Source of the DNA: a virus
Direction: 5' to 3' (one strand)
IMG/VR virus record: IMGVR_UViG_3300043773_002340
Location: 1 to 64,000 of that record
Length of the DNA: 64,000 bases
In this document: piece after piece, positions 1-64,000 of the stretch
How the letters are laid out: the number at the start of each line of letters is the position of its first letter
How positions within the stretch are numbered: the first letter of the stretch is position 1
Position numbers and translations under genes: made by a program
Notes under the pieces: generated by a model
What the model saw: the letters and a program-made list of their open reading frames with translations, nothing else
The model's database searches: none
What the model was told of the DNA's origin: nothing

Positions 1-1038
1 AGATCCCGTGGCCCCAGTAGGCCCCGCGGGGCCAGCCACTCCCTGTGGACCGGCGGGGCCAGTTGCACCGGTGGGACCTTGAGCTCCGGTCACACCTTGC
101 GGTCCTTGAATGACGCCCGCATCATTCCACGCGGTGCCGTCGTAAATCCACAGCGTGTTTGTTTCTGTTACAGTGTAAGCCGCACCCTGAGTGGAAGGCG
201 TAGGAAGGTCGGTGACTAGGGCAACTGTGCCGAGGAAGTCAAAACCGGGGCCGGGCGCACCTTGGGCGCCTGTTGGTCCGGCGACACCCTGTGGCCCTTG
301 AATACCGGTGGCTCCTTGTGTCCCCTGGGGACCGACTGGGCCTGTGGGACCTAAAGGTCCTTGAGGACCGGCGGGCCCACGAGGACCAACTTTTTCGGCG
401 TAGACCGTTTCGTTAACGAGCTCGGTGATAGTGAAGGTGGAGAAACCCTCGACAACCGTCACAGACTCACCGGTGTTGCTCAGGCCACGCACACTGACGG
501 AAATATTGCTCGTCGGAGTGTAGAGAAAGGTGCTGGTGGGCGTACCGGAGAAATCTCCACCAGCACTATAGGGGACGACGACAATAGAACCCGCATTGTC
601 GCTGTAAACAGGCTCTCCGGTGCTCGTATTAACTACACCGAATACCTCACCACCAATTCCAGAGTAGTCCTCAGCAACAATGACGAGACTGATTTCGTAG
701 GTGCGGCCGGCAACCAAATCAACGGAAGTTCCGTCAGTCTCGAGATTGAACGCTGTCAGAGAAACCCACTCGCTGAGTGCGATATTGTAGCCGACTCCGG
801 TCTGGTTGGCACCCATCGCCAACGAGATAAAAGACGGGGGGCCCGGAAGCGGTGTCGGTGTCGGAACGAAGGGGGAAATTTGGCCACCACCTCGCACCCA
901 CGCGTCGAGTTGTTGAGTGCGGGGATTTTCGAACTGGTTGGGATAGACGATCGCGGTCGTCGCGTCAGAGTAGGTGACCTGAACGGCGGATTGATTCGTA
1001 CTGAAGACGTACGCAGCAGAGACGATATCTGGAAGCAT
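1..1038 (-). CDS. Collagen-like tail fibre protein, partial
   Basis: This frame is open for 346 codons from an ATG at 1038 to the window edge, so the C-terminus is missing. The start lies two bases after the stop of the preceding fibre gene. Residues 1 to about 215 form a beta-rich domain that I do not recognise. A Gly-X-Y collagen-like run then begins ([10 protein letters not shown]), is interrupted near residues 265-308 by a spacer containing LPTPSTQG and [11 protein letters not shown], and resumes to the edge. The same spacer sits between the collagen blocks of the fibres at 18461-20320 and 27091-28917, so this is a third member of that family with a different N-terminus. The likely role is a trimeric host-recognition fibre shaft. 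The function is inferred from the repeats and the neighbours. Confidence 0.85.
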
Positions 1039-1040
1039 GA

Positions 1041-2603
1041 TCAGGTCTTAATGATTGGAAGCAGTGCGAGGTTAGTCGGGCGGGTCTCTTCAGCGCCGCC
1101 ATTTGTGGAGGTGTACGGTTTGCCACCGTAGATGTAGCCGCCGATGAAGGTCAAACCGCCTCTGGACGAACCCTGGCCAATACCATTGGTGTCGTAAAGA
1201 TTTACAAAAGTCGACTGCATCACGTTGCCATCGATGTCGAGGAAGTCGTGCTTGTGTTGCGCGAATGCACTGCCTTGGTACGAACCGAAAACTCGCCCGT
1301 TGTCTACACCGCCTGAGGTGCGATTGTCCCAGCCTCGGATGAACTCACCCCGTAATTCAGGAATTTTGAACTGGTTTGAGGGCGTGTCGGGGGCGCTGTA
1401 GGTTCGGCCAACGACCGCATAAAGTGACGGGTACGCGGCTATAGAAAGAGTAGCGCCGTTGCAGAAAAGCCAGCCAGTTGGAGGAGTTGAACCAGCGAAC
1501 CACTGGACTGTTCCTGCGGGGATGAATCCAGGCGGGACTGGGGAGACGGACAGCACACCACCGCTATTAACTAGAAGTCCTTCTCCAACAACGACTGAGC
1601 CAATGGACGACGTAGTGGCCGGTTCCGCGAAGACTGTGCCGTCGCCCGTCACGCCAAGTCCGGCACCGGGCTTGACGCCACCGATCTGAGATGCTGTGGC
1701 TGAGGCGAGGCCGATGGTTCCGGTTGTGGTGATCGGGCCGCCTGTGATGCCCGGACCGGTGTTGATTTCTGTCACCGTGCCCGAACCAGCGCCCGCAAGA
1801 TTGATCGTTCCATCGGGATCGATGGTGACACCGATTCCGGGCTTGACTCCACCGATCTCAGTGGTGGTGGCAGGCTTGAGGAGAAGTGTTCCGATCGTTG
1901 TGATCGGTTCGCCGTTCAGAGTTGTGAGACCCGTTCCAGCGCTGACAACGGTTACACTACCGCCTTGACCAGCATTGATCGCGCCGGCACCAGCGATTTG
2001 CACCCACAGTTTCGTGGGACCCCCGTCATTGTAGAGAACGAACAGAGAGCCCGTGTCGTCATTCCACCACAGCGTTCCCGTAGGTGTGACAACGGGGTCG
2101 GGTTGGGAGTCCGAAATGACCACACCATTTCCGCCACCGCCGGAGCCACCTGCTCCGACCTGCACCCACTGACGACCATTGGGGTCCTCATAGAGGACGT
2201 ACATCTCCCCGTTGAAGTCGTTCCACCACAGTGTTCCATTCGGATAGATCTCAGTATCTGGGGCCGTAGGTTGGATAATGACTTTGGAGAAACCAATTTC
2301 AGAGGGGTCGCAATCAACCCAAGCCGCTCCAGTCCAAACTTTCAAAGTTTGGTCATTGACACTGAACCAAAGTTCTCCTGGGCTGTTTCCAGGTGAACCG
2401 GCTGGGGTTTGGTTAGGCGGATTTACCGAGACCGTCGCTGGTCCGATTTTAGCTAAAGTTCCGTTTGAGGTGCGGAAGAAAAGACCCGGTTCCTGCGAAT
2501 TCGTATTGATCGCCGGTTGACCGTCAAGCAACTGAGCGGGGTCAGGGCGAAAACCACCAATTGAGGACCGAAGTAATTGGATCTGTGTTGCAGATACAGA
2601 CAT
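1041..2603 (-). CDS. Tail fibre with C-terminal tail-collar domain
   Basis: The product is 520 residues. The N-terminus (about 10-55) carries the docking-type module seen across this array ([16 protein letters not shown], then PGLFF and KIGP). Two modules of the form GTLWWND..G..YVLYED...QWV follow at about 120-205. Next come repeats of the type IGGVKPGxGLxVxxDGT at about 245-350. From about residue 364 there is a tail-collar domain ([38 protein letters not shown]), the fold used in phage short fibres and microcystin-dependent proteins. It follows the 1501-residue structural gene by 54 bases, with a GGGTAAAA motif in the gap. The receptor-binding role is inferred; the collar assignment is confident. 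Confidence 0.9.
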
Positions 2604-2644
2604 GGAGTAAACTCAGTTGCTAATTCTACGTTTTCTTACGAGAC

Positions 2645-2652
2645 TTTTACCC
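2645..2652 (-). promoter_or_regulatory. GGGTAAAA junction motif, instance 1
   Basis: The minus strand reads GGGGTAAAAG five bases after the stop of the 1501-residue structural gene and 41 bases before the ATG of the collar fibre. It is one of 13 exact copies at gene junctions, interpreted as a late promoter or processing signal. Confidence 0.6.
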
Positions 2653-2657
2653 CGAAG

Positions 2658-5600
2658 TTAGGCAGCCAGGAACAGAATGCCATAGAAGGAAGTTGTGGCA
2701 GGTGGAGCCGAGGTGAAGGTTATAGTTGTCCCGTTAATCGTGTAAGCGATGTTTGCCGCCTGAACGATGCCGCCAACAGTGACTAACACGTATTGGGAGG
2801 CTTTGGGACTAGCCGGCACCCCATTAACTGTCAAAGTGAATTGTGTCTGGGCACCATCAAATTTTGGAGTCAGACTGTCAAGAATCTGAATAAACGAGAC
2901 CCCAATGCTGAGCGTTCCATCGGGAGCGATGTTGATGCCAGCTCCTTGCTTGACACCACCGATTTGTCCTCCAGTGCTAGGGGGCTGTAGATTAAGAACT
3001 CCAGAGTTTGTGGATGCTAAGCCTGTGCCGGGTCTGATACCGCCAATATTTGAACTTGTTGGAGGGACTAAATCAAGTTCGTTCGTCGTTGAGTTGATTT
3101 GCAGTCCAACTCCGGTGTCAACACTTACGTTCCCAGTGGTTGTGATGGTGCCACCATTGAGACCGCCACCGAAAACAATAGAGGAGACGGTACCAACCGC
3201 TTTTCCGGCGTTGACGCTAATCGTCCCATCATCATCAATAAAGACGTTCTCTCCGGCTTTGACGCCTCCAATAAAATCTGCGTCAGGAGGAACGAGGGAG
3301 ATGACACCCTGATTGAAGATCGGTCCACCCGCCAAACCTTCACCAGTAAACACTGCGGAGACCCCTCCGCCTCCACTACCACCACCACCACCATTTATAC
3401 CGCCAGCATCTTGACGAGTGAAGTCAGTGATATCGGAGGTGTAAGCGCCATATGGACGGCCTGTGCCCGTTTGAGTGAAATCACCAGATGTCGGAAGATC
3501 GCCTTTCTCATCAGCACCGGTCAGTAGGAGTGAACCACCCCAAGCTTCAGACGACAGGTAATCGTAATACTGCTTGGTTGGAATCTCATTTTTGAGATAA
3601 GCGGGAAGACCCTTCGAATAGAGGAGGCGACCAGCGCTGTGGAAACTATGCGACAGCGCATTGATTCGTGAAGGACTGGCAAAAGCAACCGGCCAAGCGC
3701 CCGTTGCTAACGCGTAGCCATTTTCGGGCTTCTCGATTAAGGTGGCGATAGGCTGATTTCGATACGACTCAATCCTGGGACTCAGCAAACGAGTGATGAA
3801 TGCAGGACTGTAGCCCATGATTTCGAGGAACCGGATCATAGCAGACTTGGAGGGGCTCCAGTCTTTGTCGTATTTTGCGGGATTCACAAATGATTGTGGA
3901 CTCTGCAATGTGACAATAGTGTCAACCGGGAAATCGGCAGTCTGCTCAGTTCCGTAAAATCCCCTTAAGACGGTGATGATGTTATTGTCAGTGTCGACGG
4001 CGAGAAGCTGACAATACTCGATTCTCTTAGTGTTTGCTGGATCTGTTAGGGAGACGACAGAAAATGTGGTGGATGGATTGGGGAAGTCCTCGACCGAAAC
4101 AACTGGAATGACAGTCTGAAGCGGAGTAATCTCATCGGGGGACGTGGTGTCAACTCCTGTGGGAACTTTGTAGTCAAGGAGACCCAGAGTTGGAGACCCG
4201 TCATCCTCATTGTAAAGAAGTTCGAACGGATAATTAACAGTCAGCGGACTATCACCGCGGAAGTAATAACCGTCTTCGTAGTCCTCCACAAGGGGATCGG
4301 CGGCATACTGACCTTGATATGTCGTTTTTACCGGAGCGAGAATCTCAGATGTGGCTGAAATGGCCCACGCGGAATTGAATTGTCCGGGCGCAATTTTAAT
4401 TTGAGTGACTGGCTTGAGTTCATCACTGAAATACACCAAGTCCCACATGTCATTGGCGGCAGCGTACCAGTTACGCTCCTCATATGTGGAATAACCACCG
4501 TGAGTCGTGTTTCTGTCTTGTTGCCACGGCCGACCCGTGTCTCCAAGCGACAGACCCACGTAGTATGTGCTGTCTGTCCCCCTGTTAATGAGGACTTCAT
4601 TCAGCTGGGGTGAGTCGCCAATGTATCCCAACTCGGAGAAGGCGACTCGGAAAAGTCGGCCCCACCCACCGCTTTGAGCGGGGTCAAACTGCACGCCCGG
4701 GCGCAACACGGCGTTCGCTGATTGGCTATCCTGATTGAGACGCAGAACGGCACCAACAGCGGGATCCCTGTGGCTGGGAGTGGTGTTTTGTAGAATGAGC
4801 TCGTATGAAGAGTCGGCGATATTGCGAGGATCTTTCCAACGGCGGATGTACGGCGGAGACCAATTTTCCAGGTCTTTATTAACCGTAATCGTGCCCACTG
4901 GAAAACTGGAGTCGACACGCCGCATCCGCAAAGTGCAACTGCCATCATCCTGCACAATCACAGTTGGGAGACCGTCGTCAATGAAAGATGCCGAGTAGAG
5001 ATTTGACAGATCGTTAGAGTAGAGACGCGTGGAAGGGGCGAGAGAGTAGGGTTGAATAGAAGCGGGAGTGAATCCGGGGCCGATCACGATCTCTTGAAGG
5101 TCATTGCTAACATTCTTGACCGAGAGGATGTTAGGCCCTAATGAGTATAGAGTGACATTGGTGGCGTCAGCGGGTTTCAAATTCTGCGGCATACGAATTC
5201 CTGTCACCAGGAATCCGGCATCTCCAGAATCAACTGTTCCAATTGAAGAGGTGCCAATGCCACTAAACCCGTCAGAGTAGAGGGCGACATTGGTGAAGTT
5301 GGATGCCGAGTTGGTGATCGTCATCTTTCCACCGCCCGCCGCCCAGTAGCCCACGGCTACACCAATAGTCCAACACGAATCCGCTTGAATGTAGGCGTTG
5401 TTAGAGGACTTGATGGAGAAGTGCCTAAAGTCTGTCTCTGGGTCAGTAATGCCGTACGACAAACCGTCCGCATTCTTGTAATCGGCGTAGTAGTACCGAA
5501 TGTTGACAATATCAGTCTTGTTGAGCAGCTCCATCTGAGCTGCCTTGGGGACGAGACTTGGTGCAGCGGGACGGACAGCAGCGGGAAGGGCGGCCCATGC

Positions 5601-7163
5601 AGCATAGCCGAGGGGATACCACCCAGTCAGCTGTTTCAGATTGATGGGGTCTTGGACTGTGGTATAGATCTCATAAGCTCCCGGGTCGTTCTGAAGCGAA
5701 GTTGCCGTGAATTGAGTTAGGATCGCTGAGCGGAATCCGGTCACCAATGCGCCGTCTTGCTCGACTCCACAGAGACCATAGTTGGAACGAAGACTGACGT
5801 TGTAGCAGTAAGGCGAGGAGTTTTCTGTGGTGTTCGCAAGAATCGACTCACCAACTCCGGTCTTCACTGGCGCGACGATCTCAGTCTCGCCAGGATTGAT
5901 CACTTCGGCCTGATTCGCCTTTCCGGAGAAGGTCTTGGGGAAAGCCAACTGGACCTTTTGGTAGAAGACGTCGAGTTCGGCCTTCGTGGCAGGATACAGG
6001 GATGTCAGGCGATTATGCGAGTAGATATCCCAAGCGCATGTCGCTAGATACCCGACATTCTGCGGAGTTGCCGGAAGCTGAGATCTTTCGACGAAGTTCG
6101 GATCATTCGTCACCATGTTTGTGAACGAAAGATAGAACTCATTCACACCCACCGGGTAGGCGTAGTAGAAGTTCTCCACAGTGGCAGAACCACCGCTCGG
6201 TGTCCGCTGATCTGTGCCAGGAGCGTACTTGAAATAGACTTTGTCGTTGAACCCCAAACAGTGGGGACGTGAACTCACAAGGATACCTTCTCCGGCCGGT
6301 CCCGTCCTAAAGTCGGCGACTGTGATATCAGCGACTTTATCTCGGAAAGAGAGAAGTTGAACGATCGAGTTGCCGGTCCACTTGAGAATCGCCGACTTAG
6401 GCTGAGTTGTGCCCGTGTTTGTCACCGGGTCTTTGTAGGTCGGCACGTAGGTGGGACGAAGCTGAGTCTTTCTCAGGTCCATTCCCGTGATGGAAGTTCC
6501 GCGCGGGAGTGGGAGTCCACCTGTCAGAGGGTTGAACTGTTGAAGGACGAGAGGGACCGGCAGGTCCGCGTCGTCCTTTTCGAAGTTGACGTTGAACTCA
6601 GCGACGTTGGAGCCGTTGTTGTCGACAGCGATTGGGAGACCCGGGCCGTTGTAGACGGGGGTCACACCTGGAGACACCACGATCGTGTAGCGAGCATTGC
6701 GAGCCGCGTCGCTCTCATTCAGTTGGGCGATGGAGGTCTTCGCGACCTCGATCACGGCTCGGTTGATTGTTTTGAAGGGGATGGCTTGACCATCATTCTC
6801 GATGGCATCAGAAGCATTCGGAAACTCGGGAGCCACGAACACCACGAGACCGTCTGTGCCACCAAGATAAGGTGCCGCGATGTCTTTCCAGACTTGAGAG
6901 GCGGTGGCAGGATCGATCGAACCGATCTTCAGGGTGCCGTCGCCCTCATCAAAAAACATTTCCCCGAGGGAGGGAAAGGGAGTCGGTGGGACCAGGCCGA
7001 CCGATGTCGGTCCCACCTTCACAACACTGTTGTTGTCCGCTTCGAAGAAGAGGCCGGGGGTCAGAGCGTTCGTGTTGAGAGCAAGTTCGCCCGGATCCAA
7101 AATATCCGAGTTTGGGCGCTTATTCGGAATGCTCGAACGCTTGAGAGTCAGTCTGACGGCCAT
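2658..7163 (-). CDS. Large virion structural protein with beta-helix domain (cyanophage type)
   Basis: The product is 1501 residues. The N-terminus (about 5-60) has the array's docking-type module (KRSSIPNKRP, DPGELALNT, PGLFF, VKVGP). The region from about 105 to 500 (IPFKTINRAVIEVAKTS, YTIVVSPGV, LPLPRGTSITGMDLRKT, SNYGLCGVEQDGALVTG) closely resembles the pectin-lyase-like domain of a conserved structural protein of T4-like cyanophages, recalled from family knowledge. The C-terminal 250 residues hold a poly-glycine linker and repeats of the IGGVKxGxGxxIxxDGT type shared with the 1041-2603 product. The ATG at 7163 follows a leader holding GGGTAAAA. A baseplate or fibre-base role is plausible. 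Enzymatic activity on polysaccharide is possible for a beta-helix, but no catalytic residues were identified. Confidence 0.85.
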   Translation of the reverse strand: MAVRLTLKRSSIPNKRPNSDILDPGELALNTNALTPGLFFEADNNSVVKVGPTSVGLVPPTPFPSLGEMFFDEGDGTLKIGSIDPATASQVWKDIAAPYLGGTDGLVVFVAPEFPNASDAIENDGQAIPFKTINRAVIEVAKTSIAQLNESDAARNARYTIVVSPGVTPVYNGPGLPIAVDNNGSNVAEFNVNFEKDDADLPVPLVLQQFNPLTGGLPLPRGTSITGMDLRKTQLRPTYVPTYKDPVTNTGTTQPKSAILKWTGNSIVQLLSFRDKVADITVADFRTGPAGEGILVSSRPHCLGFNDKVYFKYAPGTDQRTPSGGSATVENFYYAYPVGVNEFYLSFTNMVTNDPNFVERSQLPATPQNVGYLATCAWDIYSHNRLTSLYPATKAELDVFYQKVQLAFPKTFSGKANQAEVINPGETEIVAPVKTGVGESILANTTENSSPYCYNVSLRSNYGLCGVEQDGALVTGFRSAILTQFTATSLQNDPGAYEIYTTVQDPINLKQLTGWYPLGYAAWAALPAAVRPAAPSLVPKAAQMELLNKTDIVNIRYYYADYKNADGLSYGITDPETDFRHFSIKSSNNAYIQADSCWTIGVAVGYWAAGGGKMTITNSASNFTNVALYSDGFSGIGTSSIGTVDSGDAGFLVTGIRMPQNLKPADATNVTLYSLGPNILSVKNVSNDLQEIVIGPGFTPASIQPYSLAPSTRLYSNDLSNLYSASFIDDGLPTVIVQDDGSCTLRMRRVDSSFPVGTITVNKDLENWSPPYIRRWKDPRNIADSSYELILQNTTPSHRDPAVGAVLRLNQDSQSANAVLRPGVQFDPAQSGGWGRLFRVAFSELGYIGDSPQLNEVLINRGTDSTYYVGLSLGDTGRPWQQDRNTTHGGYSTYEERNWYAAANDMWDLVYFSDELKPVTQIKIAPGQFNSAWAISATSEILAPVKTTYQGQYAADPLVEDYEDGYYFRGDSPLTVNYPFELLYNEDDGSPTLGLLDYKVPTGVDTTSPDEITPLQTVIPVVSVEDFPNPSTTFSVVSLTDPANTKRIEYCQLLAVDTDNNIITVLRGFYGTEQTADFPVDTIVTLQSPQSFVNPAKYDKDWSPSKSAMIRFLEIMGYSPAFITRLLSPRIESYRNQPIATLIEKPENGYALATGAWPVAFASPSRINALSHSFHSAGRLLYSKGLPAYLKNEIPTKQYYDYLSSEAWGGSLLLTGADEKGDLPTSGDFTQTGTGRPYGAYTSDITDFTRQDAGGINGGGGGSGGGGVSAVFTGEGLAGGPIFNQGVISLVPPDADFIGGVKAGENVFIDDDGTISVNAGKAVGTVSSIVFGGGLNGGTITTTGNVSVDTGVGLQINSTTNELDLVPPTSSNIGGIRPGTGLASTNSGVLNLQPPSTGGQIGGVKQGAGINIAPDGTLSIGVSFIQILDSLTPKFDGAQTQFTLTVNGVPASPKASQYVLVTVGGIVQAANIAYTINGTTITFTSAPPATTSFYGILFLAA

Positions 7164-7184
7164 GTTGCTGAGGAGCGAGTGCGG

Positions 7185-7205
7185 GCCCGTGAAGACGGGC
7201 TTTTT
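7185..7205 (+). terminator. Terminator-like hairpin oriented for plus-strand transcripts
   Basis: Read on the plus strand, GCCCGT-GAAG-ACGGGC is followed by TTTTT. No plus-strand gene is credible here, so it may act against antisense transcription, act as a leader hairpin of the minus-strand mRNA, or be fortuitous. Confidence 0.35.
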
Positions 7206-7209
7206 ACAC

Positions 7210-7217
7210 TTTTACCC
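7210..7217 (-). promoter_or_regulatory. GGGTAAAA junction motif, instance 2
   Basis: GGGGTAAAAG begins three bases after the stop of the 52-residue gene and ends 46 bases before the start of the 1501-residue structural gene. A GC hairpin lies between motif and start codon. Confidence 0.6.
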
Positions 7218-7220
7218 CGA

Positions 7221-7379
7221 TCAGAGATAGGCACCACCAATCATGGCGTCGTCACTCACCTCGCCGTCTTCGCGAAGCTTCATCGCGGCCTCGAGATATT
7301 TCTGTGCACCCCGTGGATCACGCAGTCGCTTCTGCTTGTACGTGTCAATCAGGGTGATGTATTTCTTGTCGTCTTTCAT
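7221..7379 (-). CDS. Small hypothetical protein, 52 residues
   Basis: This is a short charged protein beginning MKDDKKYITLIDTYKQKR and ending DDAMIGGAYL. It fills the gap between the acidic coiled-coil gene and the 1501-residue structural gene. The ATG at 7379 is preceded by CTGGAAAGCG, a weak ribosome binding site, and by CTATACT about 20 bases upstream, which resembles a bacterial -10 element. The N-terminal two thirds are predicted to be helical (KYLEAAMKLRED). I do not recognise a family. Its gap-filling position, in-frame length and codon content support a real gene, and the GGGTAAAA motif directly after its stop matches the pattern at other true gene ends. Confidence 0.65.
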   Translation of the reverse strand: MKDDKKYITLIDTYKQKRLRDPRGAQKYLEAAMKLREDGEVSDDAMIGGAYL

Positions 7380-7409
7380 CGCTTTCCAGGATCTAGTCCC
7401 AGTATAGCA

Positions 7410-8105
7410 TCACTCCTCGTCGAGGGACTCCTCATCCTCTTCCTCATCCGCTTCCTCGTTGTCTGCGGGGGAGTAGGACTGGCCGGGGTCGGCGCTATCA
7501 TCACCACCTGCGGACTTCAGATTCTTGCCCTCGGCGAACTCCTGAAGCATGGCCTCAAGACGGGAGATTTTTTGGTCGTTCTCGTCGATGGCCTCGACAA
7601 AATCACGGAAAGGATTTGCCTCGTCCTGGTGATTCTGGGAATCATACATCATCCCGTCATTCATTTCGTGACGGAAACGGCCGTTGTCGAGAACGCTCAT
7701 CTTGGCCTCGACGGCGGAGATGGCCTTCATCACATCGTTGCGTTCCTTAACGATGCGGTGCTCGTCTTGGAAGTTGCCGAGTTGGCGAGCACGACGGAGT
7801 TGCCCACCCAGATTCTCCTGCATCGACATCAGACGAGTGAGTTCTCCCTCCAGGGAGTTGTACTCGCCAGTGCCTTGCTCCTCGCCGTAGTTGAACGAAG
7901 AGGGACCGCTGCCACGGGGTTGGTTGCCGTAGAAGGCGGAGTTAGGCTGCCAGGGCTCATCTTCCTTCTTCAGCTTGCTGACCTGAGGGGAGAGAACAGG
8001 CACGTCTTCGGCTTCGATGCCGGTGCCGTGGGAGCCACGCTCGCTGAATTCATACAGCTCGTACGCCTGCTTAAGTGCGGCGTCGGCAATCGAATCTTTA
8101 CGCAT
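7410..8105 (-). CDS. Acidic coiled-coil protein, possible head-internal protein
   Basis: The product is 231 residues. The N-terminus is helical (ADAALKQAYELYEFSERG). A central coiled coil spans about 83-140 (LEGELTRLMSMQENLGGQL, RIVKERNDVMKAISAVEAK), a second helix lies at about 165-192, and the tail is very acidic (EEADEEEDEESLDEE). FSE (20-22) and FAE (190-192) match the tripeptide enriched in the prohead protease/scaffold at 59186-61762, which suggests processing inside the head. It starts a run of small charged genes that ends at terminase. I know no homologue. A scaffold-accessory or capsid-internal role is inferred from composition, the shared tripeptide and the neighbours. Confidence 0.8.
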   Translation of the reverse strand: MRKDSIADAALKQAYELYEFSERGSHGTGIEAEDVPVLSPQVSKLKKEDEPWQPNSAFYGNQPRGSGPSSFNYGEEQGTGEYNSLEGELTRLMSMQENLGGQLRRARQLGNFQDEHRIVKERNDVMKAISAVEAKMSVLDNGRFRHEMNDGMMYDSQNHQDEANPFRDFVEAIDENDQKISRLEAMLQEFAEGKNLKSAGGDDSADPGQSYSPADNEEADEEEDEESLDEE

Positions 8106-8127
8106 TTGTCGGAGGACTTTAGAACTA

Positions 8128-8135
8128 TTTTACCC
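8128..8135 (-). promoter_or_regulatory. GGGTAAAA junction motif, instance 3
   Basis: Here GGG TAA is itself the last glycine codon and stop codon of the upstream gene (8130-8543). The motif ends 22 bases before the ATG at 8105. Confidence 0.6.
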
Positions 8136-8543
8136 TGGATTGACGCGTTGTGATTGAATTTTCTGCAGGTTTCTCATCTGGGCCTGCCGTCCAGCATTAT
8201 TTGCCTGCTTGTTGAAAGCTGTCGCCGTGCCCCTTACTTGAGCTGTTTGAGAGGATTGGCTGACACCTGACTGGGTCGCTCCCTTCGGAAGTTGCTTATT
8301 TTTCTTCCCTTTGCTGGGTGCTGCGGGCGCCTCGTCTTTAACCGCGGATGCCAAAACCGGTTTACCGTCCTTCATCACCCAACTGACCTTCTCCTCCTCA
8401 AATGTCGAGGGCATTCCTCTAGATGGCATGTTGGTCTCGAGGCCACGATCACGTGCGTGACCCTCAGCGAAGGACCAGTCGATGACGTTATAGTGAACAC
8501 CTTCGATGAGGTGGTCGACAGAAGGAAGGTTGAAAGTGTTCAT
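8130..8543 (-). CDS. Hypothetical protein of the head-internal cluster
   Basis: The product is 137 residues from the ATG at 8543 (MNTFNLPSVDHLIEG). I prefer this to an in-frame upstream start because it lies two bases after the preceding stop. Residues 1-70 look folded and contain WSFAEGHARDRG, an instance of the recurring [FY][AS]E tripeptide at 25-27. The second half is low-complexity, rich in Ala, Gln, Lys and Ser (KGKKNKQLPKGATQSG) and likely disordered and basic, which would suit contact with packaged DNA. It ends QRVNPG, with the glycine and stop codons forming part of the GGGTAAAA motif. No family is recognised, and a packaged-protein role is inference. Confidence 0.7.
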   Translation of the reverse strand: MNTFNLPSVDHLIEGVHYNVIDWSFAEGHARDRGLETNMPSRGMPSTFEEEKVSWVMKDGKPVLASAVKDEAPAAPSKGKKNKQLPKGATQSGVSQSSQTAQVRGTATAFNKQANNAGRQAQMRNLQKIQSQRVNPG

Positions 8544-8545
8544 TG

Positions 8546-8914
8546 TTACCACTTCACCTTGTCGGCCCAATAAGCGGCTGAACTTGGACCTTTAGCGATG
8601 TTACGACCGTGACGGGCTTTGAAAGAAGCGCGCTTCGCTTTCATTCGATCTGACTCGCCCTCTTTGGGTTTGCCAGCTGTGGAGGCACCAGCTTGGCCGA
8701 AACGGATCAGTTTGCCACCCTCGGGAAGACCTTCACCACAGGCGCGAACGACATGGCTTTTGCCGTTGTGCGACTCGGCCTTCGGTTTGTTGCAAGCCAA
8801 ATCCTCTTTGTCGGTGTAGGATTGTTGGGGATAGCCGATGGCCATCGCGTGACGACGTTCTTCGTAGGCTTCTTTGAACTCCGAGAGCAAGTCTGGAGGA
8901 AATGACCCAAACAT
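8546..8914 (-). CDS. Small basic phage protein ending in SAAYWADKVKW-type motif
   Basis: The product is 122 residues. The N-terminal helix (FPPDLLSEFKEAYEERRHA) resembles the N-terminus of the 10408-10776 product. The middle (KSHVVRACGEGLPEGGKLIRFGQAG) and the C-terminus (RASFKARHGRNIAKG, then AAYWADKVKW) match a small conserved protein type that I recall from many phages, without known function. The start at 8914 overlaps the stop of the upstream gene, which indicates translational coupling. Basic residues dominate the second half. It belongs to the run of small proteins between 7.4 and 11.5 kb that I interpret as capsid-associated. The motif recognition is moderately sure; the function is unknown. 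Confidence 0.8.
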   Translation of the reverse strand: MFGSFPPDLLSEFKEAYEERRHAMAIGYPQQSYTDKEDLACNKPKAESHNGKSHVVRACGEGLPEGGKLIRFGQAGASTAGKPKEGESDRMKAKRASFKARHGRNIAKGPSSAAYWADKVKW

Positions 8915-9390
8915 CAGTCTTCCTCAGCGAAACTCGGCGAACCAGCACTGGGTCCGGCGATGAGCGGCTTGTGCTTCATCTCTTCGGCGAATCCTTGCTG
9001 CATTTTCTTTGCCGCGCGACTCGCCCTCTTGGCGTCCCTCGCCCGTTTTGCCTGCTCACGTGCTTCCTGACGCTGAGCCTTGTTCTGAGCGGCGACCACC
9101 CGCTTCCGCATCTTGGCCTCACGGAGTTCGGCGGGTGTGGAAAGTGGGAGGTTGGTGTCACACTCAACGTCGACCAGCAAATCCCCGCCCATCTGAATCT
9201 GGCGGAAGTCCTCGCTTTCCGAATGTTCGGATTTCTTGATGGGGACACAGTTCGGAACTTCGCGTCCGCCTTTCTTCTTGGTGCCTACAGCAGTATATCC
9301 CTTCCAGCAGGCGTCTTTCAAGTCACCGGTTGCCTTTTCGGTGTATCCAAGCCCGAGCAGGCGATCGAAGTCGTAGTCGTGTAAATTCAT
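8914..9390 (-). CDS. Lys/Arg-rich protein with CWKGY-VPNCVP motif, likely head core protein
   Basis: The product is 158 residues. Residues 15-50 contain the block DACWKGYTAVGTKKKGG followed by VPNCVP, which recurs in prohead-core or scaffold-associated proteins of T4-like phages (family knowledge). Residues 85-133 form a long, highly charged helix (RKRVVAAQNKAQRQEAREQ). The last 30 residues contain FAE twice (134-136 and 154-156), the second three residues from the end. This again matches the tripeptide enriched in the protease/scaffold. It overlaps the start of the 8546-8914 gene and the end of the 9387-9674 gene. A capsid-internal or scaffold role is likely but inferred. Confidence 0.82.
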   Translation of the reverse strand: MNLHDYDFDRLLGLGYTEKATGDLKDACWKGYTAVGTKKKGGREVPNCVPIKKSEHSESEDFRQIQMGGDLLVDVECDTNLPLSTPAELREAKMRKRVVAAQNKAQRQEAREQAKRARDAKRASRAAKKMQQGFAEEMKHKPLIAGPSAGSPSFAEED

Positions 9391-9674
9391 CGGTGGTGAC
9401 TCCAGTCCCGAAGGGACGACATTTCTTCTCGGATTTGAATGAGTTGGGAGTTGATGTTTTCGTGCCAGCTTTCTTCGGCTTGCATGTGAGTCAGGAGTTC
9501 TTCCTTCGTCACATATGATTTGGGGATCTCAACTCGAAGTTCGGTGAGGGTGCTCTCCACACTGGTGAGAGTGTTTGTCATCTCATCGAGATTTCTCTTT
9601 CCGAGGTAGAGAATCACCGAGAGCATGAAGCCGGCAACTGGACCTGCGATGGCAATGAGCAATGAAGCAGTCAT
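9387..9674 (-). CDS. Single-pass membrane coiled-coil protein
   Basis: The product is 95 residues. A hydrophobic segment at about 3-24 (LLIAIAGPVAGFMLSVILYL) is followed by KR and then a coiled coil to the end (LDEMTNTLTSVESTLTEL, HENINSQLIQIREEMSSL). One N-terminal membrane anchor plus a coiled coil fits several small phage proteins, including pinholin-like, spanin-like and membrane-tethered accessory proteins. There is no second membrane segment as in a classical holin and no lipobox cysteine. It overlaps both neighbours by a few bases (ATGA type), so it is translated with the head-protein run. A lysis role is possible but not supported by any adjacent endolysin. Confidence 0.8.
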   Translation of the reverse strand: MTASLLIAIAGPVAGFMLSVILYLGKRNLDEMTNTLTSVESTLTELRVEIPKSYVTKEELLTHMQAEESWHENINSQLIQIREEMSSLRDWSHHR

Positions 9675-10372
9675 CAGCCTGGCAGACCCGAACCACCTTC
9701 TTCAAGACGCTGTTTCACGGACTCGGGCAGGGCCGACTCCAGACCCATTTCCTTGGCGATGGCGATGATACGCTTCATCACAGCACGTGGTTTTTTCGCG
9801 CGACCGACGGACGACCACGCGGCTTTCACATCAGTGGCATTGGAGATAGGGAAGCTCTGGTCCGGACCGGCGAACTTGCCCTTTACATCACCTTTGGCGA
9901 GCTCTTTACGCTTCTCTGTGCTCCACTCGCGATACTCGGCGTCTTTGCGCTTTTTGTCATTACAGGAGGCGCAGGAACCACAGGCGCAGCCCTCTTCAAA
10001 TGCGGGCATGAACGAGCCCATCGCGAGATACTCATCCTCTTGTTCGGAGAATGTGTATTCCTTCGACTTCAATTCGCGATGTTCGGCGGCACGGAGAGAG
10101 CGGCGACCCATGATCTCGCTCATCGCTTGACCACCGTCGGCGTACTCATTCATGTCACGATTGATGAGATTGACACGACTGTCACGGCGCTCCTTGTGAT
10201 TGGCGAGCCGCATCTCGTTATGATCGGTTTTTCCGATGGTCATGAATCCTTCTTCATTGACTCCAGCACCCCACTTCCGACGTTCTTTGTTCTCCTTCTT
10301 GAGACCGGGACCTGACTGGGAGTTGGAGGCATTGATAAAGCCCCCAGCTCCAGGTAGAACGACGCCGTCCAT
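9674..10372 (-). CDS. Head-associated protein with Cys cluster and conserved C-terminal domain
   Basis: The product is 232 residues. The N-terminal half is charged and probably disordered (KKENKERRKWGAG). TFSE at 107-110 is another copy of the recurring tripeptide. A compact cluster, CxCxxCxxC, lies at about 129-137 (GCACGSCASC) and could bind metal. The C-terminal 70 residues (KFAGPDQSFPISNATDVKAAW, RAVMKRIIAIAKEMG) resemble a small domain found at the ends of phage and prophage head-maturation proteins (family recall, number uncertain). It lies downstream of a GGGTAAAA motif and overlaps the next gene. A role in the head is inferred; the zinc-binding idea rests only on cysteine spacing. Confidence 0.8.
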   Translation of the reverse strand: MDGVVLPGAGGFINASNSQSGPGLKKENKERRKWGAGVNEEGFMTIGKTDHNEMRLANHKERRDSRVNLINRDMNEYADGGQAMSEIMGRRSLRAAEHRELKSKEYTFSEQEDEYLAMGSFMPAFEEGCACGSCASCNDKKRKDAEYREWSTEKRKELAKGDVKGKFAGPDQSFPISNATDVKAAWSSVGRAKKPRAVMKRIIAIAKEMGLESALPESVKQRLEEGGSGLPG

Positions 10373-10394
10373 GAAACACTCTGAACTATCGGTG

Positions 10395-10402
10395 TTTTAC
10401 CC
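10395..10402 (-). promoter_or_regulatory. GGGTAAAA junction motif, instance 4
   Basis: GGGTAAAAC follows the stop of the 10408-10776 gene by five bases and ends 22 bases before the ATG at 10372. Confidence 0.6.
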
Positions 10403-10407
10403 TAGAT

Positions 10408-10776
10408 TCACTCGTCTTCGTCAGACTCGAGAAGTTCCTGAATGAGGGCATCGACTTCCTCCTCACTCAAAGTCTCTTCATCCTCGTCACCGTCATCATC
10501 ACCGACTTCGTGATCGCTCTCGTCATAGATTCCGTCATCCTTGACAGCCTCGTCCTCACCGCCACCACGGTACATGATGGGAGATGTCTCGAGTTTGTTC
10601 TTGCCGTCCGGATACTTCCACAGATCAACAGTGCCATGCCACGGTGAAGTATTGCTCACCTGATTTGTGGGCATCCCAGTCAGCTGGTCGATATCCATAT
10701 CGTCCGGCGTAGTCAACTGGTTAGCGTAGGCCTCTTGAAGTGCCTCTAGTGCCTCTGGGCTGAAATAAGAATGCAT
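10408..10776 (-). CDS. Acidic hypothetical protein
   Basis: The product is 122 residues. The N-terminal helix (YFSPEALEALQEAYANQL) is similar in pattern to the first residues of the 8546-8914 product, possibly a shared short targeting or assembly sequence. The middle contains a tryptophan-bearing stretch (SPWHGTVDLWKYPDGKNK). The last 50 residues are extremely acidic (DDDGDEDEETLSEEEVDAL, ending ESDEDE). Strongly acidic tails are typical of scaffold-like and capsid-internal proteins that are later removed or packaged. It starts two bases after the stop of the upstream gene. No family is recognised. Confidence 0.78.
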   Translation of the reverse strand: MHSYFSPEALEALQEAYANQLTTPDDMDIDQLTGMPTNQVSNTSPWHGTVDLWKYPDGKNKLETSPIMYRGGGEDEAVKDDGIYDESDHEVGDDDGDEDEETLSEEEVDALIQELLESDEDE

Positions 10777-10778
10777 TG

Positions 10779-11096
10779 TTACTTACCGTTTTGGTTGTTA
10801 GGACCGCCGGCATTTTTGCCGGGAATGTAGGGGTCGACTTTGGGTTTGTTCTTGCGAGTGTCTTTGATCACTCGGTGAGTGCCGGCTCCAACACCAAGCA
10901 TTTTTTCCTGAAGGTCGAGATGACGGCGTTGCTCATCAAACTGTTGCTTCTGCTTGTCGAGTTGACGCTCCATGTCCTCGGTGTCGAGGCGCTCCACGAG
11001 TTTGTGGAGTCCGGAATGAATGTTTTTGTGAAGTTTCTTTCTGCAAATCCCGTCCGGATGGACTTTCGATTTGGCGCATGGCACTGTGTAATCCAT
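10779..11096 (-). CDS. Small basic coiled-coil protein
   Basis: The product is 105 residues. A short N-terminal segment with two cysteines (PCAKSKVHPDGICRKKLHK) precedes a charged coiled coil at about 30-67 (KLVERLDTEDMERQLDKQ, FDEQRRHLDLQEKML). A basic, glycine- and asparagine-rich tail follows (KNAGGPNNQNGK). The start at 11096 shares its ATG with the stop of the upstream gene (ATGA overlap), so the two are likely translated together. I do not recognise a family. By position it sits between the terminase/PhoH group and the head-internal proteins, so a packaging-related or capsid-accessory role is possible. Confidence 0.75.
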   Translation of the reverse strand: MDYTVPCAKSKVHPDGICRKKLHKNIHSGLHKLVERLDTEDMERQLDKQKQQFDEQRRHLDLQEKMLGVGAGTHRVIKDTRKNKPKVDPYIPGKNAGGPNNQNGK

Positions 11097-11539
11097 CAGG
11101 CTCCTCGACGAATTTGGAGTTGGGGATCATTCCAGGTAGGCGCGTTATGTCCCACTTGAGTCTGTCTGCGGGGTTTTTTAGTTTTTGCCTCTTGCTCTTT
11201 CATGTCCGAAATCATAACGTCCCTCATGCGCCTTAACACATTATGAGGGACGCTGCAGTATTTTGAATTTTTGTACGAACGGTACAAGTGGCAGACATGA
11301 GAGGGGTCATCGGCACCCTTAAACATATTCCAGATGCCGAGTTGCTCTTGGTTAGAGAGATCTGCTCTCACGAGCTCCTCGGAAAAAGACACGCCGGTGT
11401 CGACCTTTGACTTGGAAGGAGGCGGGTTGTTATCGTCGCTACTGACACCCATAGGGCGCAAGTAAGGTAGCGCAGGCGCCATGACCATGGCGTCCAGGTC
11501 ATGCGAAGGCGAACGATTCCAGCGTGTCGATTTTCTCAT
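11096..11539 (-). CDS. Hypothetical protein downstream of PhoH
   Basis: The product is 147 residues. Residues 1-45 are proline- and serine-rich and probably flexible. The remainder contains DTGVSFSEELVRADLSNQ and a short helical domain with histidines and cysteines (PSHVCHLYRSYKNSKYCSV, then VLRRMRDVMISDMKEQEAK). Residues 52-54 form one FSE tripeptide. It overlaps the end of the PhoH gene by one base and shares an ATGA overlap with the following gene, so it belongs to the same operon. The His/Cys spacing (CHLY...YC) is suggestive of metal binding but too sparse to claim. No function is assigned. Confidence 0.75.
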   Translation of the reverse strand: MRKSTRWNRSPSHDLDAMVMAPALPYLRPMGVSSDDNNPPPSKSKVDTGVSFSEELVRADLSNQEQLGIWNMFKGADDPSHVCHLYRSYKNSKYCSVPHNVLRRMRDVMISDMKEQEAKTKKPRRQTQVGHNAPTWNDPQLQIRRGA

Positions 11540-12267
11540 CAGTCGTCGTAACGGTCCAGAATGTGGGCGATGACAGAGTTGCGAACAATGTCCTCTTTGT
11601 GGAACTCCAGGATGCCCACGTCCTGAAGGTGACGCAGACGGTATATGGCGTCAACCAGACCGTTCTCACGGCGGAAGACGTCAAGGTCTGCCTGTTTGGT
11701 GTCACCGATCAACACCATCTTGCTGTCCTGTCCCACACGAGTTAGACAGGTTTTAACGTGTGATGGGAGGAAGTTTTGAACTTCGTCGACAATGACGAAC
11801 GACTTGTTCAGTGAACGACCTCGGATGTCCTCGAGGAGCAGTGGCTCAACTATGCCCTTGTCAAGCAGGTAGTTAGCGGCTCCATGCGACCGGCAACACA
11901 CGGGGATGTTGTCAAGAATCGGTCCAAGGAGCGGAGCGATTTTCTCGCTCATGTCGCCGGGAAGCGCACCACGTCCACGTTGAAACTCGACTCCGACGTC
12001 GGAGCGAACGTAGACGACCTTGTCAAAGTCACCTTTGGCGACGAGACTGAGGCCGGTCCAGAGAGCCAACAGGGTTTTGCCTGTTCCTGCTGAACCGTGA
12101 GCGATGGTAACTGTGTTTGTTTTGATGAGTCGGTTGAACTCCTCCTGGCGGTGAGTCTGAAACTTCACGGGGAGGATGTCCATCCCACGTGATTCGTAAC
12201 CCATCTTCGTCTCGATCATGTCGACTTGACGACGAAGTTTTCTTTTTTCGCGCGCGCTAACACTCAT
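11539..12267 (-). CDS. phoH: PhoH-family ATPase
   Basis: The product is 242 residues from the ATG at 12267 (MSVSAREKRKLRRQ). PhoH proteins are P-loop ATPases, widespread in cyanophages and of uncertain role, possibly in RNA metabolism or phosphate stress. The Walker A motif is AHGSAGTGKT at about residue 59 of this start, Walker B is FVIVDEVQN, and a sensor-like LIGDTKQAD follows. An in-frame ATG at 12363 would add 32 residues. I prefer the later start because the extra residues do not resemble PhoH N-termini, but the leader contains a consensus Shine-Dalgarno and a 15-base palindrome that complicate the choice. It lies downstream of terminase, with a GGGTAAAA motif between. The family call is secure and the start is uncertain. 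Confidence 0.92.
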   Translation of the reverse strand: MSVSAREKRKLRRQVDMIETKMGYESRGMDILPVKFQTHRQEEFNRLIKTNTVTIAHGSAGTGKTLLALWTGLSLVAKGDFDKVVYVRSDVGVEFQRGRGALPGDMSEKIAPLLGPILDNIPVCCRSHGAANYLLDKGIVEPLLLEDIRGRSLNKSFVIVDEVQNFLPSHVKTCLTRVGQDSKMVLIGDTKQADLDVFRRENGLVDAIYRLRHLQDVGILEFHKEDIVRNSVIAHILDRYDD

Positions 12268-12296
12268 ACAATAAGGGAAAGTGAAACTCTTGGGGA

Positions 12297-12311
12297 TCTC
12301 ACAATGTGAGA
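12297..12311. promoter_or_regulatory. Perfect 15-base palindrome in the phoH leader
   Basis: TCTCACA-A-TGTGAGA is an exact inverted repeat with a single central base, 29 bases upstream of the preferred phoH ATG. It could be a dimeric-repressor operator or, in RNA, a tight hairpin close to the ribosome binding region. Confidence 0.45.
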
Positions 12312-12330
12312 GTACTTGGGTCTTAAGCCA

Positions 12331-12343
12331 CCTATCACCTCCT
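12331..12343 (-). promoter_or_regulatory. Consensus Shine-Dalgarno without a normal gene start
   Basis: The minus strand reads AGGAGGTGATAGG, a near-complete match to the anti-Shine-Dalgarno. The only start codon at the right spacing is a GTG that gives a two-codon frame ending in TAA. An 11-codon frame (MRNDAPLPYRR) upstream ends inside the AGGAGGTGA. Confidence 0.5.
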
Positions 12344-12392
12344 GTATGGTAGAGGTGCGTCATTTCTCATACGAGAGATGCGATCACTCCAG

Positions 12393-12400
12393 TTTTACCC
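12393..12400 (-). promoter_or_regulatory. GGGTAAAA junction motif, instance 5
   Basis: GGGTAAAAC begins two bases after the terminase stop codon and precedes the phoH leader. It is 125 bases before the preferred ATG, or 29 before the alternative one. Confidence 0.6.
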
Positions 12401-12402
12401 GG

Positions 12403-14127
12403 TTAGCCGTCCCATCCCACGCCTCTTCCACGACTCCGCCGTCCACGCATAATCCTTTCGCTTGTCGTCTCCACGATGTCCGCGGTCTCGATTCCCCATC
12501 CCTCCGGTCTGAGTGTGCGGGTTGGCGTTTTCCCCAACGTGGTGAACACCGAAGAGTCGTCGACTTCGGCGCGTCTTGTCGAACCGAGAAACTTACGGTG
12601 AGTGATGATAGACTCGGCCAACATCCTATTTCCAGAGTCAACATGTTCTAGGAAATAATGTAATCCCCAAACCATGGAGTCAGTGCGGTCATCATGCGCG
12701 ACATACGGAAACTGTGTGAGTTCGCGGATGAACGGATCACACCAGATCCCCTCGACAAACTTCACCCTTCCCTGTTCAAAGAGTGGGGAGACCGCCTGAA
12801 GACGAATCGTCTTTGACTTAAGTGGTTTGAATTCCTCAATGGGGATTTTCGCCTCACGCCTTAGAACTTGAATCAGCGACTGTCCCGAGGCCGCTTTTTC
12901 AATGCAGAGAACTCGAGCGGAATAAAGACGATAGAGATGTTTGACAGACTCAATGAGGTCTGGAAATGCCCATCTTCCAGTGATAATTTCAATTAAGTAG
13001 ACAGTTTGTGGGTCCTCTTTGTTAATCCCACACACGGCCACTGCAGTTTCGTCGGCCATTTCTCTTTCTGAGAAAGCACAGTCAACTGCTAGCCAAGTCA
13101 CATCAAACTTTGGAGCTTCTTCGGGCTCAACTTTTGAAATCCACCCAGGCCGGATAATCTGGCCCTCATCACTTTTGGGGACGCCTTGATAAAGAGCTGC
13201 GAACTTAAAGCTCCCCATCGCCTTTTTCTGCGACTGGAGCATGTCTACAGTGAATGCCGTGTTTGTTGGCCAATGAGACTCGCCAAACTGTCTGCCAAGA
13301 GGATCACCTGCCACGTCTTCACAAAGACCCGCTATGTTAATCCAACGCCAGCCAAAAGGATTTTCTTCTTCATCATATAGTCCGTCTCTCTCCATTAGCA
13401 CGCCATGCAGATCCCGCTCATGAAATCGGGTTGCAATCACCATCTGGCACCAATGGTTTGTTCGACGAGTAGACGCCTGTTCTGCCCACCATGATTCAAG
13501 GCTTTCTAATGCAGCCTTAGAGTCGGAAGATTTCAGCGGGTCATCAATCACCATGGCGCCCACACCTGGGGATTCCATGTCTGTGGTTCCTGCTGTGAAA
13601 CCCGTCAACACACCACCCACCGACGTGGCGAGAATGTATCCGCCGCCAAGCAGGTCATATTTAGAATCGGGGCTAAACCCTGAAAACTCCGGAAAAATCT
13701 TTTTGAAGGTCGGCATCTTCATCATTTGCACAGCTTCTCGGTGAAACTTTCCGGACAGCTGAGCACCGTACGATGCGATAACGTGCTGTGTCTTTTGGTC
13801 TCTCCCGAGTAACCACGACAAAAACATCGTGGCCAGCATTGACTTTCCAGAACGAGGAGGGCATGACACAATAAGACGCCGCTGGCGCTTAGTGGCTAAA
13901 TCTTCAAAAGCAGAACCCAGAATCTCATGAAACTCGGCCACTTGCAGGTCGCCGCCTTTCATCAACTCAGCAAAAGCCAGAAAGCAGTCGCGTGCCGCTC
14001 TATGTTTGAACTCGTGAATAACGCTTTTCGGCGCTTCCATCACCACGAGCTCGTGCAGTCCCCGCTGGTACTTTCTCCAGCTGCTGTGTTCCTCAAGCTG
14101 CGAGACGTGCGTGATGATTGGTCTCAT
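12403..14127 (-). CDS. terL: Terminase large subunit
   Basis: The product is 574 residues. It is the packaging motor ATPase and nuclease that cuts concatemeric DNA and drives it into the prohead. The Walker A motif is SCPPRSGKS at about 85, Walker B is GAMVIDDP at about 190, and a coupling motif ATRFHERD follows at about 230. The C-terminal RNase H-like nuclease has acidic positions in WLAVDCAFSE, CIEKAASG and DDRTDSMV. It ends in a basic arginine- and glycine-rich tail. I chose the ATG at 14127, which overlaps the HNH gene stop as ATGA; an upstream in-frame start would lie inside that gene. The closest resemblance is to Mu-like terminases. It is intact. Confidence 0.95.
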   Translation of the reverse strand: MRPIITHVSQLEEHSSWRKYQRGLHELVVMEAPKSVIHEFKHRAARDCFLAFAELMKGGDLQVAEFHEILGSAFEDLATKRQRRLIVSCPPRSGKSMLATMFLSWLLGRDQKTQHVIASYGAQLSGKFHREAVQMMKMPTFKKIFPEFSGFSPDSKYDLLGGGYILATSVGGVLTGFTAGTTDMESPGVGAMVIDDPLKSSDSKAALESLESWWAEQASTRRTNHWCQMVIATRFHERDLHGVLMERDGLYDEEENPFGWRWINIAGLCEDVAGDPLGRQFGESHWPTNTAFTVDMLQSQKKAMGSFKFAALYQGVPKSDEGQIIRPGWISKVEPEEAPKFDVTWLAVDCAFSEREMADETAVAVCGINKEDPQTVYLIEIITGRWAFPDLIESVKHLYRLYSARVLCIEKAASGQSLIQVLRREAKIPIEEFKPLKSKTIRLQAVSPLFEQGRVKFVEGIWCDPFIRELTQFPYVAHDDRTDSMVWGLHYFLEHVDSGNRMLAESIITHRKFLGSTRRAEVDDSSVFTTLGKTPTRTLRPEGWGIETADIVETTSERIMRGRRSRGRGVGWDG

Positions 14128-14696
14128 GACAGAAACTCCGCTGTGAAACCGCACGTTTGACGATTTCGACCACTGAGAACATTCGAAATCATCGACTGAT
14201 GAATCCCGAGGAACTCAGCTGCTGCTTTCACCGATGGAAATACGGCAGTTTCCCCTGTGTCAACATCACGAATCTTCACGGTTTTTCTGCATGCCTCCGC
14301 TCTCCTGGCATCTGCGAGAGCGTGAAGTTCTGGATTTTTTCTGTGCCACTCTTGAAGGTTTTTCCCGTTCGCCACTTTCACATCGCGCGGACCATTTTTT
14401 CCACCCCACCTTCCCCACTCTTTCTTCGCCTCCGCATGACGACTGTTCGTCACACGAGAACCTTTCTTCCCTGCGAGGGACAGAATCTCGAGGAGAATCT
14501 CTTCTTTCGTTTTCTGTCCCGCAAGACCTTTCCAGGCCAGAAGATCTTCGGGTTTCCCCCACAACTGCCAGTTCGTGAAGTGAAACATCGCGTGGCGAGT
14601 GAGAGAAATGTCGCGAATCAGGTTCGACTCATCGTCAGTCCCACCCATGTGTCTCGGCAGAAGGTGGTGTGTGTGCGTAAGGTGTTTTTTCCCCAT
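14124..14696 (-). CDS. HNH homing endonuclease with NUMOD-type C-terminus
   Basis: The product is 190 residues. Residues 1-40 form an HNH-type core (HLTHTHHLLPRHMGGTDDES, NLI, RHAMFHF) with the paired histidines and asparagine expected for a metal-dependent nicking or cutting nuclease. The middle is basic and glycine-rich (GRWGGKNGPRDVK). The C-terminus (TGETAVFPSVKAAAEFLGIH, SMISNVLSGR) matches the NUMOD1-type helix-turn-helix module that gives DNA specificity to free-standing homing endonucleases. It sits between a candidate small terminase gene and terL and shares an ATGA overlap with terL, so it has inserted without breaking the operon. Upstream, CTATATT resembles a -10 element. The family call is confident; the target is unknown. 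Confidence 0.9.
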   Translation of the reverse strand: MGKKHLTHTHHLLPRHMGGTDDESNLIRDISLTRHAMFHFTNWQLWGKPEDLLAWKGLAGQKTKEEILLEILSLAGKKGSRVTNSRHAEAKKEWGRWGGKNGPRDVKVANGKNLQEWHRKNPELHALADARRAEACRKTVKIRDVDTGETAVFPSVKAAAEFLGIHQSMISNVLSGRNRQTCGFTAEFLS

Positions 14697-14728
14697 TCGG
14701 GCGTCTCTTCTCTTAGGGAATATAGAAG

Positions 14729-15004
14729 TTAGGATGAAAATTTGCGCAAAAGGTCATCAACTTTGGACGAATACTCCTTCGCGAGATTTTTCTCCTCGGA
14801 ACTCTCCTTCGGTGCGGTCAGATCTACGATGTCCGAACACAAGTCACGATGGGTTTTAACGGCTGAGTTGAAAATAGTGATGAGATCGCGAATACCCGCG
14901 TCGGGCATCGCATCCTCAATATAACTCAGGGCCTCAGTCGCAACCTTTAGCGCATCTTGAGCGAGTACTTCCTTGACTTTGAGAATGTCTTCGGTCTTTT
15001 TCAT
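14729..15004 (-). CDS. Small helical protein, candidate terminase small subunit
   Basis: The product is 91 residues and almost entirely helical (LKVKEVLAQDALKVATEALSY, then RDLITIFNSAVKTHRDL and VDDLLRKFSS). Small terminase subunits recognise phage DNA and are usually encoded just upstream of terL, as here with one homing endonuclease in between. The length is short for the family and no N-terminal helix-turn-helix is obvious; the protein resembles the central oligomerisation region of a small terminase. The start overlaps the stop of the 15001-15162 frame as ATGA. The assignment rests mainly on synteny and helical composition, so it is tentative. Confidence 0.7.
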   Translation of the reverse strand: MKKTEDILKVKEVLAQDALKVATEALSYIEDAMPDAGIRDLITIFNSAVKTHRDLCSDIVDLTAPKESSEEKNLAKEYSSKVDDLLRKFSS

Positions 15005-15162
15005 CGTGGGAATCTTCGGTTGCAGCAGCCGCCACCACCCGGAATTGGGTGTGACGATGCTGGGCGTTGGTTGATCATGGCAAGAATCTGCCTAGCTCGC
15101 GAGGTGTCTCCTTGAGCGAGTGCTTGATAGTACTGAGACCAGAGTTGGGGATTCTCTCTCAT
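15001..15162 (-). CDS. Small hypothetical protein, 53 residues
   Basis: This frame begins MRENPQLWSQYYQALAQ at 15162 and ends GGGGCCNRRFPR, with its stop overlapping the next ATG (ATGA). That coupling is the typical arrangement of real genes in this phage. The frame stays open upstream to a GTG at 15213, giving a longer alternative. It overlaps the 15092-15265 frame by 71 bases in a different phase. The N-terminal half is helical, and the C-terminus has a tetraglycine and a double cysteine. No family is known. One or both of the overlapping frames should be real, because the interval between stop 15280 and start 15004 is otherwise empty. Confidence 0.5.
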   Translation of the reverse strand: MRENPQLWSQYYQALAQGDTSRARQILAMINQRPASSHPIPGGGGCCNRRFPR

Positions 15163-15265
15163 ATTTTTCAGACTCGACAAGAGCCTCGAAGGTTTCCTCC
15201 CACTCCTCGTCACTGTTTTCGGCGAAGAAGAATGAGAAACAGAGTGGCGGTTTCTGCTTTTTCAT
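15092..15265 (-). CDS. Small acidic hypothetical protein, 57 residues
   Basis: This frame runs from an ATG at 15265 (MKKQKPPLCFSFFFAENSDE) through an acidic stretch (EEWEETFEALVESEKYE). It contains an FAE tripeptide. The ATG is only five bases after a GGGTAAAA motif and has no Shine-Dalgarno, so translation would have to be leaderless or start elsewhere. It overlaps the 15001-15162 frame in the +1 phase, so a frameshifted fusion of the two is conceivable, although I see no convincing slippery site. No family is recognised. The acidic composition matches genuine proteins of this phage better than a random antisense frame would. Confidence 0.4.
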   Translation of the reverse strand: MKKQKPPLCFSFFFAENSDEEWEETFEALVESEKYERESPTLVSVLSSTRSRRHLAS

Positions 15266-15270
15266 AGAGT

Positions 15271-15278
15271 TTTTACCC
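15271..15278 (-). promoter_or_regulatory. GGGTAAAA junction motif, instance 6
   Basis: GGGTAAAAAC lies one base after the TGA of the 15280-16518 gene. It is unusually close (five bases) to the next possible ATG at 15265. Confidence 0.55.
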
Positions 15279-15279
15279 G

Positions 15280-16518
15280 TCACGACCGAATAGCTGGGCG
15301 GCACCCCGGGCAGCCCAACTTCCAGAGTTCGTTCTCTGATGTATATTCGATTCCCGTCTGTTTAATCCAACCACGCCCGACTGGCGACTGTTGCACCATG
15401 ATGAACCGTTCCGGTCCCACCTGAATGAACACGTCTGGCTCGACCCCGATTACGATTCCACCATCGACCATCCGCTGTGTGGCTTGTGGATTGGTCGGGT
15501 CAGTGTAGATCGCTTGAGCATTGCTGAGAACGATTGCCAAAACGCCCGTGGAAGTGCTTTGATTCCAATCATCATCGAATGCGGATCTGCCGTAGCTTTC
15601 GTTGGTGAGTTGGTCGACCCTGGATTTCCACAATCCGATCGTGTAGCGCATCAGATATTGTGGATACCCGTCAATGTCACCGAGACTGCAGTAGATGGCC
15701 TCGGCAATGGTCTCATTGGTCTCCAAGTCTGTGATGGCGACCATGATTTTTTCTTTGTTGTCTCCGAGGTACTGTCCAGTCCACGTGAGACGGACCTTGT
15801 TAATAAGTTGTGCGGGCAGGAAAACGATGGAGGGGTCAGCGTAATACACCATGTTCCCCGACCGGGTGATTTCATTCTCCCAAATGATGCTTCCGCCATT
15901 TCCGCCGTCAGCATCGACAACATCAGCGCAGGAACCGTCCGGGAAAGCGGGGACATAGATGCGATACTCACCGTCAATGACGCCGGCGAGAGGAAGATTG
16001 GTGCGAGTGTATCTCCCTGGAAAGATCTGTGAACAGTCACCGCGTTGAACGCATGGATCGAGTGCCACGTACGGCGATGTTTCAGAGGCGGTGATGCCCC
16101 ACACCTGCGTGTACGTGTATTGAGAGTTCTCGGTGATTCCGGTGAAGTTTTCGGACTGAAGGGTGAACGGTTCCGAAAATGAAACACCGGTGTCGGAGGG
16201 AACACCGCTCACGAGCGTAGTGTAAGCTCCCGCCAAAAGTTGAGTGGCGAAGTCGTGTCCGCTACTCGAAAGATAGTTTTGGGTGCTGAAGTTCAGTTCG
16301 AATGTGATAATCCTCTCGTACACAAGTGGAATACGAGATTTCACATTGAAGAACGAACTGACATACCGCACCACAATGTTGTTGGTGTTTTGAACCACAC
16401 CTTCTTTGTCAATCGCGTCTGCAAGACGCAAAATGTTCACACTGAGAGGTATTTCAGGCGACGCAATCAAAGCGTCGCAAATGTACTGCTCAATGCGCGA
16501 GATGGTGTAGAGTTGCAT
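15280..16518 (-). CDS. Tail-terminator-like / Mu gp37-like protein with long C-terminal extension
   Basis: The product is 412 residues. Residues 1-145 (ISRIEQYICDALIAS, NNIVVRYVSSFFNVKSR, ERIITFELNFSTQNYLSS, QYTYTQVWGI) show the alternating strand-helix pattern of tail terminator or neck proteins such as Mu gp37/DUF1834. Such proteins cap the tail tube and join it to the head. The remaining 265 residues (CSQIFPGRYTRTNLPLAG, FPDGSCADVVDADGGNGG) form an extra beta-rich domain that family members lack. It starts after a UUCG-type terminator and is followed by GGGTAAAA. The Mu-like head genes are 40 kb away, so the connector genes are dispersed. The family call is moderate and rests on pattern only. 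Confidence 0.65.
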   Translation of the reverse strand: MQLYTISRIEQYICDALIASPEIPLSVNILRLADAIDKEGVVQNTNNIVVRYVSSFFNVKSRIPLVYERIITFELNFSTQNYLSSSGHDFATQLLAGAYTTLVSGVPSDTGVSFSEPFTLQSENFTGITENSQYTYTQVWGITASETSPYVALDPCVQRGDCSQIFPGRYTRTNLPLAGVIDGEYRIYVPAFPDGSCADVVDADGGNGGSIIWENEITRSGNMVYYADPSIVFLPAQLINKVRLTWTGQYLGDNKEKIMVAITDLETNETIAEAIYCSLGDIDGYPQYLMRYTIGLWKSRVDQLTNESYGRSAFDDDWNQSTSTGVLAIVLSNAQAIYTDPTNPQATQRMVDGGIVIGVEPDVFIQVGPERFIMVQQSPVGRGWIKQTGIEYTSENELWKLGCPGCRPAIRS

Positions 16519-16531
16519 GTGTAGGGTGGTG

Positions 16532-16556
16532 AAAGAGGGGGAACCGAAGCTCCCCC
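16532..16556 (-). terminator. Rho-independent terminator with UUCG loop
   Basis: On the minus strand GGGGGAGC-TTCG-GTTCCCCC is followed by TCTTTC. The eight-pair stem with a C(UUCG)G loop lies just after the 54-residue gene and before the terminator-like gene. The T-run is short, so termination may be partial. Confidence 0.75.
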
Positions 16557-16563
16557 ATCATTC

Positions 16564-16728
16564 TCAGAATGTACCGCAGTTGATAATGCCGGGGATGTTG
16601 GCGGCATTCACTTCGATTTTTCCGTTTTCGGTGATGTAGAGGCCGTCGCCCATCTGCATCGGGCCGTTCTGAGTGTAAATCTCGTATTGAGCGAGAGATG
16701 GAGCTGGGGGAACTGTAGGAACTGCCAT
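16564..16728 (-). CDS. 54-residue protein with C-terminal INCGTF motif
   Basis: This short gene starts at an ATG five bases after the stop of the collar fibre gene and ends just before a terminator. The product begins MAVPTVPPAPSLAQYEIYTQ and ends GLYITENGKIEV...INCGTF. The last 30 residues match the C-termini of two other fibre-array genes, at 34646-34870 (FDCGVF) and 42016-42573 (VDCGSF). All share the pattern: Gly-Leu/Val, a hydrophobic strand, then [ND]CGxF. Each lies next to a long fibre gene. A structural or assembly role in attaching or folding fibres is inferred from this linkage. The conserved cysteine-glycine suggests a packed or disulphide position. Confidence 0.75.
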   Translation of the reverse strand: MAVPTVPPAPSLAQYEIYTQNGPMQMGDGLYITENGKIEVNAANIPGIINCGTF

Positions 16729-16733
16729 GATAA

Positions 16734-18386
16734 TTACTTGATGCGCATGATGAACTGAACGGCCATGTTGACGGGGACCGTCTCATCGGAACCGCCTTCG
16801 GTGGAGGTGTAGGGAAGGCTCGCCCAAACGTTTCCGCTGGAAGTCAGACCGCCGAGGAAGCCGGTTCCGGGGTTACCCGAGCCCAGGGTGTCAAACGAGT
16901 TCCTCCACTGCGACTGAAGCGGAGTTCCGTTCACGTCCAGAAGTTTGTGATTGTGGCTACGGAACGCATCCACTTGGGTGCTACCGGGAAGACGCCCGGC
17001 TGTTCCAGCTTTGGTGCCATTCGATTCGTTCACAGTCCCGTTCTGGTCGCAACCACGCAGGAACAGACCGCGATAATCGGGGATCTTGAAAGTGGTGCCG
17101 CTGCTCGATCCGTAGGTGGTGCCGATCAGCGCGAAGAGTGTGGCATACGTGGTCCGGTCAAGGGATTGACCTTCGCAACGTGCCCAGTCACCGTAGGTCG
17201 GAAGAACACCGGTAGGCATCGTGAGAATCGCAGCCAGCGGAAGCAGCTGTGAAGCCAAGTTCGCACCATTGACGGTGGCGTCATTGGCGGAGGCCAGCTT
17301 GAACTTGCCTTGGACGTCCAGGGTTGTGCCAGCGGCAAAAGTGGTGGTCTTGAGGCCGGAGAAGCTGTTGTCGTCGGAGAAGTTGGCTGCTGCGGAGAAC
17401 GTGGCAGGCTGTGTGAACGACGAGGCGGCTTGAACCACCATGCTGTCGCCACCAGCAGCAGTTCCCACGTTCAGGGACTGAGCGACGCTGAGGATGTTGG
17501 ATGTGATTGCACCAACGAAGCTCGAGGTGCTGGACACAGCCAGAGTGCCGAACGAGCCGGAAGCACCAGTCACAGCAGCAGTCGCTGTCACGGCACCTGT
17601 CACGATCACGCTTCCGTTGGAAGTCACGCCGGAGCAGGAAACAGAACCACCGGAGACGATGGCGCCCGTGGCGGTCAGAGTGTCGCCGAAAGTGACGGCT
17701 CCGTCCACATTGAGCTCGCCCTCAATCTGGGCGCCACCACCACTCAGAATCGACAGGGCATCTGCGTCAGCCAGGCCAGTGTCAATGATGACCTTGCCGC
17801 CGATGGGCCCGCCAGCTTGGTCGTACTTCTGAGTGTCGAGCTCTTGAATAGCCGACTGAACATTCGTGGAGGTGATGTCACCAGTTGGGACCACGGTCAC
17901 ATTCTGTGCCGGAATGGTCACGCTGCTCTGGTTGATCAGGCTCCAGCCGTTGCCAGTCGAGATGATCCAGTCACCCACTTCGGCATCGCCGGTGGGAGCG
18001 GGAGGAGTCATGGTGCCGCCGACTTGGACGAGCACGTAGACGTCGGTGTTGCCAGCAGCTGATGCAGGCAGGGGGTCGCCCGCTGTGAGACCTGCGGTGA
18101 TGCCAGCGGCAGTGGTAGCTGTGACTTCGTTGATGATGGCGTCGTAGAGGCCGCCAAGGATGGCGGAACCGTTAACTGGGGAGGCGTTAAAGATCGCCTG
18201 CTGCCAACCTTGACCGGTGATGATCGCCGGGCCAATCACATTACCCAGGGTGTCCAGGTAGTTGTTGCCGCCGTTTCCGAGATATACGTATCCATCAGAG
18301 AGGTTGTAAGCGACCTGGCCGGGAAGAAGATCCCCGGGCAGATTGCCCGCGCTCAGACTGTGGAGGTTTTGAATAGTTGTTGCCAT
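16734..18386 (-). CDS. Tail fibre with tail-collar domain
   Basis: The product is 550 residues. The docking-type module is at about 10-50 (SAGNLPGDLLPGQVAYNLSD, YLGNGG). A region at about 60-190 resembles the start of the larger fibres (VGDWIISTGNGWSLINQ). A repetitive Ala/Thr/Val beta shaft follows (GSVSCSGVTSNGSVIVTGAV), and from about 390 there is a tail-collar domain (WARCEGQSLDRTTYATLF, FKIPDYRGLFLRGCDQNG, FRSHNHKLLDVNG). The collar is paralogous to that of the 1041-2603 product. The leader holds GGGTAAAA, a shared 12-mer and a 13-base palindrome. It probably forms a trimeric short-fibre-like receptor-binding protein; the target is unknown. Confidence 0.9.
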   Translation of the reverse strand: MATTIQNLHSLSAGNLPGDLLPGQVAYNLSDGYVYLGNGGNNYLDTLGNVIGPAIITGQGWQQAIFNASPVNGSAILGGLYDAIINEVTATTAAGITAGLTAGDPLPASAAGNTDVYVLVQVGGTMTPPAPTGDAEVGDWIISTGNGWSLINQSSVTIPAQNVTVVPTGDITSTNVQSAIQELDTQKYDQAGGPIGGKVIIDTGLADADALSILSGGGAQIEGELNVDGAVTFGDTLTATGAIVSGGSVSCSGVTSNGSVIVTGAVTATAAVTGASGSFGTLAVSSTSSFVGAITSNILSVAQSLNVGTAAGGDSMVVQAASSFTQPATFSAAANFSDDNSFSGLKTTTFAAGTTLDVQGKFKLASANDATVNGANLASQLLPLAAILTMPTGVLPTYGDWARCEGQSLDRTTYATLFALIGTTYGSSSGTTFKIPDYRGLFLRGCDQNGTVNESNGTKAGTAGRLPGSTQVDAFRSHNHKLLDVNGTPLQSQWRNSFDTLGSGNPGTGFLGGLTSSGNVWASLPYTSTEGGSDETVPVNMAVQFIMRIK

Positions 18387-18406
18387 GCTTTCTAGATAGA
18401 AGACTG

Positions 18407-18419
18407 CTTCAATTTGAAG
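18407..18419. promoter_or_regulatory. 13-base palindrome in a fibre leader
   Basis: CTTCAA-T-TTGAAG is an exact inverted repeat with one central base, 20 bases upstream of the ATG of the 16734-18386 fibre gene and downstream of its GGGTAAAA motif. It could be an operator or a weak RNA hairpin. Confidence 0.35.
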
Positions 18420-18444
18420 TTTAAGTGGCTTGTTTGTAAAGTGG

Positions 18445-18452
18445 TTTTACCC
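18445..18452 (-). promoter_or_regulatory. GGGTAAAA junction motif, instance 7
   Basis: GGGGTAAAACC is seven bases after the stop of the 18461-20320 gene and 58 bases before the next ATG. It is followed by CCACTTTACAAA, a 12-mer that also follows instance 8. Confidence 0.6.
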
Positions 18453-18460
18453 CGTGGATG

Positions 18461-20320
18461 TCAATACTCCTCAATCAGCATGGAGCAGTAGTTTGCTCTC
18501 ATAGTCATCGCTCCGCTGATTTCTCGGAGGTTTAAGCCGAAATACTTGCCCTCCATGGCTGCAGTGACAGTGAAAACTCCGGTGCAGCTGGGGACTTCCG
18601 TTTCCCCGGTGTCTCTGTTGTTCGAGAACACGAGGTTTTGCAGAATTGGAAGGGGTGAAACCCAGTCATTACCACCCTGACCAGTGCTGTAAACTAACCC
18701 CCAGACTACGTAAGTAGAGCCGGAAGTAAAGTTATAACCTGCAAGATCTATCGTTGCCTTGTAGGTTCCTGGGCGAATCGTGAACCATGACTTCCCAAGG
18801 TTTTGAACGCCAAATACGAAAGCATCTCCTCTCTGCTCCACTACACTCCACTTCATGTTAGAGTACAGAGGATACCCGTCTGGGGTAGTGATGATTTGAT
18901 CTTGCGTCAGATAGACTTGCAAATAGCTCTTACTACGCCAAGTTGGGGGCGAGCCCGCCCCATTCGAGGTGAGTGCTTGACCGTAGGTTCCCTTGTTGTA
19001 GTTACTGAATGACAGACCGCCAGTCAGAGTATCAAGGGACAAAAAGTGACTGTTGGTGCCGAAAATGGCGATGTTGTTTTGATCTTCTTTCCCGTTATGG
19101 GTGCCAATGACTATCTGGTTATTCTCCACAGTTAACACAGTTCCGGCGCCGTGGCCGACGATCACATTGCCGCTTCCTCCAGTGATGTTTTGCCCAGCGT
19201 TACCACCAACGATCACGTTGTTTAAGGCGGCTCCATTGAAGTTTCTCCCCGCCTGATTACCCACAACAACGTTGCTTTGCGTGGTGGACCCGCCTCCGCT
19301 AAGTTGGCCCCCAGCCAGGTACCCAATGAATACTCCGTTCCCGTTACTTGCGTTGGAGAGGCCCACCGCAGTGGTTTTCACGTTTGTTGTAGTTGAGTTG
19401 GATGTCCAGGCAGTATCAAAGTTAGACGAGCTCGTCTTTGTCAGAATCTGACCAGCAAGGCCACCCAAAGGAACCCCAACCCCATTGGTGCCATTTATAC
19501 CGGCGGGAATAGTGAAGTTCAGGACCGCATTCTGAACCGTCCCCGCATTTACAACTGAAGCCGATGTCCCAGGAAACCCTGTAGTTGTGGTACCAACTGA
19601 TACTGTTGCCGGATCACCATCGGCACCGGCGGGACCAGGGTCACCGTCAGAACCTCTCGGTCCTTGAGCGCCGTTGGCACCTGCAGGACCCGTTGCTCCT
19701 GTCGCACCTGGGGCTCCTGCAGCTCCTGTAGGACCCGAAGGACCTTGAGGACCTTGAGGGCCTCTCAGTTGGCCAAAATCCTCCCAGCCAGTTAAAGTGT
19801 AAATCCAGAGGTCTCCCGTGTCAAGAGTCTGGTAAGCGTACCCTATGGTGCTGGGAGTGGGCAGATTGGCAGCAGTGGGGACAGTTCCTTGAATGTAAAT
19901 CCCAGTTCCTGGTGGGCCCTCTGGCCCTATGGGCCCCTCAGGCCCTCTAGATCCAGCTGCGCCGGTATCTCCCTTAGAGCCGGCTGGTCCTTGTGGTCCA
20001 GCAGAACCTTGAATGCCTGGTGGCCCTTGATCACCGGGAGCACCGTCTTGGCCATCTTGACCCTGTGGGCCGTCCGGTCCTTGAGGCCCAGTCGGGCCCG
20101 GGGGCCCAGGAGTTCCTCCTCCGATACCAAACGTGCCAAACCCCATTCCCGGAGGTGGGTCGGGCAGAATTACATTCCCCTCAGCATCTTTCCTGGTGTT
20201 ACTCCCATCGCCAATAAACTGGTAGTTATCAGCCAAGTTGAAAGCAATTTCACCCGGAAGTAAAGAATTAGGAAGCTCAAAGGGGACTTCACTGCGAAAG
20301 TTCTGAATGTGAAGGGTCAT
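18461..20320 (-). CDS. Collagen-like tail fibre, paralogue A
   Basis: The product is 619 residues. The docking-type module is at 5-60 ([20 protein letters not shown]). Gly-X-Y collagen-like blocks lie at about 70-140 and 190-240, separated by a spacer ([20 protein letters not shown]). A YadA-like beta-roll follows at about 325-430 ([26 protein letters not shown]), then a joint ([15 protein letters not shown]) and a 150-residue C-terminal tip of jelly-roll-like composition. The first 280 residues are nearly identical to the 27091-28917 product while the tips differ strongly, which indicates duplication followed by tip divergence. It is likely a trimeric receptor-binding fibre; collagen-like phage shafts are a known trimeric fold. 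Confidence 0.92.
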
Positions 20321-20411
20321 TAGTTAGGCCAGTAAACAGAAACTACCACAATTAAAATTCCTTCCGCGAAATTAAAGCTGGGTTTTTGTAAAGTGGACCC
20401 CAATAGGGGGT

Positions 20412-20419
20412 TTTTACCC
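20412..20419 (-). promoter_or_regulatory. GGGTAAAA junction motif, instance 8
   Basis: GGGTAAAAACC lies three bases after the stop of the 20423-21751 gene. A small ACCCC/GGGGT hairpin and the CCACTTTACAAA 12-mer follow in a 91-base leader. Confidence 0.6.
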
Positions 20420-20422
20420 TGG

Positions 20423-21751
20423 TCACAATTGCACAATTTCTGTTACCAGACCGTACTTGATTGTGATGCGTTTGTTGTCAGCGGAGACAAATACGGCCCG
20501 AGGGCCGTCATTGAACCAGCGAGTTGGGCCGTTGCCCCGCCCGCCGCTTGTGGGGTCTTGAATGAGCGGGGCGCCTGGATCACCAAAATTGTTGGGGCCG
20601 AAGGACACAGCACCCATCTTATTGATGCGCATTATGATATTCGAGGAACCCACAATAAACTCCGAATCGAGATCGCCCAAATTGCGAACATAAAATGGAT
20701 CTAACGACCCCAGAAAGACGCAGTTTGAGATTGTCTGGGCCAAAGGGGAGCCAGTGTCAGTGGAGAGACATCCGGGTCCAATCAAAACGTTGTTGATTGA
20801 TGCATTCAGCGCTTTGCCAGTGTCTCTGCCAATAAATATGCTATTGGTGATCACTCCTGTGGAGCTGAGATTCGGACGAGCCTCCTTGCCGATCATTATA
20901 TTTCCGTTGGACCCACTTTTTGTGCCTTGCCCCGCGGCCGACCCTATACAAATGTTGTCCGAGCAGCCATTCACGCCAATCATGGCATTGCCGCCTATCG
21001 CGATGTTGTTTGATCCTGTGGTGTTGTCAAGAAGGGCGCTAAAGCCCATCGCAATGTTGTACTGCCCGGTGGTGTTTGCGGCAAGGGCATTGTAGCCTAC
21101 GGCTGTGTTGCCCACTCCCTGGTTTTTCATCAGCGTGTTCGCGCCGACGGCGGTGCAAAGTGAGAGATTGGTGGCCTGAGACATGCTCAGATCGCCGACG
21201 GCGACGGCGAAGTCACCAAGAGTTGGTGAAGCGGTCGCCGAACCGAGAGTCTGATAGCCGATTCCCACACAATTGTTACTCGTCGTGAGAGTGCTCCCCG
21301 CATTTGAGCCGAGAAGGGTGTTGAACCCGCCAGTTGTGAGACTTTTTCCTGAGTCGAAGCCAACAGACGTGTTGTCCGTGCCCGTGGGCAGGGTCGGAAT
21401 CGTGACGCCGATGTAGGATGTGCGAGTGGCAAAATTTGTCAGACCCTCGATGGGATTGCCCCAAGAGAGCGACCAACCCGAACCGGTATAAACTTTCAGT
21501 TGTGTCTTAAGTGGGTCGCTTGTGTCTATCCAAAACTCACCCGGACTGTTTCCAGGTGAGCCCGCTGGGTTGGAGTTTGGGGCGGTCACGCCCACATACG
21601 GAGGCGCGGCGACCACAAGTGAACCATTGGCGTTCTTGAAGAACAGTCCCGGACTTTCCTCTGAGTAATTCATGAGGACCTCACCAGCTACCATCGTTGC
21701 GGGGTCCGGGCGCTTATTCGGGGTGCTTGACCGTTTGAAAAGGTAGTTCAT
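20423..21751 (-). CDS. Tail fibre with YadA-like beta-roll
   Basis: The product is 442 residues. The docking-type module at 3-50 (FKRSSTPNKRPDP, PGLFFKNANG) is close to that of the 2658-7163 and 1041-2603 products. A module [14 protein letters not shown], also present in the 1041-2603 product, lies at about 62-95. The region from about 110 to 350 is built of head-type repeats (NTSVGFDSGKSLTTGG, NTAVGYNALAANTTG), which in YadA-family adhesins fold into a left-handed beta-roll trimer. The C-terminus ends KRITIKYGLVTEI, similar to the end of the next fibre (IYTVKNGLITSI). The start overlaps the preceding stop (ATGA). It is probably a receptor-binding fibre. Confidence 0.88.
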   Translation of the reverse strand: MNYLFKRSSTPNKRPDPATMVAGEVLMNYSEESPGLFFKNANGSLVVAAPPYVGVTAPNSNPAGSPGNSPGEFWIDTSDPLKTQLKVYTGSGWSLSWGNPIEGLTNFATRTSYIGVTIPTLPTGTDNTSVGFDSGKSLTTGGFNTLLGSNAGSTLTTSNNCVGIGYQTLGSATASPTLGDFAVAVGDLSMSQATNLSLCTAVGANTLMKNQGVGNTAVGYNALAANTTGQYNIAMGFSALLDNTTGSNNIAIGGNAMIGVNGCSDNICIGSAAGQGTKSGSNGNIMIGKEARPNLSSTGVITNSIFIGRDTGKALNASINNVLIGPGCLSTDTGSPLAQTISNCVFLGSLDPFYVRNLGDLDSEFIVGSSNIIMRINKMGAVSFGPNNFGDPGAPLIQDPTSGGRGNGPTRWFNDGPRAVFVSADNKRITIKYGLVTEIVQL

Positions 21752-23172
21752 GCGATAGATGTGATGAGACCGTTTTTGACTGTGTAAATTTTGCCCGAGT
21801 CATCCTTAAATGAGCCGCTTGCCGCAGTGTAACCAGAGGCGGATACTGCGTCTCCAAACACGAACTGTTTTGAAGTTCCATTTGAGACGTATGGCCCAAA
21901 AGAACCCCTTGATCCCAATGGAGATTCCCAAGAGGTGCTCCAGCTGTCTGGATTTCCAGCCGAGGTTCGGGCCTGGATCTCGAAAAACTGATATTCTCTA
22001 TTTCCAGGCCTGTAGAAAGAGGTGAACTCAGTAGTTCCTGACTTAATCACAGCATAGTTAGCAAGTGCAAAGGCACCACCGGCTGAGTCTAAATATGCCA
22101 TTTGATTTGGAGTAGCCGCGATGGATGTGCAATTTATCGTGTTCCACGTCACCCCAACATTATCAATTTTTGTTGGCGCTGGGCCTATGAGGGTGGAGTT
22201 GTAAAGGAAATTTTTGCTGTCTGGGGTAGAATTACCAACATTGTTTCCAATGCACACTGAGTTGCTAATTGAAAAACCCGTAGTCGTACTTGCGAACTCC
22301 ACTTGATAACTGCCGCTTCCGAGAAACACTGAGGTCCCCCAAACACCGTTGTCGCTGTTCGGAGGTCCATCAGACGACGCCCAAAAAGATTTCGCCCCAA
22401 CTACTGTGAATTGTGCTTTGGCTCCGGAAGCTCCGGACTTAACTTTGCCCAAAAGACCCAATCCACTTTTGTATCCAACCACCGTAGCCTCTGACGCCGC
22501 CGATTTGTACTTCGGAGGAGGTGATGACATTCCCATCGCCTCCGCCCCGAGGGCCACATTCGAGGAGTTTGGATACGAGTATTCACCGGTTTGAGCTTGA
22601 GAAAACAAGCCCGACATCGAATTGTAACCAATGGAAATGTTCATATCGACGGGAAGAGCCCCGGCCACGATCGGATTCGCCTGCGCTGAGGAACCGACTG
22701 AGACCGTCCTCTTTCCAGCGGCTCCACTGTTGGCTCCGAGTGACAAAGTGTCTCCCACCAGTGAAGAGCTTGGCGTGGCGAATGTCTGAGGGTTGGAATC
22801 AGGCCCGATCAGGAGAATCTTGTTTGAGTTCTGTTGAAATGACCCGGCCAAGATGTCCGAACTGGGAGTGGGAGACGTTTTTCCCGGCTCTTGAAAGAAA
22901 AGGCCCGGACCGATGCTTCGGCTTGTCGAGAACATGAACTCACTCGACTTGATGGATGTGTCCCGAGGGGCGGGGAACACGAGGCCATTCGTGATGAGTG
23001 AGGGCCCGAAAACTGCCGTGGAAATGGAGGGTGACGGGGCGTCATTGACAGTCTGAAGGGCCATCGCTGGCCTGATCGTGTTCAGGATGAGTTGCCCCAG
23101 GCGAGCCGGTGTTGTGGGTGGGAGAGCGCTGCCTCCTGTCTGGCCCTGTCGAAGAAATTGGATTTTGGTCAT
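21748..23172 (-). CDS. Tail fibre, divergent N-terminus
   Basis: The product is 474 residues. The N-terminus (IQFLRQGQTGGSALPPTTPA) only loosely follows the docking module, but PGLFF appears later at about 90. Degenerate YadA-like repeats cover about 145-310 (TLSLGANSGAAGKRTVSVGS, NISIGYNSM, NVALGAEAMG). A strand-rich tip follows and ends in FKDDSGKIYTVKNGLITSI, matching the end of the neighbouring 20423-21751 product. Both gene ends use ATGA overlaps, so it is translated with its neighbours. The assignment as a fibre or fibre-associated protein is reasonable; the receptor is unknown. Confidence 0.83.
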   Translation of the reverse strand: MTKIQFLRQGQTGGSALPPTTPARLGQLILNTIRPAMALQTVNDAPSPSISTAVFGPSLITNGLVFPAPRDTSIKSSEFMFSTSRSIGPGLFFQEPGKTSPTPSSDILAGSFQQNSNKILLIGPDSNPQTFATPSSSLVGDTLSLGANSGAAGKRTVSVGSSAQANPIVAGALPVDMNISIGYNSMSGLFSQAQTGEYSYPNSSNVALGAEAMGMSSPPPKYKSAASEATVVGYKSGLGLLGKVKSGASGAKAQFTVVGAKSFWASSDGPPNSDNGVWGTSVFLGSGSYQVEFASTTTGFSISNSVCIGNNVGNSTPDSKNFLYNSTLIGPAPTKIDNVGVTWNTINCTSIAATPNQMAYLDSAGGAFALANYAVIKSGTTEFTSFYRPGNREYQFFEIQARTSAGNPDSWSTSWESPLGSRGSFGPYVSNGTSKQFVFGDAVSASGYTAASGSFKDDSGKIYTVKNGLITSIA

Positions 23173-26100
23173 CAGTAGGTTCCGGCGTCGAGATCAGTCA
23201 CCCATGCGGGCACTCCAGTGTTTGACATTTGAAGGACTTGTCCACTTGTCCCGGCCGAGAGACGTGCGGGCACACCGGCAGCGCCTCCATAGATCATATC
23301 CCCCTTACTTTGAATGACGGACGTCTGAACAAACTTGGTCGAGTTCACACCGATGGTCCCTGTTCCCGTGATGGGACTCGGGGTCATCAGGATAGTGTCG
23401 TCGGCGGGAGTCAGACTGATTGGGCTGCCCGGGCTTGATGGGTTGGCCCACACTGGAGTTCCACTGGCACTGACTGTCAGAACCTGACCGTTGTTGCCAA
23501 TGTTCAGGGCCGAGAAAGTGCCCGCGCCAGTTCCATAGAGCAACTGACCGGTGAGAGCAAACGAGCTCTTGGGGATGTATTGAGTGAGCGCAGTGGTGTT
23601 AATGTCGAAGCCTATCACAGGAGCTCTTGCCGATCCTGAGTTGATGATCGGGGCAGTTACCTGGACACTCGAGACAAAGTGATCCGCAGCATTCTTCCAA
23701 GCCGGTTTCCAAGCCTTGTCAGAAGTGAGAGGGAAACTCTGGAAGTCGCCACTCAAAAAGTAGAGTCTGTCAGTGTTGAGCGGAGGCGGGTTAAGATTGG
23801 TTGTGTAGTTGGTGTCACCTAAGGTTGTTCCAGAGGGATATCCATAGGCAATTTGGCCTGCCGAGATAGTTGCGGCATTATTATTCCAATTTAGTAACCG
23901 CTGTTCTTGGTACGGAGTCGAAATCTCAAAGACGAATTCATTTGCGTATTGTGTCGGGGCGAGAGACTTACGGAACGTGATGCTGGGACTATTTTGAAAT
24001 CCGCCAACGTTCGGGTCTCCCCAACTAACAAATGTCGCGGCAGCAGTAGTCCACCCTTGGAGAACCGCTTTATTGCCCGATGTGTTGTTTACTGGAATTC
24101 TTCCAGTCCAGTCGTGGCCGGTGGTGTCAGTGTAGAGCATGCTGCCGGGAGGCCGCCCGTCGTAATCCGGATAGCGAACAACAATGTTGTTGTCAATGGC
24201 GAGGGTGCCAGAGGTCGTGATTGTGCCGCCGATCAGACCGGAGCCGGCTGTGACGCTGGTCACGGTACCAGATCCACCGCCACCACCACCAGTCGAGGCG
24301 ATGGTGAAGTTTCCACTTCCGGGAGTCGTCTCAGTGATCGTGACGTTGGCACCGGCCGTGAGACCCAGAACGCCGGTGTTCTTGATGGTGAAGTTGCCGG
24401 AGTTGTTCGTCAGATCGATGCCCGCACCGGCCGTCAGACCAGCAACGGTCGCGGAGATGCTGCGAGTGTTGCCAGTTCCTGCGACCGCGATGCCGCTGTT
24501 TCCAGCGGTCACGTTGGTCAACACATTCGTGCCAATGTCAAGCGTGACGGCTCCCGCCGCCGAACTCGCCGTGATGTTTCCAGTTGTTCCGGTGATTGAA
24601 GTGACACCCGTGTTTTGAACGACGACCGCGCCAGACGTAGGGGACACACTGATTCCAGCTCCCTGACCAGAGACGGAGAGGACCGAGCTCGCGGCTTGAG
24701 TGTTGACGATCGTGAACTTGCCAGGGCCATTGGGATCCACACGGATGCCAGTTCCGCCTGCGACCTCTAGAACACCGGTGTTTGCCAAAGTGACGACGGG
24801 ACCGGTGCCGGATGTCACAGAGATGCCGGAGCCAGCGGCAGAAGTGATCTGAGTGATTGAGCCACCACCACCACCTCCAGCCGCGGAGATTGTCACCTCG
24901 CCCACGCCAGAAGTTGGGGAGAGGGAGATGTTCGAACCGGCGACCAGCTTCGTGACGCCAGTGCCACCATTCACCGAGAGACTCGCGACACCATTGGTCA
25001 CGGTGACGTCAAGAGTTCCCGGGGTCGCGGAAACGACATTCAGAATGCCGGAGTTGGCGATCGTGGGAGACGGACCGCTCGGGTTTGTGATCGTGATGCC
25101 TGTTCCCTGGGTGAGTGACGTGATTCCGCCACCGCCACCGCCAGTCGCATTCACTTTCCATACGCCACCACCGACATTCTCCACAGTGGTGTTGGTGCCG
25201 TTCTGAAGTTGGACGACTCCGGTGTTGGTCACCGTGCGAGAGTTGCCCGTGCCAGAGACGGTGATGCCGGTCCCCTGTTGTAGGTCGCTCAAAACATTGG
25301 GAGCGGACAATGTGATATTTCCGCCCGCGTTTGCGGCAACGATTGGAGAATTTGCCGCCACGCTCAGCACACCCTCATTGCTGATGGTGAGAGTCGTTCC
25401 AGCGATGTCAGTCGAAATGCCGGGACCGTCGTTGACGTCAGTGATTGGAGCGTTGATAGGAGCGATCCATCGCGGCGCCGCTCCCGAACCCTGCGATGTC
25501 AGGACTTGACCGGCCTGACCGAATTGAGTGTCACCAGAGATGCTCCACGCACCAGCAGAGTTTGAGAAGAAGCGAACTGAGCCGGCGCCAGTCGACAGCG
25601 CGACTGAGTTCGACATTCCTGACGTGCCCTGGTAGGCTCCCACCACCGTGTTGTTCGCACCTGCTCCAATGTTTGTGCCGGCATTCAAGCCAAGAAGCAC
25701 GTTGTTGGTGCCGGTGATGCCAGTCCCACTGCCATATCCGTAGAATGCACCGGTGTTGCCGGTCGCACCATAGACCAGTCCAAAGGTGGTCGGAGTGGCT
25801 GGAGACGCGGACGGGATAGAAGCCCAATTGACGGCGCCGGCCTGAGACACTTGGAGAACCTGGCCGGCTGTCCCCACTGGGAGTTGAGCAGGTCCGCTGG
25901 ACGAACCAATGAGGAGTGTGCCATTGGTGTTATAGAGAGAGGTCGCAACCACCTTGGTGAAGTCAACCTCGAGACCACCAGAAGTGATGATGGGGTTGGT
26001 GCCGCCACCAGAAACGAGCAGACCGTTGTTCGCCTGAATGGCTGTCACTCCACCGCCACCGCCACCACCGCCAGAAGCGCTGATGGTCACCACGCCGGTT

Positions 26101-27050
26101 CCACCAGAAGGGCTGATGGTGACGTTGCTGCCTGCGACGATGCGTGTCACGCCCGCGTCGGAGGCCGCGCTCCATGTAGGCGGAGCACCATCTCCCTGAC
26201 TCGTCAGGATGTAGCCAGCCTGACCAAAGTTCGTGCCGTCAGTTGACCAAGCACCAGCCTGATTGGCGAGGAACTTGAGATCGCCGAGACCGTCCGAAAT
26301 GGCGACATTGCCATTCCAATCACTTCCACCGGGATAGGCGCCAATGATGACGTTCCCGTCTCCACCGCGCACCCCTGAGCCAGCCTCACGGCCAAGAAAA
26401 ATGTTGCTATCACCCTCTGTCAGGTTGTAGCCCGACTTGAAACCGATGGCAATGTTCCCCGAGGCCTGACCACCGGGATCATTTCCAAGGGCCTCTGAGC
26501 CAATGATGACGTTCTCCCCACCGTCAATGTTCCAGCCCGCTTGATGTCCAATGACGACGTTGTCGCTGACATCATTCTGGTTGAGACCGGCTTGGAAACC
26601 GATGACGACGTTGCGAAGACCAGAGCCGATGCTATTTCCGGCTTGATAGCCGAGAAACGTGCTTGAGTTACCACCAAGGGAGGTCGTTGTCAGGCCGAAG
26701 ACCACACCCACATCGGTGGGAGTGGCGGAGTCGAAGTTGTCGACCCAACCCGTGACGTAGTCTCCGTCAGTCAGTTTAGAGAGGACTTGGCCGGTCAAGC
26801 CGCCTTCGGGAACTCCCGGACCCGGGGGTCCCGGTTGGTCACCACCGCCTGTGACGAATGTTTTCCAGCCCAGTCCCGGTGGAGGAAGATCGGGTAGAGG
26901 ATCGCCATAGACATCGTAGTTGACGTCCCCACCGTAACCAACAAATTGGAGGTTGTCAGCGACGTTAAAGGCGATCTCGCCGGGAAGAAGACCGTTGGGC
27001 GGAACATTTCCCGAAGTAAGACTATGAAGGAGTTGGAGCTTTGTCGTCAT
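23172..27050 (-). CDS. Long modular tail fibre with glycine-rich linkers
   Basis: The product is 1292 residues. The docking-type module is at 5-60 ([20 protein letters not shown]), followed by a brief collagen-like segment (PGPPGPG). YadA-like beta-roll repeats occur at about 110-240 (STFLGYQAGNSIGSG) and again at about 430-490. Two joint motifs (GYILTSQGDGAPPTW, GQVLTSQGSGAAPRW) follow those repeats. About 500 residues of glycine-rich, repeated strand units follow (poly-Gly linkers and AGSGLIGGTITTSGTLAI). The C-terminus ends with GQVLQMSNTGVPAW. The repeats make short DNA homologies along the gene. The likely role is a long adhesive fibre; length and flexibility suggest a side-fibre function. 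Confidence 0.88.
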   Translation of the reverse strand: MTTKLQLLHSLTSGNVPPNGLLPGEIAFNVADNLQFVGYGGDVNYDVYGDPLPDLPPPGLGWKTFVTGGGDQPGPPGPGVPEGGLTGQVLSKLTDGDYVTGWVDNFDSATPTDVGVVFGLTTTSLGGNSSTFLGYQAGNSIGSGLRNVVIGFQAGLNQNDVSDNVVIGHQAGWNIDGGENVIIGSEALGNDPGGQASGNIAIGFKSGYNLTEGDSNIFLGREAGSGVRGGDGNVIIGAYPGGSDWNGNVAISDGLGDLKFLANQAGAWSTDGTNFGQAGYILTSQGDGAPPTWSAASDAGVTRIVAGSNVTISPSGGTGVVTISASGGGGGGGGVTAIQANNGLLVSGGGTNPIITSGGLEVDFTKVVATSLYNTNGTLLIGSSSGPAQLPVGTAGQVLQVSQAGAVNWASIPSASPATPTTFGLVYGATGNTGAFYGYGSGTGITGTNNVLLGLNAGTNIGAGANNTVVGAYQGTSGMSNSVALSTGAGSVRFFSNSAGAWSISGDTQFGQAGQVLTSQGSGAAPRWIAPINAPITDVNDGPGISTDIAGTTLTISNEGVLSVAANSPIVAANAGGNITLSAPNVLSDLQQGTGITVSGTGNSRTVTNTGVVQLQNGTNTTVENVGGGVWKVNATGGGGGGITSLTQGTGITITNPSGPSPTIANSGILNVVSATPGTLDVTVTNGVASLSVNGGTGVTKLVAGSNISLSPTSGVGEVTISAAGGGGGGSITQITSAAGSGISVTSGTGPVVTLANTGVLEVAGGTGIRVDPNGPGKFTIVNTQAASSVLSVSGQGAGISVSPTSGAVVVQNTGVTSITGTTGNITASSAAGAVTLDIGTNVLTNVTAGNSGIAVAGTGNTRSISATVAGLTAGAGIDLTNNSGNFTIKNTGVLGLTAGANVTITETTPGSGNFTIASTGGGGGGSGTVTSVTAGSGLIGGTITTSGTLAIDNNIVVRYPDYDGRPPGSMLYTDTTGHDWTGRIPVNNTSGNKAVLQGWTTAAATFVSWGDPNVGGFQNSPSITFRKSLAPTQYANEFVFEISTPYQEQRLLNWNNNAATISAGQIAYGYPSGTTLGDTNYTTNLNPPPLNTDRLYFLSGDFQSFPLTSDKAWKPAWKNAADHFVSSVQVTAPIINSGSARAPVIGFDINTTALTQYIPKSSFALTGQLLYGTGAGTFSALNIGNNGQVLTVSASGTPVWANPSSPGSPISLTPADDTILMTPSPITGTGTIGVNSTKFVQTSVIQSKGDMIYGGAAGVPARLSAGTSGQVLQMSNTGVPAWVTDLDAGTY

Positions 27051-27090
27051 CTATCGATCCTGACTTGCGGGGGATGGGTGTTAAAGGTTG

Positions 27091-28917
27091 TCAAAAGTCT
27101 TCAACGAGGATTTGGCAAAACCCTTCTCTAAGGGTGAGCTGACCCGTTATTTCTGTGCACACAAGTTCATACCTGTCAGTGCGGTCGGCAGTAGCCGTGA
27201 AGATTGAGGTGAATGAACTCACCACGCTCTCCCCGTTGGTCCTGTTATTTGCGAACAAAAGTGCTTTGGCGCATGGAACCACCGGCGACCCGTCAGCCCT
27301 GTTACTAAACGCAAAGACCGCGTACCCGTCTACTGAAGTGAAGTTGTATGCACCCAGATTGACAGTGACCTTGTAAGTTCTTCCTGGAGTTAGGTTGAAG
27401 TAGGTGCGAGAAGACAGGCCCGGGGTGACATAGTCCCCGCGAAAGATAATCGCCTGAGTCCAGACCACACTTCCTCTGTTGATAATGGTTTCATTTGAGG
27501 TCAATGAGCCGTAGCCATATGACTTGCTTTTCCAAGCAGGAGGGACTCCAGGCCCCATTGAAGTGAGTTGTTGTCCAGCAAGACCGACGTTGTAGTCGTT
27601 GAAACTGAGGGAACCCGTGCCTGTATTGAGGGCGACAAAACCAGTGCTGTCACCGATGATCGTCAGATTGTTTGTTCCGACCTTTCCTGGGTGACTTCCA
27701 ATAACCACAACCCCAGACTCGGTGGTGAGGTTGGAGCCAATGCTTCGGTTGCCAATGATAACGCAATTAGCGATCTCTGTCGCATTGTTTGCAATGTTAG
27801 TACCGACGATGACGTTATGTGAACAAGTGGCATTGAGGCTTTGGCCTGAAGTGTTACCAATTACCACACTGGAAACCGAGGAGTTTACTCCAGCGGTGCC
27901 CGCGGTATTGTAACCGATGTAGATGCCGGTTCGATAAGGATACTGTCCAAGAGTTGTACCGCCGCCTATGGCGATTTTATCGGAGACGGCGATAATGTTG
28001 GGGAAAGTTTCCCACTTACTGTTGTAAGGAGTGGTGGAGTCTGGGGTGAGATAGTCACCGGGGGTTCCGCCAGGAGGCACTCCGAAAGCGTCCTGTCCTC
28101 TCGGGATAGTGAAGTTGAGAACCGCGTTTTGAACTGTTCCGCTGTTGACGACAGTGGCGTTTGTGCCCGGAAGGCCTGTGCTGGTGGTCCCAACCTCGAC
28201 TGTCGCGGGGTCACCGTCAGCACCTGCTGGACCTGGGTCACCGTCAGAACCTCTGGGTCCTTGGAGACCGGTGGCGCCTCTGGGGCCGGTCGCTCCAGTC
28301 TGACCGGGAGTTCCGGGAAGTCCCGGCAGACCTTGAGGCCCCTGTGGACCCTGCGGTCCTCTCAGAGGGCCGAAATCTTCCCAGCCGGTCGGAGTGTAGA
28401 TCCAAATGTCGCCTGTGTCGAGAGTTTGGTAGGCGAAACCCGGAGTGCTAGGGACCGGCAAGTCCTCTGAAGTTGGGACCGTTCCCTGAAGATAGATCCC
28501 CGTTCCAGGAGGACCCTCTGGGCCCATGGGACCGACAGCACCCCTAGACCCGGGAGCGCCTGTGGCACCAGTGGGACCTGTCAGTCCTTGAGGGCCTTCT
28601 GGTCCCTGAACACCTGGGGGACCTTGATCTCCGGGTGCACCATCTTGACCATCCTGACCCTTCGGACCGTCGGGTCCTTGAGGCCCGACTGGGCCACGAG
28701 GCCCGGGGGTTCCGGCCCCGATTCCGAATGTGCCAAAGCCCTGTCCGGGCGGAGGATTGGGCAGGATTACATTTCCTTCCGCATCTTTCCTAGTGTTGCT
28801 TCCGTCACCGATGAACTGATAGTTGTCGGCCAGGTTGAAAGCGATCTCGCCTGGAAACAGGGAGTCAGGGAGTTCGTAAGGGACTTCACTGCGAAAGTTC
28901 TGAATGTGAAGGGTCAT
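27091..28917 (-). CDS. Collagen-like tail fibre, paralogue B
   Basis: The product is 608 residues. Docking module, both collagen blocks and the spacer match the 18461-20320 product nearly residue for residue through about 280 ([38 protein letters not shown]). The beta-roll part is shorter and more diverged. The joint is [15 protein letters not shown], and the C-terminal 150 residues ([36 protein letters not shown]) keep the same strand order as paralogue A but little identity. This is the pattern expected if the tip is under selection for receptor change. Its gene is separated from the next by 40 bases without the GGGTAAAA motif. Confidence 0.92.
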
Positions 28918-28948
28918 TTATCTAACAGTAGAAAAGCAGTGAGAAGCG

Positions 28949-31900
28949 TCAAGGAAGGGCGACTAGCACGGCAGAGAAATTGCTGGCGGTACCCTGCCCC
29001 ATCGAACATCCTCCCGTCGCATTACGTATTTGCACGCACATAGCGTCGGTCGTCCCGTTCATGTAGGCGAGTGCTCCCGCATTTCCGCTAACTAAATTGT
29101 AACCGCCACTTGTTGAGATGACGGTGCCGTTGCAGACCAAGGAGAGAACATTTTCGCAGGCTCCCGCAAAAATCCTCCCTCCAGCGGTAACCTGGTACCA
29201 ACCTGGGACGGTCGGTGTGAACACTCCGGTGGTCGAGTTGTACCAGGAGGTGGAGTCAGAAACCGCCGTGCAGTATCTGAGAACTTGAGGCGTGTAAGAG
29301 GCACAGGAGGTGAGAGTTATACCGTTTGCGTTGCGGGTCATCGCGCAGCCCGCATTGGAGCCGTTCGACCACTTGACCGCGTTGGCGCCGGTGCTCGAGA
29401 GGACTTGACCCGCAGTGCCGCAGCATCCGGCACAGTCGATGATGCCAGCGCCAGGCTTGATGGCGAACGTGCAGTCGCCGCTCAGCCAGTTGATGTTGTT
29501 CACGCCGATAGCGAGTTGGCAACTGCCAGTGGCGCTCGGGAAACAGACGTTCGTGCCGATGGCGATGTTGCTGTTTCCGGAGGCCATGTTGTAGCCGGCC
29601 TGCACACCGATGAAGATGTTGCAGATGCCCGTGCTGACCCCACAGCCCGCGTTCGTTCCTAGAGCGACGGAGTTGCAGCCACCAGTTCCACTTGTGTTGC
29701 GAAGTGTGCCCTGACCGATCGCGGTGACCGAACACGCCGTTGTCGCGGCAGCTGTAGCGAAAGCCGCCTCACCGAGTGCGACGTTGTAGCAGCCGGTCGT
29801 GGCGCACCTGCCGGCGACGCCGCCGATGTAGGTGTTCAGGCAGCCGACGTCAGAGAGGGCGGCGTTTGTGCCAAGGTAGGTGTTGCCGCACCCGGTGTTC
29901 TGTGAACAACCGGCATTGAAGCCGATGGCGATGTTGCCGCTGGTCCCGTCAAGGGCACATCCGGCATTTCCACCAATGGCCACGTTGAAGTTGCCGCTTG
30001 TGAGGGCGAGGCCGGCGCTGCAACCCATCACGGTGTTTGAACTGCCGGTGGTGAGGCAACGACCGGCGTTGCTGCCGATGACGACGTTGTTCGAGGTGGC
30101 GACTCCAGAACCTGCGTTGCATGCAGCATTAAGGCCGATGTAGACATTGTTGTTGAGGCCGGCTCCGGCGCTGATGCCGAGCGAAGTGTTTGTTCCGGCG
30201 GTGCAGCCGAACACGATACCCGCCACTGCCGGGGTGGCGGTCATGGTGCGCCAGCGAATGGGGCCTAGGCCAGTGCTGACCAGGAACTGGTTGCATGTTC
30301 CCGTGGTGCCCAAGCAGTCGATGATGCCGGCACCGGGTTTGATGTTCCTGTCGCTATCACCTGTGAGCCAGTACTGACCAGCAGCGAAACCGATGGCGAG
30401 TTGACAGGACCCCGTGGCCACAGCGACATCCACCGCGTTGCCGATGGCGACGTTCTGGTCACCGGCGGTCGTGCAACAACCAGCCTCACTACCGATGAAG
30501 ACGTTTCGGTTGCCGGAGCTGTTCTGTCCCGCCGCGAGACCGAGAGCCGTGTTGTTGACTCCGACAAGATTGTTCAGAAGAGCTCCTGCACCCACGGCGG
30601 TGTTATTTCCGCCGGTGGTGGTCGCACAGCTCGTGTTCACACCCACAAAGGTGTTTTGAGAGCCTGTGGTCAACTGTCTGCCGGAGTTCAAACCGACGGA
30701 GGTGTTGGCACAACCGGTGGAAACAGTGCTGAGACTGAAACTGCCAACACCGGTGTTGCTTCCGCCATTGCCTCCGGTGAACAGTGCGCCGTAACCGACC
30801 GCAGTGTTGTAGAGAGCTGTGGAGGTACCGCAACTGGCGCTCGGCCCGACAGCCACGTTGTAGCAGCCAGTGGTTATTCCTCGAAGAGCATTTTCACCGA
30901 CGCCGACGTTCCTCACGCCTGTGGTGAGACCCCGCATTGCGGAGAAGCCGATGCCGACGTTGCACCCACCGCCACCGTTTGTGGCCATGGCGTAGGAGCC
31001 GAAAGCCGTGTTTCCTTCACCGGCGGACGAGCCGCTCAGGGCACAGAAACCTACCGTCGTGTTGTCAGCGCCTGTGGCACTCGCCAAAGCGCACTGACCG
31101 AGTGATGTGCTGCGGTTGGTGATGTCCTTTGTGCATCCAAAGACCGTGCCTAGAACGATCGGGGTCGCTGCGGGGACTTCAGCCGCGGAGCACCAAGCGA
31201 GGCCAGTGCCAGTCGATGTTAGGAGCTGACCCGCAGTTCCAACACAACCGGCAGCGTCGATGATGCCTGCGCCGGGTTTGATGTTCAAGTTGGAACACCC
31301 GGTCAACCAGTTGCAACCCTGATTGAAACCGATGACGAGCTGGCAGCTTCCTGTCGCGACAGGAGCGTTGACGTTGGGTCCGATGATGACGTTGCAACCA
31401 CCGGATGTGAGGTTCTTGCCCGCGAGAGCGCCCAGGGCGACGTTGCTATTATCTACCGCCGGGTTGGACGCGGAGTAGGCGCAGAGTGCAAGTGCACCGA
31501 TCGCGGTATGGTAGTTTCCGGAGGCCGTGGCGGGGAGGGCCGCGGTGCCAACGGCGGTGATGCAACTGCCTGTGCTGTAGCACTGAGCCGCCGCCCATCC
31601 TATCGCCACAGCGCAGGTCGCAGTCGTGACTCCGCCCAAAGCACAGCGTCCGAGAGCAGCGTTGAGTGTTGTGGTGCAGCCGAGAACGGTGCCGGCCACA
31701 AGAGGTGTGGCGGCGACAGGCAGAGCGGGCCCCCACTTGACTCCAGATGGGAAGGCGGAGTCTACTGTGAGGACTTGGCCGTCAGTTCCAAGAGCGAGAT
31801 TGGCGGGAGTTGAAGCGGCTGTCGCAACGAGAATGCTGCCGCATGCCGTGTAGTTGCTCAGTGGGACGTAGGTGGCTTTCGCTCCCGCAGGAGTGACGGC

Positions 31901-34642
31901 CAGAGTCGCGTCAGTGCCAGTTCCAGTTTCGGCATTTGTCGCGAGCTGAACGATTCCGGGAGCGGAGGTCGAAGCGGTGGGAATGTCAACACCGACGTTC
32001 AGGAACTCCCAAAGTGCCCCGTTGGAGAGAAGCCAGTCCCCCTGATTGGTGACGAAGGGAGTGGCGGGGCCGATCGTGTCTACTGGAATGCTCCACGGTG
32101 TGCCACTTGTGGAGAATGCCGTGAGACTGTTGCCAACAGTGTAGTCCGATCCACCACTCACCAGCACGACGTTGGTGACGACACCAGCACCATCAACCGT
32201 GATGTCAGCAGTTGCACCATTACCAGTTCCGCCAACGAGAGGCTCAGCGAGGTAGGTTCCGGGAGTGTAGCCTGTCCCTCCGACGAGAGTCCCGAGGGTC
32301 AAGATCGGCCCACCCGCACCTGGAGGTGTGTAGGTGCCGCCATTCGTGACGATCACGAAGTAGTCCGTGTTCGAAACAGCAGCGTTGGGAAGGTCGTCCC
32401 CAATAGTGAAACCTTCGCCTTCTCCAGCGCTGGTCACCGTGAGCATTTCAGCGGCGGTCGCGTCAAATGTCCCGGCGAGTGTCAAACTCGTGGCAACCAA
32501 CAGATCGTCGATCTGGTTCTGAAGAAGCCGTCCCTGATTCGCCGTCAGAGCTTGAGTGGTCGAAGTCGAGGATGTGGTGTTGTTGAGTTGGACCACACCA
32601 GCGGCGGTCGTCGAAGCGGCCGCGACACTGACAACTGGTGCAGTTCCGGCGGTCACCGAGACAGGAGCCGTTCCTGTCACTCCGGTCACCACTCCCGGGA
32701 AAGTCTGGCCCGCGTTGAAAGTGATGTTGCCGGTCATTGTCCCGCCTGTCCTCGGCAGGGCGGCATTCGCTGTCGCGCTTGCCGTGTTGGCGACACCCGC
32801 GGCGCTGGTGGCGGCCTGGAAAGCGTTCTTGACCGAGTTCGGAGTCGCGGCAGTCGTTGTGCTGCTGCTTCCAGTCGAGTCGGTAAGTTGGAGAACGCCA
32901 GCGGCGGTTGTGGAGCCAGCATTGACGCTGATGACTCCAGAGGCGACTTGGATGTTGTCGCCGATTTGGACGACCCCTTTCGAAGATGTCGTCGCGTCAG
33001 AAATGCTTGTGCCTGGGAACGTCTGACTCGCGCTGAACACGATGTCGCCAGTCATTGTCCCGCCCGACTTAAGCAGTGCGCCACTCGCCAGGTTATAGGC
33101 GAGTTTCACCGAGTTGGGGGTCGCAGCGGTTGTCGTGCTGCTGCTGTCTGTGGCGTCTGTGAGCTGAAGCACACCAGCGACGCTTGTCGATCCAGCGGCG
33201 ACACTGATGATGCCAGAGGAAACGTCGATGTTGCTGCCGATCTGAACGACACCAAGTGAAGATGTGGTGGCGGGGTCGACACCGCTTGGCGGAAACGTCT
33301 GAGTGGGACTGAAGACGATGTCGCCAGTCATGGTCCCACCCGCTGTGGGCAGAGCCGCATCAGCGGTCGCCTGAGCTGCGGCCGCATCGAGAGCGGCCTG
33401 GTCAGCAGCATCCTGTGCAGAGGACGCGGCGGTTCCAGCGGCTAGAGCGGCATCATTGGCCGTCTTGGCAGCTGTGCTCGAGGCGATGATGGCGCTCGAA
33501 GTTGTGGACACACTGTCGCTGAGTTTGCTCTGCAGACCAGCTGGTGTGACGACGGTGGAGGTGTTGGAGCCGGTTTGAACCTGTGCGTCGGTGGCGAGGA
33601 TGACCTCACCTTGGACGGTGGTCGAAGCGTAGGGAGCGTCCAAACCGACGTTCAGGAACTGCCACGCAACTCCGTCCGAAACGAACCAGTCACCCACGGT
33701 GTAGGGAGGAGTTCCGGCTGGTCCTGTGCTTCCGGCAACGTCAACGATGACAAAATATCCGTCATTGGCAACCGCTGCCGCCGGGAGTGGGTCACCGACA
33801 ACAAAACCCTCACTGGTTCCCTGTGGGGTCACACCATCCACCAGTCCGGTGTTCGCGTCGAACGTGCCGGCGAAGGTGAGGTTGGTGGTGAATGAGAGAA
33901 CGTTGATCTGGTCCTGAAGGGCCTTGCCTCGGGCCGCTGTCAAGGCTTCCGTTGTAGAAGTGCTCGTGGTCGTGTTGTTCAGTTGGACAACACCGGGAGC
34001 GGAAGTGCTCGCCGCTGAAACACCCACAGCGGGCTGAGTCGGGTCAGCGTTGTCAACCGTGATGGCGGAGCCGCCTGTCGCGGAAACACTGGTGACCACG
34101 CCGGGGAATGTTTGTCCCGCTTTGAAAGAGATATTTCCAGTCATCGTGCCGCCTGCTTTAGGCAGCGCGGCATTCGCTGTCACCTGAGCGGTGTTCGCCA
34201 GTGTCTGAGCCGTGATGGCGGTGTTGTCCGCTTGAAATGCTAAGTTGTAGGCGGAGCGCACAGCATTTGCTGTGGCCGCCAGTGTGGTGGAAGTGCTTGA
34301 GGTCGAATCGGCGAGTTGAACTGCACCCGCATTCGACACTGAGGCGGCATCAATCGACACCACAGGGGTGCTGACTGAACCTGTGACCTGGATAGGAGCG
34401 GCTCCCTGAACGATGTTCACCGATCCACCGCCGCCTCCCCCGGCCAGCAAGAAGGAGACCCAACCTTGACCGGCGGGAGGGGGAGGGAGAACGGGATTTC
34501 CGCCTATGTCGGTCCTTTCGTCGCTGCCGTTTCCGAGAAACAGAATGTTGTCCGCCAAGTTGAAGGCGAGTTGCCCAGGCAACAGTCCTTCGGGGGACTC
34601 GCCGGGGACGGACGATCGGGTTTGCTGTACGGATAATGACAT
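28949..34642 (-). CDS. Giant cysteine-rich beta-roll tail fibre
   Basis: The product is 1897 residues. The docking-type module is at 5-70 (EGLLPGQLAFNLADNILFLG), followed by a triglycine linker. Residues to about 900 hold repeated shaft units (TMTGNISFKAGQTFPGVV, then AAGVVQLNNTTSSTSTTQAL) with alanine-rich coiled stretches (AQDAADQAALDAAAAQ). From about 900 to 1760 come dozens of YadA-like repeats in which cysteine recurs at fixed repeat positions (TTGCYNVAVG, AGRCLTTG). By hand I count about 53 cysteines in this half and hardly any before it. The C-terminal 120 residues (STTGVFTPTVPGWYQVTAGG) resemble a C1q-like jelly roll, a common trimeric receptor-binding tip. It is the largest gene in the window. 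Confidence 0.9.
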   Translation of the reverse strand: MSLSVQQTRSSVPGESPEGLLPGQLAFNLADNILFLGNGSDERTDIGGNPVLPPPPAGQGWVSFLLAGGGGGGSVNIVQGAAPIQVTGSVSTPVVSIDAASVSNAGAVQLADSTSSTSTTLAATANAVRSAYNLAFQADNTAITAQTLANTAQVTANAALPKAGGTMTGNISFKAGQTFPGVVTSVSATGGSAITVDNADPTQPAVGVSAASTSAPGVVQLNNTTTSTSTTEALTAARGKALQDQINVLSFTTNLTFAGTFDANTGLVDGVTPQGTSEGFVVGDPLPAAAVANDGYFVIVDVAGSTGPAGTPPYTVGDWFVSDGVAWQFLNVGLDAPYASTTVQGEVILATDAQVQTGSNTSTVVTPAGLQSKLSDSVSTTSSAIIASSTAAKTANDAALAAGTAASSAQDAADQAALDAAAAQATADAALPTAGGTMTGDIVFSPTQTFPPSGVDPATTSSLGVVQIGSNIDVSSGIISVAAGSTSVAGVLQLTDATDSSSTTTAATPNSVKLAYNLASGALLKSGGTMTGDIVFSASQTFPGTSISDATTSSKGVVQIGDNIQVASGVISVNAGSTTAAGVLQLTDSTGSSSTTTAATPNSVKNAFQAATSAAGVANTASATANAALPRTGGTMTGNITFNAGQTFPGVVTGVTGTAPVSVTAGTAPVVSVAAASTTAAGVVQLNNTTSSTSTTQALTANQGRLLQNQIDDLLVATSLTLAGTFDATAAEMLTVTSAGEGEGFTIGDDLPNAAVSNTDYFVIVTNGGTYTPPGAGGPILTLGTLVGGTGYTPGTYLAEPLVGGTGNGATADITVDGAGVVTNVVLVSGGSDYTVGNSLTAFSTSGTPWSIPVDTIGPATPFVTNQGDWLLSNGALWEFLNVGVDIPTASTSAPGIVQLATNAETGTGTDATLAVTPAGAKATYVPLSNYTACGSILVATAASTPANLALGTDGQVLTVDSAFPSGVKWGPALPVAATPLVAGTVLGCTTTLNAALGRCALGGVTTATCAVAIGWAAAQCYSTGSCITAVGTAALPATASGNYHTAIGALALCAYSASNPAVDNSNVALGALAGKNLTSGGCNVIIGPNVNAPVATGSCQLVIGFNQGCNWLTGCSNLNIKPGAGIIDAAGCVGTAGQLLTSTGTGLAWCSAAEVPAATPIVLGTVFGCTKDITNRSTSLGQCALASATGADNTTVGFCALSGSSAGEGNTAFGSYAMATNGGGGCNVGIGFSAMRGLTTGVRNVGVGENALRGITTGCYNVAVGPSASCGTSTALYNTAVGYGALFTGGNGGSNTGVGSFSLSTVSTGCANTSVGLNSGRQLTTGSQNTFVGVNTSCATTTGGNNTAVGAGALLNNLVGVNNTALGLAAGQNSSGNRNVFIGSEAGCCTTAGDQNVAIGNAVDVAVATGSCQLAIGFAAGQYWLTGDSDRNIKPGAGIIDCLGTTGTCNQFLVSTGLGPIRWRTMTATPAVAGIVFGCTAGTNTSLGISAGAGLNNNVYIGLNAACNAGSGVATSNNVVIGSNAGRCLTTGSSNTVMGCSAGLALTSGNFNVAIGGNAGCALDGTSGNIAIGFNAGCSQNTGCGNTYLGTNAALSDVGCLNTYIGGVAGRCATTGCYNVALGEAAFATAAATTACSVTAIGQGTLRNTSGTGGCNSVALGTNAGCGVSTGICNIFIGVQAGYNMASGNSNIAIGTNVCFPSATGSCQLAIGVNNINWLSGDCTFAIKPGAGIIDCAGCCGTAGQVLSSTGANAVKWSNGSNAGCAMTRNANGITLTSCASYTPQVLRYCTAVSDSTSWYNSTTGVFTPTVPGWYQVTAGGRIFAGACENVLSLVCNGTVISTSGGYNLVSGNAGALAYMNGTTDAMCVQIRNATGGCSMGQGTASNFSAVLVALP

Positions 34643-34645
34643 CTA

Positions 34646-34870
34646 TCAGCCCTGCGAACCAAAGACGCCACAATCAAATGTTCCTTCGGTGACGTAGTTT
34701 GGATCCAGAGCAATAGAGTCTGTTGTTACAACAAGCCCATTCTCCAGGGGCAGGGGGCCCGTAGTTGTGTAAATATCCGGGGCATCCTCAGAATTCAGGA
34801 TGCGGTCGGGGAGCGGTGTGCTGCCAGGATATTGAGGAGAGGGCGGTACGATGAAAGTGAAGTTGGGCAT
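34646..34870 (-). CDS. 74-residue protein with C-terminal DCGVF motif
   Basis: The ATG at 34870 (MPNFTFIVPPSPQYPG) is preferred over an in-frame TTG six bases upstream. The product is proline-rich at the start and ends with NGLVVTTDSIALDP, then FDCGVFGSQG. This C-terminal pattern matches the 54-residue protein at 16564-16728 and the end of the 42016-42573 product. The gene lies directly upstream of the giant cysteine-rich fibre, with only three bases between, and downstream of the glycosyltransferase. A fibre-linked accessory role is inferred from the shared motif and repeated adjacency to fibres. No enzymatic signature is present. Confidence 0.75.
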   Translation of the reverse strand: MPNFTFIVPPSPQYPGSTPLPDRILNSEDAPDIYTTTGPLPLENGLVVTTDSIALDPNYVTEGTFDCGVFGSQG

Positions 34871-34895
34871 TATCAAACAGACCCAGATGAAGGTG

Positions 34896-34903
34896 TTTTA
34901 CCC
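34896..34903 (-). promoter_or_regulatory. GGGTAAAA junction motif, instance 9
   Basis: GGG TAA forms the final glycine codon and stop of the glycosyltransferase gene, and the motif ends 25 bases before the ATG at 34870. Confidence 0.6.
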
Positions 34904-35797
34904 TCCCAGGGATTCGACAATTTCGTCGACGTTGAAGAGATCTCCCAGATCCTCCTCTTCGTACGGAAACTCGTTCTCGTTCCCGTCGAATTGATAGTCG
35001 AAGAGGTACGAACCCGGCAGCGAACGCTTCGGCTTCTGTTTGGCTTGGATGTTCGTGTGGAGACCGTGACCGAAAATCACCGAAGATGTCGCATTCCACA
35101 GAACAGTGCTAGGCAGCTCAAATGCGGCAGCGGCGTGTTGGAGTGAGGAGTCGATCAGGAGGCGTTTGTCGGTCAGTTCCAGAAGACCAACGAGTTCCGT
35201 GTTGCTCAGAGGCTCACTGCGCACGAAAACATCGGGGATCTTCTCAGAATTCTGCCGAGTGATCTGCATGATGAAGTGTGTGTCACGGAAGTGATCCGCC
35301 ACTTTGCAGGCCACATCGAAAGGCATGTCGCGAGCCCAGCTGTAGGGACGCTCGTTACTGTAGAGTCCACCATTGGTGTGGATCAGCAGGAATGGCTTAC
35401 CTTCGAACTTCGGCTCGTAGAAATTCTTGATCGCCTTGCGCTGCTCTGGGTTGATTTTCAGAGAGGGCTTCTCCCCGTTGTACTCGAGACCGAGAGTCTT
35501 GCACCAGGACTCGACGAGGGAGTGAGTCTTGTTGACGTGGGTAGTGGTGAAATATGGCTCTTGGGCGAAAATCAGCGAGTCTTTATCTTCGACAAACTCT
35601 TCGTAGAAATACTGTGTCTGGCCAAGCGGATACACTCGGTAGACGAAAGGCAGGTTTGCCCAGAGCTCCGGCCACGCACAGACGACCACGAGCTCCCGGT
35701 CAGGGTGGTTGTTTTTGATGGCCTTGGCTACCGCTGTCGCAGCGATGTGCTTGCCGAGGCCACCGTTGATCTGGAAGATGCTGTATTTTTTAGACAT
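34898..35797 (-). CDS. GT9-like (heptosyltransferase-type) glycosyltransferase
   Basis: The product is 299 residues. The N-terminal Rossmann domain starts with FQINGGLGKHIAATAVAKAI and ELVVVCAWPELW, the pattern of GT9 enzymes that transfer sugars, classically heptose to LPS. The C-terminal domain has FLLIHTNGG, then LTDKRLLIDSSLQHAAAAFE and LPSTVLWNATS, matching the nucleotide-sugar binding half of the GT-B fold. The length is typical or slightly short. Similar genes occur in T4-like cyanophages. It lies inside the fibre array, between a UUCG-loop terminator upstream and the short DCGVF gene downstream. It may modify virion fibres or the host surface; neither is shown. The upstream CTATACT is -10-like. 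Confidence 0.85.
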   Translation of the reverse strand: MSKKYSIFQINGGLGKHIAATAVAKAIKNNHPDRELVVVCAWPELWANLPFVYRVYPLGQTQYFYEEFVEDKDSLIFAQEPYFTTTHVNKTHSLVESWCKTLGLEYNGEKPSLKINPEQRKAIKNFYEPKFEGKPFLLIHTNGGLYSNERPYSWARDMPFDVACKVADHFRDTHFIMQITRQNSEKIPDVFVRSEPLSNTELVGLLELTDKRLLIDSSLQHAAAAFELPSTVLWNATSSVIFGHGLHTNIQAKQKPKRSLPGSYLFDYQFDGNENEFPYEEEDLGDLFNVDEIVESLGG

Positions 35798-35827
35798 GGA
35801 GACCGAGGGTTTGTCTTAGTATAGTGA

Positions 35828-35852
35828 AAGAGGGGAGGCCGAAACCTCCCCC
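35828..35852 (-). terminator. Rho-independent terminator with UUCG-containing loop
   Basis: On the minus strand GGGGAGG-TTTCGG-CCTCCCC is followed by TCTTTC. It lies seven bases after the stop of the 35860-37275 fibre gene and upstream of the glycosyltransferase, so it separates two transcription units. Confidence 0.78.
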
Positions 35853-35859
35853 TTGGTCA

Positions 35860-37275
35860 TCAGGCGCCGACGGGGACGACGGTCGTGATGATGGACGGGA
35901 TGGCGGGGTACGGAGCGACAGCGTTCTCTGCGAGCAGTTGGACGTCGGTGTCAAGCGACCACCACCAGATCTCGATGAAATCACCAGCGGCCAGGGTCAT
36001 GATGAAGTTGACAGTGGCGAGCTGGGGAGTGTTGTTACCGACCAGGGTGATGTTCGATGCCGAGTTGTCGACGTTGACACCGTTCTTCTTGAACCAGATG
36101 TTGATGTCGTCGCTACCTGCGTCCGTCTTCGTCACCTGCATCGAGAACTGGATGTTGTAGGTTCCAGCGGAGGCCACTGTGAGCTTGGTTCCGTCAACGA
36201 TGCTGACGTTGCGGCTCTCAGTCGTGGTGTTGTAGGTGACTGCGTTTCCGTTGGTGGTGTCTAGGTTGTTCTGAGGAACTGTGCTGAGGAAGGAACCGTA
36301 GTTCGGCAGCAGGGCGGCGGAGCCTGTCCAAGCAGGAGCGGATCCAGTGCCTGTCGACATCAGGATCTGACCGTTGGTTCCGTAGGACGGGGTCGTACCG
36401 ACACCCACGGCACCGTTCTCGTTGACCTGCAGTTTGATGGTTGTACCGGCGGCCAGGATAAGGTTGTCGGCAAGGGCCGCTGTACCGGAAATGTCACCGA
36501 TGATGGTGTTGTTGCTTCCAGTTGTAACAGCGTCGCCAGTGGTGTAACCGAGGAAGGTGTTGCCACCACCAGTAGTTACGGAGTCGCCCGCCTGGAAGCC
36601 CAAGGCCACGTTGCCCAGACCCGTGGTCACAGCGAGCAGGGCACAAGCGCCGACGGCAGTCGTTCCGCTTTGGTTATGAGCCGCACCGAGAGCATTCCAT
36701 CCAATAGCCACGCCGCAGGAAGTCGCCACGGTCGTATCACCAGCGCCGCTTCCGATAAACGTGTTGCATCCGCCAGTGTTAGCGAAACCGGCTGTGGCTC
36801 CGACGAACGTGTTGTCACAGGATGTGACTAAAGCTCCTCCAACGAAAGCTCCCACCAAGGTGTTGCGAGCGCCGGTTTGAATAGCCTTGCCCGTGTTGGC
36901 CCCATAGGCTGTGTTACGTTGGCCCGATGTCACGGCGCAAAGGGTGCAAGAACCAAATGCGCTATTCAGGGAGGATCCAGTAGTTGCAGATCTCAGTGCG
37001 CATAAGCCATAACTTAGATTGTCTTTGGGCGCATCCCAAAGGCCATATACGGTGCCAAGCGCTGTGGGCGTGGCCGCGGCTCCGGCACTTGCCGCTAAGT
37101 CGTAGGCGGCTTTTACTGCGTTGGCCGTGGCGGCTTCGGATGTGGAAGTGCTACTAGTAGTGTCGTTGAGTTGTACGATACCAGCCCCCGAAGTCGAGGA
37201 GGCCGGCAGGTTGGCGATGGCGATGGTGGAGCCGTTCTGAATAAAAACGTCACCAATGTAGAAAGATTCGGACAT
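35860..37275 (-). CDS. Beta-roll tail fibre lacking the docking module
   Basis: The product is 471 residues. It begins MSESFYIGDVFIQNGSTIAI and lacks the LLPGEIAFN-type docking module of its neighbours, so it may attach differently or assemble onto another fibre. Residues 35-65 match the shaft unit (GIVQLNDTTSSTSTSEAATA). YadA-like repeats span about 80-270 and contain several cysteines at the repeat positions seen in the giant fibre (FGSCTLCAVTSG, TGGCNTFIGSG). The segment KLQVNENGAVGVGTTPSYG and the joint GQILMSTGTGSAPAW are nearly identical to those of the 37294-42012 product. The C-terminal 150 residues look like a C1q-type jelly roll. A terminator follows the gene. Confidence 0.88.
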   Translation of the reverse strand: MSESFYIGDVFIQNGSTIAIANLPASSTSGAGIVQLNDTTSSTSTSEAATANAVKAAYDLAASAGAAATPTALGTVYGLWDAPKDNLSYGLCALRSATTGSSLNSAFGSCTLCAVTSGQRNTAYGANTGKAIQTGARNTLVGAFVGGALVTSCDNTFVGATAGFANTGGCNTFIGSGAGDTTVATSCGVAIGWNALGAAHNQSGTTAVGACALLAVTTGLGNVALGFQAGDSVTTGGGNTFLGYTTGDAVTTGSNNTIIGDISGTAALADNLILAAGTTIKLQVNENGAVGVGTTPSYGTNGQILMSTGTGSAPAWTGSAALLPNYGSFLSTVPQNNLDTTNGNAVTYNTTTESRNVSIVDGTKLTVASAGTYNIQFSMQVTKTDAGSDDINIWFKKNGVNVDNSASNITLVGNNTPQLATVNFIMTLAAGDFIEIWWWSLDTDVQLLAENAVAPYPAIPSIITTVVPVGA

Positions 37276-37293
37276 GATTAGCGAGGGTCAGAT

Positions 37294-40200
37294 TCAGAGA
37301 ACGGTGGGCTGGGAGCCGAAGGAGGCGGTGTACTTGTAAACAGCGTTTACAGTGGCCAGTGACACGGACGGGGTGAAGGTCACAAGGGTGTCGTTGCCTG
37401 CGTTGGTCTCAAGTGTGAAGAAACCGAATGTTCCAGTCGAAGAAGTGATGATGCTGGATCCGACTCCGCTGTCAGAGGCGATGGTGATGTTCGCCCATGC
37501 GACGTTCGTGGAGTTGTCTGTCAGCATCACGGTCAGCGTGCCCATGCGAATCGCGCCGGAGAAGCTGAGGAGGTCGAGTGGCGTGGCGGCGACTGTGGCC
37601 TTTGTGGTGGCAGTTGAAAGTGTCTGAGGTGTGGACCAAGTGGGAGCGCCACCAGTTCCAGCAGATGTGAGGACCTGACCAGAAGTACCGTAGCTCGGGG
37701 TGGAGCCAACACCCACGGCACCGTTCTCGTTCACCTGCAGCTTGATGGTCGAACCAGCGGCAAGAACGAGGTTGTTGCTCAGGGTTGTGGTTCCGGCGTA
37801 GGAGCCAACGATGGTGTTGGTGGTTCCAGTCGTGATGTTATTACCGGCGTTGTAGCCGATGAGCGTGTTAGCGTTTCCAGACACGTTCTGTCCAGCACCG
37901 AAACCAACTGCTGTGCTCTGCGAACCGGTGATGTTGAGGCTGAGAGCGGTGTAGCCGAGGGCGGTGTTGGCGGTTCCAGTGGTGTTGGCTTGGAGTGCGT
38001 TGTGGCCGACAGCCACGAGGTTGGCGGCAGTGGAGGCAGTGAGGGCGTTGTTACCAACGGCGACGTTGTTACCACTGGTGGTAGCTGTGGTCAGGGCATT
38101 GAAGCCGATGGCAACGTTGTTGGCGCCCGAGGTTACAGAGTCACCAGCAAGACCGCCAACGAAGGTGTTGACCGATCCATTAGTAACTGCGGTACCAGCG
38201 TTGAAACCAACAGCGACGTTGCACCCACCACTTGTCGCAACAGCGAGTGTGTTTGCACCGATGGCCACGGATCCCGGAGCAGTGGCGACACCACCGAGGG
38301 CATTCAAACCGACGGCGACCGTGTTGTCAGCTGTAGTAGCAGCGTCACCAGCATTCGCCCCGACGAAGGTGTTTCCTCCGCCCGTGGTCAGTGCGGCACC
38401 CGTATTGGCTCCCAAACCAGTGTTATTGTTAGTTCCACCAGCACCAAGGGCGTTGGAGCCCAATCCAGTGTTATTGTCGCCGGATGTGGCGGCGTCACCT
38501 GAGCCGAAGCCAACATAAGTGTTGTTATTGCCAGCGGTGATTGCCGTTCCAGCGTTGTATCCCAGAGCGGTATTGTTAACGCCACTCGTGATACTGTTAC
38601 CAGCATTTCCACCAAGGGCCGTGTTGAACGGAGTGGCTGTGCAGGTGTAGCCAGACAGAGGAGCTGCGGGAGCGGCCCAAGTCGGGACGCCAGCGGCGAC
38701 TGTCAGAACTTGACCGGCGGAGCCGATAGGCAGAGCGGCAGCAGTGCTCGCAGCGGAGGCGTAGATGATGTCACCGGTCGCGGTCAGCAGGGAAGGAGCG
38801 ATGACGGCAGAACTGTCGAGTGACAGGGTCACATCACCGGAAGTGCCACCACCGGTGAGGCCAGTGCCGGCGGTCACGGCAGTGATGTCACCGATCTGAG
38901 GAGTCGTCCAAGTTGGAACGGCTCCACTTCCTCCTGAGGTCAGGACTTGACCGGCAGTACCGAAGTTGGTACCATCGGGGGACCAAGCACCAGAGGTATT
39001 TGCCTGGAACTTGACAGTGCTTCCGGCGGCGAGGATGACGGTGTCGGTGAGGGCGGCGGAGCCGTTCACATCGCCGATGATGGTGTTATTGAAGCCAGTT
39101 GTGATGACGTCACCAGCGTTGGCACCGATGAGGATGTTAGTGCCACCCAGTGTTAGAGCTGAGCCAGCATTTGAACCGACGAGAGTGTTGTTGCTGCCTG
39201 TGGCAGTGTCGCCAGCGGCGAAGCCGATGTAAGTGTTGTCGGAACTAGTGGTAACAGCTTGACCCGCACTGGTCCCCACTGCGGTGTTACGAAGACCCGA
39301 TGAGTTAGCAGCAAGAGCTTGGAAACCAACCGCAACAAGGTTCGAGCCTGATGTGGTAGATTGTAGCGACCCAGCACCGACGGCTACGTTGGTACCACCG
39401 CTTGTGACGCCGGCAAGGGCGTTGAAGCCAAGAGCTGTGTTGGCTCCACCGTTGGTGATAGAGTCACCGGCGTTTGCACCAACAAGAGTATTGCTTACAC
39501 CGGTTGTAACAGCTGTTCCAGCATTGTAACCGATTGAAGTATTGCCTGTTCCACTGGTGATTGAGTCACCAGCGTTGCCACCCAGAGCGGTGTTGAATGG
39601 TGTGGCGGTGTTGGTGTAGCCAGACAGAGAAGCGCCCCATGCGATCTCCCCGGCGGAGACGATCAGCGACTGACCGTTTGTGCCGATCGGCAGAACATCA
39701 TAGGTGCCAGCGCCAGTTCCGTAGAGCAGTTCACCAGCAGTCGTGAAGGTCGCGTCGGGAATGGCAGCATCTGCTGTGGACTGGGCAGCAGCAGCGTCGA
39801 TAATCGCCTGATCGGCGGTCGACTGAGCGGCGGCAGCGTCGATCAGAGCTTGATCTGCATCAGTCTGGGCAGCAGCAGCATCCGTCTGACCTTGAATACC
39901 GGCGTCGTAGGCGGCCTTGACCGCAGTCGCAGAAGCGGCAGTGGTGCTGGAGGTGACGTTCGTCGCGTCGGTGACAGCGTTAAGGGAGCCGTTGACACCA
40001 CCTGCGAACTGCAGCGAGTAGGTGCCTTGAACGTTGACGTTTTGGGCGGTGATCGTGCCCGTCATCGTGCCGCCAGCTTTCGGCAGAGAGGCATTTGCCA
40101 CGGCCAAAGCAGCGGCGGCGTCGGTCTGACCCTGAACGCCGGCGTCGTAGGCGGTCTTGACAGCAGTGGCGGAAGCGATTTGGCTGCTGTTGGTCACGTT

Positions 40201-42012
40201 GACCGCATCGATCACGTTGTCCTGCAGAGCCTGAGGAGTGATCGCTGTGGTGTCGGATGTGCCAGCAAGGACCGCGGCAGCGTCAGCCAGTTGGACGATG
40301 CCTTGTTGGTCGTAGGTCGCCTGTGGAGGACGGGCTCCAACTCCGAGGACCAACCAGTTGGTGCCGTCGGAAAGCAGCCAGTCGCCATTCTCCATGGCGC
40401 TCGGGTTTGGACCGGAGACCACGCAGACGAGGTAGTAGTCTTCGTTTGAGGGATCAGCTGGAGGCAGTGGGTCACCATTGACAAAACCGGCGGCGAGACC
40501 GGCGGCGGTCACACCGTCGACCACACCGTTGAGAGCGTCCCAACCACCGGCCAGTGTCGTGTTGGCGGCGATCGTCAGCGCGTCGATCTGTCCCTGAAGC
40601 ACCGCACCTTGGGCAGCAGTCAGGGCTTGAGTGGTGGAGCTGGAGCTGAGAGTATTGTTGAGGGAGACCGCACCCTTGACCGTTGTCGAAGCGTCGGGGA
40701 CGTTGATGACACCGGCGACGAGAGTCAGGTTGCCGGTCAGCTCGACCTGGACCACACCGGGAGCGGCTGTGGTTGCGAGGTTGACACCGACGATCGGGGT
40801 CTGGGGATCGGTGTTGTCGACTGTGATTGGAGCGGTTCCTGTGACAGATGTCACGTCGCCAGGGGCGTCATCGGTCCAGGCGGGTGTGCCTGAGACCACC
40901 GTTAGAACTTGGCCGTCAGAGCCAACACCGAGAGGGCCGAATGTGCCGGCGCCAGTGCCGACGAGGATGTCACCCTCAGCCGTGTAGGAAGCACGGGGGA
41001 TGGCTGCCACAGCCACGTCGTTGACCGCCTTGATGGCGAACGGAGTGGTGGCTTGAGTGATTGAAGTGCTGTCCAGGGCTGTGCTCAGTTGAACAGCGCC
41101 AGGAGCGGAAGTCGAGGCGGCGTTGATGCCGACGACTGGAGTCTGGGGATCAGTGTTGTCGACGGTGATGGGGGACGTTCCGGTCACTCCGGTCACGTCA
41201 CCCTGGGCGTCATCCACCCACAGTTGGCCAGTGCCGTCAAAACTGAGGATCTGGCCCGCGATTGGTGTGTTGGAAGCTTTGTTCAGCTTGTTGATTTCGA
41301 GATCGTTGATGTCAGTCTGGGCCTGCGCCATCTCGCCTTGGAGAGTGGCGATGTCGCCATCATTCGAAGTGATCTGGGACTGCAGACCGTCATCGACGAG
41401 CTTGAGGGCACTGAGCACAGCCTGTGTGGAGGCTGCGGTCAAAGTCATCGGGTTGGTGGCAGGCACCTGGTCCGAAGTGTTGAAGGCGAAGTGAGCGCCG
41501 AACAGCCACTCGGTTCCGCTGTAGATGTAGAGGCCTTCGTAGGTGGTGCCTGGAGCACCTTGAACGATGCAGGTGGCGTTGCGCCCGATGTAGGAAGGGC
41601 TGCCGATAGCGGAAGAAATCTTCTGGCTCGTTGTGGCACCCGGAGCTGCGGAAACAGCGGCGTTGTCTGTCTGATAGGAGAAACCGGTGCCGGCGTCCTG
41701 CCACTCGGCCACTCCAAGAGCGGCGTTGTAGGTCAACACTTGCTCATTGGTCGGAGCGGGACGACCCTCAGCCTCGGGATTAGCGACAAAGAAGTCGTTC
41801 AGAGCAGTGCGCTCAAGCAGCACCTGAACCCAGCCCTTACCAGCGGGGGGATTCGGGGTGACGACTGTGCCGGAGAAATCAATACGGGTGTCCGAGCCCG
41901 TACCAAGATACATGGTACCGTCAGAGACGTTAAACGCAACCTGACCTGGATCGAGTTGGGAAGGCTGGGCTCCGGGGATAGCGGAGCGGAGTTGTTGGAA
42001 CGAGATAGTCAT
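37294..42012 (-). CDS. Giant beta-roll tail fibre with internal cassette duplication
   Basis: The product is 1572 residues. The docking-type module is at 5-70 (PSQLDPGQVAFNVSDGTMYL). A shaft of repeated units follows, including TSVTGTAPITVDNTDPQTP, VQLADAAAVLAG and alanine-rich coiled segments, up to about residue 790. Two large YadA-like cassettes follow, each starting LSGYTxTATPFNTALGGNAG and ending in a joint GQVLTSxGxGxxPTW, at about 795-1030 and 1117-1450. The C-terminal 110 residues are a different strand-rich tip. Unlike the neighbouring cysteine-rich fibre, its repeats have almost no cysteine. The start is three bases after the stop of the 42016-42573 gene. It is a probable trimeric adhesin fibre. 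Confidence 0.9.
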   Translation of the reverse strand: MTISFQQLRSAIPGAQPSQLDPGQVAFNVSDGTMYLGTGSDTRIDFSGTVVTPNPPAGKGWVQVLLERTALNDFFVANPEAEGRPAPTNEQVLTYNAALGVAEWQDAGTGFSYQTDNAAVSAAPGATTSQKISSAIGSPSYIGRNATCIVQGAPGTTYEGLYIYSGTEWLFGAHFAFNTSDQVPATNPMTLTAASTQAVLSALKLVDDGLQSQITSNDGDIATLQGEMAQAQTDINDLEINKLNKASNTPIAGQILSFDGTGQLWVDDAQGDVTGVTGTSPITVDNTDPQTPVVGINAASTSAPGAVQLSTALDSTSITQATTPFAIKAVNDVAVAAIPRASYTAEGDILVGTGAGTFGPLGVGSDGQVLTVVSGTPAWTDDAPGDVTSVTGTAPITVDNTDPQTPIVGVNLATTAAPGVVQVELTGNLTLVAGVINVPDASTTVKGAVSLNNTLSSSSTTQALTAAQGAVLQGQIDALTIAANTTLAGGWDALNGVVDGVTAAGLAAGFVNGDPLPPADPSNEDYYLVCVVSGPNPSAMENGDWLLSDGTNWLVLGVGARPPQATYDQQGIVQLADAAAVLAGTSDTTAITPQALQDNVIDAVNVTNSSQIASATAVKTAYDAGVQGQTDAAAALAVANASLPKAGGTMTGTITAQNVNVQGTYSLQFAGGVNGSLNAVTDATNVTSSTTAASATAVKAAYDAGIQGQTDAAAAQTDADQALIDAAAAQSTADQAIIDAAAAQSTADAAIPDATFTTAGELLYGTGAGTYDVLPIGTNGQSLIVSAGEIAWGASLSGYTNTATPFNTALGGNAGDSITSGTGNTSIGYNAGTAVTTGVSNTLVGANAGDSITNGGANTALGFNALAGVTSGGTNVAVGAGSLQSTTSGSNLVAVGFQALAANSSGLRNTAVGTSAGQAVTTSSDNTYIGFAAGDTATGSNNTLVGSNAGSALTLGGTNILIGANAGDVITTGFNNTIIGDVNGSAALTDTVILAAGSTVKFQANTSGAWSPDGTNFGTAGQVLTSGGSGAVPTWTTPQIGDITAVTAGTGLTGGGTSGDVTLSLDSSAVIAPSLLTATGDIIYASAASTAAALPIGSAGQVLTVAAGVPTWAAPAAPLSGYTCTATPFNTALGGNAGNSITSGVNNTALGYNAGTAITAGNNNTYVGFGSGDAATSGDNNTGLGSNALGAGGTNNNTGLGANTGAALTTGGGNTFVGANAGDAATTADNTVAVGLNALGGVATAPGSVAIGANTLAVATSGGCNVAVGFNAGTAVTNGSVNTFVGGLAGDSVTSGANNVAIGFNALTTATTSGNNVAVGNNALTASTAANLVAVGHNALQANTTGTANTALGYTALSLNITGSQSTAVGFGAGQNVSGNANTLIGYNAGNNITTGTTNTIVGSYAGTTTLSNNLVLAAGSTIKLQVNENGAVGVGSTPSYGTSGQVLTSAGTGGAPTWSTPQTLSTATTKATVAATPLDLLSFSGAIRMGTLTVMLTDNSTNVAWANITIASDSGVGSSIITSSTGTFGFFTLETNAGNDTLVTFTPSVSLATVNAVYKYTASFGSQPTVL
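38582..38660 (-). repeat. Direct repeat, downstream copy, in the giant beta-roll fibre
   Basis: This 79-base segment encodes the start of the second beta-roll cassette (LSGYTCTATPFNTALGG and onward) and aligns without gaps to 39551-39629, 969 bases away, with most bases identical. Confidence 0.7.
39551..39629 (-). repeat. Direct repeat, upstream copy, in the giant beta-roll fibre
   Basis: This is the partner of 38582-38660, encoding the start of the first cassette (LSGYTNTATPFNTALGG and onward). The pair marks an internal duplication of a whole beta-roll plus joint. Confidence 0.7.
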
Positions 42013-42015
42013 GGA

Positions 42016-42573
42016 TTAGGCAGGAACAAAGGAGCCGCAATCGACATTTGTAACAAACTGTGTGGCCGGATCAATCTCTACGCCATTGCCGGCGCGAACC
42101 ATGTTCTTAACGAAGCCGACGTTGATCGCTTGTTGAAGAGCGTTGGGATTGATTGGGGCAGTCAGGAAGAGTGGACCGTTGACGGTTCCGCCAAGGTCGC
42201 TGATGGTGTGGTCGAGGAAAAAGCCCAAAGTCACAGGCTGATTGTTCTCGAGAATCGGGGCGGAGAAATAAGCCGGACCAACGACGGTCCATCCTCCAGC
42301 CTCAGTCAGAACACCATTCGGGAGTGGCATCGTGGTGACCCACTGGCCGCCTCCGGTGTCCACATAATAAAGCCATAAGGTTCCAGTGCTGGCTTGGTAC
42401 CAGAGGTCACCCTGTTTGGGGCGGTTAGGCGGACAGTCAGACACGTACACCGGAGCGTCGTCCGGAGTTGGAAGTGCTTGTGGTGCCCACCCGTAACCGT
42501 TGAAGATGTAGGATACGCCTTTGTAGAGGTAAGTATCCCCAATCTGCGGATTTGCGGGGAAATTCAATGCCAT
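42016..42573 (-). CDS. Tail protein with WW/YY module and DCGSF C-terminus
   Basis: The product is 185 residues. The N-terminus (FPANPQIGDTYLYKGVSYIF, NGYGW) is a short module common in phage tail proteins. A second module, KQGDLWYQASTGTLWLYYVD followed by QWV, matches the repeated LWW...VLY...QWV units in the 1041-2603 and 45834-49214 products. The C-terminus (NGVEIDPATQFVTNVDCGSF) matches the small proteins at 16564-16728 and 34646-34870. It therefore combines two motifs that are otherwise found in separate genes. It precedes the giant beta-roll fibre by three bases. Upstream, CTGTTAAACTCTCT is a degenerate version of the GGGTAAAAC motif. It is probably a fibre-connector or baseplate-periphery protein. 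Confidence 0.82.
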   Translation of the reverse strand: MALNFPANPQIGDTYLYKGVSYIFNGYGWAPQALPTPDDAPVYVSDCPPNRPKQGDLWYQASTGTLWLYYVDTGGGQWVTTMPLPNGVLTEAGGWTVVGPAYFSAPILENNQPVTLGFFLDHTISDLGGTVNGPLFLTAPINPNALQQAINVGFVKNMVRAGNGVEIDPATQFVTNVDCGSFVPA

Positions 42574-42675
42574 GTTACATGACCCATCTCAGTAGAGAGT
42601 TTAACAGGGGTTGGCTCTTGCTTACTCGTTTCCAACCTCGAGCGGCTTTTTGTCTTGTTTCGCCACGATATTCCG

Positions 42676-43839
42676 CTACTCTGGGCAGCGGGGCTGATCA
42701 TCATAGAAGACCGGACCGTTGGTGTTGTTCGGAGTGCCTCCGTACCACGAGCCTGGTCCGCCGAAAGTCTGGTCGGAACCAGACAGTCTCCATCCACCAC
42801 CATCGGTGGGCTGGAGTGTGACGTTGGAGTTTCCGTCGAGACGCTCCATGGAGTATGGATCGCCCCATCCGGAGCCAGAGTAGTTTGGTTCGTCATTGTT
42901 CTGGCCGATGGCGCCCCACCCGATGCGATAGTCAGGTGCGAGGTCGCCCGCTGCGTCGGTTTGCCAGCCACTGAATCCTTTGCCAGACACTCCATTGTAG
43001 CGCTGAGGGACGCGCCAAGAGCGCATAATCCCACGCGGAGTGTCGATCGCCGAGTCTTGGTTTCCGGCGCGGATGTTGGTCATGCGCATCTGCGCATCCA
43101 ACAACTTCAGACAGTTTTCATAGTCGCGGTAGACATCCTCACGACGGCGGACCGTGTCGAGATAGTACCGAGCGATAATGAGAGCGGTGCGTTTCCTGTT
43201 TGAGGAGATGACGACTTGACCCGCCTTTCCCGCCTGTTCGATGTGGGAGTCGATCAGTGAATTCGCGTCCTGAATCGCCATCCAGAGTTTGGCGTTGTTG
43301 ACGTTGATCGCCGCGGCGTCATCGATGTTTGTGAGTTGGATGGCCTCCTTGAGACCGAACGCCATGATGAAATCATCGGGAGTGGCGTTGCGTGGGTCCG
43401 CGTTGCGATTCTGGAAGGGAAAACCGTAGCCGCCGATGGTGTGGCCCAGGTTTGACTGCTGCACCCAGCCATTGGCCTCCTCACTGTAGGAGACCTTGTT
43501 CGTCGCCGGAACACGATGAAACGCCCTGACCGAGGCCCGTTTGATGGTGGTCGCCGTCGCACCAGCGGGAGTCGGTCCGCGCAGACACACGTTCAAGTCA
43601 TTCGGCGGGTCGTAAGATACGAACACCTCATCCAACTGACTGAGATTTTCTGCCAGACCAAGAGCGACAACGGTGTCGCTCGAGTAAAGCATGGTGGAGA
43701 TCACGACTTGACCGTAGTTGACCGTCCAACTTTGGATCGGGACCACCACGTTTGTGTCGAGAGGCTCGGTAAAGTATATGATTATGGTGCGTTGGTTAGT
43801 GACCTCGATCTGACTAACTTGTGGAGTGAGCACGGCCAC
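42676..43839 (-). CDS. Mu gp36-like (DUF1320) head-tail connector with Ig-like N-terminus
   Basis: The product is 387 residues. Residues 10-85 (QRTIIIYFTEPLDTNVVVPI, SDTVVALGLAENLSQ) resemble a bacterial Ig-like domain of the type that starts with a FxxPL strand motif. Residues about 150-260 (TPDDFIMAFGLKEAIQLTNI, LWMAIQDANSLIDSHIEQAG, ALIIARYYLDTVRRRED) match the Mu gp36/DUF1320 connector fold, which joins the portal to the tail. The last 110 residues are tryptophan- and glycine-rich (FSGWQTDAAGDLAPDYRIGW). The fusion to an Ig domain and the extended tail are unusual for the family. It is far from the Mu-like head genes. The family call is fairly sure. Confidence 0.75.
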   Translation of the reverse strand: MAVLTPQVSQIEVTNQRTIIIYFTEPLDTNVVVPIQSWTVNYGQVVISTMLYSSDTVVALGLAENLSQLDEVFVSYDPPNDLNVCLRGPTPAGATATTIKRASVRAFHRVPATNKVSYSEEANGWVQQSNLGHTIGGYGFPFQNRNADPRNATPDDFIMAFGLKEAIQLTNIDDAAAINVNNAKLWMAIQDANSLIDSHIEQAGKAGQVVISSNRKRTALIIARYYLDTVRRREDVYRDYENCLKLLDAQMRMTNIRAGNQDSAIDTPRGIMRSWRVPQRYNGVSGKGFSGWQTDAAGDLAPDYRIGWGAIGQNNDEPNYSGSGWGDPYSMERLDGNSNVTLQPTDGGGWRLSGSDQTFGGPGSWYGGTPNNTNGPVFYDDQPRCPE

Positions 43840-43856
43840 ACTTCTTCTTTGAGGTG

Positions 43857-43864
43857 TTTTACCC
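43857..43864 (-). promoter_or_regulatory. GGGTAAAA junction motif, instance 10
   Basis: GGGTAAAAC starts immediately after the TGA of the 43865-44428 gene and ends 17 bases before the ATG at 43839. Confidence 0.6.
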
Positions 43865-44428
43865 TCAGGGAATCCACTCCGGAGTGGTTGTCAGGTATGG
43901 ATCATCATGTCCGCCAACTGGTAGGAAACGTTCAGACTGCCAGAAAGCGATCGGATCCTTTATCACACGGAAGACAGTGCCCGCTCCAGTGCCGGGTCTA
44001 AACAAACAGTTGGTGAGATAACTCATGCCAAGACGAATGGGCCACTCATCTCTCCACGTGTGTTGCCATCCCACTATGGTGACCAACTTCGGCCGGCCTA
44101 GCCCCACGCCGGGCATCAGTTGCACTTCATATTCAATGGAGGCCACTTCGTTGTTGAAGAGCTCACGCTTTGTCTCAGGCGGCTCGTCAAAAAACTTGAC
44201 CTTGAGGGACCGAAACTGTGTTGGCACCGCAGTGTCTGGTCCCTTGCTGTAGAAACCCTGAAGAAAGCCTTCCGTTATGAGCGGGAAGTCCTCCACGTAT
44301 GTGTACATCGGATAGTAGTGGTCCGGGTCATACACTGCGAACCCTGACGCAAACTCCGTGACCTCATACTCGAGAACGTCTTCGTAGTACCACTGCAGAG
44401 AGTAACGACTCGCTTTACGGATGGCCAT
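43865..44428 (-). CDS. Structural hypothetical protein of the baseplate region
   Basis: The product is 187 residues and rich in aromatic residues (RYSLQWYYEDVLEYEVTEF, YDPDHYYPMYTYVEDFP). The second half contains strand-like segments (ASIEYEVQLMPGVG, KLVTIVGWQHTWRDEW). The aromatic, acidic composition resembles the larger proteins at 45.8-52.8 kb. The start overlaps the stop of the 44428-44703 gene (ATGA), which places it in the baseplate operon between the OB-fold hub protein and the gp36-like connector. I do not recognise a family. By position it may be a neck, tail-terminator or baseplate component. Confidence 0.75.
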   Translation of the reverse strand: MAIRKASRYSLQWYYEDVLEYEVTEFASGFAVYDPDHYYPMYTYVEDFPLITEGFLQGFYSKGPDTAVPTQFRSLKVKFFDEPPETKRELFNNEVASIEYEVQLMPGVGLGRPKLVTIVGWQHTWRDEWPIRLGMSYLTNCLFRPGTGAGTVFRVIKDPIAFWQSERFLPVGGHDDPYLTTTPEWIP

Positions 44429-44703
44429 CAGTACACCGCCAAAACTAGATGAGGACCGGAAATCGTGTTGATTACGATAGGAGTAAAAGTTTGACCGCCG
44501 ACTGTAATCGCAGCGGGGCGGATCGAGGTCGGGCCTAAAGACGTGGAGCCCTGAACCGTCAAGTTCATATTTATGGTGACGTCTTGGCAGAAAATTTGTG
44601 GGCGAGCATTATACTCTGGACCGCCACACTCTAAATCACCACACTTTCCTTCGACTTCACATGGAACGGGGTACGTTAAGGAGTAATTCGTAGGTGCACT
44701 CAT
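44428..44703 (-). CDS. Small cysteine-containing baseplate-region protein
   Basis: The product is 91 residues. The N-terminal third has four cysteines with short spacing (PCEVEGKCGDLECGG, then FCQDV), and the rest is a series of strands (TINMNLTVQGSTSLG, AAITVGGQTFTPIVINT). Start and stop both overlap the neighbours as ATGA, so it is coupled to the OB-fold protein upstream. The strand pattern could form a small beta-prism or spike tip, and the cysteines may bind metal or form disulphides. Spike-tip proteins often bind metal, which fits a location next to the hub gene, but this is speculative. Confidence 0.7.
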   Translation of the reverse strand: MSAPTNYSLTYPVPCEVEGKCGDLECGGPEYNARPQIFCQDVTINMNLTVQGSTSLGPTSIRPAAITVGGQTFTPIVINTISGPHLVLAVY

Positions 44704-45488
44704 TTCGGGGGCTCATACCATTTTGCGTCGCCACCGAGAGGGTTGGCTCGAGGATCAGTTCCGTACCTGGAGTATTTTTGCATTGCTCCTCTCGACGTTG
44801 GAAAGACAAAGTCCCAGATGGACTGCTCGTTCACCGGTTGCTCTGCGTCACCGTGTGTGTCATTCGGTTGGATGCCATCATTCTCACCAGCGTGACCGTG
44901 GGCCAAATCCACATGGCGAACCCAAATATATTCGCCAGCGCGTTTGAGACAGACACACAACCAGTCGGAGTCCATGGGCCCGCCCAATTCTATGACCATC
45001 AGGCCCACATTTTCGGCGCTTGCGGCTGGAAACTCCCCGCTTTCGTAACACGGGAGACGGACCATGGTGCCCGTATCTGGCTGCTGGGTCTTTTTGTTGA
45101 GAACGCCTTCGTCCCAAATGACATCGCGAGCGACTGCGTACTGATATTGCCCGTCCGTCGCTTCAAGAGTGACTCTCTTGCCCACCAGTCTTTTGGGTTG
45201 TTTGCCTTTGAAAGCGGGGCTGAAGTCGACCCACTGGCTTTTCTGCTCCACGCCTTCACGTTTTCCGTAGGCGTTCGAACCCTCAACCTGGGGTTTTTCG
45301 GGGTTCATGTCATCGAAGACGACCTTGACCCGACCTCTTTCCTCTGGGTCATCAACACTGACGATGGTCGCCCGAATCGAACCCTTCGGTCCAGCAGCGA
45401 TGGAGTCGATGGCGTCACGCTGTGTGGAATAGTGGGCGAGAGCCAACAGAAGGGGGTTTGTTTCCAGTCTGGGTTCGAACTGATTCAT
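44700..45488 (-). CDS. Baseplate hub/spike protein with OB-fold (gp5 N-terminal / gpV type)
   Basis: The product is 262 residues. Residues about 37-130 (GSIRATIVSVDDPEERGRVK, VVFDDMNPE, KRVTLEATDGQYQYAVARDV) have the strand pattern of the OB-fold at the base of contractile-tail spikes, such as gpV/gp45 or the gp5 N-terminus. A beta-rich part follows (GLMVIELGGPMDSDWLCVCL), then a histidine- and aspartate-rich linker (LAHGHAGENDGIQPNDTHGD) and a short C-terminal domain. No lysozyme domain is present, unlike T4 gp5. It belongs to the baseplate operon with ATGA overlaps on both sides. The OB-fold call is moderate; a central role under the tail tube is inferred from context. Confidence 0.75.
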   Translation of the reverse strand: MNQFEPRLETNPLLLALAHYSTQRDAIDSIAAGPKGSIRATIVSVDDPEERGRVKVVFDDMNPEKPQVEGSNAYGKREGVEQKSQWVDFSPAFKGKQPKRLVGKRVTLEATDGQYQYAVARDVIWDEGVLNKKTQQPDTGTMVRLPCYESGEFPAASAENVGLMVIELGGPMDSDWLCVCLKRAGEYIWVRHVDLAHGHAGENDGIQPNDTHGDAEQPVNEQSIWDFVFPTSRGAMQKYSRYGTDPRANPLGGDAKWYEPPK

Positions 45489-45832
45489 CCTTTCCTACGA
45501 CGGGTGTTTTCGCGAAGAATGTAGCGCGGGCGGCGTTTCGGTGGCGCGACTGGAGCAACGGGGATGAAATCCACCGGTGGGGCTGGATACCGAATCTCGG
45601 GCTCAGGGGAGTTTTCGATTTCTGCTTCTTCTTCCACCTTTTGAATGGCCTCGAAGGTGTCAGCGGGGGAGGCGGCGAGGAAAGCCTCCAGTTCCACCTC
45701 CTCTGTCTCCTCTTCAACCACAGGCTCAGCTTCACACTCAGCGGCCACCTCAAGCATTTCCTCATGGGCGGGTTCCACCTGGACTGGCATCTCGGGTTTG
45801 GGTTGAGTTGTGCGGCGGCGACGTGTGGCCAT
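45485..45832 (-). CDS. Glu-rich low-complexity protein with basic ends
   Basis: The product is 115 residues. It begins with an arginine cluster (MATRRRRTTQPKPEMP), continues with a long glutamate-rich stretch (EEMLEVAAECEAEPVVEEET) and a proline-rich segment (PPVDFIPVAPVAPPKRRP), and ends with ENTRRRKG. It is probably disordered. Its start is two bases from the stop of the 1126-residue gene, and its stop overlaps the hub gene start (ATGA), so it is co-translated with baseplate proteins. The charge pattern is reminiscent of assembly chaperones or linker proteins. No family is recognised. Confidence 0.72.
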   Translation of the reverse strand: MATRRRRTTQPKPEMPVQVEPAHEEMLEVAAECEAEPVVEEETEEVELEAFLAASPADTFEAIQKVEEEAEIENSPEPEIRYPAPPVDFIPVAPVAPPKRRPRYILRENTRRRKG

Positions 45833-45833
45833 G

Positions 45834-48800
45834 TCAGTTCAGCATGTAGAGTGTTTGATCCTCAACCAGCGGCTCGCGCCATGCGACGTCCTTCTGTTGG
45901 TCGAAGAAGCCATCCTCAGCACCGGCAAGATCGGCGGCGAAGTAGGCGTAGGTGACCTTGCAGTTGTTGGGATCTTCGAGGTAGCTCTCGGGTCCTTGAG
46001 GACAAAGCGGAGGATATTTGTAGATGCTGGCGTCCCAAACTGGGGCAGCTATCGGTATGATCGATTTTACCCGAAGGTCACGTTGGACGAAGCCTGTCAG
46101 TGCACGATTGCCAGTTGGCTCCAGATAAACTCCATCCCAGTCGCCATTGTCGAGTGCTTGGCGAAGGTGGAGTGGGTCGTACTCGTTCAAGTAGGTTTCG
46201 GTCCACTCATCGTACTTTTCGTCTATCGTGAATTCAAGTGCCGCCGGAGCAAACTCACCCGACGGAGTAGGCGAATCTTCGAAGTATTCGTCGATGTTGT
46301 AGAAACCCTCAACGTCAGAATAGAGGAACGGTTCGCTGTAGAGAACGGCTCCGACTCCGGGATCTTGGCGGTAGAAGACGACCTCTTCGTAGATTTGTGG
46401 TTTGATGATTTCTGTCGGACAACGCATGTCCTTGAGAGAACCGTCTGTGCCCCCGTAAGTGAAGTCCTCAACGACCAAATTTGCTCTGCTCCACTTGGCG
46501 CCATTCCGCCCATACTCAGACGGGAGGCGGATGAAGGAGCGGTCCCAATTCTCGTCTCCGGGGCCGAGATTCAGGTCAGAGAGAAGCGGGTTGGCGTAGG
46601 TGTCGTTGGCGAAGGTGCGGGAGTCGGTGACCTCCAAAGACTGCGTCTTCCACGGTCGCAGTGTGACACCGGCATTTTGAACTGCGGGCGCGAGATAGAA
46701 TTTCGCAGTGGAGAACACCCACTCGGTGATTTGCGCGGGAGGATAGGAGTTGTTCGAGGGTCCCACCCAAATTTTGGGGAACGACTGAATGCCCGCTTCT
46801 GACAGGGCCTTGTACTCAAATCTCAACGCGCAATTCAGTTCTTCCACCGTCACAAACAGGGAGAAATCCTCTGTTTCGTACAGTTGCCCGAATGTAATGG
46901 GATCGAAGGCGTCAGTCACATAGATCGCGATTTGAGAGAAGTCCGGTCCAGGATCTGGAGACTGCGAGAATTCCCAGCCGATGCCAGTTTCCATGTTCCA
47001 GTTTGTTTCGACCCAGCCATTGACACCGTTGGGTGACTCATAGAACATGGCAACACCAGGAGTTTCTGGATCCTGCCAAAGATCTCCCTGGTCAATGACA
47101 CACGAACCGTTGGAGAGAATGGGTTTAAGAGGGAAATAGTCACAGTCGGGAGTACCAAATTGACACACCGACGTAGGATAGTCGATCTCCACCCACAACT
47201 CTTGACGATCACGATCGAGATAAAGAACTGCGAACGCGCCTGTTTCGGTGTTCCAGTAGTAGTCACCCACATTAGCGCTCGCCGGAGGTTGATCACCAAC
47301 GTAACACTTGTTCCCCGTCACCAATCCCAACAGCTTGTCGAAGTTGATGAGAGTGTCGACAGGGGCGAGATAGAGTGCCTCCTGTTCGTCGAAACCGTGA
47401 ATGTCGAGGGCGTCGAAGACGAAGTCCATCGGGCGAGCGCCACCCTTGTTGCCCCACACTCCGAGGAAGTTGTTGAGCGGTCCACGCTCATTGTAGGGAA
47501 CCGAGGTGACGAGTTCGACTCGGCCGGTGAAGTCGGCACTGATGTCGATCACCTGAGGGTTGGCGCCGAATGCGGAAAGAATGGTGATGCTGGGGACGAA
47601 GGTTTCTCCCTGAGTCGTGGTCGCCCTGTAACTCACATACAGGAAGTCACCACGAATCTCCCAATTCAGTTTGTAGTCGCCTGTTTGATAGATGTTCGGA
47701 ACCGCGGTTCCATTGACCTGCACAGACAGGTTCGAAGCGTAGGCGGGAGTGAATACCGTCGTTTGAAGGGCGTTGTTGAAGAACTCAATCTCGTACCACT
47801 CCGGTTGACGGACGTCGGCGTCATTTACGTAGAATCCCTCGTCGTCCAACACGCAGTTGAAGAAGACGAATCCTTCTGCGGTGACCCCGTTGGGATTGTG
47901 AATGTAGAAGTTGTCCGGATTGAAGATGTAAAGACCTTCGACACTCTGGAAACTCGGGTTGATGTAGATGAACCCGTTGGCGAAGGAGTCAGGGAAGAAG
48001 TAGTAGAACTCGTCTGGGCTATCTCCCGCATCCCAGATAAACACACGACCTTCCGGTGACTGCCAGATTGTGCCCGGCTTGATGTCATACGTGTATGGCG
48101 GTGGTGCTGCCTGATTTTGAAGACTTATGAACGCCGTCGCGGTGCCAGTTTGAACCCACTGGTCGCCGATGTTGGCGTACAACGAGTTCACTCCAGCGTC
48201 ATACCACAGAGGATTGGTGTTAGCGGGAGGAAGATCGCCCAGGTGGAGATACGTGCCTAGACTGAAGTTCAGACCAGCAACGTTATACGATCTCTCAATG
48301 TTGTAGACGTCAGTGACCGGATTGAAGCCAGCCCCCGCTTCACCCCAGTCGGAAGGGTCTGTCCACTCGACGATCTGAACTTGCTTTGACGCAATTGAAC
48401 GTTTGATCTGTGCGGCGTACGCCCACACGAGTTCCACCCTGTTCCCAATCGCTTCCGGTGGAACATACAGTTGCCACAGACCTTTGGACTCCACCCACTG
48501 ACATTCCACCCAAGGGGTGAAATTGTTCTGGTCTACCGACAGGTAAACGGCACGATCGAAATAGTAGTATGATCCGCCGTAGAGATTGAGTTGGACGTAA
48601 TCGAGAAGAGTGTCGTTCTGACTAAACGGACTGACGATGAGATCGTAGTAGTCGTAGAATTGTGTGGCTCGAGTCAGATTGCCGGTCGAACAACGAAAAT
48701 CGGCATCACCACTCGCAAGCGGCTCAGGGCGGTAGAAGGGAAATGGGCGGTTCTCGGCACAATCTACTTTGACCGCTGCGCCGAGTTCGAGCAGCGAGAG

Positions 48801-49214
48801 GATTTCGGATGAGATCTCACCGATGTTCAACGAGAGGAAATCCGCCCCCTCTGTGAGGTCGTAGATATATGCCTGCTGATCACCGATGATCACGCGCTGA
48901 CCGACTTTGATATTGGGCTTCTTGTCCGTGATAAGCGCAGGCTCCCACGAGCGGACTTCCCTCAGTCGCAGAAGCGTGTAGCTGTTATAAACACCGAATG
49001 TTCCGCCAAGAAGTGCCCTTTTCTGGGCGACCGTTGTTGGGAGATCCGTCCAATAGTTATCACCACTCCACCCAAGAATCTGCGCGACCCAATTCAATTG
49101 GACATTGACTCTTTCGGCAACCTGTGAAATCTGAGCGAATTGCTCAGCTGACACTACCGAAGGCAGCTCATTTCTGAGCTCAAATTGAACCGGATTGAAT
49201 ATGGGTTTGGCCAT
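45834..49214 (-). CDS. Large aromatic-rich baseplate/tail structural protein
   Basis: The product is 1126 residues. The N-terminus (IFNPVQFELRNELPSVVSAE, QFAQISQVAERVNVQLNWVA) looks like an attachment segment. Several modules of the form GDxxWxxxxGxxxVxYxDxxxxxWV occur, for example GDYYWNTETGAFAVLYLDRD (about 650-680) and GDLWQDPETPGVAMFYESPN (about 710-740), matching modules in the fibre proteins. It is rich in Tyr, Phe, Trp, Asp and Glu throughout (SFANGFIYINPSFQSVEGLY). It is large, strand-rich and located in the baseplate operon, so it is probably a peripheral baseplate protein onto which fibres dock. That role is inferred; the module sharing is visible. Confidence 0.82.
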   Translation of the reverse strand: MAKPIFNPVQFELRNELPSVVSAEQFAQISQVAERVNVQLNWVAQILGWSGDNYWTDLPTTVAQKRALLGGTFGVYNSYTLLRLREVRSWEPALITDKKPNIKVGQRVIIGDQQAYIYDLTEGADFLSLNIGEISSEILSLLELGAAVKVDCAENRPFPFYRPEPLASGDADFRCSTGNLTRATQFYDYYDLIVSPFSQNDTLLDYVQLNLYGGSYYYFDRAVYLSVDQNNFTPWVECQWVESKGLWQLYVPPEAIGNRVELVWAYAAQIKRSIASKQVQIVEWTDPSDWGEAGAGFNPVTDVYNIERSYNVAGLNFSLGTYLHLGDLPPANTNPLWYDAGVNSLYANIGDQWVQTGTATAFISLQNQAAPPPYTYDIKPGTIWQSPEGRVFIWDAGDSPDEFYYFFPDSFANGFIYINPSFQSVEGLYIFNPDNFYIHNPNGVTAEGFVFFNCVLDDEGFYVNDADVRQPEWYEIEFFNNALQTTVFTPAYASNLSVQVNGTAVPNIYQTGDYKLNWEIRGDFLYVSYRATTTQGETFVPSITILSAFGANPQVIDISADFTGRVELVTSVPYNERGPLNNFLGVWGNKGGARPMDFVFDALDIHGFDEQEALYLAPVDTLINFDKLLGLVTGNKCYVGDQPPASANVGDYYWNTETGAFAVLYLDRDRQELWVEIDYPTSVCQFGTPDCDYFPLKPILSNGSCVIDQGDLWQDPETPGVAMFYESPNGVNGWVETNWNMETGIGWEFSQSPDPGPDFSQIAIYVTDAFDPITFGQLYETEDFSLFVTVEELNCALRFEYKALSEAGIQSFPKIWVGPSNNSYPPAQITEWVFSTAKFYLAPAVQNAGVTLRPWKTQSLEVTDSRTFANDTYANPLLSDLNLGPGDENWDRSFIRLPSEYGRNGAKWSRANLVVEDFTYGGTDGSLKDMRCPTEIIKPQIYEEVVFYRQDPGVGAVLYSEPFLYSDVEGFYNIDEYFEDSPTPSGEFAPAALEFTIDEKYDEWTETYLNEYDPLHLRQALDNGDWDGVYLEPTGNRALTGFVQRDLRVKSIIPIAAPVWDASIYKYPPLCPQGPESYLEDPNNCKVTYAYFAADLAGAEDGFFDQQKDVAWREPLVEDQTLYMLN

Positions 49215-49220
49215 CAGGTG

Positions 49221-50150
49221 TTAGTAGTAGAAGAACGGGAATTCTTTGTAAATTTGAAGCTGAGCGTCGGCCGGGAAACCAAATTGGGCTTGGGGAGAGA
49301 GGTCTCCTGTCGGGTTTGCCACACCTGGGAAGTTCCAGGGGACTACACCGTCCGCGAAGACATCATTGCCGAAGACCCACATTTGCACTCGTCCCCTCCA
49401 TCGTGGATATTCTTGAACCCAACCTCCGCAAGTGTCCCAGCCGGTTTGAGTGCCTGATGAGATAACGTTGTTGAGAATGGATGGAGCCGGGAGAGGATAC
49501 GGTGGGAAGAGCGGAGTGATGGTCTGAATGAAGGGTATTCCAAACTGGCTGAAGGAATAGTAGAAAGGCGGCTCCCAAACGAAGGGGATTCCCTCACTCT
49601 CACGGTTGGGTTTCCAAGTGTAGTTGCACCAGATGTAGAAGTTTCCGCCCGCCCACATCTGATCCGGGATCTCCATATTATTCTCCCAGGGACCGACTTT
49701 CAGACCGACCTGCGGGGCGACATTTCCTGGACAGATTGCGCCAGGAGGAACGATCCGACCGATTTCCCAACCATCGTCCCTGACTTCTGGGTTGGAGAAA
49801 TATGGGCGAATTGTTGTGTTGTAGATTTCGAAATCTTCGCCAATTTTGAAGTCAACCGGGTTGCCGTAGATGTCCTGAGCACCGCCCACCCGTTCAAAAA
49901 CTCCGAGCGCACCGTCACCAAATGGGGTGACCTGCATTGTGTAGCTCAACTGTGTGGGGACAAACTGAACAGGCTTTGCGGCCATCTGCCCAAAAATCTC
50001 GTTTGGATTGCTGGTGTTTTTGGTGTAGAAAATGAGTTTGAAATCCTCGGTGACGATGACGGGATGGTCAAACTCCTGCACAATAGTCATGACCTGGGGC
50101 CATGAACCAAGCTGGGGTGCCGTTACTGTTGTGGAGATGAGATTGGCCAT
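49221..50150 (-). CDS. Baseplate-region structural protein
   Basis: The product is 309 residues from the ATG at 50150 (MANLISTTVTAPQ); a TTG one codon upstream is less likely. The protein is aromatic and proline-rich (GIPFVWEPPFYYSFSQFGIP, ITPLFPPYPLPAP) with a CGGWVQEYPRWRGR segment. The N-terminal 120 residues look like an Ig-type beta domain with a hydrophobic strand pattern (PVIVTEDFKLIFYTKN). It resembles the next gene upstream in composition and in having an N-terminal beta domain followed by a tryptophan- and tyrosine-rich region. I do not recognise a family; a peripheral baseplate role is inferred from the operon. Confidence 0.78.
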   Translation of the reverse strand: MANLISTTVTAPQLGSWPQVMTIVQEFDHPVIVTEDFKLIFYTKNTSNPNEIFGQMAAKPVQFVPTQLSYTMQVTPFGDGALGVFERVGGAQDIYGNPVDFKIGEDFEIYNTTIRPYFSNPEVRDDGWEIGRIVPPGAICPGNVAPQVGLKVGPWENNMEIPDQMWAGGNFYIWCNYTWKPNRESEGIPFVWEPPFYYSFSQFGIPFIQTITPLFPPYPLPAPSILNNVISSGTQTGWDTCGGWVQEYPRWRGRVQMWVFGNDVFADGVVPWNFPGVANPTGDLSPQAQFGFPADAQLQIYKEFPFFYY

Positions 50151-50154
50151 CAAT

Positions 50155-51309
50155 TTAAGGAAGTGGGGTGGTGGTGTAAATCCAGTTGAGCTGGAAATAG
50201 ACTTGAATTAGCATTGGGACGGGGTCTGTATCTTTTGCCAATCTCCATGGGGCTAGGCAGTTAAGGTTAGCTGACGACGGCCTTTGATTGGTCCATGTCG
50301 ATGGCATGTTCTTGAGTGGATCTCCATTGGCAGGGTTTGCCAAAATCCAGCCCTCAAAACGGCCTATAGCCGAATTTTGACCCGCACCCGTGGCCGTGGT
50401 GGCTGGGCCATAATAAGGACAAGGATTGTAAGCGTGGTCCTGAGCGGCGGTTCCACCAAAAGTGTTGGAAGCCAATCTGCTGCCGTAGCTATTGTACGCC
50501 GTCTCGTAGTTAATCGGTGCCAAATAAGTGGGGAGTTGAGTAGTGGTGATGTCTTGCCCACCTAGGCCAGCAAAGTTGTAAGCCTGTGGTCCAGAACAGG
50601 TACGAGTGTCATTGCTGCTGTAGTATTTTTGGAAGAACGGGTAGATAAAGGGGTTTTGCCAATAACTGGCACCTCCCGCCGTCCACCACCAGAAGTTACC
50701 CCCGTCCCAAGGCACAATCGGGCGAGGAGTGAAGTCAGAGGTGTCGCTGATTTTAATGTCTGTTCCGGGGTAGTTGTAAGTTACAGACCCGGGACCGCCA
50801 CAAGCCCAGTTAGAGCGGAGTGTAGGCAATCCGTTTATAGTAGGTGCGGGACTGATACTTGTGGTGTTTGACTGAAAGTAGGGATAATACGTCAAACACT
50901 TAACGTTACTAAATACACTTGAGGCCAAAAATGGTGTCCAGTCCCCCTCCACACCTGCCGCATTGACAACCTTCAAGACCAGCGGTTTATTCCACGACTG
51001 TCTGGAAACACGAAGAGTTCCCACCATGAAAGGTGACACAGTAAATGAAAACTGTATCGTGTAGGGGTCGAGAACCTTGATGTCTTTTTGTTGAATGAGC
51101 GTCTGCCCTAAAAACACTCTAGAGGGGGTCGGCGCTGTACCTTCAACGGGGTTATAGCCCGTAATTGTAATTCCGGGCTCTCGCTCAGTCTCGAAAATCA
51201 AGTTTTTGATCTCATAACTGACAAATGCCTGGTCCCAAACCACCGTGATGGCAATTCTCTGAGGGTAGGTCGCTTCCGTGGCGTTCACTGAGATATTTAC
51301 GATTCTCAT
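50155..51309 (-). CDS. Baseplate-region structural protein with Ig-like N-terminus
   Basis: The product is 384 residues. Residues 1-120 (RIVNISVNATEATYPQRIAI, YTIQFSFTVSPFMVGTLRVS) have the strand pattern of an Ig-like domain. The centre is rich in glycine, tryptophan and tyrosine (WDGGNFWWWTAGGASYW, NPFIYPFFQKYYSS). The C-terminus (NLNCLAPWRLAKDTDPVPML) ends in strands (QVYFQLNWIYTTT). The start overlaps the preceding stop (ATGA). Content and order parallel the following gene at 49221-50150, suggesting distant duplication. No family is assigned with confidence; a virion structural role is likely given its place between the gpJ-like protein and the 1126-residue protein. Confidence 0.8.
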   Translation of the reverse strand: MRIVNISVNATEATYPQRIAITVVWDQAFVSYEIKNLIFETEREPGITITGYNPVEGTAPTPSRVFLGQTLIQQKDIKVLDPYTIQFSFTVSPFMVGTLRVSRQSWNKPLVLKVVNAAGVEGDWTPFLASSVFSNVKCLTYYPYFQSNTTSISPAPTINGLPTLRSNWACGGPGSVTYNYPGTDIKISDTSDFTPRPIVPWDGGNFWWWTAGGASYWQNPFIYPFFQKYYSSNDTRTCSGPQAYNFAGLGGQDITTTQLPTYLAPINYETAYNSYGSRLASNTFGGTAAQDHAYNPCPYYGPATTATGAGQNSAIGRFEGWILANPANGDPLKNMPSTWTNQRPSSANLNCLAPWRLAKDTDPVPMLIQVYFQLNWIYTTTPLP

Positions 51310-52811
51310 GGGTTCATAACCTCAAGCGTGATCTCGGTGATCGCTGGGTTGCCTGGTTGAGTGAAGAGCGACACAGTAGCCCCAGTGAGTGAAGTATTTT
51401 CGGGAAGTGGCGGATAGAGCAACACAGAAGCTCCCACAATGAGGGTGGCAGGCGGCAACAGCGGCGGCGGCGGATAGGGCAGAGGGTCGGAGTTGACGTC
51501 TACGCCATACAACTCCAGGCCTTCGTATGATGTCCGAAGAAGGGTGGGAGGGGCGAGATAGCGAGGTGTGAAGTTTCTTACTTCCTCCCACAGATTGATC
51601 AGCTGCTCGTCCCAATAGACTGTCAGCCAGTCGGCGATGGGCTCGTAGTCCCGATTTACGATCTCCCGAATGTCATCTTTGAAAAGCTCGCCATTGGGCT
51701 TGTAGGGAATCTGATAGTTATCGACACTGACGATGGCAAGACGGCAAAGTGACACGTTCTCGGGGACGAGATTCGTCGGATAGATCGCGAGTTGCGCACG
51801 AGGCCGCGGAGCGGTCGGTCTTGTGGGAATGTAGAGCAGTCCGGACACGGTGAGTTGGGATGCACTGGTGCGAACGTTGAAGCCCCAGTCCAGTCTCCAC
51901 CTTTTCTGTGGCACAAGATCCGTCTGAAATTCCCAGTAGAATCCCTCACTGTCTCTCTTCGCCTGTTGTTGCTGGACAAGTTTCCACCGTACACCCACTT
52001 CTGAGGAGGCGACGCTCAATGAACATGGCGGCACGTTCTCCGTCAGTTCTGTGCGAATCTTGATGGTGTCCAACTTCCAGGGGAGAACCGACTCCCACTC
52101 GACCCAGCTGTCAGTGGGTTGCTCGTAGTCTGGCATTCCGGGCAAAATGCCCGCCTGAGCGCCCGGAGTGCGATTGACGAGATCAATGAAGTTCTGCCAG
52201 CCCAGTCCGTCTGTGGCTTGTGCGAACAGATTAATCCCAGGAAACGGCCACGGGTCCGCGACATCATCGCTCCTTCTAAAACTGGCCGAAGCACTGTCAT
52301 CCACATTGAAGTTCAGTCCGGCGAGGCAGTAGTCCTCTACCTGAAATGGCAGCGGTTGCGGCTCGTCATCATAAATGAGCTGATAGCAGATGAGATATCG
52401 CCCGTCTGCAACTCCCACCTCCCGAAAATCCACGAAAGTTTTGTAGATGGGAGTCGTTCCCTCTTCCCACACGACAACGCCGTCCTCGATAAGGAGAACA
52501 TCACGATTTTCGGACTGATTGACGTACAGAGAGCCCGGGCCAAACTGATCGTTTCCCGGGGGAATGAGCACGTATCCACGACCGCTCTCCTCAAAGAAGT
52601 CCAGCTGGTACTGCTCAGAGGCTGCGGGCAGCCGCCCGTAAATCGGCCTACCGACGGGGTTCCACTCGGTGGGCTGAACACGCAGTCCTTTCACCTCTTT
52701 GTACTGCTCTGAGAGCAGTTTCACCCTCTGCGGGTTGACCGTTGTGGTGAGTTGAGGGGAGATGCCGAGAACTCCCGAGGAAGAGGGAACTGGAGTGAGG
52801 GCTTGACTCAT
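51306..52811 (-). CDS. Baseplate-region structural protein, 501 residues
   Basis: The protein follows the gpJ-like gene with a four-base ATGA overlap and is itself overlapped by the next gene, so the three are tightly coupled. It is strand-rich and acidic-aromatic (YQLDFFEESGRGYVLIPPGN, DPWPFPGINLFAQATDGLGW, KLVQQQQAKRDSEGFYWEFQ), with a polyproline stretch near residue 450 (YPPPPLLPPATL). The order gpJ followed by a large beta-rich protein is where gpI-like wedge or tail-fibre-attachment proteins lie in other contractile phages. I cannot match it to a named family. The role as a baseplate wedge or fibre-attachment protein is inferred from position. Confidence 0.78.
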   Translation of the reverse strand: MSQALTPVPSSSGVLGISPQLTTTVNPQRVKLLSEQYKEVKGLRVQPTEWNPVGRPIYGRLPAASEQYQLDFFEESGRGYVLIPPGNDQFGPGSLYVNQSENRDVLLIEDGVVVWEEGTTPIYKTFVDFREVGVADGRYLICYQLIYDDEPQPLPFQVEDYCLAGLNFNVDDSASASFRRSDDVADPWPFPGINLFAQATDGLGWQNFIDLVNRTPGAQAGILPGMPDYEQPTDSWVEWESVLPWKLDTIKIRTELTENVPPCSLSVASSEVGVRWKLVQQQQAKRDSEGFYWEFQTDLVPQKRWRLDWGFNVRTSASQLTVSGLLYIPTRPTAPRPRAQLAIYPTNLVPENVSLCRLAIVSVDNYQIPYKPNGELFKDDIREIVNRDYEPIADWLTVYWDEQLINLWEEVRNFTPRYLAPPTLLRTSYEGLELYGVDVNSDPLPYPPPPLLPPATLIVGASVLLYPPLPENTSLTGATVSLFTQPGNPAITEITLEVMNP

Positions 52812-55654
52812 AACGCTAACGTTCCATCACCGTAGGAGACGGGATTTAACGCCTCCTTTCCGCCAGTGGCATAAGAAAGCGCCGGCACCTCACTCGCGTA
52901 GTCCGTGTTCTCCCACACAAAGACACTCTCTGCGCCGAGCGCATTCTTAGAGCGGAGGGAAAACTGAGTGATGCCGAGTTTGATTCCCGACGTATCGGGA
53001 CCATTTGGAGCTTTGATCTGCTCCTCGCACTTGTAGAGACTGACGACTCTCAGCAATTTTCCGCTGAGTTCTTCAATGCGCGCAGTGTCGACCACCTCTT
53101 GCCCGTCCCAGTTGTAGGCCGGAGATTTCGCGGTGAAGTATTTTGTCACGCGGAACATATTTTTTCCATTCTCAGAGAGAACGAGCTCTTCAAAGTTCCG
53201 CAGTCCAGTCGATGCGAAAAATGGAATGGCCGCTTGGTTCGACACGTCGGTCGGAACAAGGATTCCCGCGCTGATGTAGACTGCGGGAGTGAATAGCGGT
53301 GAGAAGTGTCTCGTCGCCACGTACGAAAGGATGGTGTTCTGTTGTCTGAAGAGTGTGGTGTCCCCAGGCGCGAACACGAACATAGGCTTGGGCGGACACA
53401 GTTGCGCCACGCCATTCTCCGAACTTGGGGAGATTTGCCGCTCCAACTCGAGACGGATACTGGGAGAAGTGTCAATTCGCGAGATAAGTCCCTGATCGAC
53501 GAGCTCGGTCATGTCTGCCGATGTTGGGGTGAAGCCAGTCAGCGAGAAATAGTACTCGTTCTCCGATTGAGCCGTAGCGCGATAGCTAATCAGAGTTTGT
53601 GGAGCAAAACGCGGAGAATACTGAAACAGCGGTTGCGAAAGCAAAGCATTGGCAACATTCACAGTCTGAAGCATTCCGCTTTGAATCAGATCGTCAAAAC
53701 TCTCCGACAAAGTTCTTCCAGCGGACGGAAGGAAGGTGAATGTTTTGGCAACATAGGCATATTTCGTGATCACACCCGCGTTGAGATCTACATAGAAATA
53801 GTATGGATCCACCTCTTCATCGGGTCCACCACCGACTGATGGAGTTTTCACCCAACTTCCCTGTGTGTAGGTTCCACCACTTTTTAAGATACTGAGAGTG
53901 GCTTGAATATTGGAGACATTACCGGTTGTTTGCGCTCCAACAGTGTCGTTTGTTGAAGGTTGAAGGGTGAAGTCTGCCGTCGCAACGAAACAGTACCATC
54001 CCACTCGATAGTAGAGATTATCAATCCCCGCCGGTTCATAGAATCGTTTCTGACATCTTCCATTGGAGTCAGGATTCAACTCCTGGTCCATAGCGATGAT
54101 ATCCGGATCGTAGAAACTTGTGCCCTTGTTGTTGACATAGTACTCCGAACCCTCCGCCCACGCGACAAAATCCTTTGGCGCACTGAGTTTACCTTCGAGG
54201 ATAAACGGGGTGGGAGAGAGCGACGCATCAGAAAACTCAAAGTTCTTGAGAACCACAATAAGCGAGTTTTCTGCGTCGGGATTCCTGAACACCTGCCCCT
54301 GGGCGTAGACTCCTGGCGCCCACTTCAGAATCTTTTGGATACAGAGATTTTCGTACAGAACTTGAGCAGTTTTGGACGAGCTATAAGGTGTGTAGGCCTT
54401 AATGACTGGCCACGCTGCTTCAGTTTGTGGAGAGTTCGGATCGCCAATGGTCAACAAGTCATTGACGGAGAACGTCTCCTGTTGTGTTTTAAAGTCGAGA
54501 AGTCTTGTCGATACGACCGACGTGGGATTGACCCCGAGAGGGGTGTTGTACGCCCGAGATCCAAGAATGTCTGGCTCAGAATAACGTGTGTCGGCCGGGA
54601 AAGTTTGTATCAGCGCGGAGTTGACATCCGCCACAGATGGGTCATAGTTCGACGGGAATGTCGCTCCCGGGGTGAGAATGCTGAAAAGATCATTTCTCAG
54701 ACCCAACGAGAATGTCTTCAGAAAACCCGCATACTCTGCAGATGGATCATACGAAAGATCGATCTCATACTGAACTTGACTCAGGTTGATGGGATAGACA
54801 TGACCCTGCATCTCCAGCGGCATGGAGAAATCGACGATGTTTTGAGCGCGCTGAATCTGTTCGTTTGTGGGTTCTGTACCGTCTGGGTTTAGGAAGAAGA
54901 ATGAGATGTGGCCATTGGCGGCCATGTAGTCATTCAACCAAAGATATGTGTATTGCGAGGAACGATTTGGCAGCACCGCAGTGAAAGTGCCCGCACCAAA
55001 GAGATCTTCAAAGAGGTCTTGCCAGTCTTGGGCGGATACTGGGTTCCGACGACGAATGAGAGTGAAGAAACGTTCCTTCGTCTGGTCGAGGGGTTCGACG
55101 TCCGAACCACCCACCGCGGCGATGGGGTTGGTGACACTGTCAACAACAACATCAAGCGAAGACTGCAGGGTGATCGTGTTCGGGGCGACATTGTTGAAAC
55201 TGCCGACCAGAACAGAAGACGCCGGGACCTCACCCACGGACTCATTTGCGCCAAAGACGAGATCCTCTGAGGTGACAAATTCAAAAGACTCTCCGCCTGT
55301 GAGATTGGAATTCGTGGAGAAAGTGGTGCCCGCCAGGATTGTGCTTTGGAATCCCTGCGGCTGAATTTGAATTCTCAAACGTGTGGTCGATGGCGTGCCA
55401 AGGCGACGCATCGCGCCAAGGAATGGGCCGATCCACTCGATCAGCACCGACTCCGGCAGTTGATTTGCCCAGAACAGGAATTCACCCTGAGCGAACGCTT
55501 GACCTTCAAGCAACGCCATCAGCGGGTTGCCCGCGCTGAAATCGTTCAGCTTGGCGTTTGAAGAATCGTAGACCCTTTTCGCAGCCTCGTTGACAAGCTG
55601 CGCCTCGGTCCGAGGGTCAATGTTTACCGCCGGTAACGGAGCATAACGAGGCAT
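52808..55654 (-). CDS. Baseplate J-like protein
   Basis: The product is 948 residues. The N-terminus (EAQLVNEAAKRVYDSSNAKL, LNDFSAGNPLMALLEGQAFA) and the following 250 residues (RLGTPSTTRLRIQIQPQGFQ, ILAGTTFSTN, GSDVEPLDQTKERFFTLIRR) match the gpJ/gp47 baseplate wedge family, which forms the iris-like ring around the hub in contractile tails. Residues TKERFFTLIRRRNPVSAQDW correspond to the conserved block after the first beta domain. The C-terminal 550 residues are a long beta-rich extension (FSASGYT-like strands absent, many YYFY segments) not found in short gpJ proteins. In T4, gp6 has the same role. The family call is confident from the N-terminal third. Confidence 0.87.
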   Translation of the reverse strand: MPRYAPLPAVNIDPRTEAQLVNEAAKRVYDSSNAKLNDFSAGNPLMALLEGQAFAQGEFLFWANQLPESVLIEWIGPFLGAMRRLGTPSTTRLRIQIQPQGFQSTILAGTTFSTNSNLTGGESFEFVTSEDLVFGANESVGEVPASSVLVGSFNNVAPNTITLQSSLDVVVDSVTNPIAAVGGSDVEPLDQTKERFFTLIRRRNPVSAQDWQDLFEDLFGAGTFTAVLPNRSSQYTYLWLNDYMAANGHISFFFLNPDGTEPTNEQIQRAQNIVDFSMPLEMQGHVYPINLSQVQYEIDLSYDPSAEYAGFLKTFSLGLRNDLFSILTPGATFPSNYDPSVADVNSALIQTFPADTRYSEPDILGSRAYNTPLGVNPTSVVSTRLLDFKTQQETFSVNDLLTIGDPNSPQTEAAWPVIKAYTPYSSSKTAQVLYENLCIQKILKWAPGVYAQGQVFRNPDAENSLIVVLKNFEFSDASLSPTPFILEGKLSAPKDFVAWAEGSEYYVNNKGTSFYDPDIIAMDQELNPDSNGRCQKRFYEPAGIDNLYYRVGWYCFVATADFTLQPSTNDTVGAQTTGNVSNIQATLSILKSGGTYTQGSWVKTPSVGGGPDEEVDPYYFYVDLNAGVITKYAYVAKTFTFLPSAGRTLSESFDDLIQSGMLQTVNVANALLSQPLFQYSPRFAPQTLISYRATAQSENEYYFSLTGFTPTSADMTELVDQGLISRIDTSPSIRLELERQISPSSENGVAQLCPPKPMFVFAPGDTTLFRQQNTILSYVATRHFSPLFTPAVYISAGILVPTDVSNQAAIPFFASTGLRNFEELVLSENGKNMFRVTKYFTAKSPAYNWDGQEVVDTARIEELSGKLLRVVSLYKCEEQIKAPNGPDTSGIKLGITQFSLRSKNALGAESVFVWENTDYASEVPALSYATGGKEALNPVSYGDGTLAL

Positions 55655-55660
55655 GATTTA

Positions 55661-56203
55661 TCAACCAACAGGGCACTGATTGCTGGCAGCGGTGCCAGCG
55701 TAGTTATTGCAAGTGGAGTCTGCGCGGGCGTAGAACCCGTTGTCGATGAAGAGATTGTCAAGGCGCTGCTTCAGCATCAGCACGGTGACGAGATCCGCGT
55801 CTCCCATCGAGCTGAACTTTTGATCAAAGGTGGGATTTGAAACACCACCAGCAAACTGATATTTCGAGTTAGTGGTGAAAGAGAGAGGAGCGTTGAGAGG
55901 ATTGTTTGCCGGAACCCCCAAATCAAAACAGCCGGCACCCGCGGATTGTTCGTATCCGAAGTTCCAAGGACCGGTGACGGTCTTAGCGCCAGAAATAGGA
56001 GGTGTATTGTAGCAACCCGACTGCTCTCCAGCAAGAGTCACATAGCGGGAGTCAACACCGTTGGGCCCGCTAAACTGGAGGGAATCGAGACCAAGTTGAG
56101 GATAGTGCCAATCAAGGTCTGCACCATCAAAATATATCTGTTTCGCTCCGTTCAGCCACTGAGAGGTGACAATAACACCGCTCGAAAAAGTCGTCTTCGC
56201 CAT
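55661..56203 (-). CDS. Virion structural protein of unknown family
   Basis: The product is 180 residues. The N-terminus (TFSSGVIVTSQWLNGAKQIY, FDGADLDWHYPQLGLDSLQF) and a central segment (GPNGVDSRYVTLAGEQSG) resemble small structural proteins of cyanophages. The C-terminus contains a leucine-rich helix (DADLVTVLMLKQRLDNLFID) and a cysteine pair (STCNNYAGTAASNQC). It is preceded by its own unit boundary: a strong terminator, then GGGTAAAAC, then a 27-base leader. It is followed six bases later by the gpJ-like gene, so it opens the baseplate operon. A minor virion or fibre-tip role is possible; it is not assigned. Confidence 0.75.
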   Translation of the reverse strand: MAKTTFSSGVIVTSQWLNGAKQIYFDGADLDWHYPQLGLDSLQFSGPNGVDSRYVTLAGEQSGCYNTPPISGAKTVTGPWNFGYEQSAGAGCFDLGVPANNPLNAPLSFTTNSKYQFAGGVSNPTFDQKFSSMGDADLVTVLMLKQRLDNLFIDNGFYARADSTCNNYAGTAASNQCPVG

Positions 56204-56230
56204 CCGAAGTGTTCGGTTCTGTGTTAGGGT

Positions 56231-56238
56231 TTTACCCT
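56231..56238 (-). promoter_or_regulatory. GGGTAAAA junction motif, instance 11
   Basis: GGGTAAAACCC follows the tail-tube terminator by seven bases and precedes the ATG at 56203 by 27 bases. A terminator directly followed by this motif is the best positional argument that the motif starts transcription. Confidence 0.65.
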
Positions 56239-56245
56239 CACACTA

Positions 56246-56270
56246 AAAAGCCCCCGCCGAAGCGAGGGCC
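56246..56270 (-). terminator. Strong rho-independent terminator with UUCG loop
   Basis: On the minus strand GCCCTCGC-TTCG-GCGGGGGC is followed by TTTTTAG. The eight-pair stem (one GU pair) with a C(UUCG)G tetraloop ends the capsid and tail-tube transcription unit. Confidence 0.88.
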
Positions 56271-56286
56271 GAGTGTAGGGTTTGGA

Positions 56287-56730
56287 TCAGTTACGTTCCC
56301 AGTAGTTGCATGTCATCGAGATCTCGATGGTCTGCACATCACCGGAGTCGCGAGCGACTTCAGCGGTGGTGATACTGGTCAGCAGGCATTCGTAAAGAAT
56401 GTACTGACCACCACCAGGACCAGAGTTCAGACCGTCACAGCTGCGAGGAGTCACCGTTACGGTGATCTTCTGACAGTTGTAATCGATCCAAAACTGTTCG
56501 AGGGGTTTGAAGATCGCTGGATCGTACGGGGCGCCGAGAGTAATATCGTCGGCGGTACGAGGACCAACAACGTGGTAGATCCGGTTCCCTGTGCCGTTGG
56601 CGTAAGTTGACGAGTCGCTGGAGTCCTGTACTCCGGAAAACTCGGTGAAGACCGCAGTGAAGGTCGGTCCGCCGGCAGCGGTGAACGAAACTTCGTACTG
56701 GGCCTTTGTTAGTGGGCGCAGAATAGCCAT
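56287..56730 (-). CDS. Tail tube protein (gp19-like)
   Basis: The product is 147 residues. The pattern (LRPLTKAQYEVSFTAAGGPT, FTAVFTEFSGVQDSS, DDITLGAPYDPAIFKPLEQF, VQTIEISMTCNYWE) matches the tail-tube fold of contractile and related tails. In that fold an N-terminal strand is followed by a FxE(F)SGVxxxS loop, and the C-terminus forms the closing strands. Hexameric rings of this protein build the inner tube. The ATG at 56730 has an exceptionally complete Shine-Dalgarno. A strong terminator follows the gene. No sheath gene adjoins it, although sheath and tube are usually neighbours. The family call is confident from the loop and strand pattern. Confidence 0.87.
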   Translation of the reverse strand: MAILRPLTKAQYEVSFTAAGGPTFTAVFTEFSGVQDSSDSSTYANGTGNRIYHVVGPRTADDITLGAPYDPAIFKPLEQFWIDYNCQKITVTVTPRSCDGLNSGPGGGQYILYECLLTSITTAEVARDSGDVQTIEISMTCNYWERN

Positions 56731-56731
56731 G

Positions 56732-56744
56732 GGATCACCTCCTT
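56732..56744 (-). promoter_or_regulatory. 13-base Shine-Dalgarno of the tail-tube gene
   Basis: The minus strand reads AAGGAGGTGATCC, complementary over 13 bases to the canonical 3' end of bacterial 16S rRNA, with seven bases between GGAGG and the ATG. This predicts very strong initiation. Confidence 0.85.
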
Positions 56745-56758
56745 AGTAACTAGCCTTA

Positions 56759-57814
56759 TCAGGCCAGAATGTTGGTGATCATCGCGCCAGAACCGATCAG
56801 ACCGGTGGTGCCAAGGCCCACAGGGTGCACAGCGCGCTCGACGGTGATCTCAGCGCGGACCACGCGACGCTCACGGATGTAGTACTCAGGACGCACGGCA
56901 GGGGTGCCGGTCAGCTGGTAGGTGTAAGCGAAAGCCGGAGTAGCGGCGTTAGCACCACCAGCAGGCATCACAGCGTCAGAAGGACCATTCGGGCTATAGA
57001 ACAGCAGGACGCCGTTCTCAGGGAACACGGGCAGCAGCTGACCGTTCTCGGCCAGATAACGACCCTCAGCCACGCGGATGCCGCGCTCCAGACCGAAGTA
57101 ACGAGCAAGCATGTCCACGTCGATCGAATCGGCGGTGGTGTACTTGATACGCTCGAGGATGCTCTGGTTGGTCAGCAGTTGGTCGAAGATCGCAGTACCA
57201 ACGATCATCGAGTTCGGGCGGATGCCGATCTGGTAGGAGACGGCACGCTTTAGGGTCAGAACAGCTTCGATCGGGTTCGAAGTGGGGTCGCTCCAAGGAG
57301 CAGCACCAGCAGCGGCACCGTAGGAAGTCTCAAACTGAGTGAAGGTCTCGAAACCGAGGCCGGTCTGGGAACCAGGAACGCCGCTGTAAGGCTCGTAAGG
57401 GTTGAAGGAACCGGTCACGGTCACGACTTCAGCCACGGTCTTCTCGTAGGCGTTCATCAGGCGGGACATGGCGTTGCGAGTTTCGATCGCACGCAGGTCA
57501 ACCTGAGCAGGACCTTCGCCGGCGTTCTCGATGACTTCTTCGGGAAGTTCCCAAGCCACCACTTCCTGTTCCAGGGCGTAGGGCTCAGAATCGTAACGAG
57601 TCTGAACGTAAGGGATGTTGGTGCCATATGCACGACGGAAGTCGTTGATGGCGAACTGCTCTTTGCCGAAGCGCAGGATGCGGCCGGCACGAGTCGGAGT
57701 ATCCACAACAGGCGCGATGAAGTTCGCGATGTTGGTGGAGGGGAGCATGAAACCTTGTGCCAGCGTAGTCAGAATAGGATCTACGCCCGCATAGGTTTGG
57801 GCTAGGTTCATCAT
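56759..57814 (-). CDS. Major capsid protein (Mu gpT-like)
   Basis: The product is 351 residues. It matches the Mu-like/HK97-fold major capsid proteins: LPSTNIANFIAPVVDTPTRA near the start, IENAGEGPAQVDLRAIETRN around the spine helix, then GIRPNSMIVGTAIFDQLLTN and YFGLERGIRVAEGRY in the A-domain. It forms the icosahedral shell. Two adjacent ATG codons (57814 and 57811) could both serve as starts. The upstream GGAG lies in a GGAGTACTCC palindrome, and the 100-base leader holds a long hairpin. It is flanked by the decoration and tail-tube genes. The FAE-type cleavage tripeptide is absent from this protein. Confidence 0.92.
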   Translation of the reverse strand: MMNLAQTYAGVDPILTTLAQGFMLPSTNIANFIAPVVDTPTRAGRILRFGKEQFAINDFRRAYGTNIPYVQTRYDSEPYALEQEVVAWELPEEVIENAGEGPAQVDLRAIETRNAMSRLMNAYEKTVAEVVTVTGSFNPYEPYSGVPGSQTGLGFETFTQFETSYGAAAGAAPWSDPTSNPIEAVLTLKRAVSYQIGIRPNSMIVGTAIFDQLLTNQSILERIKYTTADSIDVDMLARYFGLERGIRVAEGRYLAENGQLLPVFPENGVLLFYSPNGPSDAVMPAGGANAATPAFAYTYQLTGTPAVRPEYYIRERRVVRAEITVERAVHPVGLGTTGLIGSGAMITNILA

Positions 57815-57855
57815 GGGAGGGAGTACTCCGTAAGTCTATAAAGATGATTTCAACG

Positions 57856-57909
57856 GGTTGCAACCGCTTGGACTTACACCCCGAAAGAGTAGCCAAGCGG
57901 TGAGCAACC
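57856..57909 (-). promoter_or_regulatory. Long structured hairpin in the capsid gene leader
   Basis: Arms 57856-57861 plus 57863-57871 pair with 57893-57901 plus 57904-57909: six and nine base pairs with a small internal bulge and a 21-base loop. The loop-side GTAAGTC (minus strand, 57877-57871) is complementary to GACTTAC at 57836-57830 beside the capsid ribosome binding site, so a pseudoknot is possible. The loop also holds GGGGTGTAAG, a variant of the junction motif. Confidence 0.7.
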
Positions 57910-57916
57910 AGATTAC

Positions 57917-58345
57917 TCAGCTGAACGAAACTGTCACCATACGGCGACCACCGATGTCGATGAGATCGCGAATGGTGGGCACAGTGCCGTCGGCTTGAAC
58001 AGCGGTGCCGGAAGCCGAAGCTTGACCGATGGCATTCACCAGCAGGGGGCTGTTGAAGGCGATAGGGCCGGAAGCGGGATCCACTTCGATCAGCAGCAGA
58101 CCGGATGTGGCGACAGTGGCCAGACGGGGGCTGGCAGGAGCGTCAGCGAACAGGGGGATGAAGGCTTGGTTCACACCCAGGATGGTGGTAGGAGTTGCGC
58201 CAGGCAGGGTGCAGATGCCCATGGAGGCACCCGCGCTCACGGCACGGAATTCACCGATGGCGACGGAAGGGTCGGCGGTGAAGGTTTCGGCGAAACGGAT
58301 GTACTGCTTGCCGTAAGCAGGAGCAGCGTTAGTCGAAGTAAACAT
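57917..58345 (-). CDS. Capsid decoration/cement protein
   Basis: The product is 142 residues. The small beta-rich sequence (AIGEFRAVSAGASMGICTLP, ILGVNQAFIPLFADAPA, LLLIEVDPASGPIAFNSPLL) has the short-strand, glycine- and alanine-rich pattern of DUF2190-like capsid cement proteins. Those are encoded directly upstream of Mu-like major capsid genes, as here. Such proteins bind the outer capsid surface and stabilise it. One FAE tripeptide occurs at residues 18-20. The gene has its own GGGTAAAA motif 57 bases upstream and precedes the capsid gene by about 100 bases that carry the hairpin. The assignment rests on synteny and pattern. Confidence 0.75.
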   Translation of the reverse strand: MFTSTNAAPAYGKQYIRFAETFTADPSVAIGEFRAVSAGASMGICTLPGATPTTILGVNQAFIPLFADAPASPRLATVATSGLLLIEVDPASGPIAFNSPLLVNAIGQASASGTAVQADGTVPTIRDLIDIGGRRMVTVSFS

Positions 58346-58402
58346 GTCTCAATTACGATTGGACTTTAATGTTGGCAAACGTGGGTTTACCAGTTGGAAT
58401 GG

Positions 58403-58410
58403 TTTTACCC
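58403..58410 (-). promoter_or_regulatory. GGGTAAAA junction motif, instance 12
   Basis: GGGGTAAAACC directly abuts the TAG of the gpF-like gene and lies 57 bases before the decoration gene ATG. Confidence 0.6.
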
Positions 58411-59184
58411 CTATCGGTACTCAATTCGACACCTGCAGCGGTCATAGCACCGACAGCCCTTGCCGGGCATCGGAAGCGAGCCGAGAGGCTGCCATCCTGA
58501 AGCGTCGTAGTTTTTGCAGTCAGGACACACGCGTGGGTCGTGTCTCGAGATTCTCCTCATCTCCTTGTATCCACCATCCTGTTTGTCCATAAAGACGCCC
58601 AGTTGGAAGAAACTGTAAGCGGGAGAAGAGACGTAGCGAAGAACACGACCGAACAAAGAAGGCCAGGTCTTACCGACCGCCCTTTTCTGAGTCGTCTCAA
58701 TGGAGGCCTGCTCAGCGGGTGATGTATCCATCCACTCTTCCGGAAAATCCGGGTCAAGATCGGGATCCACGTCTAAAACTCGGTTGAGATCAGGATCGGC
58801 AAAATCGAGAGAGTCGTCTCCGTATTTGAGAGTGCCATCATCTAAATAGTCCTTGGTTTCTTTTAGGAAGACGTTAAGAGGAGGGAGCATGTCGCCGACG
58901 ATCGACGGCCACGCTTTCTCCATTTTTTCTTTCGGCCGACCGCTGCCCGCTCCGAGATAGACCGCCGCGAGAGCAGAAGTGAGGGTTTTGTCTACGAGAG
59001 CACGTTCGTACTCATCGAATTTCATCTGTCGGTCACGAAGACCTTTGACGATGACTCGACCCTCAGCCTCCATCCTCGCCTCCAGCTTGCCGAGGTCTGG
59101 ATATTTTTTAGCCAGACGCTCAGCTTGCTTGTAGTAGGTCTCTCTCTGACGGGTGGCTAGGCCAACCATCGAGAGAAGATCCAT
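58411..59184 (-). CDS. Head morphogenesis protein (Mu gpF / SPP1 gp7-like)
   Basis: The product is 257 residues. The N-terminal half is helical and charged (QRETYYKQAERLAKKYPDLG, RQMKFDEYERALVDKTLTS). The C-terminal 60 residues (EMRRISRHDPRVCPDCKNYD, GSLPMPGKGCRCYDRCRC) match the signature of the Mu F/SPP1 gp7 family, a cysteine-rich ending with a CxxC and a P...CRC element. Those minor head proteins act at the portal vertex during head assembly and DNA ejection. It starts beside the protease stop and lies between the protease and the decoration gene, the expected Mu-like place. It is somewhat shorter than the family norm. The call is confident from the C-terminus. Confidence 0.83.
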   Translation of the reverse strand: MDLLSMVGLATRQRETYYKQAERLAKKYPDLGKLEARMEAEGRVIVKGLRDRQMKFDEYERALVDKTLTSALAAVYLGAGSGRPKEKMEKAWPSIVGDMLPPLNVFLKETKDYLDDGTLKYGDDSLDFADPDLNRVLDVDPDLDPDFPEEWMDTSPAEQASIETTQKRAVGKTWPSLFGRVLRYVSSPAYSFFQLGVFMDKQDGGYKEMRRISRHDPRVCPDCKNYDASGWQPLGSLPMPGKGCRCYDRCRCRIEYR

Positions 59185-59185
59185 C

Positions 59186-61762
59186 TCAGGAGTACATTGC
59201 CTTCTTCAGGGCCTCGACGTAGTCGAGCTCGCCGCCAGACTTCTCTACCATCGAGAGAGCCTTTTGGTGAGGGTCCAGGTCCACCTCATCCACGAACTTC
59301 ATGGAACCACCAGCGTACTCGCTGAAGTCCACCAGGTTGGGAAGACGATCCAGGATGCTGAACAGCAGGCCAGTGGCGGTCTCACCTTCGGAGAACTCCA
59401 TGGTGCCGAACTCCAGACCTTCAGCGAACTCCATGAGTTTTTTCTCGGGGATGATGGAATCCACCATCTTGCCTTGCTCATAGAGACCTTCGACGAAGCT
59501 GTGAATCTGATCGCGACGACGAGCGATCTGAGCCTCACGGTACTCGTGCTTGATGCGAGCGTTCTCGGCTTTCAGGGCCTGCAGCTCGGCGTAGAACTCA
59601 CTGAACTCCTCGGACTCCGAGTAGTTCATCTTCTTGCCACCCTTCTTGCCGCAGTCCTCTCCCATTTCCATCTCATCTTCATCGTAGTCGCACCCTTCTT
59701 TGTAGGTGGATCCGAATCCGGTCTTGGAGTAGGGGTTCTGGTCCTTCTCATGCTCGGCATAGCCGGTGCTAACACCGCTGGGGCCTGTCTCTTCAGCCAC
59801 GCCACCTTCGAACTCGCCCGAGAGCATGTCCTTCTTGGAACGGGGCATGCCAGCTTGAGCATCGACTTCGTTGTGGTCTTCGGCGAAGTGACCCTTTTCT
59901 TTCACTTCCATCGCACGCTTTTTCAGCGCGGGGGGAAGCTTGTCCATCTTGCTCTCGGCATGATCATCGGACATATGCTCCTCTTTCTCCTTCATCTTTT
60001 TCTTGATGAAGTCGGGCATTTCCTTGTGGTCGGCACCGCCGGTCACGCCGGAAGGACCTGTCACCTCTGCGGGCTCTTCGTCCTCATCGGAGTCGAAAGC
60101 ACCAGGAGTCAGGGCTTTCTTACTGGACTTGGGCTCACCTTTGTAGGACTCAGCGTGCTCAGCGTAGACTCCACCGGACTTCAGAGTTGTCTCGTTAGGA
60201 CCACCCTCGAACTCGCCGGAGAGTTGCTTTTTCTTGCCTTCGGCATAGACGCCTTCCTTGCCAGTCACCTCAGCAGGCTGGGGCTCGGCATAGTCAGCCA
60301 TCACGGAACCAGGGATACCACCACCGTGAGACTTGGGCATCTTCTCGCCGCCCTTGATGTACATCACACGAGCGTTCTTGGCCTTAGCGACGTTCTCCAC
60401 GCCAACGGCGAAGATCTCGTCATCGGGCATCTCTTCGGTCTCAGTTGGGACCTTGGTCTCACCATCGACACGACCAGCAGGATTGCTGCCGGAGGCTGCT
60501 TCAGCATCGTTGACGCCGTAATCCACGTCGTCATCGTACTGGTTGTTGTTCATCATTTGATCGCGACTCATTTCGTCGTACCGTCCTTCATCGTCAGGGT
60601 CAACATAACGACCGGTCTTACGACGGTCTTCTTCGATCTCATTGTTCTTGGCAGGGGGACGACCAGCGTCATGCTGCTCTTTGCCAGTCGAGATCTTGTC
60701 ACGGCCGAAAGTGGCCTTTTCAGGAGTGGTCTTGCCTGTTTTGTAACGATCGGCCTGCTGCTCACCGCTCTTGGCGGTTTCGTAGCGGTCGTCGCCGTTG
60801 TAGCCGCCTTTAGGGCCGCCTTCGGCGTAGTTCACCTTGCCGGGCTCCATGCGGGGATTCCGCATTTTGGGAGCGTCGGCGCCACGCTCTTCGTGGTCAG
60901 TGTGCATTTCGTCTTCGTCTTCTTTGTAGACGTTCTCAACCACCTGCGACACTTGGCCGTGGGGGGTTTTCTTCTTTTTCCGGCTGATGCCTTGTTCTTC
61001 CATGAATTCGTCCTTAGGGAACTGGTCTTCAAGATCTGCGACTGACCGAGCGTTATCCCCACGGCGTGGGCGTTCGGAAAAGTTTGCAGGGTTGCTGGGG
61101 TTTTCGATTTCGGATGCGTTGTCCTCTTGCTCCTCCACCTCAGCCGACGTGTCTTCCACTTTCTGTTCCTCCGGAGTTCCGACGGCGTCCGCGACAGCGG
61201 CACGCATCTCACCCCTGGCGAGATCAAGTTTCTCCTTGAGCATTTCAAGGGGACTCAAGTCACGAACGAGAGTTGGTCCCAGGTCCTTGTCAAACACCGT
61301 CATCGGATCGATGGCTACGGCGAAGTCATAGACTCCGACGCGCTGATCCCATTCGGCAAAATTGAAGGGTTCCAAACCTTTCACCGCAGGGGGAGCGGCA
61401 CCAAGCAGCGCCAAATGGCGAGCGGTCCACTTTCCGGGATGCGGATTGATTTGGGAGTCTGGGGAGTAGAAGGAGATAGACACCTTTCGATAGTGTCCAT
61501 CTTTCACCAGGTCTTTCGCTACGTCAGTAAACGCAACGTTTGCGTACAGGTTATCACCCTGACGTTCAAAGCCTTTGATCCACCCGTATGAAGGCAGACT
61601 ATCAGAGTCACCCTGATGACCAAGCACAAGAGGTGCTTCGTGAATCTGGGGATCGTAGGAGGCAACGACCTGGTCTAGGTCTTTGGCACTGAAGCTTCGG
61701 GCCACACCCTGAGCTGACGTTTGATCGCCAGCCATAAACACATGAATGCGTTTTTGGAACAT
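59186..61762 (-). CDS. Mu gpI-like prohead protease fused to a long acidic scaffold
   Basis: The product is 858 residues. Residues 1-150 match the Mu I protease (HVFMAGDQTSAQGVARSFSA, HEAPLVLGHQGDSD, KVSISFYSPDSQINPHPGKW, TARHLALLGA). By analogy with this fold, H49 and a serine in KVSISF (95 or 97) are likely catalytic. Residues 200-700 are acidic, repetitive and probably disordered, with LSGEFEGG twice and TGPSGV twice. Residues 715-750 form a coiled coil, and the C-terminus is a short helical domain, as in phage scaffolds. [FY][AS]E occurs 14 times. Mu I has about 360 residues, so this is more than twice as long. It follows the portal gene. Confidence 0.88.
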   Translation of the reverse strand: MFQKRIHVFMAGDQTSAQGVARSFSAKDLDQVVASYDPQIHEAPLVLGHQGDSDSLPSYGWIKGFERQGDNLYANVAFTDVAKDLVKDGHYRKVSISFYSPDSQINPHPGKWTARHLALLGAAPPAVKGLEPFNFAEWDQRVGVYDFAVAIDPMTVFDKDLGPTLVRDLSPLEMLKEKLDLARGEMRAAVADAVGTPEEQKVEDTSAEVEEQEDNASEIENPSNPANFSERPRRGDNARSVADLEDQFPKDEFMEEQGISRKKKKTPHGQVSQVVENVYKEDEDEMHTDHEERGADAPKMRNPRMEPGKVNYAEGGPKGGYNGDDRYETAKSGEQQADRYKTGKTTPEKATFGRDKISTGKEQHDAGRPPAKNNEIEEDRRKTGRYVDPDDEGRYDEMSRDQMMNNNQYDDDVDYGVNDAEAASGSNPAGRVDGETKVPTETEEMPDDEIFAVGVENVAKAKNARVMYIKGGEKMPKSHGGGIPGSVMADYAEPQPAEVTGKEGVYAEGKKKQLSGEFEGGPNETTLKSGGVYAEHAESYKGEPKSSKKALTPGAFDSDEDEEPAEVTGPSGVTGGADHKEMPDFIKKKMKEKEEHMSDDHAESKMDKLPPALKKRAMEVKEKGHFAEDHNEVDAQAGMPRSKKDMLSGEFEGGVAEETGPSGVSTGYAEHEKDQNPYSKTGFGSTYKEGCDYDEDEMEMGEDCGKKGGKKMNYSESEEFSEFYAELQALKAENARIKHEYREAQIARRRDQIHSFVEGLYEQGKMVDSIIPEKKLMEFAEGLEFGTMEFSEGETATGLLFSILDRLPNLVDFSEYAGGSMKFVDEVDLDPHQKALSMVEKSGGELDYVEALKKAMYS

Positions 61763-61844
61763 GACTCTTACTTAACAACGACGGGTTTATTGGGGGTGCG
61801 AAACTTTGTCTCCCCTGGTAGTTTCCGTCGAATGACTGAGAGAG

Positions 61845-61852
61845 TTTTACCC
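61845..61852 (-). promoter_or_regulatory. GGGTAAAA junction motif, instance 13
   Basis: GGGTAAAACTC directly follows the TGA of the portal gene and lies 82 bases upstream of the protease/scaffold ATG. Confidence 0.6.
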
Positions 61853-63268
61853 TCAACCAAAGATTTCGTTGTAGAGATCATCATCGTCAGATGATTCTGA
61901 AACGGCTTCATCTTCGGTTATTTTCTCATCTCCAAAGGGTTTCTCTTCACCGCCGAAGATCTTGTCATAGAGATCACCGTCTGCCTCAGGATCGTAAGAT
62001 TCTGGAGTTCCTTCGACCTCAGCTTGAGGCGCCGCGGCTTGGAAATCCTCTTCATCGGCTAGGTCAACTTTGAAGTGATTTTGAATCCATTCTTTCTTCG
62101 GTTTGTAGCCCGACTGAATCATTAGGCTCACGTCAGCCATCGTCAAGGTGGATTCTTCGAGACGGAATTGACGACTGATTGTTGGTGCCTCGACATTGAC
62201 ACCGAAGTTCAGATCGACGATCCAGCGGATGAGGGTGTCGCTCAAAGTCTGTGAAATCAGCTGGGAAAGCTCGGAAGCGCGGATGACACGGACCAAGTTT
62301 GCCACCTGAGAAGAAGCACGAGAGCCAGCTTCGGCTGTGCCTGCTTCATCCTCACCACACACCAACAGGGAAATCTCCTTGTCGATGTACTCGATGAGAT
62401 TCATGAAGATATCAGCTGAACCTGACGGATTGAGGAATTCGAGTTCGTATCCCTCAGGTAGAATCATCGCTGTCTCTTGAGACAGGTTGGAGAGGTGGTC
62501 GTACAGAGTGTCGATCTCAACATTGGAGGCTGAGAGAGGAGCTTTTGCGATCGCGGTTGGCGTTGCGTAACGATCGCCGTACAGAACATAAGACTCGATA
62601 GCACGACGACGAAACTTAACGATCGGATACAGAATCCTGCCCAGTCCGGTACCATAGGGATCTCCAGTGTGCGAGAGCCAATAACGTTGAATGATGAACT
62701 TGCGAGCGGGAAGCTCGATGCCTTCAAACATTCGGTTGAAGGTCAGCACACGCATTGTGAAACCGGTGTCGGCTTCTTCCGATTCCTGGAACACAAAACG
62801 ACGCTGGTCGCGGATGCGAACATCAAATGGGATGATGCCCTGTTTCGTCTTCTTCCACATCACCTCACCGACGGAGAATCCACAGACGAGCGCCTCACCG
62901 AGTCCTTTGTAGAGATCGTCAATGTCGAGAGAGGAAAGTGCCTGCTCAACGTAGTCCTTGACGGCAAGATCGCCCGGCTTTTCGGAAGCGGGGGTGATGA
63001 GCCAGTCTCGGGCTGTGATCTCCTGCATCAGTTTCATGAACGACGCCTGGACTGAAGAGTCCCACAGTAGTCGTTTGTAGATGACGAGGGCGCGGTTGCC
63101 GCCCTTCTGAATGATGAGGTCGTCATCAGGTCTGACAATGGTGTTCCCCTGTCCCGTGAAGGGAGAGGAACTGCCGAACATGTAGATCGACGATAAATTG
63201 TACGGATCGGTTGTATACTTAGCGACTTCACCCTGTGGAACGGGCGGGATTTGGAAACGTTTCGCCAT
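61853..63268 (-). CDS. Portal protein (Mu gp29 / DUF935-like)
   Basis: The product is 471 residues. The sequence (LVIYKRLLWDSSVQASFMKL, RDWLITPASEKPGDLAVKDY, VCGFSVGEVMWKKTKQGIIP, RFVFQESEEADTGFTMRVLT, RKFIIQRYWLSHTGDPYGTG) follows the DUF935 portal family of Mu-like phages closely. The portal is the dodecameric ring through which DNA is packaged and released. The C-terminal 80 residues are acidic (ESYDPEADGDLYDKIFGGEE), with the motif LYDKIFG/LYNEIFG repeated at the end. The start overlaps the gp25-like stop by one base. It is intact, and the call is confident. Confidence 0.93.
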   Translation of the reverse strand: MAKRFQIPPVPQGEVAKYTTDPYNLSSIYMFGSSSPFTGQGNTIVRPDDDLIIQKGGNRALVIYKRLLWDSSVQASFMKLMQEITARDWLITPASEKPGDLAVKDYVEQALSSLDIDDLYKGLGEALVCGFSVGEVMWKKTKQGIIPFDVRIRDQRRFVFQESEEADTGFTMRVLTFNRMFEGIELPARKFIIQRYWLSHTGDPYGTGLGRILYPIVKFRRRAIESYVLYGDRYATPTAIAKAPLSASNVEIDTLYDHLSNLSQETAMILPEGYELEFLNPSGSADIFMNLIEYIDKEISLLVCGEDEAGTAEAGSRASSQVANLVRVIRASELSQLISQTLSDTLIRWIVDLNFGVNVEAPTISRQFRLEESTLTMADVSLMIQSGYKPKKEWIQNHFKVDLADEEDFQAAAPQAEVEGTPESYDPEADGDLYDKIFGGEEKPFGDEKITEDEAVSESSDDDDLYNEIFG

Positions 63269-63639
63269 TAGATGCTCAGGGTGAATGAGAGTTGCGGTTG
63301 CGGAACTCCGTTGATGTAATATGTGATGATGACTCTATATAAACCACTGTCAGAGCCGGACCAATCGCCAGTGACGGTCACAGCGCTCAATTCCGGAACA
63401 TCTTGTTCGATGGCTTGTTGAAATTGAGAGTTGATGACCGATGGCTTTATGACTTGGAAGATGAAGTCGTCTGTGCCATAGCTCGCTCTCATCACTCGCT
63501 CATACCAGCGAGTTTCAACGACCGAAAGCACGTGTTGACTCACGAGATCGAGATCTGCGGAGACAGCAAGACTGCCATTCGATAGTGTGAGGGGATATGT
63601 CAGCCCCTGAATTCTTGGCTGAAGCGGATTAACACTCAT
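63268..63639 (-). CDS. Baseplate wedge protein (gp25/gpW-like)
   Basis: The product is 123 residues. The core (QHVLSVVETRWYERVMRASY, GTDDFIFQVIKPSVINSQFQ, QAIEQDVPELSAVTVTG) matches the gp25-like sheath initiator and wedge family, in which a short helix with ETRxGERxMxxxYG-type sequence is diagnostic. Here it reads ETRWYERVMRASYG. This protein nucleates sheath assembly, so it implies a contractile tail. It lies beside the portal gene rather than beside gpJ, which is an unusual placement. It overlaps both neighbours by a few bases. The family call is fairly confident. Confidence 0.82.
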   Translation of the reverse strand: MSVNPLQPRIQGLTYPLTLSNGSLAVSADLDLVSQHVLSVVETRWYERVMRASYGTDDFIFQVIKPSVINSQFQQAIEQDVPELSAVTVTGDWSGSDSGLYRVIITYYINGVPQPQLSFTLSI

Positions 63640-63944
63640 CGACGATACCGTTTGGCCATTTCAGAATTGAGTTTCATCATGCGGGAGCTTTTCTCCCTGA
63701 GGTCTATCTTTGCGTCTGCCACTCTTCCCAGTTCCTCGCGGAGTTTGTCAAGCGGCAGAGAGATGTAGAGGACTGGTTCGAACAGCTCGTGTCGATGTTC
63801 GGTGTGAGTCTCAGGTTCCCTTTCTTCGGACTCTTCAAGAATGCGGGCGCAGAGGGCGCTCAAAGAGACGCCCTCCATTGCCGCACGTTGTTTGAGCTTC
63901 GAGTGAAGGGAATCCTCGACGTTGAATAGAATTCGTTTCGCCAT
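63636..63944 (-). CDS. Ribbon-helix-helix-like small protein
   Basis: The product is 102 residues from the ATG at 63944 (MAKRILFNVEDSLHSKLKQR), preferred because AAAGGGG lies six bases upstream; an ATG at 63959 is just at the preceding stop. Residues 3-40 follow the Arc/CopG ribbon-helix-helix pattern: a strand (KRILFNV), a first helix (SLHSKLKQRAAMEG), then a second helix (SLSALCARILEE). That fold binds DNA as a dimer in repressors. The rest is acidic then basic with a coiled tendency (LDKLREELGRVADAKIDLRE). It could be a late regulator or a small structural protein using the same fold. The fold call is moderate. Confidence 0.6.
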   Translation of the reverse strand: MAKRILFNVEDSLHSKLKQRAAMEGVSLSALCARILEESEEREPETHTEHRHELFEPVLYISLPLDKLREELGRVADAKIDLREKSSRMMKLNSEMAKRYRR

Positions 63945-63958
63945 GGATTCCCCTTTCA

Positions 63959-64000
63959 TCAGATAGCGTTGTCTTGACCGACACCGATTGCGTCGAGCTC
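63959..64000 (-). CDS. C-terminal end of an upstream gene, partial
   Basis: The last 14 codons before the window edge read ELDAIGVGQDNAI followed by TGA at 63959-63961. The stop abuts the next gene in the usual compact way. It is too short to identify; the frame is chosen because it ends precisely at the next gene's Shine-Dalgarno region. Confidence 0.45.
   Translation of the reverse strand, partial: ELDAIGVGQDNAI

Follow-up and report, generated by a model that had tools for sequence, protein, structure and literature searches.

Strand-specific GGGTAAAA boxes at late gene junctions of a relative of Synechococcus phage S-CBWM1: a candidate promoter without a -35 element

Is a short word that recurs exactly at one gene junction after another a promoter, or a site at which mRNA is processed? 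The question is raised by a 64,000-nt stretch of viral DNA (the window; positions 1 to 64,000 of IMG/VR record IMGVR_UViG_3300043773_002340), in which a first-pass annotation had picked out GGGTAAAA at 13 gene junctions and offered both readings. The window is part of a 71.9-kb virus record in which every gene lies on the minus strand, and it corresponds to the late module of a virus related to S-CBWM1 and recovered by metagenomics, with genes for portal, head maturation protease, major capsid protein, baseplate, tail fibres, terminase and PhoH. Its major capsid protein and terminase are homologous to those of S-CBWM1 (Aokuangvirus; complete genome, 139 kb), the nearest and best-matching named relative, with 65% identity for the major capsid protein and 54% for TerL; the S-TIM5 group comes next, with 39 and 33%. 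The gene for the major capsid protein is itself split in two large relatives, G006 and G010, after about residue 96 (L137 385-937; L138 364-1851); the inserts are group I introns (Rfam RF00028), two or three in tandem.

The window holds 14 exact copies of GGGTAAAA, every one of them on the minus strand, which is the coding strand, whereas shuffled versions of the window hold 0.97 on average and 4 at most; a 15th lies at 71358-71365 of the same record, beyond the window. Thirteen of the 14 scored copies fall at junctions, as defined by our own gene calls, and junctions make up only 4.9% of positions (binomial p = 1e-16). The concentration at junctions rather than in coding sequence is thus borne out, and 12 of the 13 coordinates first listed are exact, the other, 56231, being properly 56230. 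There is, as noted before, a single copy within a gene, but it occupies 46065-46072 (in gene 45834-49214), not 46075-46082, and is probably due to chance.

Most copies in the window lie 17-91 nt before a start codon. Those at 2645-2652 and 7210-7217 precede the tail fibre genes 1041-2603 and 2658-7163 by 41 and 46 nt and are predicted promoter cores. The starts of genes 7410-8105 and 9674-10372 both follow 22 nt after their copies, at 8128-8135 and 10395-10402, respectively. The copy at 12393-12400 lies between the genes for terminase (12403-14154) and PhoH (11539-12363), 29 nt from the start of the latter, and S-CBWM1 likewise has GGGTAAAA ahead of phoH. Two tail genes, 16734-18386 (tail collar fibre-like) and 18461-20320, start 58 nt after 18445-18452 and 91 nt after 20412-20419. 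Downstream of 34896-34903, a small ORF begins after 25 nt, and the head-tail adaptor gene 42676-43839 starts, with GTG, 17 nt after 43857-43864. The copy at 58403-58410 is 57 nt before the start of 57917-58345, the gene that precedes the major capsid gene (56759-57814), and this junction carries the motif in S-CBWM1 and most metagenomic relatives too. Finally, 61845-61852 lies between the genes for portal (61853-63268) and head maturation protease (59186-61762), at a junction shared with S-CBWM1.

All 13 junction copies had been described as adjoining or overlapping an upstream stop codon. This holds for 12 of them, and at 8128 and 34896 the motif itself does provide the stop codon. It fails at 56230-56237, 26 nt before the start of 55661-56203, where the neighbouring TGA does not terminate the upstream gene (56287-56730). 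Between the two lies the intrinsic terminator already noted there (56249-56270, minus strand; 9 pairs, 7 of them G-C), and the motif follows directly after it.

The pattern extends well beyond the window. In 1.33 Mb comprising the window, S-CBWM1 and metagenomic relatives, the strands are far from equally served, the coding strand holding 363 copies and the opposite strand 1; the best single-base variant gives 52 versus 15, and none comes near the exact word. S-CBWM1 contributes 33 coding-strand copies and 1 on the other strand. In this phage alone, AGGTAAAA also recurs at junctions (six sites), and because it shares both the placement and the spacing, the core in S-CBWM1 is (A/G)GGTAAAA. Comparison with relatives shows that motif positions are kept at matching junctions. 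In 43 of the 61 relatives long enough to test, a copy precedes the major capsid gene by 596-726 nt; of 48 testable for the other side, 36 have a copy up to 1,000 nt beyond the gene, usually at a distance of 527-593 nt. Between the window and S-CBWM1, the matching junctions are portal/protease, post-protease, phoH and post-capsid. Some S-CBWM1 copies are ahead of genes that are not obviously late, and those at 19573 and 24755 precede genes for tRNA-Gly and tRNA-Thr.

Alignment of 172 non-redundant sites gives the logo [AC]GGGTAAAA[CT][CT]A, and purines are then preferred (A 52-54%) at the positions 7-8 nt beyond the motif. Sites from the closest relatives are partly dependent on one another, but the trend recurs when the set is restricted to the 48 sites of the window and S-CBWM1. 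In the -35 region of the 172-site logo there is nothing, as the first-pass annotation had remarked. A separate scan of 50-64 kb for sigma-70 type promoters at the motif showed no excess of such sites, and a Markov k-mer test was dropped, as conditioning on sub-words masked the motif. At 156 of 178 non-redundant sites, an ATG opening a long ORF occurs within 130 nt. The distances to the first ATG at these 156 sites are distinctive: 9 are of 2-7 nt, none is of 8-17 nt and the majority begin abruptly at 18-22 nt. Such a gap would arise because a transcript started about 7 nt after the motif is either leaderless or has a leader into which a ribosome site fits. At 15271-15278 in the window, the ATG is 5 nt after the motif; it belongs to the small gene before terminase, for which relatives also have an ATG 4-6 nt after the motif (L012 908; L022 5262), and this gene may be leaderless.

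GGGTAAAA is therefore a strand-specific, conserved element at a fixed distance from the signature of a start site, and it very probably acts as a promoter. Our preferred reading, with a probability of about 0.65 on the sequence evidence, is that a phage sigma factor of the P0003 type, on the host RNA polymerase, reads it as a minimal late promoter. The motif would be the core of a single-element promoter, from about -14 to -7 and without a -35 box, and transcription would start at a purine about 7 nt further on. The sigma would be SigF-like (P0003 in S-CBWM1 and its relatives, P0004 in S-TIM5). Motif, strand bias, conservation, spacing and lack of a -35 element are observed, as are the presence of the sigma and its affinity to SigF; we infer the start of transcripts at the motif, their late timing and the identity of the reader.

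S-TIM5 provides an independent replicate, with genes on both strands. GGGTAAAA is not enriched there (1 junction site). The 8-mer most enriched upstream of S-TIM5 genes, in the same position, is GTTTAAAG, found at 27 junctions; 18 of these lie before genes annotated as virion genes, as opposed to 28 of the remaining 168 (p = 2.6e-7; virion labels transcribed from the S-TIM5 record). Its spacing is mostly 18-49 nt, it is without a -35 element and a purine bias follows at 7-9 nt. A G[TA]TTAAAG motif is present in S-TIM54 too. Two further S-TIM5 words (L112-L115) behave otherwise. GATTAAAG, pooled at first with GTTTAAAG, may form a separate class, virion genes following only 2 of its 11 junctions, and TGATATAA, at 12 junctions of which 1 precedes a virion gene, resembles an early promoter of the extended -10 kind for the host sigma.

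The proposal that a phage-encoded sigma or polymerase outside the window could read the motif agrees with what the relatives encode. The 71.9-kb record does not extend to any sigma gene, and S-CBWM1 has two, P0002 and P0003, both conserved in relatives. P0003 has region 2 and a region-3-like helix-turn-helix; region 4 is not recognisable with profiles, which are the basis for regarding it as lost, and the AlphaFold model is too poor for a fold search (mean pLDDT 52). Among NCBIfam profiles, SigF or SigB/F/G are the best matches for all four P0003-type proteins tested, through regions 2-3 only, and these proteins stay below the curated cut-off for a whole-profile match to the SigF family (NF005644 / TIGR02980). 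The S-TIM54 sigma was labelled SigF by its depositors. In S-TIM5, the single sigma found, P0004, shows homology to P0003 (E = 5e-8) and none to P0002.

P0002 has regions 2 and 4, is ECF/SigK/RpoS-like, and could read the same promoter in place of P0003. It is as well conserved, lying beside P0003 in relatives, and it is weakly related to proteins that T4-like cyanophage annotations call sigma factors; in that group, late genes use a phage sigma. This assignment is nevertheless rather unlikely, as promoter architecture is identical in S-TIM5, in which no P0002 homologue was found, and as region 4 of P0002 would predict a -35 element where none is seen.

A P0003-type reader would account for the form of the box. 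The elements recognised by Synechocystis SigF are TAGGC at -32 and GGTAA at -12 (PMC2758279), and factors of the SigB type read GGGWAW (PMC8346170). A SigF-like factor without region 4 would be expected to read a GGTAA-type element without the -32 box, and the sequence agrees: GGTAA is contained in GGGTAAAA. The same GGTAA, which cyanobacterial SigF needs, would also suit exploitation by the phage of the host's own SigF, a group 3 sigma. That is improbable, however, since TAGGC, which SigF needs as well, does not appear in the logo and was not found when searched for directly at a spacing of 15 nt, and since S-TIM5, another Synechococcus phage, has a different core. One observation speaks against the P0003-type reader: in S-CBS2, a siphovirus with two sigma factors, one of them distantly SigF-like, the GGTAA motif was not found. 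The words enriched upstream of genes there are GGCATCCTA and TATACTGG, each at about six genes (L139-L140).

The other half of the original proposal, cleavage of polycistronic late mRNA between genes by an endonuclease acting at the motif or close to it, fits the facts poorly. The copies do lie between operon genes and near stop codons, and their sequence is almost invariant. At three divergent S-TIM5 junctions (49.5, 57.0 and 122.8 kb), however, GTTTAAAG stands back to back, one copy per direction, where no transcript arrives from upstream that could be cut; such an arrangement is explained by promoters and not by a processing signal. A terminator precedes the window copy at 56230, and the sharp spacing and the start-like purine signal agree with initiation, so that processing is a highly improbable function. 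A ribosome-binding or translational coupling element, suggested by nearness to start codons, is very unlikely, as the distance to the start varies from 2 to more than 100 nt and the copies before tRNA genes in S-CBWM1 argue against a translational role.

The late promoter of T4 is the obvious comparison. Its box is TATAAATA, which does not occur in S-CBWM1 on either strand, and the earlier remark that the two boxes differ is correct. The likeness lies in the architecture, a lone -10-type box without a -35 element ahead of virion genes, for which a phage sigma on the host polymerase is proposed here too; the differences are the box, GGGTAAAA (or GTTTAAAG in S-TIM5), and a sigma that is SigF-like. 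T4 late promoters consist of an 8-bp box near the start site, without a -35 element, and depend on the gp55 sigma, gp33 and the gp45 clamp (PMC2988020). PF02916 gave no match to a clamp of the gp45 type in six records (S-CBWM1, S-TIM5 and relatives), although a diverged clamp is possible. Cyanobacterial SigF promoters share GGTAA, and their sigma factors the profiles that P0003-type proteins match best, but the phage promoter has no TAGGC element at -32 and its proposed sigma no recognisable region 4. SigB promoters of B. subtilis and Streptomyces, GTTTAA-N12-14-GGGWAW (PMC8346170), are alike in a -10 element beginning GGGTA, whereas GGGTAAAA is without a -35 partner. The Microcystis phage Ma-LMM01, similarly a freshwater cyanomyovirus with temporal gene classes, has no homologue of gp55 or gp33, and its late promoters resemble host SigA promoters (PMC5780444).

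Tentatively, a lineage history can be drawn in which a SigF of host type was captured and shed region 4 together with the need for a -35 element, giving a T4-like but clamp-independent late programme based on a nearly invariant 8-mer; in the S-TIM5 sister lineage, 8-mer and sigma might then have changed jointly, the 8-mer to GTTTAAAG. If the promoter reading is true, these phages have taken a second, apparently independent route to control of late genes via a minimal -10-only promoter, and GGGTAAAA and GTTTAAAG, with their sigma factors, are two natural pairs in which the evolution of region 2 specificity can be followed. Operons and leaderless genes would become predictable from sequence in many uncultured cyanophages, and the box could serve as a compact, host-orthogonal promoter for cyanobacteria. 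No earlier description of GGGTAAAA in cyanophages was found in the open-access literature, although an earlier mention is possible.

S-CBWM1 has one further element in this neighbourhood. Several GGGTAAAA or AGGTAAAA sites in its genome are immediately preceded by a repeat, GATGTGAAAGATT...CACTGTCCC, with occurrences at 26633, 65857, 96451, 126611, 132314 and 135656 (L109-L111).

Follow-up and report, generated by a model that had tools for sequence, protein, structure and literature searches.

We found that an 858-residue protein encoded in the viral DNA analysed here (the window, 64,000 nt of a virus record of 71.9 kb) carries 14 copies of the tripeptide [FY][AS]E. We consider it probable (roughly 80%) that these are redundant candidate sites of autocleavage, at which a gpI-type head protease would release itself and shred its own scaffold. 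The motif is real and is a trait of the Mu gpI-like family rather than unique to the window phage. In more distant relatives, phage Mu among them, the tag appears to be spelled differently.

Translation of the window placed the open reading frame (ORF) on the minus strand, from an ATG at 61762 to 59186; all features described below lie on this strand unless otherwise stated. The protein matched PF10123 (Mu-like prophage I protein; E 3.7e-6, 27.1 bits against a cut-off of 25.2) and phrog_976 (head maturation protease; E 1.2e-61). We annotated it as a head maturation protease of the Mu gpI type that is joined to a scaffold in one chain (59186..61762), in agreement with a sequence-only reading that had called it a gpI-like protease/scaffold. 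The portal protein, which is of Mu type, is encoded upstream (61853..63268; PF06074, E 1.2e-68), and the major capsid protein at 56759..57814 (phrog_1005, E 5.8e-50). The window order of portal, protease/scaffold, small decoration-like protein (57917-58345) and major capsid protein is that of the Mu gpI type. The closest named relatives are the cyanophages S-CBWM1 and S-TIM5, and the local gene order in S-CBWM1 resembles that of the window. A sequence search found no relative of solved structure. An internal in-frame scaffold start is annotated in Mu, B3 and RcapMu.

Two neighbouring frames were also noted. The first (58411-59184, minus strand) encodes a 257-aa protein ending in a Cys-rich tail (CPDCKNY...CRCYDRCRC) that, by eye, recalls MuF-type minor head proteins; S-CBWM1 gp171 has the same position and the same length. 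The second is a 630-aa open frame antisense to the scaffold (59153-61045, plus strand), which is most likely no gene but a side effect of the E/D/K-rich coding strand.

On recounting, the 14 [FY][AS]E tripeptides were found to end at residues 137, 230, 314, 493, 508, 535, 628, 670, 716, 722, 726, 781, 792 and 815, exactly as listed in the sequence-only reading, and its hand estimate of about one expected copy was borne out by the value of 1.06 computed from composition. None of 20,000 shuffles of the 858-aa protein gave more than 6. YAE, with six copies, is the commonest tripeptide in the entire protein, so the motif is conspicuous even without prior choice. The flanks of the 14 sites are mutually unlike and their codons vary, so the sites did not arise by recent duplication. 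For comparison, the 43 other non-overlapping window ORFs of at least 100 aa contain 16 copies in total against 9.0 expected, with no more than two in each.

To model the protease domain, we ran AlphaFold2 on residues 1-152 with a 103-sequence alignment and obtained a mean pLDDT of 81. The top Foldseek matches of the domain (residues 1-130; 61373..61762) were all herpesvirus proteases (best E 2.7e-3), and VIA gave Z 8.8 for the VZV protease (1vzv) and Z 8.3 for T4 gp21 (5jbl). These scores are modest, but the top ranks consistently belong to one superfamily, and we predict an assemblin fold of the herpesvirus protease/T4 gp21 superfamily. His49 (61616..61618), Ser95 (61478..61480) and His116 are invariant in an alignment of 104 E-type relatives. 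We presume from fold and invariance that His49 is catalytic; Ser95, which never varies among the E-type, A-type and Mu-clade rows, is the presumed nucleophile, and Arg115-His116 (61415..61420) would provide the third catalytic residue and its neighbour. Residue 115 is Arg or Lys in 104/104 E-type proteins and Asn in LspJY19 and L240_1.

The full-length AlphaFold2 model (17 sequences) was of low confidence overall and largely without structure between about residues 180 and 717. We assigned a mostly disordered scaffold region to residues 180-713 (59624..61225), with low pLDDT over most of its length, and a helical scaffold core to residues 714-858 (59189..59623), with predicted helices at 718-762, 773-785, 796-806, 831-841 and 848-857. 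Most motif sites fall in predicted disorder. The first site after the protease domain (...PPAVKGL....FAE), FAE137 (61352..61360), lies in a linker (residues 130-141) with pLDDT below 50 in the model of residues 1-152, and is the candidate site for separating protease and scaffold. Near the C terminus, YSE716 (59615..59623) stands just ahead of the helices and FSE792 (59387..59395) in a loop between them. YAE726 (59585..59593) and FAE781 (59420..59428) are within predicted helices; together with FSE722 (59597..59605), these sites in or at helices count against the cleavage reading.

Homologues are encoded at 33 IMG/VR loci. The sequence-only reading had suggested aligning homologues to see whether the tripeptides are conserved, their loss in close homologues being a refutation; in the alignment they were kept. 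Almost throughout, the homologues retain F-x-E at 137 (FAE or FSE in those covering it), and likewise the motifs ending at 493, 792 and 815: the Glu of YAE493 (60284..60292) is present in all of them, FSE792 is FSE in every covering homologue, and FSE815 (59318..59326) is FSE or FGE in every covering one. YAE314 (60821..60829) is replaced by HAE, HSE or YKE in relatives, and YAE508 (60239..60247) and FAE628 (59879..59887) are kept only in the close clade. The remaining candidate sites taken from the motif count and the homologue alignment are FSE230 (61073..61081), YAE535 (60158..60166) and YAE670 (59753..59761). Relatives of about 50% identity each carry 12-18 [FYH][ASGCT]E sites, of which roughly half have no counterpart at that position in the window protein, and their substitutions mostly stay within the rule (YAE to HAE, FAE to YCE or FSE, and also FSE to FKE or FGE). 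A preserved number of sites at shifting positions is the pattern expected of cleavage sites. In the same clade, the P1 Glu/Asp was retained at 0.75 at motifs against 0.60 for other Glu, and the P3 aromatic at 0.81 against 0.72 for other scaffold aromatics; the latter is just moderately above background, so conservation by itself is not decisive.

This uneven conservation bears on a narrower form of autocleavage, compatible with the main reading, in which only a few sites (137 and the well-kept 493, 792 and 815) are cut and the rest are tolerated or serve as rarely used back-ups. It would account for the difference between these four, kept in nearly all homologues, and 508 and 628, and sites in stable helices may indeed be protected. 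However, the number of sites stays high despite turnover, and the propeptides of phiKZ and SPN3US carry redundant sites, with at least three cut in SPN3US gp53 (PMC9026906, PMC10052503). We regard this restriction to a few sites as a real but minority possibility.

To place the motif in the family, we searched IMG/VR, GTDB genomes and phage records for relatives and reduced the earlier finds to 163 proteins below 75% identity. The family as a whole diverged too far to be collected with a single alignment, and narrower queries were used. Of the 163 proteins, 113 repeat a single [FY][ASG]X motif at least four times, against 2.0 in shuffles. When all tripeptides in the scaffold part of 130 proteins were ranked, FAE, FSE and FGE came second to fourth, and the first, VEF, is a left extension of the same motif. 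Outside the window group, [FYH][ASG]E occurred 585 times against 71.7 expected, and the pooled counts were 521 against 44.9 for Phe and 51 against 11.3 for Tyr at P3, and 177 against 47.4 for Asp at P1, with Ala, Gly and Ser favoured at P2; these pooled family counts include sites inherited at aligned positions and are not independent. In all non-Mu proteins, Val/Ile is favoured at P5, Glu/Ser/Asp at P4 and Gly at P1'. The enrichment is also seen in B3 (8 against 0.41) and PhiKM (7 against 0.41).

Within the window/cyanophage group, the predicted sites favour Phe (53 observed, 6.9 expected), Tyr (43, 7.3) and His (34, 4.3) at P3, where Leu is depleted (1, 11.1) and the small residues give 9 against 20.9 for Ala, 11 against 21.4 for Gly and 22 against 16.3 for Ser. 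Ala (74, 6.6) and Ser (40, 5.1) prevail at P2, and Glu (130, 18.6) at P1. The sequence-only reading had proposed an aromatic-[AS]-E rule as a new variant that would shred this scaffold during maturation. The motif itself stands; its exact spelling was too narrow, and our refined rule, drawn from the alignments, is Phe/Tyr/His at P3, Ala/Ser/Gly (with some Lys/Val/Cys) at P2 and Glu at P1. Nor is it a peculiarity of one phage, being common across the Mu gpI-like family. The idea of a self-cleavage motif is supported in part, and P1 differs in some lineages.

These lineages respell the tripeptide. In the LspJY19 clade the repeated form is F-A-A (at P1, Ala 30 against 5.0 expected and Glu 2 against 1.9), in the Mu clade it is L-[ST]-A (LSA 30 against 1.6), and D3112 weakly favours [ILV][AST]A (7 against 2.6). 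In an unbiased scan of protease-domain columns, column 128 gave the best split between proteins with an acidic P1 and those with a small P1 (uncorrected Fisher value 1.5e-10, phylogeny ignored). Lys or Arg at this column goes with 136 acidic-P1 and 3 small-P1 proteins; other residues go with 2 acidic and 8 small, plus six Mu-clade proteins, Mu itself being uncertain here (gapped in one alignment, Thr in another). The exceptions are L347 and L339, with Ala128 and Glu sites, and L240, with Lys128 and Ala sites; as a post hoc remark, L240 shares Asn115 with LspJY19. A tree built without the columns beyond residue 124 gave about seven changes at residue 128 and about six of P1, with two supported independent pairs, too few for a phylogenetic test. 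Another nine prophage proteins, added later, have Lys128 without exception and sites in which Glu dominates, which is consistent but offers no contrast. The last-residue switch hits many sites of a protein together and tends to accompany a change at residue 128.

From these patterns, we speculate that the Mu gpI family has a built-in evolvable cleavage code. [F/Y/H]-small-[E/D] would be its dominant form, and lineages would respell most sites in concert with the protease, with Lys128 (61379..61381), a candidate specificity residue, reading the P1 acid together with Arg115, so that specificity could be predicted from sequence alone. We hold this tentatively, at a little under even odds, and the evidence that such a code co-evolves and is read by Lys128 is no more than suggestive. 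Separately, a prophage protein from the alphaproteobacterial search (L357) has a gpI-like scaffold with about six tandem SPVTSAS-type repeats, possibly another spelling, and no FAE-type sites. In three prophage proteins with Glu at position 128 (L372_0, L376_0 and L393), there was no clear repeated tripeptide.

In the mechanism that we propose, the procapsid would assemble around the scaffold before cutting starts, and the protease would then free itself by cutting the linker at FAE137. Many redundant scaffold sites would be cut after Glu (P1), and the small pieces would leave ahead of DNA packaging. The capsid and portal proteins, being free of the motif, would stay uncut: it was absent from the major capsid and portal proteins of the window and of S-CBWM1, and from the major capsid protein of S-TIM5. 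Here we infer cleavage itself, the cut after the third residue, its timing and the exit of the fragments.

Two other proteins with motif matches were looked at as well. The small decoration-like protein contains a single FAE close to its N-terminus (QYIRFAETF), shared by the close homologues that cover it and by S-CBWM1 gp172; this FAE might serve as an isolated trimming site or belong to the fold. S-CBWM1 gp174 was rejected as a substrate: it has four matches with weak enrichment (p 0.006) and appears by eye to be a folded HNH nuclease.

Several lines of evidence point to autocleavage. The enrichment in this ORF has no comparable counterpart in the 43 others, the preferences at P3, P2 and P1 are sharp in the window/cyanophage group, the motif recurs family-wide, and the first site lies in a disordered linker after the protease domain. 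The fold resembles that of T4 gp21 and of the maturational proteases of herpesviruses, enzymes that perform this very task. Related proteases cut after Glu motifs, namely L/I-X-E for the T4 prohead protease acting on head proteins and S/A-X-E for phiKZ (PMC9026906), and A-X-E for SPN3US (PMC10052503), and have redundant propeptide sites. In the Mu-like phage PaMx73, mass spectrometry identified 13 virion proteins, and the protease-scaffold is absent from those described (PMC4378225); for JBD30, the authors report scaffold cleavage and a probable exit through capsomer pores (PMC11445458). Finally, the last-residue switches are concerted (F-A-A in one clade, L-S-A in Mu) and tend to go with residue 128.

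Alternatively, the tripeptides might be short binding motifs that are never cut, attaching the scaffold to the capsid protein, to itself or to another head part, and repeated for avidity. Disordered scaffolds can use repeated short motifs for binding, and the location of some sites inside the helical core would suit such a role. Against this, the tripeptides start directly after the protease domain, which is not what one would expect of a motif that binds the capsid. Their last residue agrees with the P1 of the T4, phiKZ and SPN3US prohead proteases, and where it changes, it does so at many sites at once, mostly along with residue 128 of the protease. We think binding improbable. The enrichment could also be put down to composition, together with duplications inside an E-rich protein of low complexity or with shared ancestry: Glu makes up 12% of the scaffold, in which the phrases LSGEFEGG and AEVTG are repeated. 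This is ruled out as a full account, and is highly unlikely altogether, given the expectation of about one copy, the unlike flanks and codons, the turnover of positions while the number of sites is kept up, and the recurrence in most of the family, including B3 and PhiKM.

In the open-access literature that we searched, we found nothing on the cleavage specificity of Mu-type head proteases. If the autocleavage reading is right, aromatic/His-small-Glu would be a further Glu-P1 prohead cleavage spelling beside the T4, phiKZ and SPN3US rules. Should the code be real, sites become predictable and testable at once in more than 100 phages and prophages. A protease fused to a substrate with a dozen redundant sites would preserve a natural history of how protease and substrate co-evolved, with what look like switches between a Glu type (T4-like) and an Ala type (herpesvirus-like) inside one family.

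Among known systems, Mu gpI/gpZ shares with the window protein an N-terminal protease and C-terminal scaffold in one ORF between the portal and capsid genes, and the protease domains are homologous. Unlike the window protein with its aromatic-small-Glu tripeptides, Mu repeats L-[ST]-A, and at 361 aa its protein is much shorter. T4 gp21 has the assemblin-like fold and Glu at P1, as do the predicted sites of the window group, but its P3 is Leu/Ile, whereas the window group has Phe/Tyr/His and is depleted in Leu. T4 gp21 also cuts the T4 capsid protein, while the window capsid protein lacks the motif. In phiKZ gp175 and SPN3US gp245, Glu at P1 and redundant sites are likewise shared; their P3 is small, in contrast to the aromatic or His P3 and small P2 of the window group. 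The herpesvirus maturational proteases (assemblin; UL26/UL26.5 type), the best fold matches of the modelled domain, are fused to a scaffold with a release site, and their sites are aliphatic-X-Ala, cut before Ser, with few per protein. The window protein differs in its aromatic-small-Glu spelling and many sites; the L-[ST]-A of Mu looks closer to the herpesvirus rule.
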